This document shows positions 1-64,000 of a stretch of DNA of 64,000 bases, one piece after another (the first letter of the stretch is position 1; each line of letters opens with the position of its first letter). The translations under genes and the position numbers were made by a program. The notes beneath the pieces are model-generated. The model worked only from the letters and a program-made list of their open reading frames with translations, had not been told where the DNA came from and made no database searches. Source of the stretch: Thiomicrospira aerophila AL3 (GTDB lineage Bacteria; Pseudomonadota; Gammaproteobacteria; Thiomicrospirales; Thiomicrospiraceae); contig NZ_CP007030.1 in assembly GCF_000227665.2 (NCBI RefSeq), positions 1,798,001 through 1,862,000 on the forward strand, given 5' to 3'.

Positions 1-42
1 CATCAGTGCCGCCAATGCCAAGGTTTGAATCGGTTTAATCAT
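1..42 (-). CDS. Start of a secreted protein, possibly DsbC (partial, runs off the window)
   Basis: Only the first 14 codons are present, reading MIKPIQTLALAALM, which looks like the n- and h-regions of a Sec signal peptide. A GAGGA ribosome site lies just before the ATG. It sits 19 bp downstream of xerD on the same strand. In many gammaproteobacteria xerD is followed by dsbC, the periplasmic disulfide isomerase, so dsbC is the best guess from gene order. The fragment itself carries no diagnostic residues. Confidence 0.5.
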   Translation of the reverse strand, partial: MIKPIQTLALAALM

Positions 43-61
43 AGTCTGTCCTCTAATCCGG

Positions 62-964
62 CTATCCGCGCGGATGATGTTGTTGATGAAGCTGTTTGAG
101 TCGCGCTTTAGCGACATGGGTATAAATTTGGGTAGTAGATAAATCGCTGTGTCCAAGCAGTAACTGCACACTGCGTAAATCCGCTCCATGATTAATTAAA
201 TGCGTCGCAAAGGCATGCCGCAACCCATGGGGTGATAGTGTACCAGTGAGACCCGCCTGTTGCGCAAGATTATGGATACGATGCCACAATGTTTGTCGTG
301 TCATCGGGCGACCGATTCGTGAAACAAACACCTCATCCAGCACGGCGCCCGGTTTAAGCAGGCCTGGTCGGGCACGCGCTAAATACTGCGACAACCAATC
401 CTGCGCCCACTCACCTAGCGGAATAATCCGTTGTTTATTGCCCTTCCCCACCACCATCAGCAGGCCTGCTGCTAAATCCACCTGTGCAATCGGCAAGCTA
501 ACGACCTCAGATACTCGTAAACCAGTTGCATACATCAGCTCTAAAATAGCACGATCGCGCAACCCTAACGCTGTGCTGACATCCGGTGCGGCCAGTAACG
601 CATCAATATTTTGCTCTGACAACACCTTAGGAATCGCTTTTAAACGTTTGGGGGCTTGCAACTGTTGTGCTGGATGCACCGACAACCAGGCCTGGTGCAG
701 AGCAAACTTATACAGACGCTTGATAGCCGCCAAGCGTCGGGCAAGCGTTTGCGGTTTAGCTTCTGCCGATAACCCCGCTAAATACTGACGAATATCAGCC
801 TCTTGCCAAGTTAGCCAAGCAGCGGATGTCAAGGCTGTTTCACCGCCAGTCCGCAGCACAAAATCACGTAAGTCACGCTGATAAGCCTGTTGTGTTGCAC
901 GGCTTAAACCTTGCGCAAGATGCAAATAACGCATAAAGGCGGCTAAGGCTTGATCAAATGGCAT
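62..964 (-). CDS. xerD: Site-specific tyrosine recombinase XerD
   Basis: This 300-residue protein matches XerD in length. XerD acts with XerC at the dif site, under FtsK control, to resolve chromosome dimers at division. An N-terminal SAM-like core-binding domain (about 1-90) precedes the catalytic domain. The tyrosine recombinase residues are visible: Arg in GLRVSE, His and Arg in PHGLRH, His in LLGHSDLST and the nucleophile Tyr in IYTHV. The frame is open to a TTG 21 bp upstream, but ATG 964 is preferred because GGAGAGGGGTGGG precedes it. XerC is the alternative; sequence style and the possible dsbC neighbour favour XerD. Three CAGGCCTG copies fall in this gene (359, 461, 687). Confidence 0.9.
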   Translation of the reverse strand: MPFDQALAAFMRYLHLAQGLSRATQQAYQRDLRDFVLRTGGETALTSAAWLTWQEADIRQYLAGLSAEAKPQTLARRLAAIKRLYKFALHQAWLSVHPAQQLQAPKRLKAIPKVLSEQNIDALLAAPDVSTALGLRDRAILELMYATGLRVSEVVSLPIAQVDLAAGLLMVVGKGNKQRIIPLGEWAQDWLSQYLARARPGLLKPGAVLDEVFVSRIGRPMTRQTLWHRIHNLAQQAGLTGTLSPHGLRHAFATHLINHGADLRSVQLLLGHSDLSTTQIYTHVAKARLKQLHQQHHPRG

Positions 965-1001
965 AAGAGACCCACCCCTCTCCAAATTAACGCAGTATAA
1001 A

Positions 1002-1042
1002 ACAAAAAACCCCGGTTAGCAGGCCTGCTGTTAACCGGGGTT
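1002..1042 (-). terminator. Rho-independent terminator of the efflux operon, with CAGGCCTG in its loop
   Basis: Perfect 11-bp arms (1008-1018 and 1032-1042) enclose a 13-nt loop that contains the palindrome GCAGGCCTGC (1019-1028). Read on the minus strand the hairpin is followed by a run of six T. It lies between the end of the RND pump gene (1079) and xerD (964), so it should stop the efflux operon before xerD. Confidence 0.85.
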
Positions 1043-1078
1043 GATCTGTCATCACCAACAGAGCATATTGTTCAAGAC

Positions 1079-4000
1079 TTAAGCCTTCGACAATAACTCT
1101 TTTTCAATTTTGGCCATATCCGTTAACTCTGGCGGAGACGGATAATAGGTCTGCCAAATAAAGTACATCAACGGAATAACAAACAAGGTCAAGACCGTCG
1201 ATGAAATCACCCCAAAGATTAAGCTGATCGCCAAACCACCAAATACGGGGTCTGGAATCATCACAATCGAGGCAAAAATAATCGTCAAGGCCGTTAGGAT
1301 AATCGCTTTGGCACGCACTTTACCGGCCTCGATTACCGAGTCACGCAAGGACATCCCTTCTCGTTGATATTCCAGCGTAAAATCGATCAACAGCAGCGAG
1401 TTACGCACCACAATCCCCGCTAAAGCAATCACCCCAATCATTGAGGTCGCAGTAAAGGCCTGACCTAGCAACCAATGCCCTGGGAAAACCCCAATCATTG
1501 TCAAGGGAATCGCGCCCATCACAATAAACGGCAACATAAACGAGCGATAGTAGCCCACCAAAATCAGATAGATAAACACTAACGCCACCATAAACGCACT
1601 CCCCATATCGCGGAATACGTCCAGGGTGAGGCGCATTTCGCCACCCCATAATAAGGTGTAATCCATCACACCTTTCGGTTGTGCCTCAATAAAGCCTAGG
1701 TTGGCAGTTTGGAAGGTCACGCCTGATTCCGGCAAAGTGACATTGTCGAGCATTTTATCGAGCGTCAGTACGGCATACACCGGACTAGAGCGCAAAAGTT
1801 CACCACTCACCATGGTCATTGAATGCTGATCACGACCCATAATCGGTTTCGCCAAAATACGCTCTTCGATCGTGGCAATCGCTGATAACGGAACCGCCTC
1901 ACCTGAGAAGGAATTAACCCGCAAGGTTAACAACTGCTCCGGTACGGTACGTTCCGCACGAGGTAAACGCACTACAATATTGACCGGTTCACGGACGTTG
2001 TCATAGTGCATATAGCCAAGATTAAAACCGCTCACATAATCACGCAACATTTTGCTGACATTGGCCGGTGCAATGCCTAGCAAGTTGGCTTTTTCACGGT
2101 CGATATTAATTTCATAACTCAAGACGTCATCGGTCACCGAGTTATCCACGTTAATCATGCCGTAAATTTCAGTGAACTTGACACTGATTTCATTCGCAGC
2201 ATCGCGTAACTTGTCATAATCTGGCCCGTAAAGTTCCGCCAAAATCTGTGCTGTCACCGGTGGGCCCGGTGGCGTTTCATAGATTTTCACCTTCGCTTCA
2301 GGGAAATCCTGACGCACCATGGCAAAGCGATCATAAAGCAACTGAGCGATTTCATGCGAACTTAAGGAACGGCGTTCTTTTTCCAGCAAATTCACCCGAA
2401 TTTGCGCAAAATTCTCACCCTGCTTAATTAAATCACCCCGCACCAGCGCGGCAAAATCAATCGGCGCCGGCATGCCTAAATAGACGCTATAGTCAGTGAC
2501 ATAGTCGGTTCGACCAATAATATCACCCACAAAACGTACCACACGGTCGGTCGCTTCGGTTGCTGTGCCCGATGGCATATCGACCTGCACCAAGAAGGTG
2601 TCAGTGTTGTCAAACGGTAACATTTTGACTTCCACACCTAAAGGATGCAGCGGGTTATTCATACCATCTTCGCGCAAGAACTGTACCGCTGGCTGGAACA
2701 TCGCTGCAAACAAACTTATTAACACCACAAACAAGAAGATATTCCGCTTGGTGCGACTGGCAATCATCGGTGCCAAAATTTTGACATAGCCGCGTTGTAG
2801 CCAGTCCTCTTTTTGCGGGTGATGTGACTGAATACTATCGGTCTCGGCCATTTTCTTAATAGCGTTTTTACCCAACCAGCGATAAGCCGCATAAGGTACC
2901 AACATATAGGCAATCAATAATGATGCAATCATCGCCACCGGTACGTTAAATGGAATCGGTGCCATAAAGGGCCCCATCATCCCGGTCACAAACAACATCG
3001 GAATAAAGGCCAAAATAACCGCAAGTGTTGCCACGTTGGTCGGATTACCAATTTCGTTGGTCGCCTTAATCAGTAACTGATCAAAGGTTTTTGGATCGAC
3101 GCCATGCCGTACATGGCGGTGGATATTCTCCACCACCACAATCGCCGCATCGACCAATAGCCCCAGCGATAAAATCAGTGCAAACAGGGTAATTCGGTTA
3201 AGCGTTTGACCAAAAATATAACCGACAATCAGCACCACAAACAAAATCAATGGCACCGTCAAGGTCACAATCAACGCCTCGCGCCATCCCAGTGACACCA
3301 TCAAGATAATCACCACCGCGATAATCGCGATAATCAAACTTTCCACTAACACGTTAACCGCTTTATCGGCCATATCTCCATCATTGCGAGTCACCACCAC
3401 CTGCACATCAGCGGGTAGCATGGCGGTTTGCAAGCTATTAAACTTTGCCATCACCGCATTAGATACCGTTACCGCGTTAGTGCCAGGCTTTTTCGCTATC
3501 GAAATAGTCACCGCTGGTAATTCGCCACGCAGCCCTAATGAACTGGCTGGACCAAACCCAATACGCGTATGGATTTCATCTTCTAACGGCCCTTCTTCAA
3601 TCGTGGCAATGTCACGTAAAAATATCGGTTGGCCTTTATCGGCGCCAATAATAATGTCACCCACTTCTTGCGCACTGCCTAAATAGCCGTTCACTCTAAT
3701 CGGGTGACTGCGGTTATTGTTAACCAGGTTACCCACTGGCATTGAAACGTTAGACCCCATCAGCATGTCGCTAATGTCTTCTAACGACAAACCGGTCATG
3801 GCAATTTTTTGTGAATCCAACCACACATTAACCGCACGCTCTTTACCGCCCAATACTTCGGTAAACGACACCCCCGGCACATTGCGCAGCTGCTCAACCA
3901 GTTTTAAACTGACATCGCGTAAATCAAACCCATCCATTCGCTCAGAGGTAAGGGTCAGGGTTAATATCGGCACATCATCGACATTAATTGGCTTGATAAT

Positions 4001-4438
4001 TGGCTGCTGGGTCGCTGGCGGCATCCGATCCATATTTTGCATCACCTGGTTATAGACTTTAACCAAGCTATCAATCTGGTCTTCACCCACCTTAAACTGA
4101 ACGGTCACCACCCCAAAATCACTGGTAGCATAACCAAAAGTGTTTTCCACCCCGGGTAGCGCATTCATAATCGCTTCCAGCGGTTTGACCACCATGTTAT
4201 TCACTTCTTCTGGTGTCGCGCCGGCTTTCGGCACCATGATATTGGCCGCAGGCACTACAATTTGTGGATTATATTCACGCGGCGTCATAAACAATGATAA
4301 TAGACCCGCCAACATAATGGCGATCATAATCATCATGGTAATTTTAGAATGGATAAACATCTTCGCGAGTTTCCCCGCGCTGTTGAGTTGCAGGTCATCC
4401 TGCCCCATCTTGTTTTGAGGATTTTGAGAATCTGCCAT
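1079..4438 (-). CDS. RND-family efflux pump (AcrB-like inner-membrane transporter) with altered proton relay
   Basis: This 1119-residue protein has the RND layout: one N-terminal membrane helix, a large periplasmic domain, helices 2-6, a second periplasmic domain and the last six helices. These pumps exchange protons for export of drugs, metals or lipids through a fusion protein and an outer-membrane channel; here both are encoded just upstream. The start overlaps the fusion-protein stop by 1 nt (TAATG). Helix 4 reads LLVDAAIVVVEN, so only one of AcrB's paired Asp (407/408) is kept and the other is Ala (about residue 431). Helix 10 reads VVRNSLLLIDF, with Arg where AcrB has Lys940. The substrate cannot be told from sequence. 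Confidence 0.9.
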   Translation of the reverse strand: MADSQNPQNKMGQDDLQLNSAGKLAKMFIHSKITMMIMIAIMLAGLLSLFMTPREYNPQIVVPAANIMVPKAGATPEEVNNMVVKPLEAIMNALPGVENTFGYATSDFGVVTVQFKVGEDQIDSLVKVYNQVMQNMDRMPPATQQPIIKPINVDDVPILTLTLTSERMDGFDLRDVSLKLVEQLRNVPGVSFTEVLGGKERAVNVWLDSQKIAMTGLSLEDISDMLMGSNVSMPVGNLVNNNRSHPIRVNGYLGSAQEVGDIIIGADKGQPIFLRDIATIEEGPLEDEIHTRIGFGPASSLGLRGELPAVTISIAKKPGTNAVTVSNAVMAKFNSLQTAMLPADVQVVVTRNDGDMADKAVNVLVESLIIAIIAVVIILMVSLGWREALIVTLTVPLILFVVLIVGYIFGQTLNRITLFALILSLGLLVDAAIVVVENIHRHVRHGVDPKTFDQLLIKATNEIGNPTNVATLAVILAFIPMLFVTGMMGPFMAPIPFNVPVAMIASLLIAYMLVPYAAYRWLGKNAIKKMAETDSIQSHHPQKEDWLQRGYVKILAPMIASRTKRNIFLFVVLISLFAAMFQPAVQFLREDGMNNPLHPLGVEVKMLPFDNTDTFLVQVDMPSGTATEATDRVVRFVGDIIGRTDYVTDYSVYLGMPAPIDFAALVRGDLIKQGENFAQIRVNLLEKERRSLSSHEIAQLLYDRFAMVRQDFPEAKVKIYETPPGPPVTAQILAELYGPDYDKLRDAANEISVKFTEIYGMINVDNSVTDDVLSYEINIDREKANLLGIAPANVSKMLRDYVSGFNLGYMHYDNVREPVNIVVRLPRAERTVPEQLLTLRVNSFSGEAVPLSAIATIEERILAKPIMGRDQHSMTMVSGELLRSSPVYAVLTLDKMLDNVTLPESGVTFQTANLGFIEAQPKGVMDYTLLWGGEMRLTLDVFRDMGSAFMVALVFIYLILVGYYRSFMLPFIVMGAIPLTMIGVFPGHWLLGQAFTATSMIGVIALAGIVVRNSLLLIDFTLEYQREGMSLRDSVIEAGKVRAKAIILTALTIIFASIVMIPDPVFGGLAISLIFGVISSTVLTLFVIPLMYFIWQTYYPSPPELTDMAKIEKELLSKA

Positions 4439-5538
4439 TATTCAACGCGCTCCAGCATCGCTGTTTGAGTCACTACACGATCACCATTGACCAGGGTTTG
4501 ATTGTTACTCACCACAATCACTTCACCCATATCTAGGCCTGCTTGTACTTCAACATCCGCGCCTTTTTGCGCGCCTAAACGCACCATACGGAACTGCACC
4601 CGCGCATCATCCGTAACCACAAATACACCTTCAATACCGGCGCGATTAACGACGGCCGCTTGTGGAATCATAATCGCTTGGCGCTCGCCACGAATAAAAC
4701 TAATGCGAGCAAAGGTACCCGAGTTAACATTATCCACCACCGGCAAGCTTAATTTGGTGGTATGACCACGAGTACGCGGATTCGCTGCCGCTACTAATGA
4801 ATAAATCTCACCTTCTAGCACTTGGCTAACGCCATCTACCTGAATTAGCGCCTTATCACCCACTTTAATCGCCGCAAATAAATCTTGTGACACTTCAGTT
4901 TGTACGCTTAATGAACGCAAGTTTTCAATCACCACAATCGGATTACCCGGCGCCGCTAAATCACCCGCTACCGCTAACTTTTGCACTATCACACCATCAA
5001 AAGGCGCTCTAACATTAGCATAGGTCAACTGTGCTTCCGCTTGCTCTAAACCGGCACGGGCCGCTGCAAGGTTTTCTTGCGCCACGTTATATTGCAAACG
5101 CACGCCATCAAACTGCTGACGAGATACCGATTCTTCACGTAATAATTGACTGAAACGATCAAAATCGGCCCGTGCATTTTCCAACGCCGCTTGAGCTTGT
5201 TGAAACGCTGCACGCGCTTGCGAAATCTGGCTGTTAATATCTTGTGGATCAATGGTAAACAGCAGATCACCACGCTTAACGTGATCCCCTAACTGCACCG
5301 GTAATGTCTGAATATTACCCATTAAACGCGAAGCAATGCGAGCTTGCTGGTCCGGCACCACCGAACCCGGCACATTCACCAATACCGGTACGGTGCCTAA
5401 CTGCACTTGAGTCACCGTCACTTCATGGGTATTAACGGCATCATTTTGCGCACCGGCTGGGGTTGGCTCATCACTACATCCGCTTAAGCCAAGCGACATT
5501 GCTAGCAGGCCTGCTAAAGCCAAAGAATAACTTTTCAT
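4438..5538 (-). CDS. RND efflux periplasmic adaptor (membrane fusion protein) lipoprotein
   Basis: This 366-residue adaptor should bridge the pump to the outer-membrane channel. It begins with a lipoprotein signal (lipobox LGLSGC, Cys about 21), so it is probably anchored to the outer face of the inner membrane. A lipoyl/barrel-sandwich half (RIASRLMGNI) precedes an Ala/Gln-rich coiled-coil hairpin (about 105-170) and the second half-motif (VRAPFDGVIVQKLAVAGD). Beta-barrel and membrane-proximal domains follow. It is the middle gene of the three-gene operon, directly abutting the outer-membrane factor gene and overlapping the pump gene by 1 nt. A CAGGCCTG copy (5506) lies in the signal-peptide region. 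Confidence 0.92.
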   Translation of the reverse strand: MKSYSLALAGLLAMSLGLSGCSDEPTPAGAQNDAVNTHEVTVTQVQLGTVPVLVNVPGSVVPDQQARIASRLMGNIQTLPVQLGDHVKRGDLLFTIDPQDINSQISQARAAFQQAQAALENARADFDRFSQLLREESVSRQQFDGVRLQYNVAQENLAAARAGLEQAEAQLTYANVRAPFDGVIVQKLAVAGDLAAPGNPIVVIENLRSLSVQTEVSQDLFAAIKVGDKALIQVDGVSQVLEGEIYSLVAAANPRTRGHTTKLSLPVVDNVNSGTFARISFIRGERQAIMIPQAAVVNRAGIEGVFVVTDDARVQFRMVRLGAQKGADVEVQAGLDMGEVIVVSNNQTLVNGDRVVTQTAMLERVE

Positions 5539-6924
5539 TTATGGGTTCTCCAAACTCAAATCGTCTAAATTCATTAAGCCGGTTGCTAAACGTAACCGTG
5601 CTTTTTGTAGGTTAATGGCATACTGCGAATTGACCAGCTCAGCCCGGGCTTTATCTAATTGCGCTTGGCTCGCCAATACTTCAGTCATGGTTGCGATACC
5701 GGTTTCATAACGACGCGCAACCAGTTCTTGTGCTTCAGTCGCAAAACGTTCAGCTGCTTCGTTCGCGGCCAGTTTTTTCAACTCATTTTGGTATTGACGC
5801 CAGGCTTGTAACACCTGCATTCTGACTTCCAACTCGTGGCTACGTAACTGCGCTTGTTCTTCGCGCAGTTTGGCATTGACCTGATCAACACTGCGCTGGG
5901 TAAAGCCAAAATCATAAAAAGTCCAGGTCGCCATCGCGCCAATGGTATAAGACTGGGCACTGAATCCTAACCGGTCATCATTCCACTCACTGCGCGCTAG
6001 CATATTAATTTGTGGATACAAATCGGCACGGGCTACGCCGACCGCTGCTTGCTGGGCCAACAGGGCCCGACGCTTAGCTTGCAACTGCGGGTTATTTAAT
6101 AAGGCTTGATTAAGCAGGCTATCCAAATTGTCCGACGGCAACACCACCGCAACACGCGCCCCCACATCCAGCGGCGCATTAGGCGCCAAGCCCATTAACA
6201 TCCGCAAGCCATCTAATGCCATTTGCTCTTGGTTTTGTGCTTGTTCGAGTAACACCGAAATCTCTGCCGCATTCGCCTGCGCACTGAGTAATTCTGAACG
6301 CACCACGACACCCTGATTGACAAGGTTTTGAGTGGTATTCACATAGGCTTGCGCCGCCGTTAGAGCTTGTTGTGCGACTTCAATAAAGCGCCGAGCAGCA
6401 TGAACGCCCTCATAGGCTTCATAGACATAATAGGTGAGCATTTGCTGAACAGCGACATCGCCTTGCTGTGCGGCTGCTAACATGGCTTCAGCTTGTTGTT
6501 GGAAGTGCGCAATCCGCCCCCCATTCCAAATCGGTAACTGCATTTCAACTGCGGTATTAAAATTGGTGTAGGGATCGGGGTTGTTCAGATCGTCGGGTTT
6601 AAGCCCTGGGTTAGGATTAGTAGGATCAAACTGCCTAAACCCAAAATCACCAAAAGTGGCATTTTTTTGCTGCAACTTCATTCCAAACACATTGAGTGGA
6701 TTGTTACTATGGGTTACCCCAAAAGACAAATTAAATCGCGGCATACGGCCATGTTCCGCCTGACTCACCGCCGCCTGAGCCTGCTCAATTTGCGCCGCTG
6801 TCACATCCCGTTGCGGGTTTTGCGACAGGGTTTGGGTCACACTCTCCGTGAACTCAACGGTTTGCGCCAGCACCGCACCCGAAAAAATACAGCCTAACGC
6901 CACAGCCAAAATACGAGGCTTCAT
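5539..6924 (-). CDS. TolC-family outer-membrane efflux channel
   Basis: This 461-residue protein has a Sec signal peptide (MKPRILAVAL to about VLAQ) and two repeats of long Ala/Gln-rich helices typical of the OEP/TolC family, which trimerise into the outer-membrane exit duct. An AAGGAAAA ribosome site precedes the ATG. It is the first gene of the operon, ahead of fusion protein and pump, so it probably serves that pump. It may also serve the second RND system at 52.8-57.1 kb, which lacks its own channel. A 9-bp inverted repeat (7002-7021) lies about 80 bp upstream. Confidence 0.9.
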   Translation of the reverse strand: MKPRILAVALGCIFSGAVLAQTVEFTESVTQTLSQNPQRDVTAAQIEQAQAAVSQAEHGRMPRFNLSFGVTHSNNPLNVFGMKLQQKNATFGDFGFRQFDPTNPNPGLKPDDLNNPDPYTNFNTAVEMQLPIWNGGRIAHFQQQAEAMLAAAQQGDVAVQQMLTYYVYEAYEGVHAARRFIEVAQQALTAAQAYVNTTQNLVNQGVVVRSELLSAQANAAEISVLLEQAQNQEQMALDGLRMLMGLAPNAPLDVGARVAVVLPSDNLDSLLNQALLNNPQLQAKRRALLAQQAAVGVARADLYPQINMLARSEWNDDRLGFSAQSYTIGAMATWTFYDFGFTQRSVDQVNAKLREEQAQLRSHELEVRMQVLQAWRQYQNELKKLAANEAAERFATEAQELVARRYETGIATMTEVLASQAQLDKARAELVNSQYAINLQKARLRLATGLMNLDDLSLENP

Positions 6925-7001
6925 GTTCGTTTTCCTTGTAAAAAAATAAACTTATTTGCTTAAGCATACGCAGCTTCAAGGGCTACAGCAAACGCATTAA
7001 T

Positions 7002-7021
7002 ATATTAGAAAATTCTAATAT
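7002..7021. promoter_or_regulatory. Inverted repeat upstream of the efflux operon (candidate operator)
   Basis: ATATTAGAA and TTCTAATAT form perfect 9-bp arms around two A. The site is about 80 bp before the channel-gene start. The same half-sites, TATTAGAA and TTCTAATA, recur at 8877-8902. This is the size of site bound by dimeric winged-helix or TetR-like repressors, but no regulator gene adjoins it. Confidence 0.45.
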
Positions 7022-7035
7022 TATAATTCAATAAT

Positions 7036-7677
7036 CTAGCTCAAACAAGCCGCAACAATCCGACGCAACCAAATCAGCTCGCCATGAAAATAATGACTCG
7101 CTGGCTCACGCCAATAAACATCAGGGCGTAAGCTTAATCCACGCATCCAATTGGCCACCTTATGCGGCGGCACCACCTCATCCTGACCACCTTGAATGAC
7201 ACTCCAACGCGCCTCAGTCGGCAGCGTCAACTGATCAAACGCATACAAATTTACCGGCGGTGCCACGGTAATTAAATAACGCGCTTGCAAGGCATCAGCT
7301 TGTGCGAGCGCAATATAACTACCAAACGAAAAACCGCCCAGCGCCAAAGGCAAGTCACCATACAAACCCTGCGCCCAGGTGACGACAGCGGCTAAATCGG
7401 CCTGCTCGCCAAGCCCTTCATCATAAACGCCCTCACTGCGCCCCACGCCCCGAAAATTAAACGCCAAGGTTTGCCAGCCGGCGTCTAAAAAACTTTTCTC
7501 TAGCGTGGTGACCACTTTATTATTCATACTGCCTTCATAAAGTGGGTGAGGATGCAGCAGCACGGCGAGGCCACGCGGGCGCAGCCCCGGTTTCACTGGC
7601 CGCACTCGGCACTCCAATAATCCCGCCTGCCCTGGTACAAATAACGCCTGTGGTCGCTTAAACTGCGTCATAATCAT
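7036..7677 (-). CDS. Small alpha/beta-hydrolase superfamily protein (COG2945-like)
   Basis: This 213-residue cytoplasmic hydrolase has the family layout: HPHPLYEGSMNN near the N-terminus, nucleophile elbow GFSFGS, then an acidic residue in QGGQDEVVP and a His in SHYFHGEL that complete the triad. Such proteins are esterase-like enzymes of unknown substrate. Two in-frame ATG codons two residues apart are both possible starts, with AGG upstream. It is divergent from pdxB, with 52 bp between the starts, and ends upstream of the efflux operon on the same strand. Confidence 0.8.
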   Translation of the reverse strand: MIMTQFKRPQALFVPGQAGLLECRVRPVKPGLRPRGLAVLLHPHPLYEGSMNNKVVTTLEKSFLDAGWQTLAFNFRGVGRSEGVYDEGLGEQADLAAVVTWAQGLYGDLPLALGGFSFGSYIALAQADALQARYLITVAPPVNLYAFDQLTLPTEARWSVIQGGQDEVVPPHKVANWMRGLSLRPDVYWREPASHYFHGELIWLRRIVAACLS

Positions 7678-7729
7678 TAAACCTAACTTGAAACTTACCT
7701 TATTAATTCATTTACTCTTTGGAGCTGCC

Positions 7730-8866
7730 ATGACCCGTCGTATTGTCATTGATGACGCCCTCCCCCTTGCAACTGAGATGTTTAGTCACCTCGGTGACAT
7801 TATATTACTCCCCGGCCGCGCTATTTATGCCCAGGCTGTTGCCGACGCTGATGCACTGGTGGTACGTTCGCGCACCCAAGTCAACGAAGCGCTACTGGCC
7901 AATAGTCGCGTTAAATTTGTTGGCAGCAGCGTAGTCGGCTTAGATCACGTTGACCAGGCCTGGTTAGCGCAACAGGGGATCCATTTTTATTCCGCACAAG
8001 GCTGTAATGCGAACTCAGTGAGTGAGTATATTATCACGCTGCTGGTCGAGCAGGCCTGCTTGCGCCAACAAGACTTTCACCAGCTCACAGTGGGTGTAGT
8101 AGGTGTCGGCCATGTCGGCCAAAAGGTGGTGGCCAAAGCACAGGCGCTAGGATTTAACCTCTTGCTCAATGATCCGCCACGTCAAGATCAAGGCGATGCC
8201 TGTCCCGCTGGCGATTGGCAAGCCTTGGACGACCTATTGCATCAAGCCGACATCATTACCCTGCATACCCCGCTGACCGGTGAGGGCGCCCACCCCAGTG
8301 CCAATCTGATTCACGCTAAGCGCTTGGCTAAACTGCGCGCAGACCAAGTGCTGATTAACGCGGCGCGCGGCGGCATTGTTGATGAGCAGGCCTGGTGCCA
8401 AAGCGCGATGACCACAAAACTAATCGATTGCTGGCAAGACGAGCCTAACATAAACGCAAACCTCTTCAACCAAGCCACGATGGCCACGCCTCACATTGCC
8501 GGACATAGCTATGAAGCCAAGCTAGCTGGCGGTTTATGGGCCTATCAACAGCTATGCCAATTTTGGCAAGAGCCTGAGCAACACCACTGGCAGCAGTCCT
8601 GCCCCAGCACACCGGCACCGCTACAATTCAATAGCGAATTAACGCATTGGCCGGCCATCTTGCTGGACCTGCTCCATCAAGCCTATAACCCCCACCACGA
8701 TCATCAACGTTTGCGGGCTAAAACCATCGAACAGGTTCGGCAACAATTTGAAACACAACGTCGTGATTACCCAATTCGTCGTGAATGGACCCAACACCGC
8801 ATCGCCAAGTTTGCACAAAAAGAATGGAATCAAGCCTTGCAATCACTTGGTTTTCAGCTATATTAG
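7730..8866 (+). CDS. pdxB: 4-phosphoerythronate dehydrogenase (pyridoxal 5'-phosphate synthesis)
   Basis: PdxB oxidises 4-phospho-D-erythronate in the deoxyxylulose-dependent vitamin B6 route. The 378-residue length equals E. coli PdxB. A D-isomer 2-hydroxyacid dehydrogenase fold is visible: NAD-binding GVVGVGHVG, TLHTPLT, the Arg region AARGGIVDE and the catalytic His in PHIAGHS, followed by the PdxB-type C-terminal dimerisation domain. ATG 7730 is chosen over an upstream ATG because TTTGGAG precedes it. Three CAGGCCTG copies (7955, 8051, 8387) encode QAWL, QACL and QAWC. Confidence 0.9.
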   Translation: MTRRIVIDDALPLATEMFSHLGDIILLPGRAIYAQAVADADALVVRSRTQVNEALLANSRVKFVGSSVVGLDHVDQAWLAQQGIHFYSAQGCNANSVSEYIITLLVEQACLRQQDFHQLTVGVVGVGHVGQKVVAKAQALGFNLLLNDPPRQDQGDACPAGDWQALDDLLHQADIITLHTPLTGEGAHPSANLIHAKRLAKLRADQVLINAARGGIVDEQAWCQSAMTTKLIDCWQDEPNINANLFNQATMATPHIAGHSYEAKLAGGLWAYQQLCQFWQEPEQHHWQQSCPSTPAPLQFNSELTHWPAILLDLLHQAYNPHHDHQRLRAKTIEQVRQQFETQRRDYPIRREWTQHRIAKFAQKEWNQALQSLGFQLY

Positions 8867-8876
8867 CAGCGGCTAA

Positions 8877-8902
8877 TATTAGAAAATTAAAAAATTCTAA
8901 TA
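8877..8902. promoter_or_regulatory. Second TATTAGAA/TTCTAATA inverted repeat (candidate operator)
   Basis: TATTAGAA (8877-8884) and TTCTAATA (8895-8902) are the same half-sites as at 7002-7021, here separated by 10 bp of AT. The site lies just after pdxB and about 145 bp before the DUF302 lipoprotein gene, within a very AT-rich intergenic region (8867-9044). Confidence 0.4.
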
Positions 8903-9044
8903 AAATTTTATTATTAGACACCAAAAATTTTCGTTTTCTCTTTTATTCGTAACAGGAGTAGTCTTAATCCCGATCAAAACGAATATTGATTGCGAATTCG
9001 CTTAACACCGAAACCTCGTTATAACCATACAAAGGATAGTAACA

Positions 9045-9617
9045 ATGAACATGACAGTATTAAAAGTAGGCTTTTTAGCCGGTTTAATTGCGCTACTTTC
9101 TGGCTGCGGCACCATGAAAGCCGCCAACAATCTTGAAGAAGGGGCCTGGGGCACCTTTAATGAAATCTGGGATCGCTGGGTAGAAAGCGAAGGTGATATT
9201 GGTTATGCGGTAGTATGGCACCGTGAAGCCGCAGAAGGCGTTGAACTACAGGATATTTTAGACGCGCTAGACAACGTGGCGATGAACACGCCCGGCTTAA
9301 TGGATGTGGGCCAATTACCCCTCTCTCGTGAATTAAACGGTCGTGGCATTGAATCTGACATTATCCATGTGGTGTCTTACTGCAACCCAGAAACCGCCCG
9401 TAAAATGATCGACTTTAGCCCAGCGATGGGTGCATTCCTACCTTGCCGTATTACCATTGTTGAACATGATGGTGGCCTACATTTATATACTATGAACATG
9501 GATATGATGATCAAGATGGGTAAAAAGATGCCGCCTGAGTTAAAGGAGCTAACCATGGCTGTGCGTGAAGCAATGTGGCAAATGATGGAAAAAGGCGCAA
9601 CTGGCGACGTATTCTAA
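9045..9617 (+). CDS. DUF302-domain lipoprotein
   Basis: This 190-residue protein has a lipoprotein signal (lipobox ALLSGC, Cys21), then a DUF302-type domain (about 55-160). The region around FSPAMGAFLPCRITIVEHDGG resembles the family's conserved core. DUF302 proteins are common in sulfur- and metal-metabolising bacteria and have no established function. AAAGGA precedes the ATG. It appears to be a single-gene unit, with a candidate operator upstream and a clear terminator downstream. The second half is rich in Met. Confidence 0.75.
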   Translation: MNMTVLKVGFLAGLIALLSGCGTMKAANNLEEGAWGTFNEIWDRWVESEGDIGYAVVWHREAAEGVELQDILDALDNVAMNTPGLMDVGQLPLSRELNGRGIESDIIHVVSYCNPETARKMIDFSPAMGAFLPCRITIVEHDGGLHLYTMNMDMMIKMGKKMPPELKELTMAVREAMWQMMEKGATGDVF

Positions 9618-9643
9618 TCATTACCCTTGCTTCTCCTCCCCTT

Positions 9644-9666
9644 GCCGACCATGTGTCGGCTTTTTT
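9644..9666 (+). terminator. Rho-independent terminator after the DUF302 gene
   Basis: GCCGAC (9644-9649) and GTCGGC (9655-9660) flank a 5-nt loop and are followed by six T. Confidence 0.85.
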
Positions 9667-9910
9667 ATCTCTGGGTAAATTATTTATTTTTTATTAGCAC
9701 AATTTATACACCAATAAAAATTATTTTTTAATAATTTTATTTTATTATCAACTGCTTATCTACTATCAACTTCTTCTATCCCCCATAAAAATTTATCAAT
9801 TATCTTTTTTATTCTTTTTGTCGCATAGTTGAAAACACCCTGAGTTTGTGTAGTTTTTGCACCGATTCAAATCACAAAAAACATTTCTATAACAGAAAGG
9901 ATACGACAGT
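9667..9910. other. AT-rich intergenic region upstream of the FadL-type gene
   Basis: No gene is seen. A perfect 9-bp inverted repeat, AAAATTATT (9717-9725) and AATAATTTT (9730-9738), has a TTTT spacer. Many A and T runs suggest curved DNA or a promoter upstream element. I could not assign a convincing -35/-10 pair. An AGAAAGGA ribosome site ends the region, about 10 bp before the ATG at 9911. Confidence 0.5.
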
Positions 9911-11185
9911 ATGAAACCCACTCGTTTAGCTTTAGCCATCGCCACCGCCGCCATGGTCTCGCAACCTGTTTTAGCCACTAACGGCGATCATTTAATTGGT
10001 TTAGGTGCACAATCTCGCGCCATGGGCGGCACCGGTGCCGCGGCATTTTTTGGTTCAGAAAACGCGCTGACCAACCCCGCCTTGATTGGTAAGATGCAGG
10101 GCACGGAGTTTGTAATTGGTGGTACGGTGTTTATGCCAAGCGTGAAGGCAAAAACTGATGTAGCCAGCATGCCAGGCCAATCAGTAAGCCAAACAAGTGA
10201 TGCAGACTTAAGCGTAATTCCCGAAGTATCCCTTGCAACGCGGATTAATGACAACTGGGTGTTTGGTCTAGGCATTTTCGGCACCGCAGGCATGGGGGTA
10301 GATTATCGGGATAATGGAGGGGCTCCAGATGGTACCGGTCTTTTCAACGGCTACAGTAACCTACAGTTAATGAAATTTGCCCCGACCCTAGCCTATAATG
10401 ACAGCAACTGGGGTATCGGCTTTGCTCCGGTGATTCAGTATGGTGCGTTGGATATTAATTACAAACAGTTTATACCTAATGATCCAGCGGATCCATCTGC
10501 TGGCGGTGATTTACTAAATATCGGCAACGGCATGTCACAGGACTATGGCTTTGGCTTTAATGTCGGTGGTTATTTCGATGTCACCCCAGAACTGACCCTT
10601 GGTTTAGCCTATCAATCAGCCATTAACATGAAGTACAAAGATCAAATTACCACTGCTGCTGAAGGTTTCATGTTACCTGACTTTGGCGTCAACCTCGGAG
10701 ATGAGCTAGAACAACCCTCCGAAATCAAAGTCGGTGCCGCTTATACCATGGGTAACATGATGTACACCGCTGACTATAAACGTATTGGTTGGGGCTCGGC
10801 GAAAGGCTATAAAGATTTCAACTGGGAAGACCAAGATGTGTTTGCGATTGGCGCCAAATACACCGCCAATAAATACTGGTTAGGCGTGGGTTACAACTAT
10901 GGCAGCGACCCAATCAAGAAAAAATCAGGCAATGACTATGCAAGCCAAGCCATAAACTTGCTCAACAACCATTTCTTCCCCGCAGTCGTAGAAAGTCACT
11001 TTACCTTTGGTGGTGGTTATAGCTTCACCGAGAACTTAACCGTTGAAGGCGCGGTGACCTATGCCGCGGAAAAAACCAAAACAGTTGATACTGGTTTAAT
11101 TAGTGGTGGCACCCCAGGTGACACCTCCCACAAAGTTACCCACTCTCAATTGGGTTACACCCTTGCATTGCGGATGAACTTCTAA
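9911..11185 (+). CDS. OmpP1/FadL/TodX-family outer-membrane transport protein
   Basis: This 424-residue beta-barrel protein has a Sec signal ending near PVLA. The mature N-terminus is TNGDHLIGLGAQSRAMGGTGAA, close to the FadL hatch consensus with its Gly-rich turn and early Asn. The protein ends in Phe after alternating polar and aromatic strands (LALRMNF), the usual outer-membrane assembly signal. FadL-type proteins admit long-chain fatty acids and other hydrophobic molecules; the substrate here is unknown. It appears monocistronic, with tandem hairpins downstream. Confidence 0.9.
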   Translation: MKPTRLALAIATAAMVSQPVLATNGDHLIGLGAQSRAMGGTGAAAFFGSENALTNPALIGKMQGTEFVIGGTVFMPSVKAKTDVASMPGQSVSQTSDADLSVIPEVSLATRINDNWVFGLGIFGTAGMGVDYRDNGGAPDGTGLFNGYSNLQLMKFAPTLAYNDSNWGIGFAPVIQYGALDINYKQFIPNDPADPSAGGDLLNIGNGMSQDYGFGFNVGGYFDVTPELTLGLAYQSAINMKYKDQITTAAEGFMLPDFGVNLGDELEQPSEIKVGAAYTMGNMMYTADYKRIGWGSAKGYKDFNWEDQDVFAIGAKYTANKYWLGVGYNYGSDPIKKKSGNDYASQAINLLNNHFFPAVVESHFTFGGGYSFTENLTVEGAVTYAAEKTKTVDTGLISGGTPGDTSHKVTHSQLGYTLALRMNF

Positions 11186-11202
11186 CCAACCGCTTCTCCC
11201 AC

Positions 11203-11269
11203 CCTGGTTAGCCTGCTAACCAGGCCTGCCCCGGCGCCGCTTGCTCCCCCAAGCCCCGGGGCTTTTTTT
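11203..11269 (+). terminator. Tandem hairpins after the FadL-type gene, with a CAGGCCTG overlap
   Basis: The first hairpin has 9-bp arms CCTGGTTAG (11203-11211) and CTAACCAGG (11216-11224); its right arm overlaps the CAGGCCTG copy at 11221-11228. The second is the palindrome AAGCCCCGGGGCTT (11251-11264) running into a T tract (11263-11269), which is the likely terminator. Confidence 0.75.
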
Positions 11270-11370
11270 AACAAATTTTTTACACCTTGCACCTTTTCAG
11301 CACCGCTAAACTTGGGCATACTAGCGAAAAATTTAACCGCACACGTTTATCAGCATAGTAAGGGGATTGT

Positions 11371-12192
11371 ATGGCAAAGGTTTTAATTGCAGGCTGTGGT
11401 GATATTGGCAGCCGCTTAGGCAGCCAACTTAGCGATGCCGGCCACCAGGTTTATGGCATTCGTCGCAACACCGACCTGTTACCTGAGGGTATTCACCCCA
11501 TTGCCGCTGACCTGCACCAGGACAACCTAGACCTACCCAACGATTTAGACTATGTGTTCTACATGGCCTCCGCGGGTAAATACAATGACTTTGCCTACTA
11601 TCAAGCCTATGTTGCCGGCATGAAAAACCTACTTAACGCCCTAGCGGGTCAACCGATTAAACGCTTGTTTTTTACCTCTAGCACCTCGGTATTTAGTCAA
11701 TCTGAAGGCGAATGGGTCACCGAAGACAGTCCTGCGGAAGAACACAACTTTTCTAGCAAACGCATTTTAGAAGGCGAACAGTTGGCCTTAAACGCCGACT
11801 TCCCTGCCACCGTGGTGCGCTTTGGCGGTATTTATGGCCCCGGCCGCACTCATATTATTGACCAGGTGCTAAAAGGCAAGGCCCAGTGCATGGAAGATGT
11901 CTATAGCAACCGAATTCATACCGATGATTGCGTCGGGGTGTTAAGCCATTTAATGAACCTAGCCACCCCAGACACCTTATATATTGCCGTGGATAACCAA
12001 CCGACATTATCGTGCGAAGTCTATGAGTGGTTGGCCGAACAGCTAAGTGTGGGCACCATTGAGCATGCAGAGCCCACTGAAAACAGCCGCCTTATGCGCA
12101 GTAATAAACGTTTAAGTAATGCCCGTTTGCGTGCCACAGGTTATGAATTTATTTATCCGACCTATCAAGAAGGTTATGCCAGTCTTATTTAG
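11371..12192 (+). CDS. NAD-dependent epimerase/dehydratase-family protein (YeeZ-like)
   Basis: This 273-residue protein has an atypical extended short-chain dehydrogenase fold. It starts with a nucleotide-binding Rossmann motif (IAGCGDIGSRLG), followed by FTSSTSVFS, and VRFGGIYGPGR in the substrate-side region. It resembles E. coli YeeZ, whose substrate is not established. The YxxxK pair typical of classical members is not evident; FSSKRILEGEQ lies at the equivalent place. AAGGGG precedes the ATG. It lies just upstream of the mevalonate operon on the same strand, but a promoter separates them. Confidence 0.75.
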   Translation: MAKVLIAGCGDIGSRLGSQLSDAGHQVYGIRRNTDLLPEGIHPIAADLHQDNLDLPNDLDYVFYMASAGKYNDFAYYQAYVAGMKNLLNALAGQPIKRLFFTSSTSVFSQSEGEWVTEDSPAEEHNFSSKRILEGEQLALNADFPATVVRFGGIYGPGRTHIIDQVLKGKAQCMEDVYSNRIHTDDCVGVLSHLMNLATPDTLYIAVDNQPTLSCEVYEWLAEQLSVGTIEHAEPTENSRLMRSNKRLSNARLRATGYEFIYPTYQEGYASLI

Positions 12193-12232
12193 TTTAAGTT
12201 CTAGTTTTAACTTTAGAGTCAGATTGCCTATC

Positions 12233-12260
12233 GTGACATTTGCGTATTCTCGTTTATAAT
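12233..12260 (+). promoter_or_regulatory. Sigma70-type promoter of the mevalonate operon
   Basis: GTGACA (12233-12238), a 16-bp spacer and a perfect TATAAT (12255-12260). The -10 box overlaps an upstream in-frame ATG (12259), so that ATG would not be transcribed. Initiation about 7 nt after the -10 would fall at or next to ATG 12268, implying a leaderless message. Confidence 0.55.
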
Positions 12261-12267
12261 GGCGAAC

Positions 12268-13317
12268 ATGAAATTATCTCCGACTGACTATACCGAATTC
12301 GCCCAGATCCCGATGCGCTCGGTGGGCCCGCTCAAGCTCACTGGCACGGTTAATGCTGATGACATTATGGTGCCGATGGCGACCTATGAAACCCCACTTT
12401 GGCCATCGGTGGCACGCGGTGCGCGGGCGACGGCTCATGCTGGCGGCATTCAGGTCACCGTCATTAACGAGCGCATGACCCGCTCATTGTTGTTACAAGC
12501 GCCTGATGCTACACACGCCTTAACTGTGTTGCGCCAAGTGCAACTGCGCCAAGCCGACCTACAGCAGGTGGTCGCCCAAACCAGTCGCTTTGCCAAACTG
12601 CTCGATATTAACGGTGAGATTATTGGCAATCTATTGTATCTACGTTTAGAGTTCAGCACCGGCGATGCGTCCGGTCATAATATGGTCACCCAAGCGGCCG
12701 ACCAGCTCACACCTTGGTTATTAAACCAATACCCACAGCTTAGTTATGTGTCGATTTCGGGCAACTACTGCACCGATAAAAAAGTCTCGGCGGTCAATGG
12801 CATTTTAGGTCGCGGTAAACATATCGTCTGCGAAACCTGGCTGAGCGACAAACTCTGCCAACGCTTTTTAAAAACCACTCCCGCCAAACTGGTCGATTTG
12901 CATATTAAAAAAGACCTACTCGGCTCCATTGCCGCTGGCAGCCTGCGCAGTGCTAATGCCCATGTCGCCAATATGCTGCTCGGCTTTTATTTAGCGACCG
13001 GTCAAGATGCCGCCAATATTGTCGAAGGTTCGCAAGCCATTAACCATGCCGAAGTAACGCCTGATGGCGGGTTATATTTTTCAACCAGCCTACCTAATCT
13101 AATTGTCGGCAGTGTCGGCAATGGCAAAGGCCTAGATTTTGTCCAACGCAATCTCGCCCAGCTGGGCTGCACCGCCACAGATGTCGAACCGGGCGTGAAT
13201 GCGCGTCGTTTAGCGGCGATTGCCGGAGCCACGGCACTTTGTGGCGAACTTTCGCTATTAGCCGCGCAAACCAATCCAGGCGAGCTGATGGCGGCCCACC
13301 TCAAGTTCGAGCGCTAA
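12268..13317 (+). CDS. mvaA: Hydroxymethylglutaryl-CoA reductase
   Basis: This 349-residue enzyme reduces HMG-CoA to mevalonate. Visible family motifs are PMRSVGPLKL, the catalytic Glu region ATYETPLWPS, the GDASGHNM stretch, the catalytic Lys region GNYCTDKK, the catalytic Asp in ATGQDAANIVEG, and the C-terminal catalytic His in LMAAHLK. It has no N-terminal membrane domain, so it is a soluble form. No Shine-Dalgarno is visible, and the -10 box overlaps the upstream ATG 12259, so ATG 12268 is chosen. It is the first gene of the six-gene operon; the next gene starts immediately after its TAA. Confidence 0.92.
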   Translation: MKLSPTDYTEFAQIPMRSVGPLKLTGTVNADDIMVPMATYETPLWPSVARGARATAHAGGIQVTVINERMTRSLLLQAPDATHALTVLRQVQLRQADLQQVVAQTSRFAKLLDINGEIIGNLLYLRLEFSTGDASGHNMVTQAADQLTPWLLNQYPQLSYVSISGNYCTDKKVSAVNGILGRGKHIVCETWLSDKLCQRFLKTTPAKLVDLHIKKDLLGSIAAGSLRSANAHVANMLLGFYLATGQDAANIVEGSQAINHAEVTPDGGLYFSTSLPNLIVGSVGNGKGLDFVQRNLAQLGCTATDVEPGVNARRLAAIAGATALCGELSLLAAQTNPGELMAAHLKFER

Positions 13318-14355
13318 GTGAGCGAATTTAACGCCATCAATCAGCGCAAACAAGATCACATTAATGCGATCTTGTCAGACCAAGCAATAGACCGCCAACA
13401 AAGCGGCTTTGATCATATCCAGCTGCGCCATTGCGCCCTTCCCGAATTGGATTTTGCGCAGCTTGACAGTCAATGCACCTTGTTTGACCACACCCTTGCT
13501 TTCCCGTTACTTATTTCATCAATGACCGGTGGCTCAGGCGCGCAGCTGGAAAAAATTAATCGTCACTTGGCCGAGGCCGCCGCGGATCAACAGATTGCAC
13601 TGGCCGTCGGTTCGCAGCGGGTGATGATGGCTAACAGCGACGCGCAACGCAGCTTTGCAATTCGCCGCTATGCGCCTAATGTGCCATTATTGGCTAATTT
13701 AGGCGCGGTCCAACTTAACTATGGTTTTGGTCTGGATGAAGCGAAACGCGCGGTGGATTGTTTAGAGGCCAACGCGCTTATTTTGCATCTGAATCCGCTG
13801 CAAGAACTGATTCAACCAGAAGGTGACCGCAACTTTGCCGGCCTATGCGCCAAAATAGAACAACTCGCCCGCGAGCTGCCGGTGCCGATTATTTTAAAAG
13901 AAGTCGGTTGCGGCTTGTCTGCCGCGGACATTCAACGCGGCCTTAACGCTGGTATTGGTTGGTTTGATCTTGCTGGTCGTGGCGGTACCTCTTGGAGTCG
14001 CATTGAAGCGCATCGTGCAAGCAAATCCCAGCAACAAGCCTTGGGGCTACTATTTCAGGACTGGGGCTATACCACACCTCAAGCGCTGCAAAATGCGCGG
14101 CCTTTTCAAGATCAGGCTCGCTTTATTGCCAGTGGCGGAATCCGTAATGGCATTGACATGGTGAAATCAGTTATAATGGGCGGCTATGTCTGTGGGGTGG
14201 CCGCGCCGTTTTTACAACCGGCCTTACAAAGCACCGACGCCGTGGTTCAAACAATTACTGAATTTAAACAAGCATTTCAGGTTGCGCAATTTTTAGTCGG
14301 CGCCGCAACGACAACAGACCTTTTTTTAAACGATGCCCTCTTGGTGCAGCCTTAA
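13318..14355 (+). CDS. fni: Isopentenyl-diphosphate delta-isomerase, type 2 (FMN-dependent)
   Basis: This 345-residue enzyme interconverts isopentenyl and dimethylallyl diphosphate using reduced FMN. Family features are NQRKQDHI near the N-terminus, FPLLISSMTGG, AVGSQRVM, the flavin-phosphate region DLAGRGGTSW and IASGGIRNGIDM. The start is GTG, directly abutting the reductase stop codon. Type 2 isomerase is the form commonly found with bacterial mevalonate pathways. No CAGGCCTG copy occurs here or in the reductase, in contrast with the next four genes. Confidence 0.93.
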   Translation: MSEFNAINQRKQDHINAILSDQAIDRQQSGFDHIQLRHCALPELDFAQLDSQCTLFDHTLAFPLLISSMTGGSGAQLEKINRHLAEAAADQQIALAVGSQRVMMANSDAQRSFAIRRYAPNVPLLANLGAVQLNYGFGLDEAKRAVDCLEANALILHLNPLQELIQPEGDRNFAGLCAKIEQLARELPVPIILKEVGCGLSAADIQRGLNAGIGWFDLAGRGGTSWSRIEAHRASKSQQQALGLLFQDWGYTTPQALQNARPFQDQARFIASGGIRNGIDMVKSVIMGGYVCGVAAPFLQPALQSTDAVVQTITEFKQAFQVAQFLVGAATTTDLFLNDALLVQP

Positions 14356-14375
14356 CATGGAAGCTTAGACGACGC

Positions 14376-15554
14376 ATGAATGTCGGTATTGATCTAATCC
14401 ACTTTGCCACCGCCGATTTTTATCTCGGGCTGGACGTCTTTGCGCAACAAAAAAACCAAGACTTAAATAAATACCATGTGGGCATTGGCCAAGAAAAAAT
14501 GTCGATTGCGCCGCCCGATGAAGATGTGGTCACCCTCGCCGCCAAAGCCTGCGACCCCGTATTAGCCGCCAGCGACCCCAGCCTAATCACAGCAGTCTTT
14601 TTTGCCACCGAATCCGGTGTCGATCAATCTAAATCAGCCGGTGCTTTTTTACATGGCCTACTTGGGCTGCCTAACCGTTGCCGCGTAATGGAATTTAAAC
14701 ACGCTTGTTATGCCGGTGCCGCCGCGTTACAAATGGCAGTGAACAGTGTGCGCGCCAATCCTAATGAACGCATTTTGGTCGTTGCCGCCGACATTGCACG
14801 CTATGATGTGGACACCTCCGGCGAGGCCACCCAAGGTTGTGGCGCGGTGGCCATGCTAGTGACCGCCAATCCGCGCATTATGGCGATTGAACCTGGTTCA
14901 GGTTATTACACTGAAGATGTCATGGATTTTTGGCGCCCCAATCACCGCGATACCGCGCTAGTTGATGGTAAGTACTCAACCAAAGTTTACCTGCATAGCT
15001 TGAAGCAGGCCTGGTCACACTTTCAAGATGCGACCGGACGTGGCTTTGCCGATATTCAGCATTTCTGCTATCACATTCCGTTTACTAAAATGGCCGAAAA
15101 AGCCCATAAGCAGCTGGTTAAACTCGCGGGGGTGGCGCAGGATGACGCCCAAACCCAAACACAGATTCAACCCAGCCAAATCTATAATCGGGTGATCGGC
15201 AATAGTTACAGTGCCTCGCTGTTTGTCGGTTTTTGTTCACTGTTAGATTATTACGCGCAAAAATCGACTGATTTAAGTGGTGATCGCGTCGGGCTATTTA
15301 GCTATGGTTCAGGTTGTGTTGCTGAATTTTTTAGCGGCGTATTGCAAACCGGCTACCAAGCGCATTTATTCACCAAAAGCCATTTAGCGCAAATAGCGCA
15401 ACGCAAGGCGTTAAGCTATGCTGATTATTTGGCCTATTATCAACAGCCTCAGCCGAATGAGGCGAATATCACTTTTGATGTCTATCATGCTGGCCCCTAT
15501 CGCCTCGCGGGCATTCAAGACCACAAACGCTACTATCTCAAAACCGAGGCCTAG
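14376..15554 (+). CDS. mvaS: Hydroxymethylglutaryl-CoA synthase
   Basis: This 392-residue enzyme condenses acetyl-CoA with acetoacetyl-CoA. The catalytic residues fall at the positions known for Staphylococcus aureus MvaS: Glu79 (FFATESGVD), Cys111 (FKHACYAGA) and His233 (CYHIPFTK). It lies 20 bp after the isomerase gene and 1 bp before the mevalonate kinase gene. No acetoacetyl-CoA thiolase gene is in the window, so that step must be encoded elsewhere. A CAGGCCTG copy at 15006 encodes the QAW of KQAWSHF. Confidence 0.95.
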   Translation: MNVGIDLIHFATADFYLGLDVFAQQKNQDLNKYHVGIGQEKMSIAPPDEDVVTLAAKACDPVLAASDPSLITAVFFATESGVDQSKSAGAFLHGLLGLPNRCRVMEFKHACYAGAAALQMAVNSVRANPNERILVVAADIARYDVDTSGEATQGCGAVAMLVTANPRIMAIEPGSGYYTEDVMDFWRPNHRDTALVDGKYSTKVYLHSLKQAWSHFQDATGRGFADIQHFCYHIPFTKMAEKAHKQLVKLAGVAQDDAQTQTQIQPSQIYNRVIGNSYSASLFVGFCSLLDYYAQKSTDLSGDRVGLFSYGSGCVAEFFSGVLQTGYQAHLFTKSHLAQIAQRKALSYADYLAYYQQPQPNEANITFDVYHAGPYRLAGIQDHKRYYLKTEA

Positions 15555-15555
15555 G

Positions 15556-16617
15556 ATGCGGGAGCAACTGCACGCGCAGGCTCCCGCCAAGCTCATTTTA
15601 AGTGGTGAGCATGCGGTACTCTATGGCTGCCCTGCCTTAGCCACGAGCATTGATTTACCCACGCAGGTCACTTTAACCCTTGATTCAACTCAACCAGCCG
15701 GTTTAACACTGGATTTAATCGACTTTACCCGTCACTATTCATTTAGCTGGCATGACGTGTTGGCACGCGGTGCGATTTTGCAGCAGCGTTACCGCGCCTT
15801 TCAACAAGGCCAGCTGACGATTGACCAACTACTTACTCGCCCGAGTGATCTGGTGATATTAGTCTTAAGCCATGGCGCTATTTCACCTCTGATTCAGCAG
15901 CAGGCCTGCTCAATTCAAATCCGTTCCCAGGCCTGGTTAGGCCGCGGTTTGGGCAGTTCAGCGGCTTGTTTGCTGGCACTTTTGGCCGTCTGGCGTAATG
16001 CACAGCGACCCAATGTAAGCGATGATCTCACTTTAGCCGTGCTGATTGAGCAGGCGCAACACCTCGAAAATTGGCAACATGGTCGCTCCAGTGGCCTTGA
16101 TCCCAGTATTATTGCATTGGGCGGCGCTGGCCGATTTGAACGCGCAACCGGACTCACGGCCCTGCCATCCTGGCCCTTGTCAGCCTGGTTAATTGATACC
16201 GGTGCGCCACACAGTAGCACCGGTGAATGTGTCAGTGATGTGGCACGACGCTATGATACGCAAGCGGCTATTTGGCCTGAATTTAAGCAGGTCACAGAAC
16301 TAATGCAGCAGGCCTGGTTAGCCCAAGATCTAAACGCACTAAAACTGCAACTTAATCACAATCACCAACTGCTTAGACAACTCGGCGTCGTACCTAGCGC
16401 ACTCGATGCACCGATTGCACAGCTGCAACAGCTTGGCGGCGTGAAACTCTGCGGCGCCGGCAGTATTGCAGGCGATGCCGGTGGGGTATTGCTTTATCTG
16501 GGTGACACGCCACCGGATGCGATTTGCCAAACACAAGGCTGGCGCGCACAACCCATTCAATTAGGCTCAGCTGGGCTAACCTGGACTAAGTTGGCCGCAA
16601 ACGGAGCGATCAAATGA
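15556..16617 (+). CDS. mvk: Mevalonate kinase (GHMP family)
   Basis: This 353-residue kinase phosphorylates mevalonate. GHMP motifs in order: APAKLILSGEHAVLYG (motif 1), the ATP loop GRGLGSSAAC (motif 2) and GAGSIAGDAGG (motif 3). HGRSSGLDPS carries the catalytic Asp in the pattern seen in mevalonate kinases. ATG 15556 follows the previous stop by one base; the longer upstream frame overlaps mvaS and is rejected. Its stop overlaps the next start by 4 nt (ATGA). Three CAGGCCTG copies occur, two of them (15901, 15928) only 27 bp apart. Confidence 0.88.
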   Translation: MREQLHAQAPAKLILSGEHAVLYGCPALATSIDLPTQVTLTLDSTQPAGLTLDLIDFTRHYSFSWHDVLARGAILQQRYRAFQQGQLTIDQLLTRPSDLVILVLSHGAISPLIQQQACSIQIRSQAWLGRGLGSSAACLLALLAVWRNAQRPNVSDDLTLAVLIEQAQHLENWQHGRSSGLDPSIIALGGAGRFERATGLTALPSWPLSAWLIDTGAPHSSTGECVSDVARRYDTQAAIWPEFKQVTELMQQAWLAQDLNALKLQLNHNHQLLRQLGVVPSALDAPIAQLQQLGGVKLCGAGSIAGDAGGVLLYLGDTPPDAICQTQGWRAQPIQLGSAGLTWTKLAANGAIK

Positions 16618-17678
16618 CGCCATTCCCCTTGTGGCAAAGTCGTGCACCGGCCAATACCATGATCATGGGCGAACACGCAGTGGTCTATGGTCAACCTGCA
16701 TTAGTAGCCGCCCTGGATCAATGGCTGACGATTGACTGGACACCACTGGATTCGACCGACCTGGTTATTAATAGTGAACTGGCGCAACATACAACTTCCC
16801 TAGCGCAGCTTGAAATCCATCCGCAATTGGGCTTTGTGGGTGATGCGCTGCTCGCCTTTGCGCCGGCGCTGCGGGACGCACAGCAGGGCTGGCAATTAAG
16901 CATAACCAGTCATATTGGCACCCAATTTGGGTTAGGCAGCTCGGCCGCCGTGCTGGCGGCCTGTTTAGTGGGCTTAAATACCCTCACCGCCAGCCAGTAC
17001 AGTCTGCTTGAACTTTGGCAGCTGGGTCGCAGGATTATTCGCCAACGTCAAGGGCGCGGCTCTGCTGCGGATCTCGCGGCGAGTATTCACGGCGGTTTGG
17101 TTTATCTGCAACCAGAGCGCCCAGAGCAACCGACCCCGCAAATCACTCCGCTCGCGCCTGCACATTATGCGCTTTTGCAACTTGGGCTAGTCTATGCCGG
17201 CTATAAAACGCCTACGGCGGAGGTACTGGCTTGGGTTGCCCAGCATTGGCAGCATCGACCCGTTGAGCGTGACCAGCTCTACCAGCAGATGGGACAGGTT
17301 ACCCATCAGGCTTATCAGGCCATAACGCAGCAGGCCTGGTCAGACTTTTATGCCAGCGTAAATCACTATCAAGATTGCATGGTTCAGCTTGGCGTGAATG
17401 ATAAGACGCTTGACCAACTGATTAGCCTGGTCAGCCAACTCCCCAACATGGGCGCTGCGAAAATTTCTGGCTCAGGGCTAGGCGATTGTATTATTGCCTT
17501 TAGCCATCATCCCGGCGCGGTACAACATGGCTTACAAGATGCGTCCTTGCAGGCCTGGTCACATTTTTGTTTGCCCATCACCGTGCAAGGTGCCAGCATG
17601 ACACCGCTAGCGCAATTAACAGACCCTTCAGACTCACCCTCTTCACACAGCGAGGACCGCCGTCATGCCCACGCCTAA
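16614..17678 (+). CDS. GHMP kinase, probably phosphomevalonate kinase
   Basis: This 354-residue paralogue of the preceding kinase has RAPANTMIMGEHAVVYG, FGLGSSAAVLAAC and GAAKISGSGLGDC as GHMP motifs 1-3. Instead of the mevalonate-kinase SSGLD it has GRGSAADLAASIHGG, similar to the catalytic region of bacterial phosphomevalonate kinases. The pathway otherwise lacks that step, and the gene sits between mevalonate kinase and the decarboxylase. Start and stop overlap both neighbours (4 and 14 nt), implying translational coupling. A second mevalonate kinase is the main alternative. Confidence 0.78.
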   Translation: MTPFPLWQSRAPANTMIMGEHAVVYGQPALVAALDQWLTIDWTPLDSTDLVINSELAQHTTSLAQLEIHPQLGFVGDALLAFAPALRDAQQGWQLSITSHIGTQFGLGSSAAVLAACLVGLNTLTASQYSLLELWQLGRRIIRQRQGRGSAADLAASIHGGLVYLQPERPEQPTPQITPLAPAHYALLQLGLVYAGYKTPTAEVLAWVAQHWQHRPVERDQLYQQMGQVTHQAYQAITQQAWSDFYASVNHYQDCMVQLGVNDKTLDQLISLVSQLPNMGAAKISGSGLGDCIIAFSHHPGAVQHGLQDASLQAWSHFCLPITVQGASMTPLAQLTDPSDSPSSHSEDRRHAHA

Positions 17679-18735
17679 CCCACGTCAAGTTGCTTTTGTA
17701 CAAGCTGTCCTCGCAACAGGTAAGCAGGCCTGCTCGTCAGCTAGCACCATAAAATTAGAGGGCAAAGGTCACGCGCCGGTCAATATTGCGCTCAGTAAAT
17801 ATTGGGGCAAACGGGATACGATTTTAAATCTGCCGCAAAATGGTTCGGTATCAATCAGCCTACCCGGCTTAGGCACCGACACGACCCTGCGCCCGCTTGC
17901 ATCCGATTCGAGCCAACAAGTGACTGCACAAGATCGTATCAGCTTAAATGGCCAGCAGCTCGATGCGCACCAGCCGTTTGCGCACCGCTTGAGCCAGTTT
18001 TTGGATTTATTTCGCACCGCTGAGGTGCCTTTTTTTGAAGTGATTACGCACAACACCGTGCCAACCGCCGCCGGTTTAGCCTCATCAGCATCGGGCTACG
18101 CCGCATTGGTATTAGCGCTGGATGATTTATTTAACTGGCAACTTCCCGCCACGCAGTTGTCTTTGCTAGCGCGTTTGGGCAGTGGCAGCGCCAGCCGCTC
18201 ATTGTTCCCTGGCTTTGCAATTTGGCATGCGGGACAAAGTGAGCAGGGTTTAGACAGTTTTGCCGAAGCCTTAGATGCACCTTGGCCGGACTTTTGTGTC
18301 GGGCTGGTTGAAATTGATGTCGCTGAAAAGCCGGTCGGCTCCACCGCAGGTATGCAACAAACCACGGCAGCTTGTGCCCTCTATAGTGCTTGGCCAGCGC
18401 AAGCAGAGCGCGACAAAGCAGTGATTATTAACGCTATTCAACAACAGGATTTTAGCCAACTAGGCGCAACAGCCGAGCACAACGCGCTCAGTATGCATGC
18501 CACGATGATTGCCAGCTGGCCGCCGTTGCTCTATTGGCAAGCCGAATCGGTGATCGCTATGCAAAAGGTCTGGGCATTACGCCAACAAGGTGTGGAGGTG
18601 TATTTTACGATGGATGCCGGACCGAATTTAAAACTGCTGTTTTTAGCGGCACAAAAAAAAGCGGTCAGTGCCGCTTTTTCGGGTCTTAAGGTGATTGAAC
18701 CTTTTGCTAAGCCTGATACGCAAGCGGCCAGCTAA
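17665..18735 (+). CDS. mvaD: Diphosphomevalonate decarboxylase
   Basis: This 356-residue enzyme makes isopentenyl diphosphate by ATP-dependent decarboxylation. Diagnostic motifs: APVNIALSKYWGKRD, PTAAGLASSASGYAAL (phosphate loop), SGSASRSL and the region FTMDAGPNLKLL. About 28 residues precede the point where many family members start; they include a CAGGCCTG copy (17725, QACS). There is no internal ATG before the core, so I keep ATG 17665, which overlaps the preceding gene by 14 nt. A terminator-like hairpin lies inside the coding sequence near its 3' end (18656-18679). Confidence 0.92.
   Translation: MPTPNPRQVAFVQAVLATGKQACSSASTIKLEGKGHAPVNIALSKYWGKRDTILNLPQNGSVSISLPGLGTDTTLRPLASDSSQQVTAQDRISLNGQQLDAHQPFAHRLSQFLDLFRTAEVPFFEVITHNTVPTAAGLASSASGYAALVLALDDLFNWQLPATQLSLLARLGSGSASRSLFPGFAIWHAGQSEQGLDSFAEALDAPWPDFCVGLVEIDVAEKPVGSTAGMQQTTAACALYSAWPAQAERDKAVIINAIQQQDFSQLGATAEHNALSMHATMIASWPPLLYWQAESVIAMQKVWALRQQGVEVYFTMDAGPNLKLLFLAAQKKAVSAAFSGLKVIEPFAKPDTQAAS
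18656..18679. terminator. Bidirectional terminator hairpin inside the 3' end of mvaD
   Basis: AAAAAGCGG (18656-18664) and CCGCTTTTT (18671-18679) flank a 6-nt loop, with T runs at both ends depending on the strand read. It lies about 57 bp before the mvaD stop and between the convergent mvaD and sspB genes, so it could stop both transcripts. Confidence 0.55.
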
Positions 18736-18752
18736 GACTAGCTAGCCACAGC

Positions 18753-19169
18753 CTATTTAATCCGGCGTAAGCCAGGTTTTTTAGCCGTCGGCTTAGCAGA
18801 CTTGCCCGACTTAGGCGCTGATGCATCCGCGCCTTCGTCAGCCATTGCCGTTTCAGGATAAGGCTCAGGCGGTAACGGCATACCCTGACCATTTTCACGC
18901 GCAAAGATCGCCAATACCGCTTGCGGTGGCACAGCCAAACGCTGTTCAACGCCGGAAAAACGGGCGCGAAAAGTAAACAGCGCGTTATCCATATCCAAAC
19001 CCTGTACCGCGGATGGCGCAAGATTAAGCACAATCACACCATCTTGCACATGCTGTTGCGGCACCAGCACACCTGGATAATTCGCATCGACTTGGATATG
19101 CGGCGTCCAATCGTTGTCAACAATCCACTGGTAAATCGCGCGAATTAAATAAGGACGATTCGAAATCAT
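18753..19169 (-). CDS. sspB: Stringent starvation protein B, ClpXP adaptor
   Basis: This 138-residue protein delivers ssrA-tagged and other substrates to ClpXP. The N-terminal substrate-binding domain is typical (SNRPYLIRAIYQWI, then VLNLAPSAVQGL and FSARFSGV-like FRARFSGVEQ). A low-complexity Ala/Lys/Pro linker follows, and the basic C-terminal tail (GLRRIK) matches the SspB element that docks on the ClpX zinc-binding domain. Two consecutive ATG codons exist; the second gives better spacing to AAGGAG. It lies 18 bp after sspA on the same strand, as in many gammaproteobacteria. Confidence 0.93.
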   Translation of the reverse strand: MISNRPYLIRAIYQWIVDNDWTPHIQVDANYPGVLVPQQHVQDGVIVLNLAPSAVQGLDMDNALFTFRARFSGVEQRLAVPPQAVLAIFARENGQGMPLPPEPYPETAMADEGADASAPKSGKSAKPTAKKPGLRRIK

Positions 19170-19187
19170 CATCTCTCCTTAAACGGC

Positions 19188-19823
19188 TTAGGCATCATTC
19201 ATATCAAGCTCGTCATCAGACAAGCTTTCGTTAAACATTTCACGTTCCATCAAACGATTTGAATAGTCGGTGATGGCTTTCGCTGATTTAGGTAAATCAA
19301 TGCCCAATGACGGTAAACGCCATAGCAATACCGCTAAACTGGCATCGACTAAGGTATAGTCATCACTCATAAAGAACGGACGATGCGCAAAGACCGGAAT
19401 CATTTGAATCAAACGCTCGGTTAGATCACGACGCGCAACCTTAACCGCATCCGCGTTTTCATTACGTACAATGGTTTCAACTAACGGATACCATTCGGTT
19501 TCAATTTGACGCAACTGCTGGCGTGAACGCGCTTTTGAAATCGGGTCCACCGACATTAAAGGCGGGTGCGGATAACGCTCGTCTAAATACTCAATAATCA
19601 CCTGCGCATCATAGAGAATCAGATCACGATCAACGAGGGTTGGCAAAGACGCATAAGGGTTTAACTCAACTAAATCTTCCGGTAGGTTATCTGGATCGAC
19701 TTCGATCACATCCATGGGGATGTCCTTTTCTTTTGCCACCAAGCGCACACGATGCGAGTTCGGGCTTCGTGGATCAGAAAACAGGGTCATAACGGAACGT
19801 TTAGTTAATGGAATATCAGACAT
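19188..19823 (-). CDS. sspA: Stringent starvation protein A (RNA-polymerase-associated, GST fold)
   Basis: This 211-residue protein has a glutathione-S-transferase fold without evident catalytic use: the thioredoxin-like N-domain (SVMTLFSDPRSPNSHRVRL, then NPYASLPTLVDRDLILYDAQVIIEYLDERYP) and an all-helical C-domain. SspA binds RNA polymerase and modulates stationary-phase and stress promoters. ATG 19823 is chosen because GAGGAG precedes it by 6 nt; an upstream in-frame ATG would bury that site in the coding region. It forms a pair with sspB. Confidence 0.93.
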   Translation of the reverse strand: MSDIPLTKRSVMTLFSDPRSPNSHRVRLVAKEKDIPMDVIEVDPDNLPEDLVELNPYASLPTLVDRDLILYDAQVIIEYLDERYPHPPLMSVDPISKARSRQQLRQIETEWYPLVETIVRNENADAVKVARRDLTERLIQMIPVFAHRPFFMSDDYTLVDASLAVLLWRLPSLGIDLPKSAKAITDYSNRLMEREMFNESLSDDELDMNDA

Positions 19824-19930
19824 GAAGCACTCCTCAGCGCAAAACACAGCTTGGCTGTGATTTCTAGATAAATAAGAGTATTATACACCCTATGTCAAGC
19901 CTATCACTTTAACAGCCTAGATTATGTCTG

Positions 19931-21412
19931 ATGATCTCTAATCGCCTCTTCGCTTCTTGGTTACCTCACCATCCGGCTGCCCAATGGAGTAGCGCACTGA
20001 TTTTGTTAATCAGTGCCTGGCATCTTTGGTTAGCCGGCCAAGTCGGTTTGAGTGTGGACGAAGCCCACTATGGGCTTTATGCGTTGCATCCGGCGCTGAG
20101 TTATTTTGATCATCCACCGATGATTGGTTGGTTGCTGATTCCATCGGTCAGCTTGGGTCAAGCTGAGTGGTTATTGCGCTTGCCAGCGATACTCCTTTGG
20201 GCGCTCAGTAATGCGGTGCTTTATCATGTTAGCTTGAGGCTGTTCCCGCAGCAGGCCTGGTTAGGGTTTTGGACCTTGTTGCTCGTCAATAGCGCTGTGA
20301 TGATGCAGCTGTTGGGCTTAGCCCCACTGCCCGAAGCACCACTGATTCTGTTTAGCTTATTAAGCTTGCTGGCGTTACTTAACATACGCGAAAGCAATAG
20401 CTGGCAGGCCTGGTTAGGCCTTGGTCTATGCTTAGGCTTGGCGGCGCTGTCAAAATATACCGCGATTACCCTGGTGATCTCACTGCTGTTGATTATGCTA
20501 ATCGAACGACGCTTTTATTGGCTTAGTCAATTAAAAACCTGGATCGCCGTGTTGGTGACCTTGCTAATGATTAGCCCGATATTGATTTGGAATTATCAAC
20601 ATGAGTGGCTGTCATTTAGCTATCAACTTGACCATGGCACTCGCGATCCAAATTGGCTATTGGGTCGGTTTTTTGCCGGCCAAGCGGCACAACTGGTGGT
20701 TTATGGACCGTTATTATTCATCGGTGGACTGTTAAGCGTTCTTTGGCTGTGGCGCTTTTGGCGTGAACCTAATGCCCGCCTAGTGATTATTTTTGCGCTG
20801 CCGATCCTACTGCTGTTTGGGTATGGCGGCGGTCATAAAATGACCCTGCCGCACTGGACCGCACTGGCGTGGTTATTTTTAGCCCCACTGTTAATTCATT
20901 GGCTTTATGCTAATTGGCAGCGCGCCTGGCTTAAAACCCTAGTGGTCATCCACGCTATTTGGGTGGTAGGGCTGACCTTAGCGCTTAATTTGTTGTTAGT
21001 CATGCCGCAACTGGCTAAGGCGCCCAATCATCCGTTACAAGAATTACATGGCTGGCCGGAGGTGGTTGATCGCGCGCAAGCCTGGCAAAGCAAGCTGGCT
21101 GATCAGCAACAACCGGTATCCTTGTGGGTCACAAACTGGACCCATGCTAGCCGCCTAGCGTGGTATGCCTACCCCGAGCCGGTATATGTCGATGATCGGC
21201 GTATTGATCAATTTGATTTGTGGTTTCCGCTACCCGAAACCCTGCCTGAGCAGGCGCTGTTTATTTGGCCCAACTATGGCGACAAACTGCGCGACCATGC
21301 CACGCTGCGCTTTGAACGCTGCCAGTTACTCGAGCGCATAGATTACCCGGACGCAAACCAACCCAGTGTCTACTATCATCTCTATCTCTGCCAACCCAAA
21401 GGTTTGTTATAA
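19931..21412 (+). CDS. Glycosyltransferase family 39 (ArnT/PMT-like) membrane protein
   Basis: This 493-residue polytopic protein has the GT39 signature near its N-terminus: DEAHYGLYALHPALSYFDHPPMIG, with an acidic Asp-Glu pair and the DHPP motif. About ten hydrophobic helices follow, then a soluble C-terminal domain. Members use lipid-linked sugars to modify lipid A, proteins or other glycans on the periplasmic side. It is first in a three-gene cluster with a flippase-like protein and a GT9 transferase, suggesting a cell-surface glycan or lipid. Two CAGGCCTG copies encode QAWL in membrane segments. Confidence 0.82.
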   Translation: MISNRLFASWLPHHPAAQWSSALILLISAWHLWLAGQVGLSVDEAHYGLYALHPALSYFDHPPMIGWLLIPSVSLGQAEWLLRLPAILLWALSNAVLYHVSLRLFPQQAWLGFWTLLLVNSAVMMQLLGLAPLPEAPLILFSLLSLLALLNIRESNSWQAWLGLGLCLGLAALSKYTAITLVISLLLIMLIERRFYWLSQLKTWIAVLVTLLMISPILIWNYQHEWLSFSYQLDHGTRDPNWLLGRFFAGQAAQLVVYGPLLFIGGLLSVLWLWRFWREPNARLVIIFALPILLLFGYGGGHKMTLPHWTALAWLFLAPLLIHWLYANWQRAWLKTLVVIHAIWVVGLTLALNLLLVMPQLAKAPNHPLQELHGWPEVVDRAQAWQSKLADQQQPVSLWVTNWTHASRLAWYAYPEPVYVDDRRIDQFDLWFPLPETLPEQALFIWPNYGDKLRDHATLRFERCQLLERIDYPDANQPSVYYHLYLCQPKGLL

Positions 21413-21453
21413 TGCTGAATTTATCATCGCTTATGACATAAAATTAATATAAC

Positions 21454-22362
21454 TTGGCTAATTATCTTAAACTCCTCATTTCCGCTGCCATTCTGGGCTT
21501 TCTAATCTACAAGGTCGATTTTGCTGCGGTCACTCACACCATTCTGGGCGCCGACTTGCTTCTGCTTGGACTTGCGCTAGTGTTCTTAATTGCCAGTCAA
21601 CTGGTCGCAGCCTATCGCTGGAGCCTGATTATGGGCTTGCTTAGCTATAGTCATCCACTGATTTTTTATGTCAAAAGTTATTTTAAAGGCGCGATGTTTA
21701 ATCAGGTGTTACCCACCAGTATTGGCGGCGATGCCTATCGTGTAGCAGAAGTTAAATCACAAGGTGGTCGGTTGCGCGAAGCCTTCTATGGTGTATTCAT
21801 CGATCGTATTGTCGGCCTGATAGGGTTGTTACTGATTACCCTTGTCGCCAATATGATTGACCCCAGTTTATTACCCACCCATATTTATTATCTAGTGAAT
21901 GGTTTAATCCTCGTCGCTTTTGCAGGTTTTTTTGTATTGCTTGCCCTGCATAAACTGCCCCTGCTCGAACGCTGGTCCTTTACCAAACTCTTTTTTGATT
22001 TATCTCAGCGCTTTCGGCTGGTATATAAAACCCCTAAACGCATTAGCCAACAACTTGGTTTGTCGGTATTAATTCATCTGTTGGCGATGATTGCTATTTT
22101 TGGGATAGGCCACAGTGTTGGGATCAATGAACCCTTGGTGACCTATTTGGTGCTGATTCCACCGGCCATTTTATTAACCGTGTTACCCCTGTCTTTTGCC
22201 GGTTGGGGCTTACGTGAAGGGGCGCTCATTTTCTTATTTATGTCGGTGGGGATTGATGCCACCCTCGTGTTAGCCATGTCAATTTTATATGGCATTTTGC
22301 TCATTTTTGCTGCACTACCAGGCCTGGTATTTTATGTGCGCAATAAACATAAAATCTTATAG
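21454..22362 (+). CDS. Flippase-like integral membrane protein (UPF0104/LPG-synthase-TM family)
   Basis: This 302-residue protein has about eight hydrophobic segments. The motifs NQVLPTSIGGDAYRV and PLSFAGWGLREGAL are characteristic of the YbhN/AglD/MprF-membrane-domain family, often found next to glycosyltransferases. The frame starts with TTG at 21454; no in-frame ATG is available before residue 60, and no strong ribosome site is seen. The likely role is lipid or lipid-linked sugar translocation, which is inference. A CAGGCCTG copy at 22319 encodes the PGLVFYV near the C-terminus. Confidence 0.78.
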   Translation: MANYLKLLISAAILGFLIYKVDFAAVTHTILGADLLLLGLALVFLIASQLVAAYRWSLIMGLLSYSHPLIFYVKSYFKGAMFNQVLPTSIGGDAYRVAEVKSQGGRLREAFYGVFIDRIVGLIGLLLITLVANMIDPSLLPTHIYYLVNGLILVAFAGFFVLLALHKLPLLERWSFTKLFFDLSQRFRLVYKTPKRISQQLGLSVLIHLLAMIAIFGIGHSVGINEPLVTYLVLIPPAILLTVLPLSFAGWGLREGALIFLFMSVGIDATLVLAMSILYGILLIFAALPGLVFYVRNKHKIL

Positions 22363-22373
22363 GGAGTCAAATC

Positions 22374-23585
22374 GTGAAAGTCGATACGATGCGTAAAATA
22401 GACTACTACCTGGGCATTCCACTTTGTGTCATAGCCAGTCTATTTACCAAACTACTGGATTGGGTACGCCCGAATGCGGGGAACCCGACTAAAGTATTAT
22501 TTGTCGAACTTTCTGAAATGGGCAGCACCATTTTGGCCGACCCCGCGATGAAAAAAACGCGCCACGAGCTGGGTGCCGAATTATTTTTTGTTATTTTTAG
22601 CAAAAACAAACCCAGCTTGGATCTACTGAACACCATTCCTGAAACGAACATTTTTACCCTGCGTGAAGACAAGCTGAGCCTACTCATTTGGGATAGCCTG
22701 CGCTTTATTGCATGGTGTCGGCGCAATAGAATTGATGCCACTGTCGATTTAGAATTGTTTTCACGCGTATCGGCGCTCCTAACCGCAGCCAGCCTCGCGC
22801 CACGACGCGTTGGTTTTCATAACTTTCATGGTGAAGGCCTTTATCGTGGCCATTTACTTACCCATAAAGTCAGCTATAACCCACACCTCCACATTGCTAA
22901 AAACTTTGTCGCCTTGATCCATGCGTTACCGCTTAATCAAGATGAACAACCCTTCTCTAAAGTGCTCATTGCGGACAGTGCGATTAAACTCGACCAAGTC
23001 AGTTTTGATGAGACGCAGCTGGCACCGGTGCGCGATAAAGTTAGTACGTTGTTTCCGAGTTATGCCACTCAGCCCTACAAGTTGGTACTGATCAACCCCA
23101 ACGCCAGCGAACTCTTGCCGCAACGCCGTTGGCCTAAGGCCAATTTTGAAAGCCTGATGCAGCGCCTGCTCGCCAGCCATGACGATATCCTGATTTTAAT
23201 CACTGGCGCGCCGGCCGAATTTGATGAAGCGGAAACGCTTAAAGATCAGGTCGGTCACCCACGTTGCATTAACTTTGCCGGCCAGCTTAAATTACAACAA
23301 ATGCCAATGCTCTACACGCTAAGTGAATTAATGGTGACGAATGATTCCGGTCCGGGGCATTTTTCTGCTATTACCCCACTTAAAACCTTTGTGTTATTTG
23401 GCCCAGAAACACCCAAACTCTATGGCTCTTTAGGTAATAGCACGGCTATTTTTGCTGGACTGGCTTGTTCGCCCTGTGTCAGTGCCGCCAATCATCGTAA
23501 AACACCCTGTAACAATCCTGTGTGTATGGATGCGATTGATGTAGATTGGGTCTATCGGGAAGTGAACGCGCATTTAGCGCGCTAG
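22374..23585 (+). CDS. Glycosyltransferase family 9 (heptosyltransferase-like)
   Basis: This 403-residue protein has the ADP-heptose:LPS heptosyltransferase fold: an N-terminal half with KVLFVELSEMGSTILADPAM, and a C-terminal nucleotide-sugar domain with LINPNAS...RRWPKANFE and the motif VTNDSGPGHFSA followed by LFGPETPKLYG. The start is GTG with AGGGAGT upstream. It ends 7 bp from the convergent MerR-type gene. Near the C-terminus four Cys (CSPCVSA, KTPCNNPVC) resemble the Cys-rich tail of some GT9 proteins. Acceptor unknown. Confidence 0.82.
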   Translation: MKVDTMRKIDYYLGIPLCVIASLFTKLLDWVRPNAGNPTKVLFVELSEMGSTILADPAMKKTRHELGAELFFVIFSKNKPSLDLLNTIPETNIFTLREDKLSLLIWDSLRFIAWCRRNRIDATVDLELFSRVSALLTAASLAPRRVGFHNFHGEGLYRGHLLTHKVSYNPHLHIAKNFVALIHALPLNQDEQPFSKVLIADSAIKLDQVSFDETQLAPVRDKVSTLFPSYATQPYKLVLINPNASELLPQRRWPKANFESLMQRLLASHDDILILITGAPAEFDEAETLKDQVGHPRCINFAGQLKLQQMPMLYTLSELMVTNDSGPGHFSAITPLKTFVLFGPETPKLYGSLGNSTAIFAGLACSPCVSAANHRKTPCNNPVCMDAIDVDWVYREVNAHLAR

Positions 23586-23592
23586 TCGAAAT

Positions 23593-23985
23593 TTAGTAGG
23601 TTTGTTGAATATAGTGCTTAAACTCAACCACATCTTGATGAAGTTGGGTTAAGCGACTAAGTAGATCTTGCTGCGGGGCATCAAGGCGCTGTTCTGCCAG
23701 CACTCCGTGCGCAGAATGCACTTGATCTAAACGGGCTTTGGCACCGGGGATGGTAAACCCCTGATCGTGTAGCAGACTTTTAATCTCTAACAATAGCAAT
23801 AGATCCGCTTTTTGATAATAGCGGCGACCACGGCGCTTACTCGGCTTAAGCTGCGGAAACGCCTGCTCCCAATAGCGCAGCACATGGGATTTGAGCTGAC
23901 AAATATCACTGACCTCACCAATGGTGAAGTATTTTTTATCTGGAAGCTCGATATCTATCTGTAACTGCTGGGGATGTTTGTCCAT
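23593..23985 (-). CDS. MerR-family transcriptional regulator
   Basis: This 130-residue protein has an N-terminal MerR winged helix-turn-helix (YFTIGEVSDICQLKSHVLRYWEQAFPQL, then RRGRRYYQKADL) and a short coiled-coil tail. It lacks metal-binding Cys, so its effector is unknown. It directly follows ihfA, an arrangement (pheST-ihfA-merR) common in gammaproteobacteria. A GTG one codon earlier, abutting the ihfA stop, is an alternative start. Confidence 0.88.
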   Translation of the reverse strand: MDKHPQQLQIDIELPDKKYFTIGEVSDICQLKSHVLRYWEQAFPQLKPSKRRGRRYYQKADLLLLLEIKSLLHDQGFTIPGAKARLDQVHSAHGVLAEQRLDAPQQDLLSRLTQLHQDVVEFKHYIQQTY

Positions 23986-23988
23986 CAC

Positions 23989-24282
23989 TTAGCCTGTGTA
24001 GTTATCCACCTGAATACGTAATTTTTGACCAGGCTTAAAGGTGACTACTCGCCTAGCTGAAATCGCGACTTCTTCACCCGTACGTGGATTACGTCCGGGT
24101 CGTGATGCCTTATCGCGCAGCTCAAAATTTCCAAACCCAGAAATCTTGACGCACTCACCGCTAATCAATACATCGGTGATTTCATTAAAAAATTGCTCGA
24201 CCAAATCCTTTGATTCACGCTTATTAAACCCGTACATATCAGCGAGTTTTTCGGCCATATCAGCTTTTGTTAAGGTTCCCAT
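23989..24282 (-). CDS. ihfA: Integration host factor subunit alpha
   Basis: This 97-residue protein has the HU/IHF DNA-bending fold, with the signature [22 protein letters not shown] and beta-arm Pro. [13 protein letters not shown] at the N-terminus is typical of IhfA rather than HU. IHF, an alpha-beta heterodimer, bends DNA at specific sites in transcription, replication and recombination. It lies 9 bp downstream of pheT and probably shares its transcript; ihfB is not in the window. Confidence 0.95.
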
Positions 24283-24291
24283 GCTATTCCT

Positions 24292-26676
24292 TTATCGCAG
24301 ACTAGCACCGACACGCTGATGCGCTCGGTCTATTACCTGTTGAATCAACTGATCAACCTCATCATCGGTTAAGGTTCTATCATTATGTTGGATTTTTAAA
24401 CTAATTGCCACACTCTTTTGAGATTCCGCCAATCCAGTTCCTTCATATACATCAAAGACTTGGATTTGCTTAATCAGTGAATTATCTAATGATTTTATCG
24501 AAGCTAAGATATTCGCCACAGGACAGGTTTTTTCCACGACAAACGCCAAATCACGCTGCACTTCAGGGAATTTAGAAATACCTGTTACCTGTGGCACTTG
24601 TTTGGTTAACAAGCTATCCTGGAAAATCTGAAACATAAATACCGGCCCTTGCACACCAAATGGCTTAAGCCATTGCGGATGCAATTGACCTATTAAACCA
24701 ATGGTTTGGCCAGCATAGTGAATATGTGCACATTGACCTGGATGGAACTCCGGACTTTGCGCGGGGACAAAACTGACCTGATCATGCAAGTGACTCATGG
24801 CTAGTAGGGCTTCCACATCGCCTTTAAGGTCGTAAAAATCGACCTTACGATTGTTTGACTGCCAGCTCACCGGTGCCACTTGGCCATAAATCAGGCCGCC
24901 TAACACCGGAACCTGCTGCATTTGACCGTCTTCTAATGAAAAAATAAGACCGGTTTCAAAAATACGCACCCGCGCTTGTTGGCGTTTTTGGTTATAGCTT
25001 AGTACGCCAAGCAGGCCTGGAAACAGGGAGGTGCGCATCGTGCTCATGTCTTCCGAGATCGGATTTTTAATTTGCACATAAGGAATCTCAGGGCTTAACT
25101 GCTGCACCGCTGACTCTTCAACAAAGCTATAACTAATGACTTCATGATAACCCCGCCCGACCAGTGCCATCCGCAAAGTATGCAACTCTTGTTCAGATTC
25201 GGGTAGGGGTTTTAGATTAAGCGGCATCGCAGCTTGATTAACCGCGAGGTTGTTATAACCATAGACGCGCGCAATCTCTTCAATCAAATCAACTTCAATA
25301 GTCAAGTCAAAGCGGTAGGTCGGTGGTGTGACTGACCAGGCCTGGTCATTGGCAACGACCTGACACCCCAAGCGCGCCAACAACTGGGTAATAAAGCTAT
25401 CCTCAATCGCTGTGCCTAATAATTGGGTCACGCGACTTCGACGAAGCATAATAGGCGTCTTAGTCGCCTGACCTGCTTGAATGGACTGCCCCGCAACGAC
25501 CCATTCGCTCACCCAGCCACCGGCAATAGCCTGCAGCAAATTCAAAGCGCGGGTCAGGGCTTTTGCAGGTAATGCTGGATCGACACCGCGCTCAAAACGA
25601 TGTGAAGAATCGGTATGCAAACCATATTGACGTGCTTTACCGACTATTGCATCCGGCGTGAAATGGGCACACTCAAAGAATAGACGTTGAGTCTGTTCCG
25701 TAACCGAGGAAGCAAGTCCGCCCATAATCCCCGCGAGCGCAAGCGGACCTTGATCATCGGCAATCACCAGCGTATTGGCTGAAAGTTGTAGCGTTTTTTC
25801 ATCGAGGGTCACCAACTGTTCACCGGCTTGAGCATACCGTACCCGCACTGGACCTTGCAGCTTATCAGCATCAAAGGCATGCATAGGCTGACCGAGTTCC
25901 AGCATCACATAGTTGGTAATATCAACCAATAAGGAAATCGGTCGCAAACCACTGCGGATCAAACGTTGCGCCATCCAATCTGGGGTGGCAGCCTGGGTGT
26001 TATAGTCCGTTACGACACAGCCAAGGTAGGTTAAGCAGGCCTGCTGCTCCTCAATCACCACAGCTTGTGGACAGCTGCCGTTCAAGGTTAGCGGTGACAA
26101 TTCAAACGGGGTCTTAAATGGCGCATGGCTTACAACCGCTAACTCACGAGCCAAACCTTCAACACTTAAACAGTCGGCACGGTTAGGCGTCAAGTCCACT
26201 TCAATCAACTGATCGTCCAAGGCTAGCGCAGAACGAATATCCTCACCCACGGTTAAATCGGCAGCGAGTTCCCACAAACCATCATAATCTTGCTCAAGCC
26301 CTAACTCGGTCGCCGAACACAGCATGCCAAAGGACTCAACGCCCCGTAACTTTGCTTTTTTGATTTTAAAGCTGTCTGGCAAAATCGCGCCAACTTTGGC
26401 ACAAGGAACCTTGATGCCCGGGCGAACGTTAGGCGCACCACACACAATCTGTACTAGCGCGTCATCACCAACATTAACCTGCGCAACGCGCAGTTTTTCA
26501 GCATCAGGATGCGCGTCCACGCTGACGACTTCAGCAACCACCACACCACTAAAATCAGGGGCAACTGGCGCGACATCATCCACTTCCAATCCCGCAAGGC
26601 TTAGCGCTTCTGATAGCTCGTGTGTTGTCCAGTTAGGGTTACACCAAGTTCTTAACCATTGTTCACTTACTTTCAT
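24292..26676 (-). CDS. pheT: Phenylalanyl-tRNA synthetase beta subunit
   Basis: This 794-residue protein matches family length. Domains in order: a tRNA-binding EMAP-like domain (about 40-150), the B3/B4 editing region (about 200-380), B5 (about 405-470), the catalytic-like core and a C-terminal ferredoxin-fold anticodon-binding domain ending near residue 790. It combines with PheS as an alpha2-beta2 enzyme that charges tRNA-Phe. It lies 27 bp downstream of pheS. Three CAGGCCTG copies (25012, 25337, 26036) occur, the only ones in the translation block. Confidence 0.96.
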   Translation of the reverse strand: MKVSEQWLRTWCNPNWTTHELSEALSLAGLEVDDVAPVAPDFSGVVVAEVVSVDAHPDAEKLRVAQVNVGDDALVQIVCGAPNVRPGIKVPCAKVGAILPDSFKIKKAKLRGVESFGMLCSATELGLEQDYDGLWELAADLTVGEDIRSALALDDQLIEVDLTPNRADCLSVEGLARELAVVSHAPFKTPFELSPLTLNGSCPQAVVIEEQQACLTYLGCVVTDYNTQAATPDWMAQRLIRSGLRPISLLVDITNYVMLELGQPMHAFDADKLQGPVRVRYAQAGEQLVTLDEKTLQLSANTLVIADDQGPLALAGIMGGLASSVTEQTQRLFFECAHFTPDAIVGKARQYGLHTDSSHRFERGVDPALPAKALTRALNLLQAIAGGWVSEWVVAGQSIQAGQATKTPIMLRRSRVTQLLGTAIEDSFITQLLARLGCQVVANDQAWSVTPPTYRFDLTIEVDLIEEIARVYGYNNLAVNQAAMPLNLKPLPESEQELHTLRMALVGRGYHEVISYSFVEESAVQQLSPEIPYVQIKNPISEDMSTMRTSLFPGLLGVLSYNQKRQQARVRIFETGLIFSLEDGQMQQVPVLGGLIYGQVAPVSWQSNNRKVDFYDLKGDVEALLAMSHLHDQVSFVPAQSPEFHPGQCAHIHYAGQTIGLIGQLHPQWLKPFGVQGPVFMFQIFQDSLLTKQVPQVTGISKFPEVQRDLAFVVEKTCPVANILASIKSLDNSLIKQIQVFDVYEGTGLAESQKSVAISLKIQHNDRTLTDDEVDQLIQQVIDRAHQRVGASLR

Positions 26677-26703
26677 CTTCTTCTCGTTTTTGCTTGCTGG
26701 GAC

Positions 26704-27775
<1,072 letters not shown>

Positions 27776-27781
27776 TTTTTA

Positions 27782-27809
27782 ATCTTAACGATTAAAACTG
27801 GAATGACAA
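27782..27809 (-). promoter_or_regulatory. Candidate promoter of pheST
   Basis: Read on the minus strand: TTGTCA (27804-27809), a 16-bp spacer and TAAGAT (27782-27787). The -35 hexamer overlaps the T tract of the rplT terminator. Transcription would start near 27775, a few bases before the attenuator hairpin. Confidence 0.4.
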
Positions 27810-27830
27810 AAAAGGGGCTTACGCCCCTTT
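27805..27830 (-). terminator. Rho-independent terminator after rplT
   Basis: AAAGGGGC (27811-27818) and GCCCCTTT (27823-27830) pair across a 4-nt loop; on the minus strand six T follow. It separates the infC-rpmI-rplT operon from pheST. Confidence 0.85.
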
Positions 27831-27851
27831 TCGCATCCGTTGTATTACAAC

Positions 27852-28208
27852 TTAGGCTAGTGCTGCTTTCGCTTTTGCTGCAATAGCAGTAAACGCGGCA
27901 GCATCATGAATCGCGATATCAGATAAAACCTTACGGTCAACCATAATACCGGCTTTGCTTAAACCATTAATGAAACGGCTATAGGTCATACCATTAATAC
28001 GTGCAGCCGCATTGATACGCGCAATCCATAGACGACGGAATTGGCGCTTTCTTTGACGACGGTCACGGTAAGCATATTGGCCTGCCTTGATGACAGCTTG
28101 GTTAGCTGTGGTAAATTGCTTGCGACGGGCACCGTAGTAACCTTTCGCAGCCTTCATTACTTTTTTGTGCGCAGCACGGGCGGTAACGCCTCTCTTAACT
28201 CTTGCCAT
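27852..28208 (-). CDS. rplT: 50S ribosomal protein L20
   Basis: This 118-residue basic protein is full-length L20: [29 protein letters not shown], then [19 protein letters not shown]20 binds 23S rRNA early in assembly and in E. coli represses its own operon. AAGGAG precedes the start. It follows rpmI by 15 bp in the conserved thrS-infC-rpmI-rplT order. Confidence 0.98.
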
Positions 28209-28223
28209 GATTTATCTCCTTGA

Positions 28224-28421
28224 CTATAGGTACGGTAACATACGACGAACCATTGCCACATCATGGTCATGGATCATGTTAGGCGCACGCAACTGACGCT
28301 TACGCTTAGTTGATTTTTTAGTCAGGATATGACGCAAGTGAGATTGTTTGCACTTGAAACGGCCTGAACCGGTCTTTTTGAAGCGCTTAGCTGCGCCACT
28401 ATGTGTTTTAATTTTTGGCAT
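28224..28421 (-). CDS. rpmI: 50S ribosomal protein L35
   Basis: This 65-residue protein begins [20 protein letters not shown] and is full-length L35. The reading frame stays open 31 codons further upstream, but GGAG before ATG 28421 and the conserved N-terminus fix the start. The roughly 160-bp gap to infC contains a small hairpin, GATAG/CTATC, close upstream of the start; this is where enterics carry L20-responsive leader structures. Confidence 0.97.
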
Positions 28422-28581
28422 TGCAAACTCCGCATTTGGATAGCTTTCACTATCTGCCTTAAACAATGTGATTTGACGCTTACGCGCTAAATCGGTCGGA
28501 ACAACGAACAGCACTGAGGGAGCTGCACCAGTCGACAGTATTACTACTGAAGCCGATTGTTGTGGCGGTATCTAGTCGAAA

Positions 28582-29139
28582 CTATTTACCTTTTTTTGTT
28601 GGCGCGATCATCATTTGCATTTGACGACCTTCCATCTTAGGTTCTTGTTCAACGGTCGCAACCTCTTCAACATCCCCTTTGATACGATCCAACATCTTCA
28701 TTCCCAGTTCCTTATGAGTGATTTCACGGCCACGGAACCAAATGGTTACCTTGACTCGATCACCCTGCTCAAGAAAACGCATCAGGTTGCGAAGCTTGAC
28801 CTGATAGTCCCCTTCCTCAGTTCCTGGGCGAAATTTAACTTCTTTGACTTGCACTTGCTTTTGATTTTTCTTGGCATCGTGCTGTTTCTTTTGTTGCTGA
28901 TAAATGAACTTACCGTAGTCCATTATCCGGCAAACAGGCGGTTCGGCCTTCGCTGCAATTTCAACTAAATCCAATCCCGCTGCTTCAGCCATGGTCAAGG
29001 CTTCGGCCGTGGCAACCACACCCACTTGCTCGCCTTCGGCATCGATTAAACGCACTTCTTTGGCAGTAATGGCGTCGTTAATATTGTCTTTCGGTAACTC
29101 GGGTTGTTGTGGTCTTGGACGACCTCTTCTTACAGCGAT
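28582..29139 (-). CDS. infC: Translation initiation factor IF-3, with an ATC start codon
   Basis: This 185-residue factor prevents subunit joining and checks start codons. The N-domain ([12 protein letters not shown], then [22 protein letters not shown]) and C-domain ([18 protein letters not shown]) are intact. The first ATG-like start in frame would lose about 28 conserved residues. The frame continues to an ATC at 29139 preceded by AGGAGG with 8-nt spacing, giving an N-terminus reading (M)[23 protein letters not shown]. Rare start codons on infC are known (ATT in E. coli) and give IF3 feedback on its own synthesis. The gene starts 20 bp after thrS. Confidence 0.95.
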
Positions 29140-29159
29140 AGCCTTATCCTCCTGCTAAA

Positions 29160-31097
29160 TTAATCTTGCGGCTGCCCTTGATTGCGACCTAACTGGGCCA
29201 CATCGGCAGACAAATGACTCAACAAAGCGTCTAGTGTCATCGAACCGAGGTTATCACCATTTCGTGCCCGCACCGTAATGGTTTGATCGGCCACTTCCTG
29301 ATCACCTGCGACAAGAATATAGGGTACGCGCTGAAGAGTATGCTCGCGAATTTTAAACCCAACCTTCTCATTTCTCAAGTCCGTTTCGACTCTAAACCCT
29401 TGTTTTTTTAGTTTTTCGGCAAATTCGGTCACATATTGACTGTGTGACTGTGAAATGGGTGCAACGACTAATTGCACCGGCGCTAACCAAGTAGGGAAAC
29501 GCCCCTCGTAATGTTCTATCAAAATCCCGACAAAACGCTCCAGCGAACCCAAAATGGCCCGGTGAATCATAACCGGATGATGCTTATCATTATCCTGACC
29601 TACATATACCGCATTCAAACGCTCACCCTGGGTCATCGAAAAATCAAGCTGAATGGTGCCACACTGCCAAACACGACCAATGCAATCACGCAATGAGAAC
29701 TCAATCTTGGGGCCATAAAAGGCCCCCTCGCCTGGCTGCAAGTCATATTCTAGGCCGGCATCACGCAGTGTTTGCTCCAGCGCGGCTTCCGCCTGATCCC
29801 AAACGGCATCACTACCAACACGTTGCTCAGGACGAGTTGAAAACTTGACTTCAATCTTATCAAAACCAAAATCGGCGTAGGTTTGATATACCAGGTCGAT
29901 ACAACCCTGCACTTCATCTTTAATTTGATCTTCAGTACAGAAAATATGGGCATCATCTTGCGTAAAGGAGCGAACACGCATTAAACCGTGTAACGTACCA
30001 GACGACTCATTACGATGCACCGTACCAAACTCAGCCACTCGCACCGGCAAATCGCGATAACTATGCAAATGGCGATTATAGACCATGATATGACCGGGGC
30101 AGTTCATCGGCTTCACTGCATAATCACGATGCTCGGTGTGGGTGGTAAACATATTGTCTTTAAACTTATCCCAGTGACCTGACTTTTCCCACAAGATTCG
30201 ATCCATAATGAATGGGGTACGAATCTCTTCGTAACCGTTCTGATGGATTTGCTCGCGCATGTAGTCCTCAACCACGCGATACAGCATGGTACCTTTTGGA
30301 TGCCAAAACGCCATACCTGGTGCAATATCCTCAAGATGAAACAAGTCCAGCATTTTACCCAACTTACGATGGTCGCGCTTTTCCGCTTCCTCCATCATAG
30401 TTAGATAAGCGTCAAGCTCTTGTTTGGAGGCAAAAGCCACACCATAAATACGTTGCAGCATTTTATTATTGGAATCACCGCGCCAATAAGCACCCGCCAA
30501 GTGGGTTAACTTAAAGGCTTTAATATGGGTCATGTTAGGCACGTGCGGCCCACGACACATATCTATATATTCTTCATGGTGATACAAGCCAAATTCGGTC
30601 TCATTGGGCATATCATTAACCAGCTCAAGCTTGTAGCTTTCATCTCGCGCTTTGAAAGTGTCGATCACTTGCGCACGCGGGGTCATCACTTTTTTAACCG
30701 CATAACCTGTTTTAGCCAGCGCTTTCATACGCTGCTCAAGCGCCACTAAATCGTCCGGCGTTAAGGACTCTGGTGCATCGACATCATAATAAAAGCCGTT
30801 TTCTATCACCGGCCCAATCGCCATTTTAGCCTGCGGAAATAATTGTTTAAGCGCATGACCTAATAAATGGGCGCAAGAATGACGCATAATTTCTAAACCA
30901 GCCGGGTCTTTCAGCGTCACTATTTCTAAGGTTGCATCCTCAGTAATCATATCAGCCGCATCAATCAAACGGCCATTTACACGGCCCGCTAAGGTCGCCT
31001 TGGCTAATCCCGCCCCGATTGATTGCGCGACATCAAGCACACTGACCGCTTGATCAAAGGTTTTCTGAGCCCCATCTGGCAAAGTTATAATTGGCAT
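29160..31097 (-). CDS. thrS: Threonyl-tRNA synthetase
   Basis: This 645-residue class II synthetase has domains in the usual order: TGS ([11 protein letters not shown], about 1-62), the editing domain with [10 protein letters not shown] and, later, the zinc/editing motif MCRGPHVPN, the catalytic core with the zinc-ligand region MNCPGH and [21 protein letters not shown], and the C-terminal anticodon-binding domain. ATG 31097 is chosen over an upstream start because the family begins with the TGS domain; GGTGA precedes it. No autoregulatory operator mimic could be recognised by eye. Confidence 0.97.
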
Positions 31098-31234
31098 GAT
31101 TACGTCACCCGACACATTTAGAAAATGAAAAAACAGAATAAAATTAAGCCGATAATAATACCACACATCATTTTTTTAATGCGCAGTTGTTTAGAATATC
31201 AGTTAAAAGTCACGAACTTATGCGCTAAAATCGT

Positions 31235-31240
31235 TATAAT
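31235..31240 (+). promoter_or_regulatory. Possible -10 box of the Pcm-like gene
   Basis: A perfect TATAAT lies 40 bp before the ATG at 31280. No convincing -35 is seen at standard spacing. Confidence 0.3.
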
Positions 31241-31279
31241 CATGCCACTTTGTCAAACCAAAACCTGTAAGGAAGCGCG

Positions 31280-31930
31280 ATGAATTTTGACCAGGCCCGT
31301 TTTTTTATGATTGAACAACAAATTCGTCCATGGGATGTGCTTGATCCTGATGTTCTTGCGTTGCTTGAAGCACACCCACGTCATCTTTATGTTCCAGAGG
31401 CGCAACAAAAGCTCGCCTACAGCGACCTGGAGATTCCAATTGGTGAAGGCGAATTTATGCTCAGCCCTAAAATTGAAGCGAAGTTGCTGCAGGCAATCGA
31501 CCTTGCCGAACAGGATCGCGTATTAGAAGTGGGAACCGGTATCGGCTACTTAACCCGCTTACTGAGCCATGCCGCAGCAAGCGTCACCAGCATTGAATGG
31601 CACCCGAGCCTATTTGAACAAGCCCAAACACGCTTAGCCGATTGCACCAACATCAAGCTACATCAAGGCGATGCTAGTCAAAACTGGCCTGATGGTGAGC
31701 AATATGATGCGATTGTCATTACCGGCGCCCTGACAGAGGTATCGCAAGCCTACCGTGAAAAACTCGCTTTAGGTGGCCGAATGGTTGCGTTTGTTGGCGA
31801 AGCCCCTGCCATCTCAGCCATCCTGATCACCCGCATCAGTGATGAAGAATGGGTTGAAGAATCATTGTTTGAAACGTTGGTTGCACCACTACACAGCCAA
31901 CAGGCCCGTCCGCGAAAATTCCAGTTCTAA
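31280..31930 (+). CDS. Protein-L-isoaspartate O-methyltransferase-family protein
   Basis: This 216-residue protein has a Rossmann-like methyltransferase fold: the N-terminal MIEQQIRPWDVLDPDVL typical of Pcm homologues, AdoMet loop VLEVGTGIGYLTRLLS, acidic residue in SIEWHP, and an adjacent QGDASQNWP. PIMT repairs isoaspartyl residues. Homologues of this shorter type often lie near outer-membrane or lipid A genes and may not repair proteins. It is a single gene between a divergent thrS and its own terminator; AAGGA precedes the start. Confidence 0.8.
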   Translation: MNFDQARFFMIEQQIRPWDVLDPDVLALLEAHPRHLYVPEAQQKLAYSDLEIPIGEGEFMLSPKIEAKLLQAIDLAEQDRVLEVGTGIGYLTRLLSHAAASVTSIEWHPSLFEQAQTRLADCTNIKLHQGDASQNWPDGEQYDAIVITGALTEVSQAYREKLALGGRMVAFVGEAPAISAILITRISDEEWVEESLFETLVAPLHSQQARPRKFQF

Positions 31931-31960
31931 ACACCTTATATTAGGTCACTATCGATTGAA

Positions 31961-31993
31961 AACCTGGCCTGCTATACGCAGGCCAGGTTTTTT
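31961..31993 (+). terminator. Rho-independent terminator after the Pcm-like gene
   Basis: Perfect 12-bp arms, AACCTGGCCTGC (31961-31972) and GCAGGCCAGGTT (31978-31989), around TATAC, with a T tract to 31993. The arms contain GGCCTGC and GCAGGCC, most of the window's repeated palindrome split across the two arms. Confidence 0.9.
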
Positions 31994-32033
31994 ATGCATC
32001 CATAAATTTTATTTATAAAAATCAATAGATTAT

Positions 32034-32039
32034 TATAAT
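32034..32039 (+). promoter_or_regulatory. Possible -10 box of the sulfide dehydrogenase operon
   Basis: TATAAT lies 67 bp before the cytochrome start at 32106, in AT-rich DNA after a terminator. The -35 region is poor, so an activator could be needed; that is inference. Confidence 0.3.
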
Positions 32040-32105
32040 GTGACCATAAACATTTCTTATTGTACTATCCACAGGATTTATTCATACGCCTCTAAGGATA
32101 AGACC

Positions 32106-32459
32106 ATGAGAAAAAAGTCTTTCACGCTACTCGCAGCAAGCCTGCTGCTATTGAGTCAAGCAACCCATGCCCACCCTGACAACAACGAACTTCGTTATGA
32201 CCCCGAAGCGATGGCCTGGTTATGCGCACCCTGCCACGGCACCAACGGTCGCGAATTTGGTGAGTCCATGCCTGGTTTAGCGGGCCTAGATGCCGACTAC
32301 TTTATTGAAGTGATGCAACAATTCAAACATGGTCAACGCGCAGCGGTGATTATGGATCGCGTGGCAAAAGGTTTCACCGATGCTGAAATCACGGCGATGG
32401 CACACTGGTTTGCCGCACAACCCAAAACTCAATGGACCGGAGAGTTACACAATGACTAA
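32106..32459 (+). CDS. Periplasmic c-type cytochrome, probable FccA-like electron acceptor
   Basis: This 117-residue protein has a Sec signal (RKKSFTLLAASLLLL to about THA) and one heme-binding motif, CAPCH, at about residues 38-42 of the precursor. A downstream Met in the region of VMQQFKHGQRAAVIMDR is a candidate axial ligand. It overlaps fccB by 8 nt, as expected for the cytochrome subunit of flavocytochrome c sulfide dehydrogenase. Monoheme FccA forms exist. AAGGA precedes ATG 32106; the longer frame upstream lacks a signal sequence. Confidence 0.85.
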   Translation: MRKKSFTLLAASLLLLSQATHAHPDNNELRYDPEAMAWLCAPCHGTNGREFGESMPGLAGLDADYFIEVMQQFKHGQRAAVIMDRVAKGFTDAEITAMAHWFAAQPKTQWTGELHND

Positions 32460-33774
32460 TTCGACATTCAATCAACCCCTTGATCGCCGTACATTGCTAA
32501 AAACCTTCGGCGCAGCAGCCTTAGCAGGAACCGGGCTTTTTGGTGCCTCGCACAAAGCCTATGCGGCTAACGCACAGCACGTGGTTGTCATCGGCGGCGG
32601 GATTGGCGGTGCGACCTTTGCCAAATATCTGCGTTTTGCTCACGCAGATGTCAAAATCACCGTCATTGAACCCAATGATCACTACATTACTTGCTTACGC
32701 ACTAACGATGTGATGGTGAACCTGCATACCTTAGATGAATTGACTTTTTCCTACGACACCCTGCGCAACCAATACGGCATAGGCTTTGTATTTGATAGCG
32801 CAACGGCGGTGGATTTCGATCGCAAACTAGTACGTACCGCCAAAGGCGATGAAATCAAATACGACAAACTGGTCATGTCACCAGGCATCGACTTCCGCTA
32901 TGAAGATTACGAAGGCCACAGCGCTGAACTGGCGAACACGCAATTGCCCCATGCCTACAAAGCTGGCCCACAAACCTTGATGCTCCGCGACCAGTTCCAA
33001 AGCATGAAGCAAGGTGGCGTGTTTGTGATGAGTGCCCCTGCCGGCAACTTCCGCTGCCCACCAGGCCCTTACGAGCGCGTGTCATTATTTGCTGAATGGA
33101 TGCAAAAACATAACCCAACCGGCAAGATCATTATTCTTGATCCGAAAAACTCACACTCAAAATACACGCCTTTCCAAACCGCATGGCAGCGTTTATATGG
33201 TTATGGCACGGATAACAGCTTGATTGACTGGGTATCACTTGATAAGGGTGGTCGCGTCACGGGCATTGATGTCGACAACAAAACCTTGTTTAGCGATGGC
33301 GGCCCAGTTAAATATGATGCGTGTAACATTATTCCTAACCAACGTGCTGGCAAAATCGCCCAGACCCTTGGCCTAACCGACAACTCTGGTTGGTGCCCGA
33401 TTAATCGCCACACTTTTGAATCAACGATTCAACCGGATGTCTATGTATTAGGTGACAGCTCGATAGCGGACGAAATGCCTAAGTCAGGCAACGCAGCGAA
33501 TACCCAAGCGAAAGTCTGCGCTCGTGCTATTGCGGCTGAACTGCGCGGCGAGCCACAACCTGGAGCGATTTTTGCCAACGTCTGTTATAGCCTGGTTGGC
33601 TCTAACTATGGCATCAGTATTTCGGCGATTTACGAAGTAGTGGATAACAAGATCGTGGCGAAGGGTGAATCATCTGGGGTCTCTCCCATCACAGACCTGC
33701 CTGGTCAACCTATTTTAGAAGCGACTTACCAGAAAAACTGGCACCGCGCTTTTGTTAAAGATGTATTCGGTTAA
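32452..33774 (+). CDS. fccB: Flavocytochrome c sulfide dehydrogenase, flavoprotein subunit
   Basis: This 440-residue protein oxidises sulfide to sulfur species and passes electrons to a cytochrome c. A Tat signal (DRRTLLKTFGAAALAGTG) implies export after folding with FAD. FAD-binding VVVIGGGIGG follows. Cys81 in YITCLRTND matches the position of the Cys that binds FAD covalently in Allochromatium FccB. Cys202 (FRCPPGPYER) and Cys314 (SGWCPI) match the redox-active disulfide. A C-terminal FCSD dimer-type domain follows. ATG 32452 has GGAG upstream. Confidence 0.95.
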   Translation: MTNSTFNQPLDRRTLLKTFGAAALAGTGLFGASHKAYAANAQHVVVIGGGIGGATFAKYLRFAHADVKITVIEPNDHYITCLRTNDVMVNLHTLDELTFSYDTLRNQYGIGFVFDSATAVDFDRKLVRTAKGDEIKYDKLVMSPGIDFRYEDYEGHSAELANTQLPHAYKAGPQTLMLRDQFQSMKQGGVFVMSAPAGNFRCPPGPYERVSLFAEWMQKHNPTGKIIILDPKNSHSKYTPFQTAWQRLYGYGTDNSLIDWVSLDKGGRVTGIDVDNKTLFSDGGPVKYDACNIIPNQRAGKIAQTLGLTDNSGWCPINRHTFESTIQPDVYVLGDSSIADEMPKSGNAANTQAKVCARAIAAELRGEPQPGAIFANVCYSLVGSNYGISISAIYEVVDNKIVAKGESSGVSPITDLPGQPILEATYQKNWHRAFVKDVFG

Positions 33775-33791
33775 GCGTGAAAGGAATCCTC

Positions 33792-34628
33792 ATGAACACA
33801 CCATTTAAACCATTTTCTGTAACCGCTCTAGCAGCAGGCCTGGCTTTCACACTGGCAGGCTGTGGCCAGTCTGATACGCCTACAAGTGCGACACAAAGCA
33901 CATCAACTACGAGTGAAACCAGCAGCGCACCGGATGCTAGCGCGTTAAACCAATCAACACAGCTTGATTTAACCCGTATTTCTGCCGTTGCGCAAAGCTT
34001 ACAAGATCGTCCAACCCCTTGGACTGACGCCAGTTTACGAGACGCACTGGGCGCCTTGCCAGCGGGTGATTCAATTCGCGGTGAACGCGTTGCGAATCAG
34101 TTTTTGTGTGTTGCGTGTCATAGTGTTGCAGGCGAGTTTCGTTCGCATACCTATGTGAATCTAAATGCACAACCGGAAAACTATTTACGCAAGGTTTTAT
34201 TAGACTATCGCCATAACCATCGCGCTGAACCTTATGGGCAAGCCAAGATTATGCACTACATTAGTAAAGAGCTAACCGATCAGCACATCAGTGATTTGGC
34301 TAGCTACTATGCCTCACAGCCTGCGCTAGTCAATACCGTCTCAAATGTGACGATTGAAGCGAGTACCCAAACCTTAGTGACGACAGGTGATATGAGCCGA
34401 ATGATTATTAGCTGTGCAGCGTGTCATGGTGCACAAGGTGAAGGCAATGGCGACATTTTCCCAGCACTTGCGGGTCAATCAGTGGATTACACCGTGCGGA
34501 CACTCAAGGCTTATCGTGATGGCAGTCGTAATAATGACATAAACGCCACCATGCGTAATGTCGCAAAAAACTTAACTAACAGTGAGATCGAACAACTGGC
34601 GCATTACTATGCACAATTAGGTCAGTAA
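33792..34628 (+). CDS. Diheme cytochrome c4-like lipoprotein
   Basis: This 278-residue protein has a lipoprotein signal (lipobox TLAGC, Cys24), a Ser/Thr-rich linker (about 28-55) and two class I cytochrome c domains with CVACH (106-110) and CAACH (208-212). Met residues near 154 and 255 are candidate axial ligands. It follows fccB by 17 bp with AAGGA before the ATG. A tethered diheme cytochrome here probably relays electrons from sulfide dehydrogenase to a terminal oxidase, or is part of the dehydrogenase. A CAGGCCTG copy (33835) lies in the signal peptide. Confidence 0.85.
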   Translation: MNTPFKPFSVTALAAGLAFTLAGCGQSDTPTSATQSTSTTSETSSAPDASALNQSTQLDLTRISAVAQSLQDRPTPWTDASLRDALGALPAGDSIRGERVANQFLCVACHSVAGEFRSHTYVNLNAQPENYLRKVLLDYRHNHRAEPYGQAKIMHYISKELTDQHISDLASYYASQPALVNTVSNVTIEASTQTLVTTGDMSRMIISCAACHGAQGEGNGDIFPALAGQSVDYTVRTLKAYRDGSRNNDINATMRNVAKNLTNSEIEQLAHYYAQLGQ

Positions 34629-34658
34629 CCTTTCGGTTATTTAAACTTATGCTCCGTT

Positions 34659-34685
34659 AACGCCAGCTCACGCTGGCGTTTTTTT
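34659..34685 (+). terminator. Rho-independent terminator of the sulfide dehydrogenase operon
   Basis: AACGCCAG (34659-34666) and CTGGCGTT (34673-34680) with a 6-nt loop, followed by a T run to 34685. It ends 3 bp from the convergent lptG stop. Confidence 0.88.
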
Positions 34686-34687
34686 GT

Positions 34688-35794
34688 CTAGCGCACGCGC
34701 TTAAGTGCCAGCACCGCCACAACCAAAAGCATAACTGATGGTAAAAACGCACCCACAATTGCAGAAAATTGATACACCACGGACATATTACCAACAAACT
34801 GATTTAGCAAATAAAAACTCAACCCAATCAACGAGCCGACAAAAATTCGCTGCCCCATGCTCACCGAACGTGTTGACCCTAACACCAGTGGCAACACCAG
34901 CGCAATCATCGCCATGACTGTAATCGGCACCGACCACTTTTGCCAATACGCCAGTTTATAAACATGAGCATCCAACTCATTCTCAGTCAGAAAATTAATA
35001 TAGCGTTGCAGTTCATCAAAACGCATATAACGAGGATCCAGCTGTAGCTTTTGAATTAAATCCGCACCAATCGGCAGTGGCATGGTCGCGTCAGTGAGAA
35101 GCTGCTTATCCCAGACCATACTGCTAGCTAAGCCATGCGTATGCGGCAAATCTGCCCTATCTTGCCAAGACAAACTATGCGACCAGGCCTGGTCAAGCTG
35201 CCAAGTATCATCGCTAATAAAAGAGGCATTCGGCGCCTGAATCCATGACACAACCTGATCATCCTCTAACTGATACAGAGTGATATTGCGCAGATGAGTA
35301 GGCGAAACGACACGCTCAATCTGGATCACCCTTGAAGGCTCTTTAAGCCAAAAGCCCTCACGCCCGCCCACCGATAAAGAACGATTTAAGGATTCCGCAC
35401 GCATTTGCGTGGCATAACTTTCACTCACTGGCGCCAAAAACTCACCAACTAACGCCATCAACAACCATAGCACCAACACCACTTTAATAACCGCCCAATA
35501 CAAACGCTTTACCGACCAACCCGTGACCCGCAACACCGTCAACTCGGCACGATTCGCTAAGCCCCCTAACGCCAACAAGGTGCCAATCAATAACGCAATC
35601 GGAAACACCTCATAGGCAAATACCACCATTTTTAATAACGAAAAAATCGCCGCTTTGCTTAGGGTGTAATCCTCACGAAGGTTGGTGACCTGGTTCATAA
35701 ACTCTGAAAACCCGAGAATAATCAGAATCACCACCATCACCAAACTAATATGCACAACAAGTTGCTGGGCTAAGTACCACTCTATTTTTTTCAA
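34688..35794 (-). CDS. lptG: LPS export ABC transporter permease LptG
   Basis: This 368-residue permease pairs with LptF and ATPase LptB to extract lipopolysaccharide from the inner membrane. Three N-terminal helices, a periplasmic beta-jellyroll domain (about 130-265) and three C-terminal helices are visible, with the typical WYLAQQLV start region. The start is probably TTG at 35794: AAGGAGG lies 5 nt upstream and the codon overlaps the lptF stop (TTGA). The longer frame would lie inside lptF. The CAGGCCTG copy at 35184 encodes DQAWSH. Confidence 0.93.
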   Translation of the reverse strand: MKKIEWYLAQQLVVHISLVMVVILIILGFSEFMNQVTNLREDYTLSKAAIFSLLKMVVFAYEVFPIALLIGTLLALGGLANRAELTVLRVTGWSVKRLYWAVIKVVLVLWLLMALVGEFLAPVSESYATQMRAESLNRSLSVGGREGFWLKEPSRVIQIERVVSPTHLRNITLYQLEDDQVVSWIQAPNASFISDDTWQLDQAWSHSLSWQDRADLPHTHGLASSMVWDKQLLTDATMPLPIGADLIQKLQLDPRYMRFDELQRYINFLTENELDAHVYKLAYWQKWSVPITVMAMIALVLPLVLGSTRSVSMGQRIFVGSLIGLSFYLLNQFVGNMSVVYQFSAIVGAFLPSVMLLVVAVLALKRVR

Positions 35795-36858
35795 GCCAGC
35801 CTCCTTACTTGTCGCCACTTTGGCAACAACCACAGCAAAAGCAAGGTCACTATTGGGACGACAAACAAACCGGGCAACGCCGGCCAAATGCCTTGACGCA
35901 CCCAGCCATTAAAAGTAAATAACAATTGCAGATAGAGAATATAAATAAAAATCGCCAAGAAAATTTTGCCGAATCGGCCTTGGCGCGGATCCGTTTTGCT
36001 CATTCGCCACGCCACCAACCCCAACACCAGGACACTCATCGGCAAGACTAGACGCCATTGCAGTAAGGCCATCGCTTGCGGCGTGCCGGCTTGCCAAAGT
36101 TCAATCACCGACATTTCCTCTTGCCGCGGCGTCATATTAGGCACAGGTAAGGCCGGTAGAAATCCTTCAAAGCGCTCAAATTGCCTGACTCGCAAGGTCT
36201 CACCGCGCACCAATCCCTCATACGCCCAGCCCTCCAACATAACGAGCGCCAAACGGTTATCAATCCACTCAAAACGTGCCACGGGCGCTACGACTAAACG
36301 ATCTCCTGCCGGTGTTTGCTGCTGCAACCAGACCTGCTGCATTTGACCGTCGGCATCAATGCGTTGAGCATAAAGGACGCCTTGGCCTTGTGGCAAGCTG
36401 TTAAAACGGCCCGCTACCAGTCCTGATAAGGGCGCGTGTACCGTGGCTTGATAAATCAATTCGCGTTCTTGCTTGACGGCCCAGGGGGTGAGTACAAGGC
36501 TGATAATGGCCAGACTGAAAGCGACCGGTATTAAAAACCATACCAAACGTTGTTGTAAATAACCCGGTGATACGGCACAGGCCTGCAATACCACCATTTC
36601 GCGGTCTTGATACCAGCGACCAAACGCAATTAACACACTCAAAAGCACCACCAAGGGCAACACCATTTCCAATGCCGCCGGCAGTTGTAACAGCAGAACC
36701 TGGCCTAAAATAGCCGAAGGCAGTTTGCCTTCTACTGCCATCGCCAACAGTCGCGTCGCCTCGGTACCAAACACAATTAGCAATAACACCAGCAGCACCG
36801 CCAATAGCGTCAGCAGCAGTTCTTTATAAAGATATTTATCGAGAATACGCACAATCAT
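35791..36858 (-). CDS. lptF: LPS export ABC transporter permease LptF
   Basis: This 355-residue partner of LptG has the same layout: VRILDKYLYKELLLTLLAVL at the N-terminus, helices 2-3 with GRWYQDREMVVLQACAVSP (the coupling region that contacts LptB), a periplasmic jellyroll domain and three C-terminal helices with MSKTDPRQGRFGKI. It overlaps lptG by 4 nt. It is divergent from pepA, which is the usual gammaproteobacterial arrangement. A CAGGCCTG copy lies at 36578. Confidence 0.94.
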   Translation of the reverse strand: MIVRILDKYLYKELLLTLLAVLLVLLLIVFGTEATRLLAMAVEGKLPSAILGQVLLLQLPAALEMVLPLVVLLSVLIAFGRWYQDREMVVLQACAVSPGYLQQRLVWFLIPVAFSLAIISLVLTPWAVKQERELIYQATVHAPLSGLVAGRFNSLPQGQGVLYAQRIDADGQMQQVWLQQQTPAGDRLVVAPVARFEWIDNRLALVMLEGWAYEGLVRGETLRVRQFERFEGFLPALPVPNMTPRQEEMSVIELWQAGTPQAMALLQWRLVLPMSVLVLGLVAWRMSKTDPRQGRFGKIFLAIFIYILYLQLLFTFNGWVRQGIWPALPGLFVVPIVTLLLLWLLPKWRQVRRLA

Positions 36859-36883
36859 TGCATCTCACGTTAGAATAGTGAGC

Positions 36884-36889
36884 ATTATA
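36884..36889 (-). promoter_or_regulatory. Possible -10 box of lptFG in the lptF-pepA divergent region
   Basis: TATAAT on the minus strand, 25 bp before the lptF start. CTCAC and GTGAG repeats (36864-36868, 36878-36882, and CTCAC near 36900) flank it. No clear -35 is seen. Confidence 0.3.
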
Positions 36890-36953
36890 ACAGTAGAATC
36901 TCACTGACTTTGCGAGACACTGACTAAGACACTAAACTTACAGGAATCATGCG

Positions 36954-38423
36954 ATGAAAAAACTGGCGATCCACTTTTCTGCGAACCCGAATCCCACCGA
37001 CACCTTAGTTATTGCCCTCTATCAAAATGAACTCGACGATCCGATTCTGACTCAATTTAAAGTTCAAAATCTAGTCGCGCCACTCATCGCACAAGGCGAT
37101 TTTAGTGGCAAGCTTGCTGAAACACGCACTGTCTATAGCGACACCCCCCAGCGTGTAGTATTAGTGGGCTTGGGAGAGCGCGATAAGTTAACCGTTAAAA
37201 AAGCACTGAGTGCGCAGGCCGCTGTCATCAAAGCACTCGAAAACACCGGCGCCCAACACATTTCGGATGCTAGCGTATTACATTACCCAGCCAGTTGCGA
37301 CCAGGCCTGGTCAGTCCTGCAACATACGCAAAGCTGGCAGCGCAGCTTTTATGACTACAACCACCCTAGTCGCGGTGAGCATTCACCCAAACAATCGGCC
37401 ATCACCGAGATTAGCTATCCAATGGATGCCACAGATAAACTGACCCAAGCGGCTCAGCAAGGTCAAGCCAGTGCGCTAGGCATGGCACTCACCCAAGACC
37501 TAGGCAACTTACCAAGTAATATTTGTACGCCAGGTTATCTGGCCGACACCGCCACGCAGCTCGCCCAGGATTATGGTTTTAAGACCACCATTTTAGAACG
37601 CGATGACATGATTGCCATGGGCATGGGCTCGTTTATGGCCGTCGCGCAAGGCACCGTCACCCCGCCAAAAATGATTTGCTTGGAATACTGGGGCGCCGAT
37701 TCGCAAGACGCCCCCATCACACTGGTGGGGAAAGGCGTAACCTTTGATACCGGCGGTATTTCACTCAAACCTGGCGCGGCAATGGATGAAATGAAATATG
37801 ACATGTGCGGTGCGGCTACCGTATTAGGGGTATTAAAATCACTCGGTGAACTTAAACCAAAAATCAATGTGGTTGGGGTGATTCCGGCGACTGAAAACAT
37901 GCCAGCAGGTAATGCGATTAAACCTGGCGATGTCGTCACCTCGCTATCCGGTCAAACCATTGAGATTTTAAACACCGATGCTGAAGGCCGTTTGATTTTA
38001 TGTGACGCACTCACCTATGCGCAACAAACCTATCAACCCAAATGTGTGATTGATATGGCGACCCTAACCGGGGCATGCATTATCGCCCTAGGCCATCATG
38101 TTTCAGCCGTATTAGGCAATGATCAGACACTAGTTGATGAACTCAAAGCCGCCAGTGACTACAGCTATGATCGTTTTTGGCAGTTGCCGCTAGGCGAAGA
38201 ATGGGATGAACAATTAAAGTCTAATTTTGCCGACATGGCCAACATTGGCGGACGCGAAGGCGGCACCATTACCGCGGCACAGTTTTTAGCGCGCTACACC
38301 AAAAACGTCGCCTGGGCACATTTAGATATCGCCGGCACCGCTTGGCAATCGGGTGCCAATAAAGGCGCCAGTGGGCGCCCAGTACCGGCTTTAGTGCAAT
38401 TCTTGCTTTCAAAACAGGCATAA
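36954..38423 (+). CDS. pepA: Cytosol leucyl aminopeptidase (M17)
   Basis: This 489-residue enzyme removes N-terminal residues from peptides using two metal ions. The C-terminal catalytic domain shows VGKGVTFDTGGISLKPG (metal-binding Lys and Asp), DEMKYDMCGAA and the family signature NTDAEGRL. The N-terminal macro-like domain (about 1-160) is present; in E. coli PepA it also takes part in DNA binding at cer/xer sites and carAB. AGGAATC precedes the ATG. It is followed 3 bp later by holC. Confidence 0.95.
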   Translation: MKKLAIHFSANPNPTDTLVIALYQNELDDPILTQFKVQNLVAPLIAQGDFSGKLAETRTVYSDTPQRVVLVGLGERDKLTVKKALSAQAAVIKALENTGAQHISDASVLHYPASCDQAWSVLQHTQSWQRSFYDYNHPSRGEHSPKQSAITEISYPMDATDKLTQAAQQGQASALGMALTQDLGNLPSNICTPGYLADTATQLAQDYGFKTTILERDDMIAMGMGSFMAVAQGTVTPPKMICLEYWGADSQDAPITLVGKGVTFDTGGISLKPGAAMDEMKYDMCGAATVLGVLKSLGELKPKINVVGVIPATENMPAGNAIKPGDVVTSLSGQTIEILNTDAEGRLILCDALTYAQQTYQPKCVIDMATLTGACIIALGHHVSAVLGNDQTLVDELKAASDYSYDRFWQLPLGEEWDEQLKSNFADMANIGGREGGTITAAQFLARYTKNVAWAHLDIAGTAWQSGANKGASGRPVPALVQFLLSKQA

Positions 38424-38426
38424 TAG

Positions 38427-38876
38427 ATGTCCGTGAACCCTGCAGCAGAACCAGGCCTGGTATTTTATGTGTTAGAGAGTGCCGATGCCCACAGCCGTGA
38501 GCGCTTTTTGGCTAAGTTGTTATTGAAAATTCAACAACAACAGCGTCGAGCTGATGTGCGCTTTGAAACACAAGAGCAGGCCGAACGCTTCAATCAGATT
38601 GCTTGGCAACAACCGGCAGACCGCTATCTTGGTCATAGCCTTGCCGGTACACTACCTAGCCGCATTCTGCTCCATGGTCCCGAACTCATAAAACCACAAC
38701 AAGATGTGCTTATAAACCTCCACCCCGAACTCTATCCAGAGTTTGAGCGCTTTCAACGCACGATAGAAGTGTTGGATCAGTCTCCTGAGCGAATCGAACC
38801 AGGCCGCGAGCGCTGGCGCCAATACAAACAACAAGGCTTCACCCCTGTTGTACATAAAATTGCGAACACTGATTAG
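38427..38876 (+). CDS. holC: DNA polymerase III chi subunit
   Basis: This 149-residue protein links the clamp loader to single-stranded DNA-binding protein. Family features are FYVLESADAHSRERFLAKLLLKI, the middle ILLHGPELIKPQQDVLINL and the RWRQYKQQGF near the end. It sits directly after pepA, as in many gammaproteobacteria. Its N-terminus is a few residues longer than usual: PAAEPGLVFYVL contains a CAGGCCTG copy (38452) within a 22-bp stretch identical to one in the flippase-like gene. The last 4 nt overlap the convergent regulator gene. Confidence 0.9.
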   Translation: MSVNPAAEPGLVFYVLESADAHSRERFLAKLLLKIQQQQRRADVRFETQEQAERFNQIAWQQPADRYLGHSLAGTLPSRILLHGPELIKPQQDVLINLHPELYPEFERFQRTIEVLDQSPERIEPGRERWRQYKQQGFTPVVHKIANTD

Positions 38877-39505
38877 GTTTCCGACCAGTCACTGACCTCT
38901 CTAAGCATTTCGATATTATGCTTTTTGAGTAGATAATATAAACCTTCGCGCTTAACCCCTAAAATATCTGCCGCCTTTCTAATATTAAATTCACACTCAC
39001 CCAGCACCCGTCGCACTAGCGCAGCCTCAAAATGATCGCGCGAAAGTTTTAACCCCTGATCCAAATGCGCATTAAACTTTATTGGAATCACCCCTTCTTT
39101 AACTAGGGTGTTTTCAGATTGACTAAACAATTTTGCACGCTCTAGAGCAACAATTAACCCTTCTAAAGCAATGGGCTTTTCCAGATAGTCAAAAGCCCCC
39201 ATAGCGATGGCATGGGCACCCGCTTCTCCCCGATCGCGCCCAGTCAGCACAATTACCTTTAAATGAGGCTGCATGACTAAAAGACCGGTCATACAAGCCA
39301 AGCCTTCTTCAATAGCGGACGCTTGTGGGGGTAAACCCAAATCTTGTAAAACACAAAAAATACTAGCCGAATGCTGCTCAAATAAGTTTAATGCTTCTTC
39401 CCGATTGATTGCGTGAATAACATCAAACTGCTTGGTCGCCAAAATCTTGGTTAACATCTCAGCATAAGCAGGCTCATCTTCAACCAATAAAATCTTTCTA
39501 GTCAC
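38873..39505 (-). CDS. Two-component response regulator with Fis-type DNA-binding domain
   Basis: This 210-residue protein has a receiver domain (about 1-120; acidic pocket EDE at 9-11, phospho-acceptor Asp55 in CVLQDLGLPP, Lys in DYLEKP) joined by a linker to a C-terminal Fis-type helix-turn-helix (ALVRRVLGECEFNIRKAADILGVKREGLYYLLKKHNI). It lacks a sigma54 AAA domain, so it resembles the ActR/RegA class. No histidine kinase gene is next to it. It is divergent from the M14 peptidase gene and may control the peptidoglycan cluster; that is inference from position. Confidence 0.85.
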   Translation of the reverse strand: MTRKILLVEDEPAYAEMLTKILATKQFDVIHAINREEALNLFEQHSASIFCVLQDLGLPPQASAIEEGLACMTGLLVMQPHLKVIVLTGRDRGEAGAHAIAMGAFDYLEKPIALEGLIVALERAKLFSQSENTLVKEGVIPIKFNAHLDQGLKLSRDHFEAALVRRVLGECEFNIRKAADILGVKREGLYYLLKKHNIEMLREVSDWSET

Positions 39506-39556
39506 GCAACATCTCCAGGCAAACGGGGCTTGAGGGATAAATTCGATACAACATAA

Positions 39557-39586
39557 TTGTTCGATAATATTTTTAGCTTTTATAAT
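39557..39586 (+). promoter_or_regulatory. Candidate promoter of the M14 peptidase gene
   Basis: TTGTTC (39557-39562), an 18-bp spacer and TATAAT (39581-39586), 33 bp before ATG 39619. It lies between the divergent regulator and peptidase genes. Confidence 0.4.
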
Positions 39587-39618
39587 ACCTAAAAACTTTG
39601 ACTGCGGAAATCTTATCT

Positions 39619-40494
39619 ATGCTCATGAAGCCTTTGCTTTCACTGGTGATCATACTGCTCTTTGCTCAACTACCTACCCAAGCGCAAGCTGATGGGAAGT
39701 TAGATCAGGCTAGTATGCTCGATTATTGTCAAAACTGGGCCACTAAACTAAGAACCATTACCATCGAAGGGTGTTTAGCACTTGATTTACAAACGAGCCA
39801 CCATAGTAGTGTGCAAGGACGTGCACTTACACACAGAGAGTTTATTCCAGCCAGCGACACGCGTCCTAAGGCTAGGGTACTGATTATTAGCGGAGTGCAT
39901 GGTGATGAGTTTTCAGCGATCAGCATTGGCTATTTGTGGATGCAAACCATGCTGGCAAATCCAGAGGCTATAGCGCATCATTGGTTGTTTTTACCCCTAG
40001 CCAATCCAGATGGTCTCTATCGCCAACCCTCTACTCGCACCAATGCGAACAATGTTGATTTAAACCGCAATTTTCCAACTCCGGACTGGGACGAGCTCGC
40101 TATCAAGTTTTGGGAAAGCCATACACGTCGAAACGCTCGCCGTTATCCTGGCCCAGCGGCTGGCAGCGAGCCTGAAACCCAATGGCAAATTGAAATTATT
40201 AAAACCTTTCAACCCGATGCCATTATTTCTATTCACGCTCCTTACGGATTATTAGACTATGACGGCCCTGACTTTGCGCGTCCTGACCGGATGGGGCACC
40301 TCAAGTTACAACAACTAGGGACTTTTCCAGGTTCATTAGGCCGTTATGCAGGCGAACACCTAAATATACCTGTACTTACCATTGAATTAGAAGCAGCGGG
40401 TAGGCTACCAAATCAACAAGAAATCATGCAGATTTGGCAGGACATGGTAGATTGGATTGATGCAAAGCTTGAAACTTACGAAGCGGACTTTTAA
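39619..40494 (+). CDS. Periplasmic M14-family zinc peptidase, possibly a murein peptide amidase
   Basis: This 291-residue protein has a signal peptide (MKPLLSLVIILLFAQL to about AQA), then an M14 catalytic domain. Zinc ligands His and Glu lie in ISGVHGDEFS and His in SIHAPYG; the Arg/Asn substrate region is NNVDLNRNFPTPDW and the catalytic Glu is in TIELEAAG. M14 enzymes such as MpaA, Csd4 and Pgp1 cut peptidoglycan peptides. Unlike cytoplasmic MpaA this one is exported. It is convergent with a YkuD gene, overlapping by 4 nt. ATG 39619 or 39625 is the start; a TTG upstream is less likely. Confidence 0.8.
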   Translation: MLMKPLLSLVIILLFAQLPTQAQADGKLDQASMLDYCQNWATKLRTITIEGCLALDLQTSHHSSVQGRALTHREFIPASDTRPKARVLIISGVHGDEFSAISIGYLWMQTMLANPEAIAHHWLFLPLANPDGLYRQPSTRTNANNVDLNRNFPTPDWDELAIKFWESHTRRNARRYPGPAAGSEPETQWQIEIIKTFQPDAIISIHAPYGLLDYDGPDFARPDRMGHLKLQQLGTFPGSLGRYAGEHLNIPVLTIELEAAGRLPNQQEIMQIWQDMVDWIDAKLETYEADF

Positions 40495-41624
40495 TTGAGC
40501 CGCGTCGCAATTTGCACTGGGTCAGTACTCTGTAAGACTAACTGCCAAGCGCCCTCTTGATCTCGACGCCAATACTGATGAATTAAATGACCTTCTCGGC
40601 GAACATCCGGAAAGGTCGCATAATAAAGTTGTGCCTCATTAGGATAACTGTAAACACTGACATCTGCCCAGTTAAAAGCCTCTCCTTGGCTAGCTAACCA
40701 ATGCTGCACCTCACTTAATACCTCTAAACGCTCCGACTCTAAGAACATCAAGTCTTCCGCCTGATTTACGATAATAACCGGAGTGGCCACAGACACATTA
40801 AACTTAGACACCAAACTACCCATTTCTTCATTATTGAGCACCACACACCCTTGACTAGATTGGGGTGGACGACTAAACGTATCGCTTGGCGTACCATGCA
40901 ACCAGATACCATGCCCCGTTCGACCTAGGGACTGATCCCAAATATTTGGGTAGTTCAACGGCAAAGCGCCATAGCCGTATAAGTCCGCTAAACGTTCACC
41001 AGGCACAAAATCAGTGATATGGTACACACCAATCGGTGTTTTGCGGTCACCTTCACGCTCTTTCCCCGCACCACCGGTTCCCATCGACACATAATAGTCT
41101 GTAATCAAATCTAAATGACCATTATCAACCTGGTAAAGATAAAGCCGACTTTTCGCCAAGTTAATCAAGACTAAATGCTGCTGCTTACCCACCTTTAATA
41201 CCGATGAATGCAAGAGGTTTTCAACCAAACTTTCATCGGAATGTGCAAATTGCCAACGCACTTGTGCTTCTTCACGCAAGCGTCTAACAGTAATCGGGTA
41301 AAGTGAACCTACACGTTCTAAAAGAGCCATATCCCCTGCTCGAAACGCCCACAAATCAGCTTTAATAAGCTGAGCTAAATGATAATCAGGGTGTCGTTCA
41401 GTTAAATTTTGCACCTGCGTCAAGGCAAGATCCATGTTGCCTTCACTAATATAATGCAACACTTCAAGCAACAGACGCTCAGCTTGCCGAGTGGGTGCTT
41501 CAAATACCAGTTCTGAAGGCGCAGCTGCCTCCGTCTGAGCCGCAACTAACTTGGGAGCAACAATACCTTGCAACCCAACAAGCCAAATAAGAGCAATAAC
41601 CTGCAGTCCACGCTTAGTCTTCAT
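40491..41624 (-). CDS. YkuD-domain L,D-transpeptidase/carboxypeptidase with C-terminal NTF2-like region (Csd6/Pgp2-like)
   Basis: This 377-residue protein has a signal peptide, an N-terminal helical region (about 40-140), a YkuD catalytic domain (about 148-287) and a C-terminal NTF2-like segment (about 300-370). The YkuD motif is complete: His243-Gly (WLHGTPS) and Ser-x-Gly-Cys (SQGCVV, nucleophile Cys260). The same layout, YkuD plus NTF2-like tail, is known in Helicobacter Csd6 and Campylobacter Pgp2, L,D-carboxypeptidases that shape helical cells. Its start overlaps the TPR gene's end by 11 nt. Confidence 0.82.
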   Translation of the reverse strand: MKTKRGLQVIALIWLVGLQGIVAPKLVAAQTEAAAPSELVFEAPTRQAERLLLEVLHYISEGNMDLALTQVQNLTERHPDYHLAQLIKADLWAFRAGDMALLERVGSLYPITVRRLREEAQVRWQFAHSDESLVENLLHSSVLKVGKQQHLVLINLAKSRLYLYQVDNGHLDLITDYYVSMGTGGAGKEREGDRKTPIGVYHITDFVPGERLADLYGYGALPLNYPNIWDQSLGRTGHGIWLHGTPSDTFSRPPQSSQGCVVLNNEEMGSLVSKFNVSVATPVIIVNQAEDLMFLESERLEVLSEVQHWLASQGEAFNWADVSVYSYPNEAQLYYATFPDVRREGHLIHQYWRRDQEGAWQLVLQSTDPVQIATRLN

Positions 41625-42522
41625 TTAACACAATTTCCTGAATAATTTGCCAATCTTGACCGTTGTTTTCAAACAACAGTACTTTATTAGTTCGACTACT
41701 GATAACGTTTGAACGGTAGTTTTGTAAAAACTCTACGCGAGCCAATTGGTCATTAATCGGCATAATACGAATATCTTCTAATTGAACGTCAATAAAACTT
41801 GGACGCGAAACATTACGCTGTCTAGCACGTCGCCAGTCCTGTAGGCTTTGACCATTAGCGGGGATAAAACGTTCACTGTAAGCCTTTAAGTAATTATCAA
41901 CCTGTTGATTACTCCAGGCTTGGCGCCAAGACACCAACGCCCGCATCACATCTGGCCCAATATCAGACTGATCAGCGATCACAATTTGCGGAGGCGTGAA
42001 GGTGGCCGTTTGCGCAGTCAAATGCAACCATGTCGCTTTGGGAGGGGTCGCTTCAATACGACGAAAGATACTCGCATAGGCCTGTTGTGCCAAAAAACTA
42101 TACAAGTTATTCAGGTTGCCAAGCGCACTCGCAATGTCTTGATCCTGCTGTAAGCTTGTTTCCAAGACTCGCTTGGCAAAATCATATTCACCTAAAGCGA
42201 TTAGCACAGCCGCTAAGTTATTGCCCAGCTCAAGTTTATCTTGATGCAATTCCCATAAAGGTAGCCAAATTTCTTTAGCTTGCGCGTACTGCTGCTGCTT
42301 AACGAACATCCAGCCGCGCAAATACTGCTGGTGAAAGACAGTTATCTGATCATTTTCTAACTTGCTCAAGGCTAGATCAAATTCACCATCGATGATGTGA
42401 CGTTCGATCACAAGCACCCTATTAGCAGCTTCTTCATCAGTAGAGGCTAGGCTAGCAAAAGCAGGCGATATCGCAAAGGCCACACTAACAATGCTTAAAA
42501 ATTTGATGGCAAAACTTTTCAT
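41614..42522 (-). CDS. Exported TPR protein with Cds6-like NTF2 C-terminal domain
   Basis: This 302-residue protein has a signal peptide (MKSFAIKFLSIVSVAFAI to about AFA), TPR-like helical repeats (about 35-150) and a C-terminal NTF2-like domain (about 190-300: LVSWRQAWSNQQVDNYLKAYSERF, then ENNGQDWQIIQE). The latter resembles the domain annotated Cds6 C-terminal, often joined to L,D-transpeptidase domains. It is first in a two-gene unit with the YkuD protein, so it probably acts as its partner or scaffold in the periplasm. GTG 42531 is an alternative start. Confidence 0.72.
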   Translation of the reverse strand: MKSFAIKFLSIVSVAFAISPAFASLASTDEEAANRVLVIERHIIDGEFDLALSKLENDQITVFHQQYLRGWMFVKQQQYAQAKEIWLPLWELHQDKLELGNNLAAVLIALGEYDFAKRVLETSLQQDQDIASALGNLNNLYSFLAQQAYASIFRRIEATPPKATWLHLTAQTATFTPPQIVIADQSDIGPDVMRALVSWRQAWSNQQVDNYLKAYSERFIPANGQSLQDWRRARQRNVSRPSFIDVQLEDIRIMPINDQLARVEFLQNYRSNVISSRTNKVLLFENNGQDWQIIQEIVLNED

Positions 42523-42561
42523 AGCGCTCACTTTAAGTTTTTTTAAATTATGACGTGAAGT

Positions 42562-44601
42562 TTACCTTAAATCGCCCACGCCAACCATGCCTGCCTTTAA
42601 CTGTTTAACTTGATCACGCAACTGCGCCGCCAGCTCAAAATCGAGCGCTTTCGCCGCTTCATACATCTGCTTTTCAGTTTGCTTGATCTTTTTCGCTAGC
42701 TCAGCCGGTTTTAGCAGCGCAATAGACGCAACATCAAAGTCGCCATTCGCTTCAGCCACCATTGCACTCCGCTGGCTAGTGCGCCCGGCTTTGGAGGCAT
42801 AGGGCGAGTGCTCTAAAATATCGGTCACTTTTTTATTTAAAGCCGTCGGGGTAATGCCGTGCGTCTCGTTAAAGGCTAATTGTTTTTCACGGCGACGCAA
42901 GGATTCATCCATCGCCTTTTGCATTGACTTGGTGATTTTATCGGCATACAAAATCGCCCGCCCTTCGGTATTACGTGCGGCGCGCCCAATCGTTTGAATC
43001 AACGACCGTTCGGAGCGCAAAAAGCCCTCCTTATCGGCATCCAAAATCGCCACTAATGCCACTTCGGGAATATCTAGCCCCTCTCGCAATAGGTTAATAC
43101 CGACCAACACATCAAATTCGCCCTGACGTAAATCACGAATAATTTCAATCCGCTCAACGGTATCAATATCGGAATGCAAGTAACGCACCCGCACCTGGTG
43201 ATCTTCTAAATAATCGGTTAAATCTTCGGCCATGCGTTTGGTTAAGGTCGTCACCAGCACCCGCTCAGCCTTGGCCACACACAATCGAATTTCACCGAGC
43301 AAATCATCAACCTGAGTGGTGGCGGGGCGCACTTCAAGCACCGGGTCCACCAGGCCTGTTGGGCGCACCACCTGCTCAACAATTTTCGAGCTGTGTTCAA
43401 ACTCATAAGCCGCAGGGGTCGCTGAAACAAAGATGGTTTGCGGCATTAACTGTTCGAATTCTTCAAACTTCATCGGGCGATTATCCATCGCCGAAGGCAG
43501 TCGAAAACCATAGTTAACCAAATTTTCTTTACGCGAACGGTCACCTTTATACATGCCGCCAATTTGCGGAATAGTGACATGGCTTTCATCAATAATCATC
43601 AAAGCATTTTTAGGCAAATAATCAATTAAAGTCGGTGGTGCTTCGCCCGGACCCCGCCCCGACAAATAACGCGAATAATTTTCTATCCCCTGACAATAGC
43701 CTAGCTCCAACATCATCTCGATGTCCATGCGCGTGCGCTCTTCAAGCCGCTGCGCTTCAACCAGTTTATTTAAACTGCGTAACTCCTCCAACCGAGCCTT
43801 CAACTCAATTTTGACCTGATCAATGGTTTCAAGCACGCGCTCTCGCGGCGTAACATAGTGAGATTTTGGATAAACGCTAATACGCGTCACCTTAGCAACC
43901 TGCTCACCGGTGAGCGGGTCAAACCAACTCAAACGCTCTACCTCGTCATCAAACAGTTCAATCCGCACCGCATACTGTTCAGCTTCAGCTGGATAGACAT
44001 CCACCACGTCACCACGCACCCGGAACATACCGCGATACATTTCAATATCGTTTCGACTGTACTGCATGGTCGCTAAACGCGCCAAAATATCACGTTGGCT
44101 GATTTTATCGCCCAGGCGCAGTTGCAGCATCATGCTCAAATATTGGTCCGGGTCCCCCAGACCATAAATCGCTGACACCGTGGCAATCAAAATCACATCT
44201 TCACGCTCCATCAGCGCCTTGGTGGCCGACAAACGCAACTGCTCAATCTGCTCATTGACCGCCGCATCTTTGGCAATATAGGTATCTGATGCCGGCACAT
44301 AGGCCTCCGGCTGATAATAATCATAGTAAGAAACAAAATATTCGACCGCATTTTTAGGGAAAAACCCTTTCATCTCACCATACAACTGCGCAGCCAAGGT
44401 TTTATTATGCGCCATAATAATAGTTGGACGCTTAACCTGCTGAATCACATTCGCCATGGTAAAGGTCTTACCCGACCCGGTCACCCCAAGCAGCGTTTGA
44501 TAGGCTTCGCCATCCTGCAGACCTTCTACCAGGCCTGCTATCGCAGCGGGTTGGTCGCCCGCAGGTTGATAATGTGATACCAATTCAAACGCTTTTGCCA
44601 T
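42562..44601 (-). CDS. uvrB: Excinuclease ABC subunit B
   Basis: This 679-residue repair helicase verifies DNA damage with UvrA and recruits UvrC. Walker A ([12 protein letters not shown]), the beta-hairpin ([12 protein letters not shown]), Walker B ([13 protein letters not shown]), helicase motifs V-VI ([22 protein letters not shown]) and the C-terminal UvrBC coiled-coil domain (about 640-675) are all present. No SOS box of the CTG-N10-CAG type is evident in the 161-bp divergent region shared with the aminotransferase gene. Two CAGGCCTG copies occur (43351, 44530). Confidence 0.97.
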
Positions 44602-44762
44602 GACGGCTCCTTAACAAGGTAAAGATGATGTGGAAGATCCAACTAAACATTTTTTATAAACTGCTTTAAATAACCTATAAAAACAGTAAAATAAAGGGTT
44701 ATTTCATATAAATTTAAATTCCGGTGCTGTTTCAGCATCATACTATCAGCTGAGAGAAATTC

Positions 44763-45947
44763 ATGGCCTTGCTTTCTGATCGTGTGCAACGTGTAAAACC
44801 TTCATTAACCCTGGTAATTTCAGCCAAAGCCGCTGAACTCAAACGGGCCGGAAAAGCCATTATAAGCCTTGGCGCCGGCGAACCCGACTTTGATACGCCA
44901 ACGCACATCAAAGCGGCTGGTATTGCAGCCATTGAAGGCGGACAAACACGCTACACCGCCGTTGATGGTATTCCCGAACTTAAGCAGGCCATTCAAGCTA
45001 AGTTCAAGCGTGACAACGGGCTAGATTACGCCGCTGACGAAATTCTCGTATCAAGCGGTGGCAAACAGAGCTTTTATAATCTTTGCCAAGCGGTGCTTAA
45101 TGATGGCGATGAAGTCATCATTCCTGCGCCTTACTGGGTATCCTACCCGGACATGGCTTTATTAGCTGGCGCAAACCCGATTATTATAGAAACCAATATT
45201 GAACAAAATTTTAAAATTAGCGCTCAACAGCTTGCGCAAGCGATTACCCCCAATACGCGTATGGTGGTGATTAACAGCCCCTCTAACCCTACCGGCGCAA
45301 TTTATACTGCTGATGAATTGCATGCCATAGCAGATGTATTGTTGGCTCACCCGAACATCTTGATTGCCTCTGATGATATGTATGAGCATATTATTTTAGG
45401 TGAAGTGGGCTTTACCAATATTTTAGAAGTCTGCCCAGCCTTGGCTGACCGCACTATTGTATTAAATGGCGTGTCTAAAGCCTATTCCATGACCGGTTGG
45501 CGGATTGGCTATGCTGGTGGCCCCAAAGCGATTATTAAAGCGATGAAAACCGTCCAATCGCAAAGTACCTCTAACCCCTGCTCGATTTCTCAAGCAGCCG
45601 CAGTGGCCGCGCTTAACGGTGACCAGGCCTGCATTCAAACAATGCTAGCCGCATTTAAAGAACGCCATCAGTTTGTGGTGCAACGGATTAATCAAATTCC
45701 AGGTTTTAAGTGCTTACCGGCGGATGGCGCTTTTTATATGTTCATCAACGTCAGCGAAGCGGTGAAAATGAAAGGCTTGGCCAATGATGCCGAATTAGCC
45801 AGTGCCATTTTAGATCATGCCGAAGTCGCCGCTGTTCCTGGCTCAGGTTTTGGCAGTGAAGGTCATTTACGGATTTCATTTGCAACCAGTATGGCTCAAT
45901 TGGAAGAGGCACTCGATCGTATCGATCAGTTCATGCGCCAGGCATAA
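44763..45947 (+). CDS. Class I aspartate aminotransferase
   Basis: This 394-residue PLP enzyme transfers the amino group between aspartate and 2-oxoglutarate. The PLP Lys is in NGVSKAYSMTGWRIGY, the Asn/Tyr pocket in NSPSNPTGAIY and SDDMYEHI, and the carboxylate-binding Arg in the C-terminal LRISFATS. It resembles the thermostable subgroup Ib enzymes (AspC/AatA type) rather than E. coli AspC. GAGAG precedes the ATG. It is followed on the opposite strand by tRNA-Arg. The CAGGCCTG copy at 45624 encodes QAC. Confidence 0.9.
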   Translation: MALLSDRVQRVKPSLTLVISAKAAELKRAGKAIISLGAGEPDFDTPTHIKAAGIAAIEGGQTRYTAVDGIPELKQAIQAKFKRDNGLDYAADEILVSSGGKQSFYNLCQAVLNDGDEVIIPAPYWVSYPDMALLAGANPIIIETNIEQNFKISAQQLAQAITPNTRMVVINSPSNPTGAIYTADELHAIADVLLAHPNILIASDDMYEHIILGEVGFTNILEVCPALADRTIVLNGVSKAYSMTGWRIGYAGGPKAIIKAMKTVQSQSTSNPCSISQAAAVAALNGDQACIQTMLAAFKERHQFVVQRINQIPGFKCLPADGAFYMFINVSEAVKMKGLANDAELASAILDHAEVAAVPGSGFGSEGHLRISFATSMAQLEEALDRIDQFMRQA

Positions 45948-45957
45948 ACTAGGAAGA

Positions 45958-46032
45958 TGGCGCGCTCAGGAGGAATCGAACCTCCACTTAGGCCTCCGGA
46001 GGGCCTCGTGATATCCATTTCACTATGAGCGC
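45958..46032 (-). tRNA. tRNA-Arg (anticodon CCG)
   Basis: On the minus strand the acceptor arms are GCGCTCA and TGAGCGC, followed by G and an encoded CCA. The D arm is GTGA/TCAC. The anticodon stem is AGGCC/GGCCT with loop CTCCGGA, giving anticodon CCG, which reads the Arg codon CGG. The T arm is GGAGG/CCTCC with loop TTCGATT. All stems pair. No repeated 3' end or integrase gene lies nearby, so it is not an evident attachment site. Confidence 0.93.
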
Positions 46033-46135
46033 GAACTTGATGAAAGTGTCGATATTATAAGGGTTAGTTTTTAACTGTGTAAAAATTTTTATCTCAAGAA
46101 TTCCAAACCAACGCATCTGCAACTTGGAGAATCCC

Positions 46136-48034
46136 ATTAAACTCAAAAGCCTTATGTTACTACTGAGTTTGTTGATCTTTTCAGGTTGCAGCAGTATCAA
46201 AGTACATAATCAAGACAGCCGTGACTATATCAGCCAAAAACGTGGCGATATTTTAACCACAGGCAAACTGAGCAGCATGACAGTCAACAAGCTGCAACTT
46301 GCGGGTAAAACAGCAAATCAATGCCGTTTCAATAATCTACCTTGCATTAATGCCTTAATGGCCCTTGATGGCGATTTTGACGAACAAACTTTAGCTGCTC
46401 TGTCTGAACTCTGGCTTCAACGTGCCATTATGCTCTCGGCAGACCACGAATTATCACGCTATGAGCGAGACGCGCAACTTGATGCCTATTTAGAAGCCGC
46501 GCGCTTTGCCTACGGCTATTTATTTTTAACTGACCGCTCCCCAAGCCAACGTTCTTTTGAAGACCGCCAAATTCAAGTTCGCGACTATTATAATTTTGCC
46601 ACACAACAGATAACGCTGAGCTTATTCGATCATTATCGCGATTCAGTATCTATCACTGAACCAGATGAGTTTGAATTTAATCTTCTGAACTGGCAGATTA
46701 AAGGTCGGCTTGATGAAACCCGTTTAGCCGCTGGACAACGCTTACCTGATGCCATCCAAGCAGCCTCATCGCTTAGCCTTTCTGGTTTACGTAATGAATA
46801 TAAACTGCACGGATTGGGTGCAGGTTTGGTTGCAATCGTTAACAATACCGAAATTAGACTAGACCCGCGGCCCTGGAGTGAGACACCCTTTTCACCATTA
46901 ACCAGCCTAACCCTATTTGAAGCAACTGATTTGACTTCACTGCTACGCACTCAAACGGTTTATTTACGTAACTTCGACCCCTATCAAACGACTGGTATTA
47001 ATATAAATGGCTTCAGCTTGCCGCTTGAAGCCGATTTCACGACCCCCTATGCATTGTGGTTGGCCAATTCAAAATTTGCCTCACAACCCTTACTGACCCT
47101 AGTTGGCTTGGACAAGACCTTGCAAGAACCGCATATATTTATGATGCAACCTTACGATCCTAATAGAAAAATTATCGTAATGCTCCATGGTTTAGCAAGT
47201 AGCCCACAGGCCTGGGTCAATCTCGCCAATGAAATCTTAGGAGATCCGCTACTTCGCGAAAACTATCAAATTTGGCAAGTTTACTATCCAACCAATGTGC
47301 CCTTAATGTTTAATCGCCATGCAATCAAATATGCAATCGAGGATGCAGTTAATTATTTTGATCCAAATCGAATTTACCCTGCATCAACGGACATGGTTTT
47401 AGTGGGTCATAGCATGGGTGGCGTCCTAGCCCGTCTGTTGGTTTCAGATTCACCAGATGAAAACTGGGATAACTGGATTGCCCAGTACTCATTAGATAAA
47501 ACCCGGGCTAAGCTTGCTGAAGCTGAATTTAAATCGCTTTTTAGCTTTGAGACACTACCAAACATAGGTCGCGTTATCTTTATCGCTTCGCCGCATCAAG
47601 GCACCCCATTTGCCAGCAAAGCCTGGGTGCAAAGAATCAGTCAATTCGTAACTCTCCCAATTACACTTATCGGCAAAACAGCTGAACTGGTCAGTTTATT
47701 AAGCCGCCCTGATGGCCAGACAGACATAACCTTGATCCGCACACTTAATAGTATTGACAACCTCAGAGAAGACAATCCTTTTTTAAAAATGACTACAGCT
47801 CTAGCAATAACACCCGACTTGCCTTATCACAGCATCATTGGTCAAGAAGACCCAAACCTTGCCCTTGGAAAATCAAATGATGGACTAGTGCCTTATCACA
47901 GTGCGCACCTTGCTGGCGCTCAGTCAGAAAAAGTTATTATTGGCGGCCACAGCATTCAAGAAACGCCTGAAGCTATTATTGAAATACGCCGTATCTTAAC
48001 CGAGCATATCAAACAGTCACTTAAACACAACTAA
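46136..48034 (+). CDS. Lipoprotein with C-terminal alpha/beta-hydrolase (lipase-like) domain
   Basis: This roughly 632-residue protein begins with a lipoprotein signal (lipobox LIFSGC) and an N-terminal region of unknown type. A lipase-like domain follows from about residue 330, with the nucleophile elbow GHSMGG, oxyanion region MLHGLASSPQ, Asp in GKSNDGLVPYHS and His in GGHSIQE. The substrate is unknown. The start is uncertain. ATT at 46136 gives a good lipoprotein n-region (MKLKSLM...) and GGAG lies 6 nt upstream; TTG 46124 and ATG 46166-type starts fit the signal or ribosome site less well. Confidence 0.78.
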   Translation: MKLKSLMLLLSLLIFSGCSSIKVHNQDSRDYISQKRGDILTTGKLSSMTVNKLQLAGKTANQCRFNNLPCINALMALDGDFDEQTLAALSELWLQRAIMLSADHELSRYERDAQLDAYLEAARFAYGYLFLTDRSPSQRSFEDRQIQVRDYYNFATQQITLSLFDHYRDSVSITEPDEFEFNLLNWQIKGRLDETRLAAGQRLPDAIQAASSLSLSGLRNEYKLHGLGAGLVAIVNNTEIRLDPRPWSETPFSPLTSLTLFEATDLTSLLRTQTVYLRNFDPYQTTGININGFSLPLEADFTTPYALWLANSKFASQPLLTLVGLDKTLQEPHIFMMQPYDPNRKIIVMLHGLASSPQAWVNLANEILGDPLLRENYQIWQVYYPTNVPLMFNRHAIKYAIEDAVNYFDPNRIYPASTDMVLVGHSMGGVLARLLVSDSPDENWDNWIAQYSLDKTRAKLAEAEFKSLFSFETLPNIGRVIFIASPHQGTPFASKAWVQRISQFVTLPITLIGKTAELVSLLSRPDGQTDITLIRTLNSIDNLREDNPFLKMTTALAITPDLPYHSIIGQEDPNLALGKSNDGLVPYHSAHLAGAQSEKVIIGGHSIQETPEAIIEIRRILTEHIKQSLKHN

Positions 48035-48144
48035 CCCCACCTCATTGCTAAAAGACTACTTCACGCCTATAATTAAAAGGTTACTCGTGCGATCAAATAA
48101 ATCGCAAATTTTACGTCTGCAATCATGACAAGGTGATAAACATC

Positions 48145-48933
48145 ATGAACAATGAATGGCTATTTCGTGTCACTGAAACTTGGCGCTTTACCAAAGCCTT
48201 GGTTGCAAGCCAGCAGGGCCGACATTTTTTATGGCAGCACCTGTTAAATACCTTCTTAATAGCAGGCCTGTTAACCCTATCTTTTTTTATTGTGATGTTT
48301 GGTTTTTATGAAGGCACACCGATGCGTCGCCGCTCAGTGGCGATCAGCTTTTCGCTGCTACTTACTTTTTTAATCATCTATCCTTTAGCCACCATGCCAT
48401 TCTTTTCTTTTAAAGACTTGGTCAATAAAATCAGTCTGCGCCTAACCGGCCGTTTGGTCTTTACCAACCTGAGTGATCATGTGTTTTACAGCCAAGACAG
48501 TGATGGCCAAATTACCCTGCACCTTGCTAAAGCGCACCATGTGCTGGCGCAAAAGCACGCCTACCTTCGCCAGCAACTCGAAAAAGGCAAGGCCGATAGC
48601 GCACAGGTATCAAAGCACTTGAGTCTGGCACTCGCCAAATCAATTCGTGACGCTGTACGCCTATCGAAAGAATTAGTTAAAACAGGTCGATTAAACCCCC
48701 AACAACCTATTAGTGGCGCAACCTATGGCTACTTGTTTGGGACCGCAAAGAGTAAACTGAAATTGCGCCGAGTTGAACCAGGCCTGCTAAAACGTTGGCT
48801 AGGACATTGGTTTTATAAGTTCGGTGCATTACACGCAGTATATATGTACTTTATTATTCACCAACAATTACCCCCTTCATTCGACCCAGTTTATTTCCAA
48901 GCGACGGTTGGAGATGTGATCGGAATTCAATAA
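48145..48933 (+). CDS. Unknown membrane protein with two N-terminal helices
   Basis: I do not recognise this 262-residue protein. Two hydrophobic helices (about 32-56 and 66-88) are followed by a basic, soluble region with helical stretches (LHLAKAHHVLAQKHAYLRQQL, then LSLALAKSIRDAVRLSKELV) and a Tyr-rich patch near the C-terminus. AAGGTG lies about 9 nt before ATG 48145; a GTG four codons earlier is possible. It ends directly before rlmD, whose TTG follows its TAA, so the two may be cotranscribed. Two CAGGCCTG copies (48263, 48779) encode AGL and PGL. Confidence 0.65.
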   Translation: MNNEWLFRVTETWRFTKALVASQQGRHFLWQHLLNTFLIAGLLTLSFFIVMFGFYEGTPMRRRSVAISFSLLLTFLIIYPLATMPFFSFKDLVNKISLRLTGRLVFTNLSDHVFYSQDSDGQITLHLAKAHHVLAQKHAYLRQQLEKGKADSAQVSKHLSLALAKSIRDAVRLSKELVKTGRLNPQQPISGATYGYLFGTAKSKLKLRRVEPGLLKRWLGHWFYKFGALHAVYMYFIIHQQLPPSFDPVYFQATVGDVIGIQ

Positions 48934-50205
48934 TTGAAACTACCTAATCGCCGATATGCCAAGCCTGTTAACAGACAGGCTAAAACCCATTTAAAACCCG
49001 GACAAACCCTTGCCAACATTACCATAACGGACCTATCTGAAGCAGGACAAGGTGTCAGCAAAATTCAAGGAAAAACCCTGTTTGTTGAAGGTGCTGTGCC
49101 TGGTGACCTGGTCACCATCCAGATTATTGATGACTTACCACGCTATACGCTGGCCAAGCTAATCGAAATTGAACTGCCTTCGCCCGATCGTACGGAACCC
49201 TTCTGTTCAATCTATGCTACATGTGGTGGATGTCAGCTTCAGCACCTATCGATTAGCGCACAGCGCCATTGGAAACAGCAACAGCTGATGCAAGCGCTAA
49301 CCAAATTGCAGCCCAAACCCGTCATTACCTGGCATGACACACCCAATACCCCTGATCGCGCATACCGTCGACGGGCCAAATTGATTCTTGGTCGCGACTG
49401 GCAAGATCAGGCACCCGTGCTGGGTTTTCGCAGCCCACAAAGCCATCAAATAGTAGATGTCACTCAGTGTCCGATTTTGGCAGCAACGATTAATCAAACC
49501 CTTGCGTCAGAACGTCCCGCTTGGTTGCAACAAGCGGCAACACGCAATCAAACTCTCTGGCTCACCGCGGGTGACAACCAAGTCCAAACCCAACTAGGTG
49601 AGACCGACAAAGAACAGCATGATTTTGACGCAGTAGCGGAGGCACAAAGCTTTTATAGCTTGATGGGGCTAAGGTTTTATCATGCTGCGACTAGCTTTAT
49701 TCAAGTCAACCAGAGCGTAAATGAACAGCTTGTGGCGCAAGCTTTAAACTGGCTCCAGCTTGATGCTCATAGCAAGGTCATCGATTTTTTCTCTGGAATT
49801 GGTAACTTTAGTTTGCCAGCCGCACAACAGGCCAGCGCCCTATTAGGCATAGAAGGGAATCCTCAGGCAGTCACTTTTGCGCGACACAACGCCAAGGTAA
49901 ATGATGTGCATAATGTTAAATTTAGGGTAGCGAATTTATTTGATACGCCTGAGCAGCAGGCCTGGTGGTCATGGTCAGCGGATTGCGCCATTTTGGACCC
50001 AGGTCGAGCCGGCGCCGAAGCCTTGTGTGCAAAACTTGGTCAAACTCAGCTAAAACGCTTGGTCTATGTATCCTGCCATCCAGGTAGTTTAATCCGTGAT
50101 TTAGGCCTACTTTTAGCCCAAGGTTTTGTTATTGAACAAGCTCAACAATTCGATATGTTTAGCCATACTAAACATATCGAAAGCTTAGTGTGTCTTACCC
50201 GCTAA
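48934..50205 (+). CDS. rlmD: 23S rRNA (uracil-1939-C5)-methyltransferase
   Basis: This 423-residue enzyme methylates U1939 of 23S rRNA. An N-terminal TRAM domain (about 15-75) precedes the iron-sulfur Cys cluster (CSIYATCGGCQ plus Cys in VTQCPIL), the AdoMet-binding motif VIDFFSGIGNFSLPAA, DPGRAGAEALC and the catalytic Cys in VYVSCHPGSLIRDL. The start is TTG directly after the preceding stop, supported by the basic N-terminus; the gene ends 17 bp from a convergent chemoreceptor gene. The CAGGCCTG copy at 49957 encodes QQAWW. Confidence 0.92.
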   Translation: MKLPNRRYAKPVNRQAKTHLKPGQTLANITITDLSEAGQGVSKIQGKTLFVEGAVPGDLVTIQIIDDLPRYTLAKLIEIELPSPDRTEPFCSIYATCGGCQLQHLSISAQRHWKQQQLMQALTKLQPKPVITWHDTPNTPDRAYRRRAKLILGRDWQDQAPVLGFRSPQSHQIVDVTQCPILAATINQTLASERPAWLQQAATRNQTLWLTAGDNQVQTQLGETDKEQHDFDAVAEAQSFYSLMGLRFYHAATSFIQVNQSVNEQLVAQALNWLQLDAHSKVIDFFSGIGNFSLPAAQQASALLGIEGNPQAVTFARHNAKVNDVHNVKFRVANLFDTPEQQAWWSWSADCAILDPGRAGAEALCAKLGQTQLKRLVYVSCHPGSLIRDLGLLLAQGFVIEQAQQFDMFSHTKHIESLVCLTR

Positions 50206-50222
50206 TACGCGGGGTTTGCCAC

Positions 50223-52802
50223 TTAAAACTCCGCCCAGTCATCATCTGCCTGCTTTTTTGATGCAGCCGGTTTTGTAGTGGGTTTAGACATAGATTTAGC
50301 GGCAGGCTTAGGTAAACTTGCAGATGACTGCACAGCCGCCGGAGCCAAGCGTGGTGCAGGTGAAGAGGAGTGTGACGTTCTGAAGAATCGCATGGTTTCC
50401 TCTAGCTGAGTCGCTTGATCGCTCATACTTTCAGCGGCTGCAGAGGTTTGCTCAACCAAGGCGGCGTTCTGCTGGGTCACACTGTCAATCTCGTTTATGG
50501 CTTGATGTACCTGACCAATCCCCTCAGCCTGCTGACCCGACGCATTAGCAATTTGCTCAATCATACCGGTGACTTGATTAATATTGTCCGCCATCATGGC
50601 TAAACGCTTCTCAAGATCTGTGGCTAATTGCGTACCGTTATTAACTTTTTCAACACTCGAATCAATCAGCACCTTGATGTTCTTCGCTGACTCAGCTGAC
50701 TTTTGTGCAAGGTTACGGACTTCACCGGCCACAACAGCAAAACCTCGACCCTGATCACCTGCACGCGCGGCTTCAACCGACGCGTTCAAAGCCAACAAAT
50801 TAGTTTGGAACGCAATGGAGTCAATCAAATGGACAATGTCACCAATCTGCTGGCTAGCAGACTCAATCTCTTCCATAGCTTGAATAGTTTGGGTCATTAC
50901 TTTTTGACCCTGCGCAGCTTGATCACGAATGTCTAATACTGATTTTGAAGCCATCTCCGTATTCTCAGTATTGTTTTGAATCGCTTCATTCATCTCATCC
51001 ATCGTCGCACTGGTCTGCTCAAGTGCTGCAGCCTGTTGTTGAACACGTTGACTCAAGTCGTGCGCGCCTTTCGACACTTCTTCAGAAGCTGAACGTACCA
51101 CCATAGACGCTTGGATAGACTGATCCACCATGGCTGAAAGTTGCGCTAAAGAGCGATTAATCGCTTGCTTAAGGACATCTAAATCCCCTTTATATTCATG
51201 GGTAATTTGCTGGGTTAAGTCGCCCTCACTCTGTGCTACAACAATTCGAGTAATATCTTTAATGGCTTTATCTAAATTAGCAATAGAGTCGTTTACCCGG
51301 TCACGCATTACCGCCAACTGTCCATGTGCTTCAACATCGATATGCGCTTGATAATTACCTGCTTGCATTGCAGCCATGGCATGGTTAATCTCCGCGATTA
51401 ACTGATCCGTTTGCGCCATCGCTTGCTGGGCATAATTCATAATCTGCGCATATTCACCTTCACCTGCCGCACTGAATTTGTAATCAAACTCGCCTTTACT
51501 GAGTGCTTCCATTGCGCCTGCGATTTGGTTCATTACCGCGACAATATTTTCTACGCTTCGATTTACACCATTTTTCAACTCGGCCAAATCGCCAACATAT
51601 TCGCCTTCTATGCGCTTACTAAAATCACCCTTTGCTAATGCAGACACGACTAGATTAGATTCGTTCAAGGAATGATCGACACTCGCAAGCAGGCTATTGA
51701 TTGCGGCTATCGTTTGTCCTACCTCATCTTTTGATTTTACTTCAGTCTGAACACCAAAACGACCTTCACGCGTAACCTGTTGCACTAAGCCTTGCACTTG
51801 CTTGAGTGGATTAATCACCATATGATTGACTAAAAAAATAACGATACCAATAAGTAACAACAAGCCAATCAAAATAGCAGCTAATGTAAACCAAGCCTCA
51901 CTTGTTGCCGCATTGATCGGATCTAACAAATAGCCTTCATCGCGAATCAAAATATGCCGACCCATAACTTCCCCACGTTCATCAAACGCAGGTAAATCCA
52001 TGACAACTTTGCCTTCTGCTAAAAAAACCTGTTCTTTATCACCTTCTACCGCCGTAAAATAACGCTCAAGCATCGCGACCGCCGCAGGGTCGAACCAATT
52101 GTTGTTCGCTAAAATATGGTTTGAACCAATTTTCTTATTATTAGCGACCACATCAAAGCCAGGAAAATAGGTGTCGATATATGCCTGATCGATGAGCAAC
52201 ACCCAGTCAGTTTCAATCCCTTTAAAATCACTCACCGTCGAAGCAAGACCTTGTAAAACAGATACCATGCCTAATTGAGTATCGCCATCATTAATGGGAG
52301 CAACAGCGACAACACCTACTCCACGCGCGCCTACCCCAAGCGCCGCGTAGGATTGACGTTCTTGCATCACCCGCTGAATAATTGGACTATTACTCGCATC
52401 TTGACCAAAGCTATCAAGCTCCCAAGACCGAATTAACATACGGCCATCGGCTGAAAATAAAATAGTGGCGATATTATTGAAGTTGGACTTATTACGGAAG
52501 TTGTCGCGGATGCTACCAAAAAAATCTAACAGGTCATCACGCTCTTCAACATAAAGTGCTTCTATTAGCTGCGGCTGCATACTTAATGCTGTTGCACCTA
52601 GGATGCCACTTTGCACTTTCAGATCGATCGCTTTTTCAACATGAATACGCGACTCATTTAACAGTTGCTCCTGTGTCGCCGCTTGAGTAGGCAAAATATT
52701 TAAGTAGTACATTTTTATGCCAATCACTATGGCCATTAGTACCCCAAGTGAAATGGTAAAAATTGACACCTTTGTTTTTAATGCAAGGTCAGCGAACTTC
52801 AT
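50223..52802 (-). CDS. Methyl-accepting chemotaxis protein with double-cache-like sensor
   Basis: This 859-residue receptor has helix 1 (about 13-33), a roughly 275-residue periplasmic sensor of double-cache type, helix 2 (about 308-330), several HAMP-like segments (about 333-560, with repeated QTIAAINS- and KGDFSKRI-type motifs) and the signalling domain. The signalling-tip sequence, [33 protein letters not shown], is canonical. It ends in DDDWAEF, matching the W-x-x-F pentapeptide that tethers CheR/CheB. It follows the second RND pump by 14 bp on the same strand. Ligand unknown. Confidence 0.92.
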
Positions 52803-52816
52803 TCTAGTATCCTATT

Positions 52817-55800
52817 TTATTTTTTATATCGGTCGAGGTCTGTACCTAGTTCAGCTACCAGTGCTCTGCTATTCACACCAGCAGGTTGGCTAAAACGTCC
52901 AAGTAACGCATACACTGCAGGAATGACAATTAAAGTCAGTACAGTAGCTATCGCCACGCCCCAAATTAACACCATACCTAATACATAACGCGTTTCTGCA
53001 CCGGCACCCGAGCTTAATATCAATGGCACCGCCCCTACGCAAGTAGTAATGGCCGTCATCAGTATAGGCCGCAGTCGCATACAAGAGGCATCAATCAACG
53101 CTTCTTTAAATGCAATACCTTGATCACGTAATTGATTAGCAAACTCGACAATTAATATACCATTTTTAGTGGCGAGGCCAATAAGCATTACCAACCCAAT
53201 TTGCGTATATAGATTAAGAGTGAGGCCGTATAGCCACAAACCTAACAAACCACCTAATACCGCAAGGGGCACTGTAAACATGATTATAAACGGACTGACA
53301 AAACTTTCAAACTGAGCAGAGAGCACTAGAAAAACCACCACAAGACCCAGTAAAAATACAAACAATACAGCATTACCTGAAGTCTGAAAATCACGGGACT
53401 GACCTTTATAGTCAATCATCGCATCCGGTGGCAAGAGTTCGCGTGCCAGATTTTCCAAATGAGCCAGCCCCTCCCCTAGACTTAAATGAGGTGCTAGGTT
53501 TGCATCAATCGTGACTGAGCGCATCCGGTTGTAACGATTCAATGAACCGGAGTCGGCAAACTCCTCGTAACTGACTAAACTTGATAAAGGAATTAATTCA
53601 CCAGTAGTGTTTGAACGCACATGAATCAGATCCAAACTGGTTGGCGAACGATACAAGCGACGATCAGCCTGTAAAATAATATCGTACTCTTCCCCCTGGT
53701 CAACAAAGGTTGTCACCCGTGTTGAACCCAACAGAGTTTGCAAAGTGCGACCAATTTCTTCAGTGGTCACCCCCATATCAAACGCTTTTTCATAATCGAT
53801 GTTAACGCGTAACTGCGGTTTGGTTTCTTTATAGTCCCAATCAACCGCCTCAAAGCCAGGGTTGTTGTCGTTAATCGCATCGGTAATAATGCGCCGCCAT
53901 TCCGCCAGTTCTGCATAGCTGCCGCCGCCTAACACGAATTGCACGGGTTTTTGCACCCGCCCGCCAATACCTTGGCGCATCACGGGATTGGCTCGAATAC
54001 CCGGCAAATCGGCCAAACGCTCGCGCACATCCTGCATAATCTCATTAGCAGGCCTGCGTTCTGACCAATCATTCAGCACCACAATGCCAATCCCGGTATT
54101 GAAAATTTCCGTATTGCCAAATGCACGCGGCGACCGAATTAACAAGCGATTGATTTCGCCATTTTCAACCAACGGCATTAAACGCGCTTCGACCTCATCT
54201 AGATAGGTTTTCATATAATCATGGGTCGCGCCCTCCGGACCCGATACAAAAATAAAGAATGCGCCACGATCTTCTCGAGGGGCATATTCTTCCGGAAGCT
54301 GTTGAAACAACCAGTAACTGGCATAGAAGGCTGCAAACAGAATTGGCAGGATCATAATAGGCCACTTAACGATGGCTTTTAAGATCGGACGATATGCCCT
54401 AATCATCATGCCATCCGGCGCTTGATAATCAGCAGGCCTGGTATTGTCCAATTCCGTATCGATATTTATAGCCGCTGACTTAGCGTTCGCTTTGCGTGCT
54501 TTTAACAACTTGGAGGCCAAGGCCGGTGATAAGGTCAAGGCAACAAAACTTGAGAAAATTACCGCTACCGTGAGCGTAATGGCAAATTCAGAAAACAATC
54601 GGCCCAAGGTGCCTTGTAAAAAACTAATCGGGAAAAATACCGCCACCAAAACCAGCGTAGTCGCAATGACTGCAAAACCGACTTGACGAGTACCCAAAAA
54701 GGCTGCGGCGAGCGGTGAGAAGCCTTTTTCAATATGCCGCTGTACGTTCTCAAGCACCACAATCGCATCATCGACCACCAAGCCAATCGCTAACACCAGG
54801 GCTAACAAGGTTAACAGGTTGATCGAAAATCCGAGCATCCACAACACCCAGAAGGTGGCAATAATCGAGACGGGTACCGTAACCAAAGGAATCAGGGCCA
54901 CGCGGACGCTACGCAAAAACAGCAAAATCACCAGCATCACTAACACAATCGCGATAGCAAGCGTTTTATAGACTTCGTTAATCGCGCTTTTGATAAATAC
55001 CGAACTATCATAGCTGGCTTTTATGGCCATACCGTCAGGCAAAATCGCGTTTAAACGTGCTACTTCGGCAGCAGCACCTTCGGCAACAGTAATGGTATTG
55101 GCGGTGGATTGTTTAATAATCCCTAAGCCAATCATCGGCAGACCATTGCCTCGGAAAAAACTGCGATTTTCGATCGAACCCAACTCGATGCGCGCAATAT
55201 CGGCTAGGCGTACCTGGGTTTGCGCGGAACCGCGCTTAACCACCAAACGTTCAAAATCGGCAACGCTGGTTAATTGACGATCCACCCTGACACTAAATGA
55301 GGTATCCTGCATGGTAACGGTACCCGCCGGTAATTCAATATTGGCACTGCGCAGCGTGCGTTCTACATCACTCACGGTGATATTGCGCATCGCCATTTCA
55401 TTGGCATCTAACCACAGGCGCATTGCATATTCCTGGCCACCGCCAATACGAACACGGGCCACACCGTCTAACACTGAAAAACGATCGACTAAATAACGCC
55501 GGGCATAATCCGTCAGCTCAGGCACCGTCATACTATCGGACGTGAGGTTGAACCATACAATCACATCATCGTCACCATCGACTTTTTGAACTTCAGGTTG
55601 ATCGGCACCGTCTGGTAAGTTACGCGCGACTCGTGCGACACGATCGCGCACATCATTAGCCGCAGAATCAATATCGCGGTCGATATTAAACTCAATCCGA
55701 ATCCGTGAACGCCCATCACTTGAGGTCGATTCGATAAATGAAATACCCTCAATACCGGCAATCTGATCTTCGATTAGCTTGGTAATGCGTGATTCAATGA

Positions 55801-55972
55801 CCGCGGCCGACGCCCCCGGATAGCCAGTGGTAATTGAGACAATCGGCGGATCAATATTGGGATATTCACGCAAGGGCAAGCGATCAAAGGCCAACATACC
55901 GAATGCGACCAACAATAATGACATCACCGCCGCCAAAACGGGACGTTTGACAGCCGTATCAGACAGTAACAT
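52817..55972 (-). CDS. RND-family efflux pump (AcrB/HAE1 type, canonical relay)
   Basis: This 1051-residue transporter has the 12-helix RND layout and two large periplasmic domains. Unlike the pump at 1079-4438 it keeps the AcrB proton relay: paired Asp in GLVVDDAIVVLEN (helix 4) and Lys in GLATKNGILIVEF (helix 10). Its fusion protein lies immediately upstream (8 bp) but no outer-membrane channel follows, so it may use the TolC-like protein at 5539-6924 or another. A chemoreceptor gene is 14 bp downstream. Two CAGGCCTG copies (54049, 54433) are read as RPA. Confidence 0.93.
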   Translation of the reverse strand: MLLSDTAVKRPVLAAVMSLLLVAFGMLAFDRLPLREYPNIDPPIVSITTGYPGASAAVIESRITKLIEDQIAGIEGISFIESTSSDGRSRIRIEFNIDRDIDSAANDVRDRVARVARNLPDGADQPEVQKVDGDDDVIVWFNLTSDSMTVPELTDYARRYLVDRFSVLDGVARVRIGGGQEYAMRLWLDANEMAMRNITVSDVERTLRSANIELPAGTVTMQDTSFSVRVDRQLTSVADFERLVVKRGSAQTQVRLADIARIELGSIENRSFFRGNGLPMIGLGIIKQSTANTITVAEGAAAEVARLNAILPDGMAIKASYDSSVFIKSAINEVYKTLAIAIVLVMLVILLFLRSVRVALIPLVTVPVSIIATFWVLWMLGFSINLLTLLALVLAIGLVVDDAIVVLENVQRHIEKGFSPLAAAFLGTRQVGFAVIATTLVLVAVFFPISFLQGTLGRLFSEFAITLTVAVIFSSFVALTLSPALASKLLKARKANAKSAAINIDTELDNTRPADYQAPDGMMIRAYRPILKAIVKWPIMILPILFAAFYASYWLFQQLPEEYAPREDRGAFFIFVSGPEGATHDYMKTYLDEVEARLMPLVENGEINRLLIRSPRAFGNTEIFNTGIGIVVLNDWSERRPANEIMQDVRERLADLPGIRANPVMRQGIGGRVQKPVQFVLGGGSYAELAEWRRIITDAINDNNPGFEAVDWDYKETKPQLRVNIDYEKAFDMGVTTEEIGRTLQTLLGSTRVTTFVDQGEEYDIILQADRRLYRSPTSLDLIHVRSNTTGELIPLSSLVSYEEFADSGSLNRYNRMRSVTIDANLAPHLSLGEGLAHLENLARELLPPDAMIDYKGQSRDFQTSGNAVLFVFLLGLVVVFLVLSAQFESFVSPFIIMFTVPLAVLGGLLGLWLYGLTLNLYTQIGLVMLIGLATKNGILIVEFANQLRDQGIAFKEALIDASCMRLRPILMTAITTCVGAVPLILSSGAGAETRYVLGMVLIWGVAIATVLTLIVIPAVYALLGRFSQPAGVNSRALVAELGTDLDRYKK

Positions 55973-55980
55973 ATTGCCCC

Positions 55981-57057
55981 CTATTGCGCGAATTCAGAAA
56001 TTTGACGCAATTGGTCGGCCACTTTCACCTGCTGACCGGGTCGAACACGCAAGGCGCCCTGGCTGACCACGGGTTCGCCCAATTCAGCGCCGCTTACCAG
56101 CTCAACCCAACCGGGTTCGCGCGCCCCTAGCACGACTTTTCGGCGCTCAATTTTGAATAACTCTGAATCCGCTTGGGCTTTGAGAACATAGACAAAGGTT
56201 TGATCGGCCATGGGCACAATCGCAGTTTCAGGCACGCGCAACAAGTTGCGCGGTGCCTTATCTAAGCGCACCGTCATTGCCATGCCTGGCAACAGGGTAT
56301 AATCGTGATTCGCCACTTTTGCTCTAACTTGAAAAGTCCGGGTAGCCGGGTCAAGACTAGAGAATACAGTGACCACCTCGCCTCGGATATCACGTTGATT
56401 CAACTGACTACTTTCTAACACCACTGTTTGACCTACCGCCACATCGCTTAAAAAACGCGCTGGCAAATGGAAATCAACCATCACCTCATCCAATTCAATC
56501 AAATCGGTCACTACCAGGCCTGGTGACGCCATGGCACCCTCGTTGACTTGACGCACGCCTAATCGACCAGCAAACGGAGCGCGCAATTCAAGACGCGCTA
56601 GGCGTACATTGAGTAATTCTTGTTGCGCCCGTAAGGTTTGGCGCATTAAATCCGCTTCATCTACCGCCGCTTGTGACACATCACCGCGTGCCAACAGCGT
56701 GCGTAAACGCGCCAATTGGCGGTCGGCATCCGCAAGGCGCACGGCCAACTCAGCCAATTGCGCGCGTACTTCAGCTTGATCCAGTGTTAAAAGTAACTGC
56801 CCCTCTTCAACCCAGTCACCATCGCCAAAATGCACCGCAACCACCCGTTCTGTTACGCTAGGTTGCAGTTCAACATGACGCTTGGCTAATACTTCACCCA
56901 AGCCCATAATCGACTCTGTGACCGTTGCCTGTTCAACATGGCCTTGAATAACTAATTGATTAGCTAAGAGTTGATGACTAAAGGTGACGCTCGCAATAAT
57001 ACTCGCTGCCAACAAAAACACCGATCTGCGCCACCACTGACCTGACAAATTAATCAT
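55981..57057 (-). CDS. RND efflux periplasmic adaptor (membrane fusion protein)
   Basis: This 358-residue adaptor has an N-terminal signal or anchor (RRSVFLLAASIIASVTF), a barrel-sandwich half-motif (VVAVHFGDGDWVEEGQLLLTLD), a coiled-coil hairpin (about 105-155), the second half-motif (LRAPFAGRLGVRQVNEGAM) and a beta-barrel. It lacks a lipobox Cys, unlike the adaptor at 4438-5538. It is first in the operon with the pump at 52817. Its upstream region is shared with divergent hemH and contains TATTAG and CTAAT half-sites (57116-57143) that weakly resemble the candidate operator of the other pump. Confidence 0.9.
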   Translation of the reverse strand: MINLSGQWWRRSVFLLAASIIASVTFSHQLLANQLVIQGHVEQATVTESIMGLGEVLAKRHVELQPSVTERVVAVHFGDGDWVEEGQLLLTLDQAEVRAQLAELAVRLADADRQLARLRTLLARGDVSQAAVDEADLMRQTLRAQQELLNVRLARLELRAPFAGRLGVRQVNEGAMASPGLVVTDLIELDEVMVDFHLPARFLSDVAVGQTVVLESSQLNQRDIRGEVVTVFSSLDPATRTFQVRAKVANHDYTLLPGMAMTVRLDKAPRNLLRVPETAIVPMADQTFVYVLKAQADSELFKIERRKVVLGAREPGWVELVSGAELGEPVVSQGALRVRPGQQVKVADQLRQISEFAQ

Positions 57058-57191
57058 TTTGAAGTATCCTTGAGTTAGCTTTTTGATAGCTTTTATTTTG
57101 ATTTTAGTTTAATTATATTAGTTATTTTAAAAAAGAATCTAATGTGTAGGGATGATTACACAAAAAAACCCATCCACAAACTCTATACAAT

Positions 57192-57206
57192 TCTTATACA
57201 ATAAGA
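57192..57206. promoter_or_regulatory. Inverted repeat in the hemH-efflux divergent region
   Basis: TCTTAT (57192-57197) and ATAAGA (57201-57206) flank ACA, about 30 bp before the hemH start. The region is AT-rich and also carries TATACAAT-like -10 candidates. It may be an operator; no regulator can be named. Confidence 0.3.
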
Positions 57207-57237
57207 TTCATTTGCCACGTCTTAAAAGGAAACCTGG

Positions 57238-58356
57238 ATGAAATACCATAACAATACCACTTATCGGCACGGCGATGAAGCGGCAACCGGCGTACTCATT
57301 ACCAACTTGGGCACACCCGACGCGCCCACTAAACAAGCTCTTCGCCCCTATTTAAAGCAGTTTTTGTGGGATCCGCGCGTGGTTGAACCACCACCCGCAC
57401 GCTGGTTATGGTGGTTAGTTCTGAATGGCATTATCCTCAACACCCGCCCAGCAAAATCGGCCGAAGCTTATGAAGAAGTGTGGGATTCAGAAGGCCCTGG
57501 TTCGCCCCTGCTTAATATTACTGTGAAGCAAAAAGAAGCGATTGAAAAAAAGCTGGCGCCCCATTTTAAAGGCAAGGTGGTATTTGATATTGCCATGCGC
57601 TATGGCAACCCATCGATTGAATCGGCGTTAAAAAAGTTTGAGCAACTTGGCGTGCAGCGCCTAGTGGTGATGCCGCTTTATCCACAATATGCAGGGGCCA
57701 CCACCGCATCAACCTTTGATGATGTGACGGATGTATTGCGCAAATGGCGCTGGATTCCAGAACTGCGTTTTATCAATCACTATCACCGTCACCCTGGTTA
57801 TATTAAAGCCTTAGCCAACTCAGTACGTGAACATCAAGCGGAACATGGGGTGCCGGATTTATTGGTCATGTCTTATCACGGCGTGCCGAAACGCTACCTA
57901 ACCAATGGTGACCCTTATCATTGCGAATGCCAAGTGACCTCGCGCTTACTCGCGCAGGAATTAGGTTTAGAGCCGCATCAATACAAGGTGACTTTCCAGT
58001 CGCTGTTTGGCAAAGAGGAATGGTTAAAACCTTACACGGATGAAACTATGATGTCTTTACCCGGCCTGGGATACAAACATGTTCAAGTCATCTGCCCTGG
58101 CTTTTCAGCAGATTGTCTCGAAACCATTGAAGAAATTGATGGGGAAAACCGCGAGTATTTTGAAGAAGCCGGTGGTGAGAAGTTTAGTTACATCAAGGCG
58201 CTCAACTATCGTGAAGACCACACCGATGCGTTAACCGATGTCTTGTTGCAACATACCCAGGGTTGGTATGAGCGCGATGGCTTTGACAGCGAAGCTGATG
58301 CCGCTGAAAGAGCGATTGTAAAAGAACGTGCCCGCGCAATGGGTTGTCCAATGTAA
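57238..58356 (+). CDS. hemH: Ferrochelatase
   Basis: This 372-residue enzyme inserts ferrous iron into protoporphyrin IX, the last step of heme synthesis; the many c-type cytochromes here depend on it. Catalytic His is in VMSYHGVPKRY and the acidic region is GFSADCLETIEEID. VLITNLGTPDAPT near the N-terminus is typical. The C-terminus is somewhat longer than in E. coli and ends with Cys (RAMGCPM), after an earlier CHCEC-like cluster (YHCECQV). AAAGGAAA precedes the ATG. A terminator follows. Confidence 0.95.
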   Translation: MKYHNNTTYRHGDEAATGVLITNLGTPDAPTKQALRPYLKQFLWDPRVVEPPPARWLWWLVLNGIILNTRPAKSAEAYEEVWDSEGPGSPLLNITVKQKEAIEKKLAPHFKGKVVFDIAMRYGNPSIESALKKFEQLGVQRLVVMPLYPQYAGATTASTFDDVTDVLRKWRWIPELRFINHYHRHPGYIKALANSVREHQAEHGVPDLLVMSYHGVPKRYLTNGDPYHCECQVTSRLLAQELGLEPHQYKVTFQSLFGKEEWLKPYTDETMMSLPGLGYKHVQVICPGFSADCLETIEEIDGENREYFEEAGGEKFSYIKALNYREDHTDALTDVLLQHTQGWYERDGFDSEADAAERAIVKERARAMGCPM

Positions 58357-58378
58357 TTAGCGCTTAGCCCGTTACCTC

Positions 58379-58403
58379 AAAGGCGCTTGATAGCGCCTTT
58401 TTG
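58379..58403 (+). terminator. Rho-independent terminator after hemH
   Basis: AAAGGCGC (58379-58386) and GCGCCTTT (58393-58400) around TTGATA, followed by T residues. The convergent TIGR03545 gene ends 10 bp further on. Confidence 0.82.
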
Positions 58404-58412
58404 TTTGTACTA

Positions 58413-60329
58413 TTAGCGTCCAAACGGATTAGGTAGGCGTTGACGTAACTCTTGTTCGGCACGCCCTCGCACCTCATCTTCCGCTTGCTGCTGCAACTGA
58501 CGCTCTAAAGCGCGACGCTGCTGATCTCCTTGCTGATCCAAGCCCGCATACCCCTGCACTAAAGACATCAACTCTGCTTGATCTAGATTCAAACTCGCCA
58601 ATTGCGCATCCAAAGGCGCCATCGCCTCTGCTAAACGTGACTCAATTTCTTGGGTAAGCTGCTGTTGTAATTGCGCTATTTCCTGCTGCATAACCTGGCG
58701 TAAACCACTGGCAAAGCGCCGATCTAAATCCGATGACGCCGACAATCTTGGTGCCCAAGGCGACCCCACCAGGCCTGCTTCGACTTTAAAGCTATCCACC
58801 CCACTAAAAATCGGCTGCAATAATCGCAATACCGTGGCGGAATCAGATTGACTAACATCCAGTTTAGCCTGCTGATACTGCATTACCAAACTTGCATCAA
58901 TCCGTTCTAAATTGGTTAACTGCAACCGCCCAGTCCAATCGGCTAAGGCCGACTGCATCACCACCGGCAAACTGGCTGAATCCACTAACTGCCAATCTTC
59001 GATAGCATAATCCAGCCAGTTAAACCGAGCATCACTGACCCAATCTTTGCCACGCCCATCTACTTGACCCACTAACTGCCAAGGACTGACTTGCGCCGCC
59101 TGTGTAAGGCTAAATTCAAATTCAATAGGTTGCTGGCTGGTTGGATGATCAAAATTTAAAAATTTAATTTCACCACGCATCGGTCCATTTGCCAGTTCCG
59201 CGCTGACTTCTAAAGCTTTAAGCATAAAGTCTGGCTGGGGATCATATTCCGTAAAAGCAATGTATTCGCCTTCCCATCGTGCCGGTCCAGTTGCAGCAGC
59301 ACTTTCAGCCGCCGCTTGCGCTTCGGCACGATAATTTTGCCACCATGCAATAAGCGGCTGCGCGCGATGATACAAACCTAAACCCTGGTCTAAATAACCT
59401 TGAATGGTTTCGCCAAACAACAAATAGGTCATGTTAGATAAACCTTGCTCATCTAACGTATAGGTTGCCAGTAAACGACGGGCATCTGCAGCCGGCAGGC
59501 CTGGTAACGACCTAATCGACGCGCGAATGCCCGGCATTTGCTCATCAAATAAACTTCGTGCGCGTGCTAGGGTTTGTTGATCCTGTTGCCACTGTGCTTG
59601 AAGTTCAGCTAAGGCCTGTTGGCGCTGTGGAATTTGACTCACATCACTCAAATCACCCTCTAATAACGCAGCTAAACGGGTTTGATACTCCGCTAAACGC
59701 GCCGGCGTGGGCAGATTCGGCTGCAAGCTTTGCCACTCCGTTTTAATTTGTTCCAACTGTGCGGCCAGCGCCTGGCTTTGTTCAAGGGTTTGCAAGGATT
59801 CACGACTTAAAATGGTGTCAGGATCTGGCAGTGCCAAATTAGGTAAGGGGACGCTCTCCGCCAATCGTTCAACCCGGCTGGATTCAGATTGTGCATCAGA
59901 CCTAATCGGTAAGGCGCCGTCGCGGGAGCGCGGCTGATCAAACGCCACTCCTGTGATGCGTGCCTGTTCAATCACTGTGCGCCCCACCACCAGATGATAC
60001 AAATTCAAATCAAACGCAATCCGATCAATCACCAACGCATTTTGCATGGTGTTATGAGTATCGGTGATCGCTAAACCGCGCAATTCCATGCCCAGCGGCG
60101 TCAATCCAAAACGCAAGCTGGCGATATCTACCTTGGCACCCCATGCAGCCGACGCCGCACGTTCAAGCTGAGCTTTTAAGGCCCACTGCGAAACGACATA
60201 AGTTAAGCCACCCCCTACAACTAGCAGGCCTGCTAATAACATCACCCCCGACCAACGCACCCAGCCTTTTGGAGCGGCCAATTTTTTTGCGGTCGTGTTA
60301 TTTGCCTCAGTTTTAATCGGCTCACTCAT
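58413..60329 (-). CDS. TIGR03545-family protein (unknown function, exported)
   Basis: This 638-residue protein has one N-terminal hydrophobic helix (about 28-48), then a long periplasmic region: an AsmA-like stretch (AAWGAKVDIASLRFGLTPLGMELRGLAITD), a Gln/Ala-rich coiled coil (about 175-270), a second AsmA-like region and a Gln-rich C-terminal coiled coil ending NPFGR. TIGR03545 proteins occur only in bacteria with outer membranes, usually paired with TIGR03546, as here. ATG 60329 overlaps the preceding stop (ATGA). The AsmA-like parts suggest a role in envelope lipid handling; that is inference. Three CAGGCCTG copies. Confidence 0.82.
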   Translation of the reverse strand: MSEPIKTEANNTTAKKLAAPKGWVRWSGVMLLAGLLVVGGGLTYVVSQWALKAQLERAASAAWGAKVDIASLRFGLTPLGMELRGLAITDTHNTMQNALVIDRIAFDLNLYHLVVGRTVIEQARITGVAFDQPRSRDGALPIRSDAQSESSRVERLAESVPLPNLALPDPDTILSRESLQTLEQSQALAAQLEQIKTEWQSLQPNLPTPARLAEYQTRLAALLEGDLSDVSQIPQRQQALAELQAQWQQDQQTLARARSLFDEQMPGIRASIRSLPGLPAADARRLLATYTLDEQGLSNMTYLLFGETIQGYLDQGLGLYHRAQPLIAWWQNYRAEAQAAAESAAATGPARWEGEYIAFTEYDPQPDFMLKALEVSAELANGPMRGEIKFLNFDHPTSQQPIEFEFSLTQAAQVSPWQLVGQVDGRGKDWVSDARFNWLDYAIEDWQLVDSASLPVVMQSALADWTGRLQLTNLERIDASLVMQYQQAKLDVSQSDSATVLRLLQPIFSGVDSFKVEAGLVGSPWAPRLSASSDLDRRFASGLRQVMQQEIAQLQQQLTQEIESRLAEAMAPLDAQLASLNLDQAELMSLVQGYAGLDQQGDQQRRALERQLQQQAEDEVRGRAEQELRQRLPNPFGR

Positions 60330-60829
60330 TTGAACCACCCCGCTAGACTACTGGCTTTATCGCTCATCATGATAATGCGGACAATTTTAAACCGCTGAGC
60401 CCAAGCTAAAAATCGCTTACGATAGATTCGAATGAGCACTAAACTCAACCCAAAAAATGGCACCGCTAGCGTATAAGCGACCGCGATACTGCCCAACACA
60501 ATCGTATTATTAAATGACATAAAGCGCCAGAACGCTGTGTTATACATCTCCGTCCACATAGGCACCAGGCCTGGTAATTGCAACAACCAGGCACCAAAAC
60601 TATTAAAGAGTGGATCAAACAGATAAGCGATAACAGTAAAGACAGCCCAGGCTACTAACACCGCAGACACATTCACCCGCAATACTAAAATCAGCAACAG
60701 GGTCAAAAGGGTATGAGGAAACCAAAAAGGTGTAAGCCCCAACAGCATACCCAGGGTTAGTCCTAGCGCAATTTGCGATGGGTGTTGATTGGCGTTAATC
60801 GCCTTCATAAACTGAATAAAGCTATTCAA
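60326..60829 (-). CDS. TIGR03546-family membrane protein (DUF2062-like)
   Basis: This 167-residue protein has about four hydrophobic segments and the DUF2062-type core HPSQIALGLTLGMLLGLTPFWFPHTLL, with an Asp in FDPLFNSFGAWL. It overlaps the TIGR03545 gene by 4 nt, and the two families are known to form a gene pair. TTG 60829 is the likely start, with AGGA 6 nt upstream; the longer frame lacks a ribosome site. A CAGGCCTG copy lies at 60566 (PGLV). Confidence 0.85.
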   Translation of the reverse strand: MNSFIQFMKAINANQHPSQIALGLTLGMLLGLTPFWFPHTLLTLLLILVLRVNVSAVLVAWAVFTVIAYLFDPLFNSFGAWLLQLPGLVPMWTEMYNTAFWRFMSFNNTIVLGSIAVAYTLAVPFFGLSLVLIRIYRKRFLAWAQRFKIVRIIMMSDKASSLAGWFK

Positions 60830-60897
60830 ATTCAATCCTTTTATGTAAAAACTAACGAACAATTTGATAATTCTACCACAGCCCTGCTCAGACCATT

Positions 60898-63141
60898 TCA
60901 GCCCATTTCTTGCGGATCAACATCCAGACTCCAGCGCACTCGATTAGCTAGTGGGTGGGCATAAACAGCGGCTGCCACCGCTTGCCACCAGGCCTGCAAG
61001 CTTGCGCGGCTCGAGGCTTGCAGAAGCAGTTGATAGCGCCAGCGATTTTGGCGCTTAGCCATTGGAGCCGACACCGGCCCCCAAACCTCGCAGGGTTCAG
61101 TGACTGGCACCGCCAGTAACAGCGCTTTAATGGCCTCTAAAAACGCGACGGCTTGGGCTGAATCTAGCGCCTCAACTCGCACCAAAAGTTGAAAACTAAA
61201 CGGCGGCAAATTCGCGATTTGGCGGTCACCCAGGGTTTGCGCGGCAAAGCCAGCATAGCCTTCGCGTAAAAGTTGTTGATAAGTAGGGTGTTCGGGTTGA
61301 TGCGTTTGAATCAACACGCGTCCGGCTTGCGTTCCACGACCCGCCCGACCGGCGACCTGCACTAATAATTGCGCCATCCGTTCAGCACCACGAAAATCAA
61401 CGCTAAACAAGCCTTGATCTAAATCCAGCATTACCACTAGCGTCAACTTTGGAAAGTGATGACCTTTGGCCAACATCTGAGTACCAATTAGAATATCGGC
61501 TTCACCATCGCGCGCCTGGGTCACCTTTTCGGCCAAACTGCCCTTTAATCGCGTCGTATCGCGATCGATACGCAAGATAGTGTGTTCAGGAAATTGGATC
61601 GTTAAAAACTGTTCTAAGCGTTCGGTACCTTGCCCCATGGCTACAAAGTGCGCGCTACCACAGGCCGGACATACCTTGGGCTTGGGCTGCTGAAAGCCAC
61701 AATGATGACATTTCAAGGTATCGCTGGCATGGTGATAGGTCAGATTGGCATCACAATGCGAACAGGCGCCCTGCCAGCCACAAGAATGACAGAGCAATAC
61801 CGGCGCAAAACCACGCCGATTTAAAAACACCAATACCTGCCCTCCCGCCGCCAAGGCTTCACGCATCTGCCCCAACGCCTTATTCGACAAACCCTCTTGT
61901 AAACGATCGCCCCGGACATCCAGCAAGCTCAAGTGTGGCGGTTGTGCCTCCCCCGCCCGCTGACTCAGGCGCAAATAGCGATAGCGGCCCGTTTGGGCAT
62001 TGTGCAAACTCTCCATACTCGGCGTTGCCGACCCTAATAGCACCGGGATGTTAAGTAAATGCGCCCGGCGAATCAGCAGGTCACGCGCGGAATAACGAAA
62101 CCCATCTTGCTGTTTAAACGACAAATCATGCTCTTCATCCAAAATACATAACCCCAAATCAGCAAAGGGCGAGAAAAGCGCCGAACGCGTACCGAGTAAC
62201 ACACTTGCCTCCCCTCGGCGCATCACCTGCCACGCACAATGGCGTTCTTGATCATTTAAACCCGAGTGCAACGCCACTACTGGCTGCTGTAGATAGGCCT
62301 CAAAACGCGCTGCGGTTTGCGGGGTCAGCCCAATTTCAGGCACCAAAACCAGCACTTGTTTTCCCTGCGCTAACACTTGTTCAATTAAGGCTAAATAGAC
62401 TTCGGTTTTACCGCTACCGGTCACGCCATCCAGCAAAAAACAACCAAAACCCTGGCTCGCTTGCACGCTCGTAACCGCCGCTTGCTGCTCGTCATTAAGC
62501 AGATGACGCACTGGATTTGGCAGGGACTTGTGCGCTAAACAGGGCCCTTCTTTAACGGCTAACCAGCCCTGCTCCACCCAGCGCTTTACAAGCGGCTGCC
62601 AGCCACTGAACGACGCATTAAGTTGACTGGACGACCAGGCCTGGTCATTGGAGAGCGCTTGCCAAAGTACCCGTTGTTTATGGGCGCGAGCACTGAGCTG
62701 GTCCACACTGATGCTTTGACCTAAAGCCGAACGCTGCCAAGTCATCACACCCGGCAGTGCTAACGGCTCGCCATCGCGCAACCGCTTGGGCAAGGCAGCC
62801 ATCACCACCTCGCCAATCGGTTCGTGGTAATAATTCGCGGCCCAGCGTAAAAATTTAAGGTCTTGAGAATTCAAAACCGGTTCTTGGTCTAACTTGACTA
62901 ATAGAGGTTTAAGTTTACTGAGTTCAACCCCATCATCCTGATCCACGCCTACCACCACCGCAATGCGCGTTTGATTGCGAAACGGCACCCGCACCCGCCA
63001 ACCCAGCCAGTCAGCTAGCCAAGCCGATTGCAAGGATGGGTCGGTGGCAACCGACAGAGAGTCGTCAGGCACTAGATAGCTGAGGGGCTGCCAAAACGGC
63101 CCCGGTAACGCCACTTGAACGCGCAGAAATTTAGTTTGCAT
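60898..63141 (-). CDS. priA: Primosomal replication restart helicase PriA
   Basis: This 747-residue helicase restarts stalled replication forks. The N-terminal 3'-DNA-end binding domain and winged helix (about 1-200) precede the helicase core: Walker [23 protein letters not shown] box LDEEHDLSFKQ and motif VI VQVAGRAGRG. The eight-Cys zinc-binding insert is complete (CHSCGWQGACSHC, then CHHCGF and CPACGS). The C-terminal domain ends at 60898. Two CAGGCCTG copies (60989, 62636) are present. Confidence 0.96.
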   Translation of the reverse strand: MQTKFLRVQVALPGPFWQPLSYLVPDDSLSVATDPSLQSAWLADWLGWRVRVPFRNQTRIAVVVGVDQDDGVELSKLKPLLVKLDQEPVLNSQDLKFLRWAANYYHEPIGEVVMAALPKRLRDGEPLALPGVMTWQRSALGQSISVDQLSARAHKQRVLWQALSNDQAWSSSQLNASFSGWQPLVKRWVEQGWLAVKEGPCLAHKSLPNPVRHLLNDEQQAAVTSVQASQGFGCFLLDGVTGSGKTEVYLALIEQVLAQGKQVLVLVPEIGLTPQTAARFEAYLQQPVVALHSGLNDQERHCAWQVMRRGEASVLLGTRSALFSPFADLGLCILDEEHDLSFKQQDGFRYSARDLLIRRAHLLNIPVLLGSATPSMESLHNAQTGRYRYLRLSQRAGEAQPPHLSLLDVRGDRLQEGLSNKALGQMREALAAGGQVLVFLNRRGFAPVLLCHSCGWQGACSHCDANLTYHHASDTLKCHHCGFQQPKPKVCPACGSAHFVAMGQGTERLEQFLTIQFPEHTILRIDRDTTRLKGSLAEKVTQARDGEADILIGTQMLAKGHHFPKLTLVVMLDLDQGLFSVDFRGAERMAQLLVQVAGRAGRGTQAGRVLIQTHQPEHPTYQQLLREGYAGFAAQTLGDRQIANLPPFSFQLLVRVEALDSAQAVAFLEAIKALLLAVPVTEPCEVWGPVSAPMAKRQNRWRYQLLLQASSRASLQAWWQAVAAAVYAHPLANRVRWSLDVDPQEMG

Positions 63142-63192
63142 CGTTTTTCATCTGGATGATTTTTCGGCTAAAATGTTGATTTTACCTTGTTG

Positions 63193-63720
63193 ATGACCTG
63201 CATGCATTTCTTACAGCTTTTTATCTTCTGGCAAAACCGTTTCCAACAATCTGTTGGTCACGCGGTGGCATGGCTGAGCTTGGCACTAGTACTGACGACC
63301 GCAGCAGCGGTGTTATTGCGCTATGGCGTCAATTTTAGTGCCAGCAAACTGGATGAAAGCCTTATCTATATGCATGCGACCTTGTTTATGCTAGGAATCG
63401 CCTATACCTATCAACAAAATCAACATGTGCGGGTAGATGTGTTTTATCAACGTTGTTCGCTGCGCACCCAAACTTGGATTAACCTACTCGGTGCAATCTT
63501 ATTTGTACTACCCGTGATGGTGTTTATTATTTGGGCGGGGCTAAGTTATGTAGGCGCAAGCTGGGCGATTCAAGAAAAATCGCTCGATGCCAGCGGGCTG
63601 CCGTATGTATATCTGCTTAAAACCTTAATTCTAATTATGCCAGGCCTGGTGATCCTGCAAACGCTCGGCCTGATTGCGCAGTCTCTGCTCACCCTGCTTC
63701 ATGTTGAGGAACCCGCATAA
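63193..63720 (+). CDS. TRAP transporter small permease (DctQ type)
   Basis: This 175-residue membrane protein has four hydrophobic helices and the DctQ pattern: RYGVNFSASKLDESLIYMHATLFMLGIAYTYQQNQHVRVDVFY. TRAP systems import organic acids or similar solutes with sodium. The start may be ATG 63193 or 63202; no strong ribosome site is seen. Its stop overlaps the large-permease start by 1 nt. No periplasmic binding protein gene is in the window. A CAGGCCTG copy at 63641 encodes PGLV. Confidence 0.85.
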   Translation: MTCMHFLQLFIFWQNRFQQSVGHAVAWLSLALVLTTAAAVLLRYGVNFSASKLDESLIYMHATLFMLGIAYTYQQNQHVRVDVFYQRCSLRTQTWINLLGAILFVLPVMVFIIWAGLSYVGASWAIQEKSLDASGLPYVYLLKTLILIMPGLVILQTLGLIAQSLLTLLHVEEPA

Positions 63721-64000
63721 TGGAATGGCTGGCACTCGTTTTATTTGCGTTGGTTTTAATCGCGTTGATGATTGGCTTTCCGGTGGCCTTTACCCTAGCC
63801 GGGGTATCCTTGTTATTTGCTTTCGGCGCGCTATTCGCCGGGGTATTTGATATTGCCTTTATTCAAGCGATTCCTAGTCGAATCTACTCGATTATGACCA
63901 ACTCCACGCTGCTGGCGGTGCCGTTATTTATTTTTATGGGTCTGATGTTAGAAAAATCGAAAATCGCAGATCAACTGCTACTGACCCTAGCAGAGGTCTT
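63720..64000 (+). CDS. TRAP transporter large permease (DctM type), partial
   Basis: The first 93 codons are present and the gene runs off the window. They begin MEWLALVLFALVLIALMIGFP and continue with VAFTLAGVSLLFAFGALFAG, IPSRIYSIMTNSTLLAVPLFIFMGLMLEKS, typical of the 12-helix DctM subunit. TAATG couples it to the small-permease gene. Confidence 0.88.
   Translation, partial: MEWLALVLFALVLIALMIGFPVAFTLAGVSLLFAFGALFAGVFDIAFIQAIPSRIYSIMTNSTLLAVPLFIFMGLMLEKSKIADQLLLTLAEV

Follow-up and report, generated by a model that had tools for sequence, protein, structure and literature searches.

A highly iterated palindromic word in Thiomicrospira aerophila AL3 and its family as a candidate DNA uptake sequence

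Over-represented octamers dispersed over the chromosome include Chi and KOPS, whose sites are asymmetric and polarised by replication. Sequence-specific DNA uptake is named for Neisseriaceae and Pasteurellaceae only, in those parts of three papers that deal with it (PMC3630211, PMC1939737, PMC7811141). The DUS of Neisseriaceae number from hundreds to thousands in a genome and lie both inside and between genes, with dialects across related species. The relevant sections of Frye et al. 2013 (PMC3630211) give counts of about 1900 in 2.2-2.3 Mb genomes, one-mismatch DUS more numerous than exact ones in Neisseria, inverted pairs that are probable terminators and, in Simonsiella muelleri, 1294 pairs of DUS that overlap with dyad symmetry. 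Integrated conjugative elements (ICEs) are reported to hold few DUS, and in Neisseria DUS-poor islands mark them (PMC7371117). The USS of Pasteurellaceae is an over-represented short word with a non-palindromic core; the segments flanking it have been tied to DNA melting (PMC12616744), and in Actinobacillus pleuropneumoniae its one-mismatch copies were reported at 947 versus 86, an 11-fold excess (PMC1939737). Cyanobacterial HIP1 (GCGATCGC) is replaced by other words in some relatives, and genomes with high HIP counts generally have a matching methyltransferase (PMC4390886).

Here we analysed a stretch of 64,000 nucleotides of Thiomicrospira aerophila AL3 (the window). The word CAGGCCTG was counted in it exactly 44 times, at 359-63648, where the original prediction had put the number at 44 or more. 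That prediction had also noted a resemblance to HIP1, and both are indeed GC-rich palindromic octamers that recur roughly every 1-2 kb (PMC4390886). The sites below come from the word count and, where other genomes are named, from alignment as well; G000 is the genome of the window.

359..366, unstranded, CAGGCCTG site
461..468, unstranded, CAGGCCTG site
687..694, unstranded, CAGGCCTG site
1020..1027, unstranded, CAGGCCTG site outside ORFs of at least 150 aa; also in G002, CATGCCTG in G006
5506..5513, unstranded, CAGGCCTG site
7955..7962, unstranded, CAGGCCTG site
8051..8058, unstranded, CAGGCCTG site; kept in G006, CAGGCTTG in G002
8387..8394, unstranded, CAGGCCTG site
11221..11228, unstranded, CAGGCCTG site outside ORFs of at least 150 aa; in G000 only, of three compared
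15006..15013, unstranded, CAGGCCTG site, mevalonate genes
15901..15908, unstranded, CAGGCCTG site
15928..15935, unstranded, CAGGCCTG site
16309..16316, unstranded, CAGGCCTG site
17331..17338, unstranded, CAGGCCTG site
17550..17557, unstranded, CAGGCCTG site
17725..17732, unstranded, CAGGCCTG site
20252..20259, unstranded, CAGGCCTG site
20405..20412, unstranded, CAGGCCTG site
22319..22326, unstranded, CAGGCCTG site
25012..25019, unstranded, CAGGCCTG site in pheT
25337..25344, unstranded, CAGGCCTG site in pheT
26036..26043, unstranded, CAGGCCTG site in pheT
33835..33842, unstranded, CAGGCCTG site
35184..35191, unstranded, CAGGCCTG site in lptF/G-like gene
36578..36585, unstranded, CAGGCCTG site in lptF/G-like gene
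37302..37309, unstranded, CAGGCCTG site in leucyl aminopeptidase gene
38452..38459, unstranded, CAGGCCTG site outside ORFs of at least 150 aa
43351..43358, unstranded, CAGGCCTG site in uvrB; CAAGCCTG in G002
44530..44537, unstranded, CAGGCCTG site in uvrB
45624..45631, unstranded, CAGGCCTG site
47207..47214, unstranded, CAGGCCTG site
48263..48270, unstranded, CAGGCCTG site
48779..48786, unstranded, CAGGCCTG site
49957..49964, unstranded, CAGGCCTG site
54049..54056, unstranded, CAGGCCTG site; CAGGCCGG in G002
54433..54440, unstranded, CAGGCCTG site
56515..56522, unstranded, CAGGCCTG site; CAGGCTTG in G002
58770..58777, unstranded, CAGGCCTG site
59496..59503, unstranded, CAGGCCTG site
60225..60232, unstranded, CAGGCCTG site
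60566..60573, unstranded, CAGGCCTG site
60989..60996, unstranded, CAGGCCTG site in priA
62636..62643, unstranded, CAGGCCTG site in priA
63641..63648, unstranded, CAGGCCTG site

The copies do lie in unrelated genes, as had been claimed: 41 of the 44 are spread over 25 different ORFs (at least 150 aa, one nested ORF excluded). The description of their surroundings was also reproduced, 84 of the 88 flanking bases being G or C and 29 copies matching ASCAGGCCTGST. Composition or dinucleotide models predict 0.84-1.04 copies in the window, and dinucleotide shuffles gave a mean of 0.97 and a maximum of 4, none of 100 reaching 44. The roughly 45-fold excess stated earlier holds under these models, but is about 28-fold under a trinucleotide model (1.55 expected in the window) and 34.8-fold in a 464 kb sample, where 263 copies compare with 7.6 predicted by an order-2 Markov model with the sites masked. 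The Markov comparison proposed at the outset was thus far from expectation, and the whole 2.16 Mb genome holds 1128 copies, about one per 1.9 kb and of the same order as DUS, as compared to a single copy of the reversed-word control. As with DUS and USS, a single short word is strongly over-represented genome-wide. The original observation of an iterated palindrome is confirmed, and had been understated. By detailed balance, the excess in the sample would correspond to a selection strength on the word of about 3.5 (ln 34.8).

The signal was specific to the exact word, as predicted. Each of its 24 one-mismatch spellings occurred 0-6 times in the window (TAGGCCTG, for instance, at 4534 and 42077), and in the 464 kb sample such neighbours numbered 180 against 162 expected (order-2 Markov), which is almost no excess; neither a count near Markov expectation nor equal abundance of one-mismatch variants was seen. 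In this the word differs from the DUS, and the contrast with the 11-fold excess of near misses in A. pleuropneumoniae counts against an uptake signal. It counts also against a HIP1-like by-product of repair or mutation bias, in which the word itself would bring no benefit, since local mutation bias should presumably enrich near-miss words. Recognition of this all-or-none sort is what dimeric site-specific proteins typically show. The exactness therefore favours the binding site of a chromosome-wide protein acting in nucleoid organisation, segregation or repair, for which an exact palindrome would stand every 1-2 kb; so do the occurrence of sites in ordinary genes and their near-exponential spacing in the 464 kb sample.

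Site densities within and between genes, based on simple gene calls made for this analysis, were 2-19 times higher between genes in 11 of 15 genomes, and no such enrichment was found in G000, G002, G006 or 20 kb of G059. Most palindrome-bearing genomes also had a higher density in convergent than in divergent gaps. Both features would be expected if the word formed transcription terminators or stem-loops of another kind between genes. However, 240 of the 263 sample sites of G000 are inside genes, genic and intergenic densities being similar there and likewise in G002 and G006, so that a terminator-only reading is rejected for G000, and we regard terminators in general as extremely unlikely. 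Convergent gene-end enrichment was absent in G030, G034, G027, G011 and G008, which argues against terminators and against an uptake signal alike. Two inverted site pairs less than 60 bp apart are a point in favour of uptake; the weak pair statistic (P 0.095) is one against it.

The non-palindromic word CCAGGYTGGG allowed orientation to be followed. Its strand totals were near equal in three genomes (143/188 in G030, 169/202 and 196/207 in the other two), and both orientations were present in 11 of 12 sampled stretches having at least two sites. A polarity like that of Chi and KOPS is accordingly rejected for the non-palindromic dialects, and with it KOPS- or Chi-like roles for a chromosome-wide protein are disfavoured. 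Little strand polarity, sites within genes and, in the 11 genomes, enrichment between them are what DUS and USS display, although the totals of G030 lie about 2.5 sd from equal by our own arithmetic and 8 of 9 intragenic sites of G027 are in sense orientation, both of which speak against uptake. The longest site-free gap of the sample coincided with a 13.9 kb island with ArdC (random chance 0.02), which recalls the scarcity of DUS in integrated conjugative elements. Genes of atypical codon usage were not poor in sites (0.77/kb versus 0.49/kb), which again does not favour an uptake signal.

Conservation in sister genomes, another check that had been suggested, exceeded what octamers matched for reading frame and GC content would give. 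In G002, 36 of the 49 sites that could be aligned were exact (18.6 expected), and in G006 20 of 33 (5.7 expected). All 26 differences among these 82 sites were substitutions, and 19 of the 26 changed sites carried only 1-2 of them; in the more diverged G001, an indel was seen at 1 of 12 aligned places. An origin of the copies by insertion or from a mobile element is rejected because every difference in G002 and G006 is a substitution, in agreement with the original prediction.

All nine genomes of the genus hold 840-1128 copies. Across the family Thiomicrospiraceae, CAGGCCTG was present in at least 236 copies in 32 of 62 genomes and in at most 74 in the other 30, of which six carry a related word in its place. 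These include a ACCGGCCGGT dialect, counted about 1058 times; forms of ACMGGCCGGK, which reach 623 and 367 copies and are high in G029, G027 and G071; and a non-palindromic AAAATCTRCCAGGYTGGG dialect with its core at 331-403 copies in three genomes (CCAGGYTGGG, 331, 371 and 403 in three CAGGCCTG-poor genomes and at most 15 in the remaining 59 of the 62). No word was found in 24 of the 62 genomes, which counts against uptake, and none other stood out in 11 of these that were sampled (20-100 kb each, so that sparse words could escape; the sampling excluded G012, G058, genus g7 and several of the g3 genomes). As in DUS and USS, related words are swapped between related species, and AT-rich tracts lie beside the core in several dialects, as with USS. 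The word is palindromic in 33 of 38 word-bearing genomes, as a chromosome-wide protein would require; yet samples of G030, G032, G034 and G027 contained non-palindromic words with a one-sided A-tract, and the word switches completely between congeners. Both make such a protein unlikely. In-place conversion of dialects is rejected, as none of 26 aligned sites paired one dialect's site with another's; this, and a ACCGGCCGGT form without CAG/CTG, are also points against uptake.

An orphan methyltransferase target had been among the roles listed originally. We searched three Pfam families, PF00145, PF01555 and PF02086. Of the 32 motif-rich genomes, 10 had no match to any of the three, nine of the ten being at least 99% complete, and no searched family was common to the carriers. 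An orphan type II methyltransferase is therefore rejected as a general cause for these families. More broadly, an enzyme that modifies DNA, whether an orphan methyltransferase or of another kind, might favour or protect the word, just as cyanobacterial HIPs track matching methyltransferases (PMC4390886), and G000 has two PF01555 matches; but no PF01555 match was found in its close relative G002, which holds 994 copies, and some dialects are non-palindromic, so that we consider this quite improbable. Two features, no searched methyltransferase family in common and some non-palindromic replacement words, set the system apart from HIP1. The first bears on the by-product explanation too: in Elhai's model a density of about one site per 1000 nt arises with no selection for a function (PMC4390886), and the few substitutions per changed site would suit it, but it requires methylated GmeC from a methyltransferase, and we judge it very improbable here.

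An uptake signal, one of the roles first listed, is now the leading reading. We lean towards CAGGCCTG, flanked as A[C/G]...[C/G]T, being the palindromic dialect of a DUS/USS-like DNA uptake sequence, which fits the dialects, mixed orientation and turnover by point mutation, as well as the intergenic enrichment in most genomes and the one site-free mobile island. The mostly palindromic core is unlike DUS and USS, but the point raised originally, that known uptake sequences lack palindromes, fails in view of the overlapping dyad pairs described for Simonsiella (PMC3630211), and sister genomes carry non-palindromic relatives of the word. The palindrome could similarly be two overlapping half-signals (CAGG/CCTG), of which some sister species would have kept one-sided forms. 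We infer DNA uptake, a receptor and kin-biased recombination. A putative receptor of the competence pilus would recognise and bind the exact word on free DNA and pass that DNA on to the ComEC channel; since close kin would carry the word about every 2 kb, their DNA would be preferentially taken up and recombined. Word-creating point mutations would spread by transformation and word-destroying ones would be replaced, so that exact copies would build up in resident DNA but not in recently arrived elements; a shift of receptor specificity would let a new dialect accumulate.

Neisseriaceae are Betaproteobacteria and not close relatives of Thiomicrospiraceae. We tentatively suggest, at somewhat less than even confidence, a third, separately evolved genome-wide self-label system outside Neisseriaceae and Pasteurellaceae, with exactly read and mostly palindromic words, apparently no dedicated methyltransferase, and switching between congeners; the words would be read by a novel type of receptor at the pilus tip, which may act as a dimer, with all-or-none specificity. 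If so, having dialects of both palindromic and non-palindromic form among the congeners of a third family would let the long-standing question of the evolution of uptake words, and the switching of specificity, be tested comparatively, and a new receptor in sulfur-oxidising bacteria would be indicated.

In the open-access literature searched we found no record of transformation, a point against uptake, and, as the original prediction had it, no report of the motif for this lineage. Competence genes were sought as ComEC and pilin N-termini only. Candidate pilin-like proteins were noticed, and pilin-like genes lie near G000:C1:1676509-1678204. Of the 32 genomes rich in CAGGCCTG, 31 have ComEC, which would suit uptake; its presence in 20 of the 24 genomes in which no word was found means that it does not discriminate, which weighs against uptake. 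A search for the FimT/GspH family pointed to no receptor, which also counts against uptake: it gave three weak matches only, all in genomes in which no word was found, and the one locus inspected (L267) was a GspF-G-H-I-J-like type II secretion operon.

The original prediction had counted 44 copies of the palindromic octamer CAGGCCTG in the window, at positions 359-63648; this was borne out, 100 shuffles averaging 0.97 copies. The G or C reported at 84 of 88 flanking bases, and the 29 copies matching ASCAGGCCTGST, were likewise exact on recount. Genome-wide, Thiomicrospira aerophila AL3 (G000; one contig of 2,158,359 bp) carries 1128 copies as compared to a single copy of the reversed word; the window occupies 1798001-1862000 of the contig. 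In a 464 kb sample of this genome (the window and 20 stretches of 20 kb each), 263 copies were seen where a site-masked order-2 Markov model expected 7.6, a 34.8-fold excess, and CAGGCCTG ranked first among all 256 palindromic octamers, the runner-up reaching 53. The claimed specificity held as well, since one-mismatch neighbours numbered 180 against 162 expected under the order-2 model in the same sample, where two-mismatch words stood at 0.94-fold. Spacing was near exponential (mean 1604 bp, n=242 intervals), with counts per 20 kb about twice as variable as under Poisson.

Beyond A[C/G], the flanks in G000 showed no strong preference. The extended form in another family genome, G011, was AAAaatRACCAGGCCTGGTYattTTT, and A/T-rich arms were also present in G020 and G028, and more weakly in G031. 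Among the forms tested, exact 8-letter cores were enriched 7- to 105-fold and their one-mismatch forms stood at 0.75-1.24-fold; non-palindromic 10-letter cores reached 78- and 84-fold, their one-mismatch forms staying at 0.80 and 1.11. When the palindromes were taken as 10-letter versions, one-mismatch forms ranged from 0.7- to 9.6-fold, chiefly through the variable outer letter, with a smaller excess, of few copies, at some inner positions. Single-position mismatches of the 8-letter core reached 1.43-fold at position 4 in the pooled genus sample and 2.05 at position 3 in G028. If only the exact word is valuable, mutation-selection balance would keep one-mismatch words at close to neutral abundance, which is what was observed, and scaled selection on the exact word would lie near ln 34.8 = 3.5.

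Sites were conserved in sister species. Against frame-matched octamers of equal GC, 36 of 49 alignable sites were exact in G002 (18.6 expected; Fisher test against the pooled control, 2e-7) and 20 of 33 in G006 (5.7 expected; 2e-9), 214 and 230 of the 263 sample sites, respectively, lying outside aligned sequence. Changed sites were substitutions, e.g. CAGGCTTG or CAAGCCTG, and gains occurred as well as losses. In the more distant G001 and G008, 3 of 12 and 0 of 3 sites were exact.

The nearest relatives by the window's PriA were Hydrogenovibrio and Thiomicrorhabdus (53-54% identity), and we infer the family to be Thiomicrospiraceae and the genus Thiomicrospira. CAGGCCTG splits 62 family genomes in two, 32 with 236-1173 copies (reversed-word control at most 28) and 30 with 0-74. 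Copy numbers are high throughout the window's genus (nine genomes, 840-1128) and in the sole genome of genus g4 (409); genera g6 (7 of 11 genomes rich) and g3 (15 of 32) are mixed, and g2, g5 and g7 are poor. Word counts in samples of 10 other family genomes, and then of 21, turned up related words, or dialects, in some of the poor genomes.

Dialect words and their sampled copies
G029: TTACCGGCCGGTAA, 50 copies
G030, G032 and G034: AAAATCTRCCAGGYTGGG, 9, 13 and 11 copies, respectively
G027: AAAACTCAACAGGCCGGGT, 14 copies

Genome-wide counts of CCAGGYTGGG were 331 in G030, 371 in G032 and 403 in G034, and none of the remaining 59 family genomes exceeded 15. Two loci named as Hydrogenovibrio, L002 and L003 (22 kb), held 4 and 2 copies of it and no CAGGCCTG. 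Forward and reverse counts of ACMGGCCGGK, palindromic matches being scored on both strands, were 1058/1059 in G029, 311/312 in G027 and 174/193 in G071, the last for the degenerate pattern as such. The remaining 59 genomes had at most 72, strands summed, and those with at least 20 lay within about 3-fold of their own reversed control. Altogether, 38 of the 62 genomes carry CAGGCCTG or a dialect word, and no word was found in 24.

An orphan methyltransferase target had been among the roles first proposed, and the search for one did not favour it. Among the 32 rich genomes, PF00145 (C5 methyltransferase) was undetected in 21, including all nine of the window's genus, PF01555 in 19 and PF02086 in 25. 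All three families were undetected in ten (G002, G003, G011, G020, G023, G033, G061, G063, G080 and G081), nine of which are at least 99% complete; within the scope of these families, this speaks against a type II methyltransferase as a cause shared by all carriers. G000 itself has a PF01555 DNA methyltransferase of 505 aa at L181:212-2562 (G000:C1, about 1947758-1950108), adjoining a 272 aa protein with no NCBIfam match; the two are perhaps a restriction-modification pair, and the locus holds no CAGGCCTG across 3.9 kb.

Genic context was scored on gene calls from a simple script of our own. The G000 sample had 240 genic (0.57 per kb) and 23 intergenic copies (0.52 per kb), and intergenic density was 1.1-1.2-fold the genic in G002 and G006. 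Intergenic enrichment of 2-19-fold was seen in 11 of 15 genomes; G059 had no intergenic site (20 kb only). With small class numbers, convergent gaps were denser in sites than divergent ones in G000, G001, G002, G006, G020, G028, G029, G031 and slightly in G032, and not denser in G011, G008, G027, G030 and G034. Intragenic non-palindromic words lay sense/antisense 2/5 in G030, 1/2 in G032, 3/1 in G034 and 8/1 in G027.

Dialect exchange between congeners, one-sided A-tract words in both orientations and the lack of a common methyltransferase among those searched jointly point, at the level of sequence, to a DNA uptake sequence rather than to the target of a palindrome-binding enzyme. Frye et al. 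(PMC3630211) describe eight dialects of DUS, the Neisseriaceae uptake sequence, five Neisseriaceae genomes without obvious DUS, and terminators that carry inverted DUS pairs. In Simonsiella they count 1294 DUS pairs that overlap with dyad symmetry, and suggest that these may be recognised by a dimer; palindromes of the CAGGCCTG type would share this last arrangement. The chief misfit with DUS and USS, the Pasteurellaceae counterpart, is that a one-mismatch excess is nearly absent from the Thiomicrospiraceae words. One-mismatch DUS outnumber exact DUS in Neisseria (PMC3630211), and A. pleuropneumoniae has 947 one-mismatch USS copies against a composition-based expectation of 86 (PMC1939737), whereas one-mismatch CAGGCCTG in G000 is 1.4-fold on such an expectation. 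Neither CAGGCCTG nor a report of an uptake sequence in Thiomicrospira or Hydrogenovibrio was found in the open-access papers searched, absences that weigh little as subscription literature lay outside this scope; within the same scope, Hydrogenovibrio with natural transformation gave only matches unrelated by title. The main text of a paper on Hydrogenovibrio genomes (PMC6501319) mentions neither competence nor transformation.

ComEC (PF03772) was present in 31 of 32 CAGGCCTG-rich, 5 of 6 other-word and 20 of 24 no-word genomes, and thus permits uptake without discriminating between them. Pilin N-termini were found in all 18 genomes examined. At L281:480-2175 (G000:C1, about 1676509-1678204), adjacent genes encode two pilin-like proteins (331 and 245 aa), candidate tip pilins, for which Pfam gave at most the N-terminal methylation motif. 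Both have counterparts in G002; the longer, cysteine-rich protein also has one in G020 (37% identical) and matched no PDB chain. GspH matches were seen in three genomes, G016 (at L267), G010 and G075, each without any word found, and that at L267 sits in a type II secretion pseudopilin operon.

The longest CAGGCCTG-free gap in the G000 sample spans 13,946 bp (L123:4676-18622; G000:C1:1214677-1228623; GC 0.42), a length with a probability of 0.02 under random placement. Four of nine scanned proteins there had a Pfam family, including an ArdC/MPTase-PolyVal protein and DUF3577, and the gap is probably a word-free mobile island that encodes anti-restriction ArdC. Sites were no scarcer in genes whose codon usage is atypical. 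Long gaps at thrS-infC-pheS in the window and at the flagellar cluster of L125 may reflect protein constraint; the sample has three more gaps above 5.5 kb. A Mutator-family transposase lies between flhA- and flhB-like flagellar genes of G000 (L125:5974-7191). In G016, a direct-repeat array of AAGAGGTTTATAAG-like units (L136-L137; 40 kb sample) is probably a CRISPR, and the word vanished when counted per 600 bp bins. Window positions 11371-18735 hold a mevalonate-pathway gene run in a gammaproteobacterium, with seven CAGGCCTG sites, comprising HMG-CoA reductase and synthase, GHMP kinases, diphosphomevalonate decarboxylase and an FMN_dh protein, possibly the isomerase.
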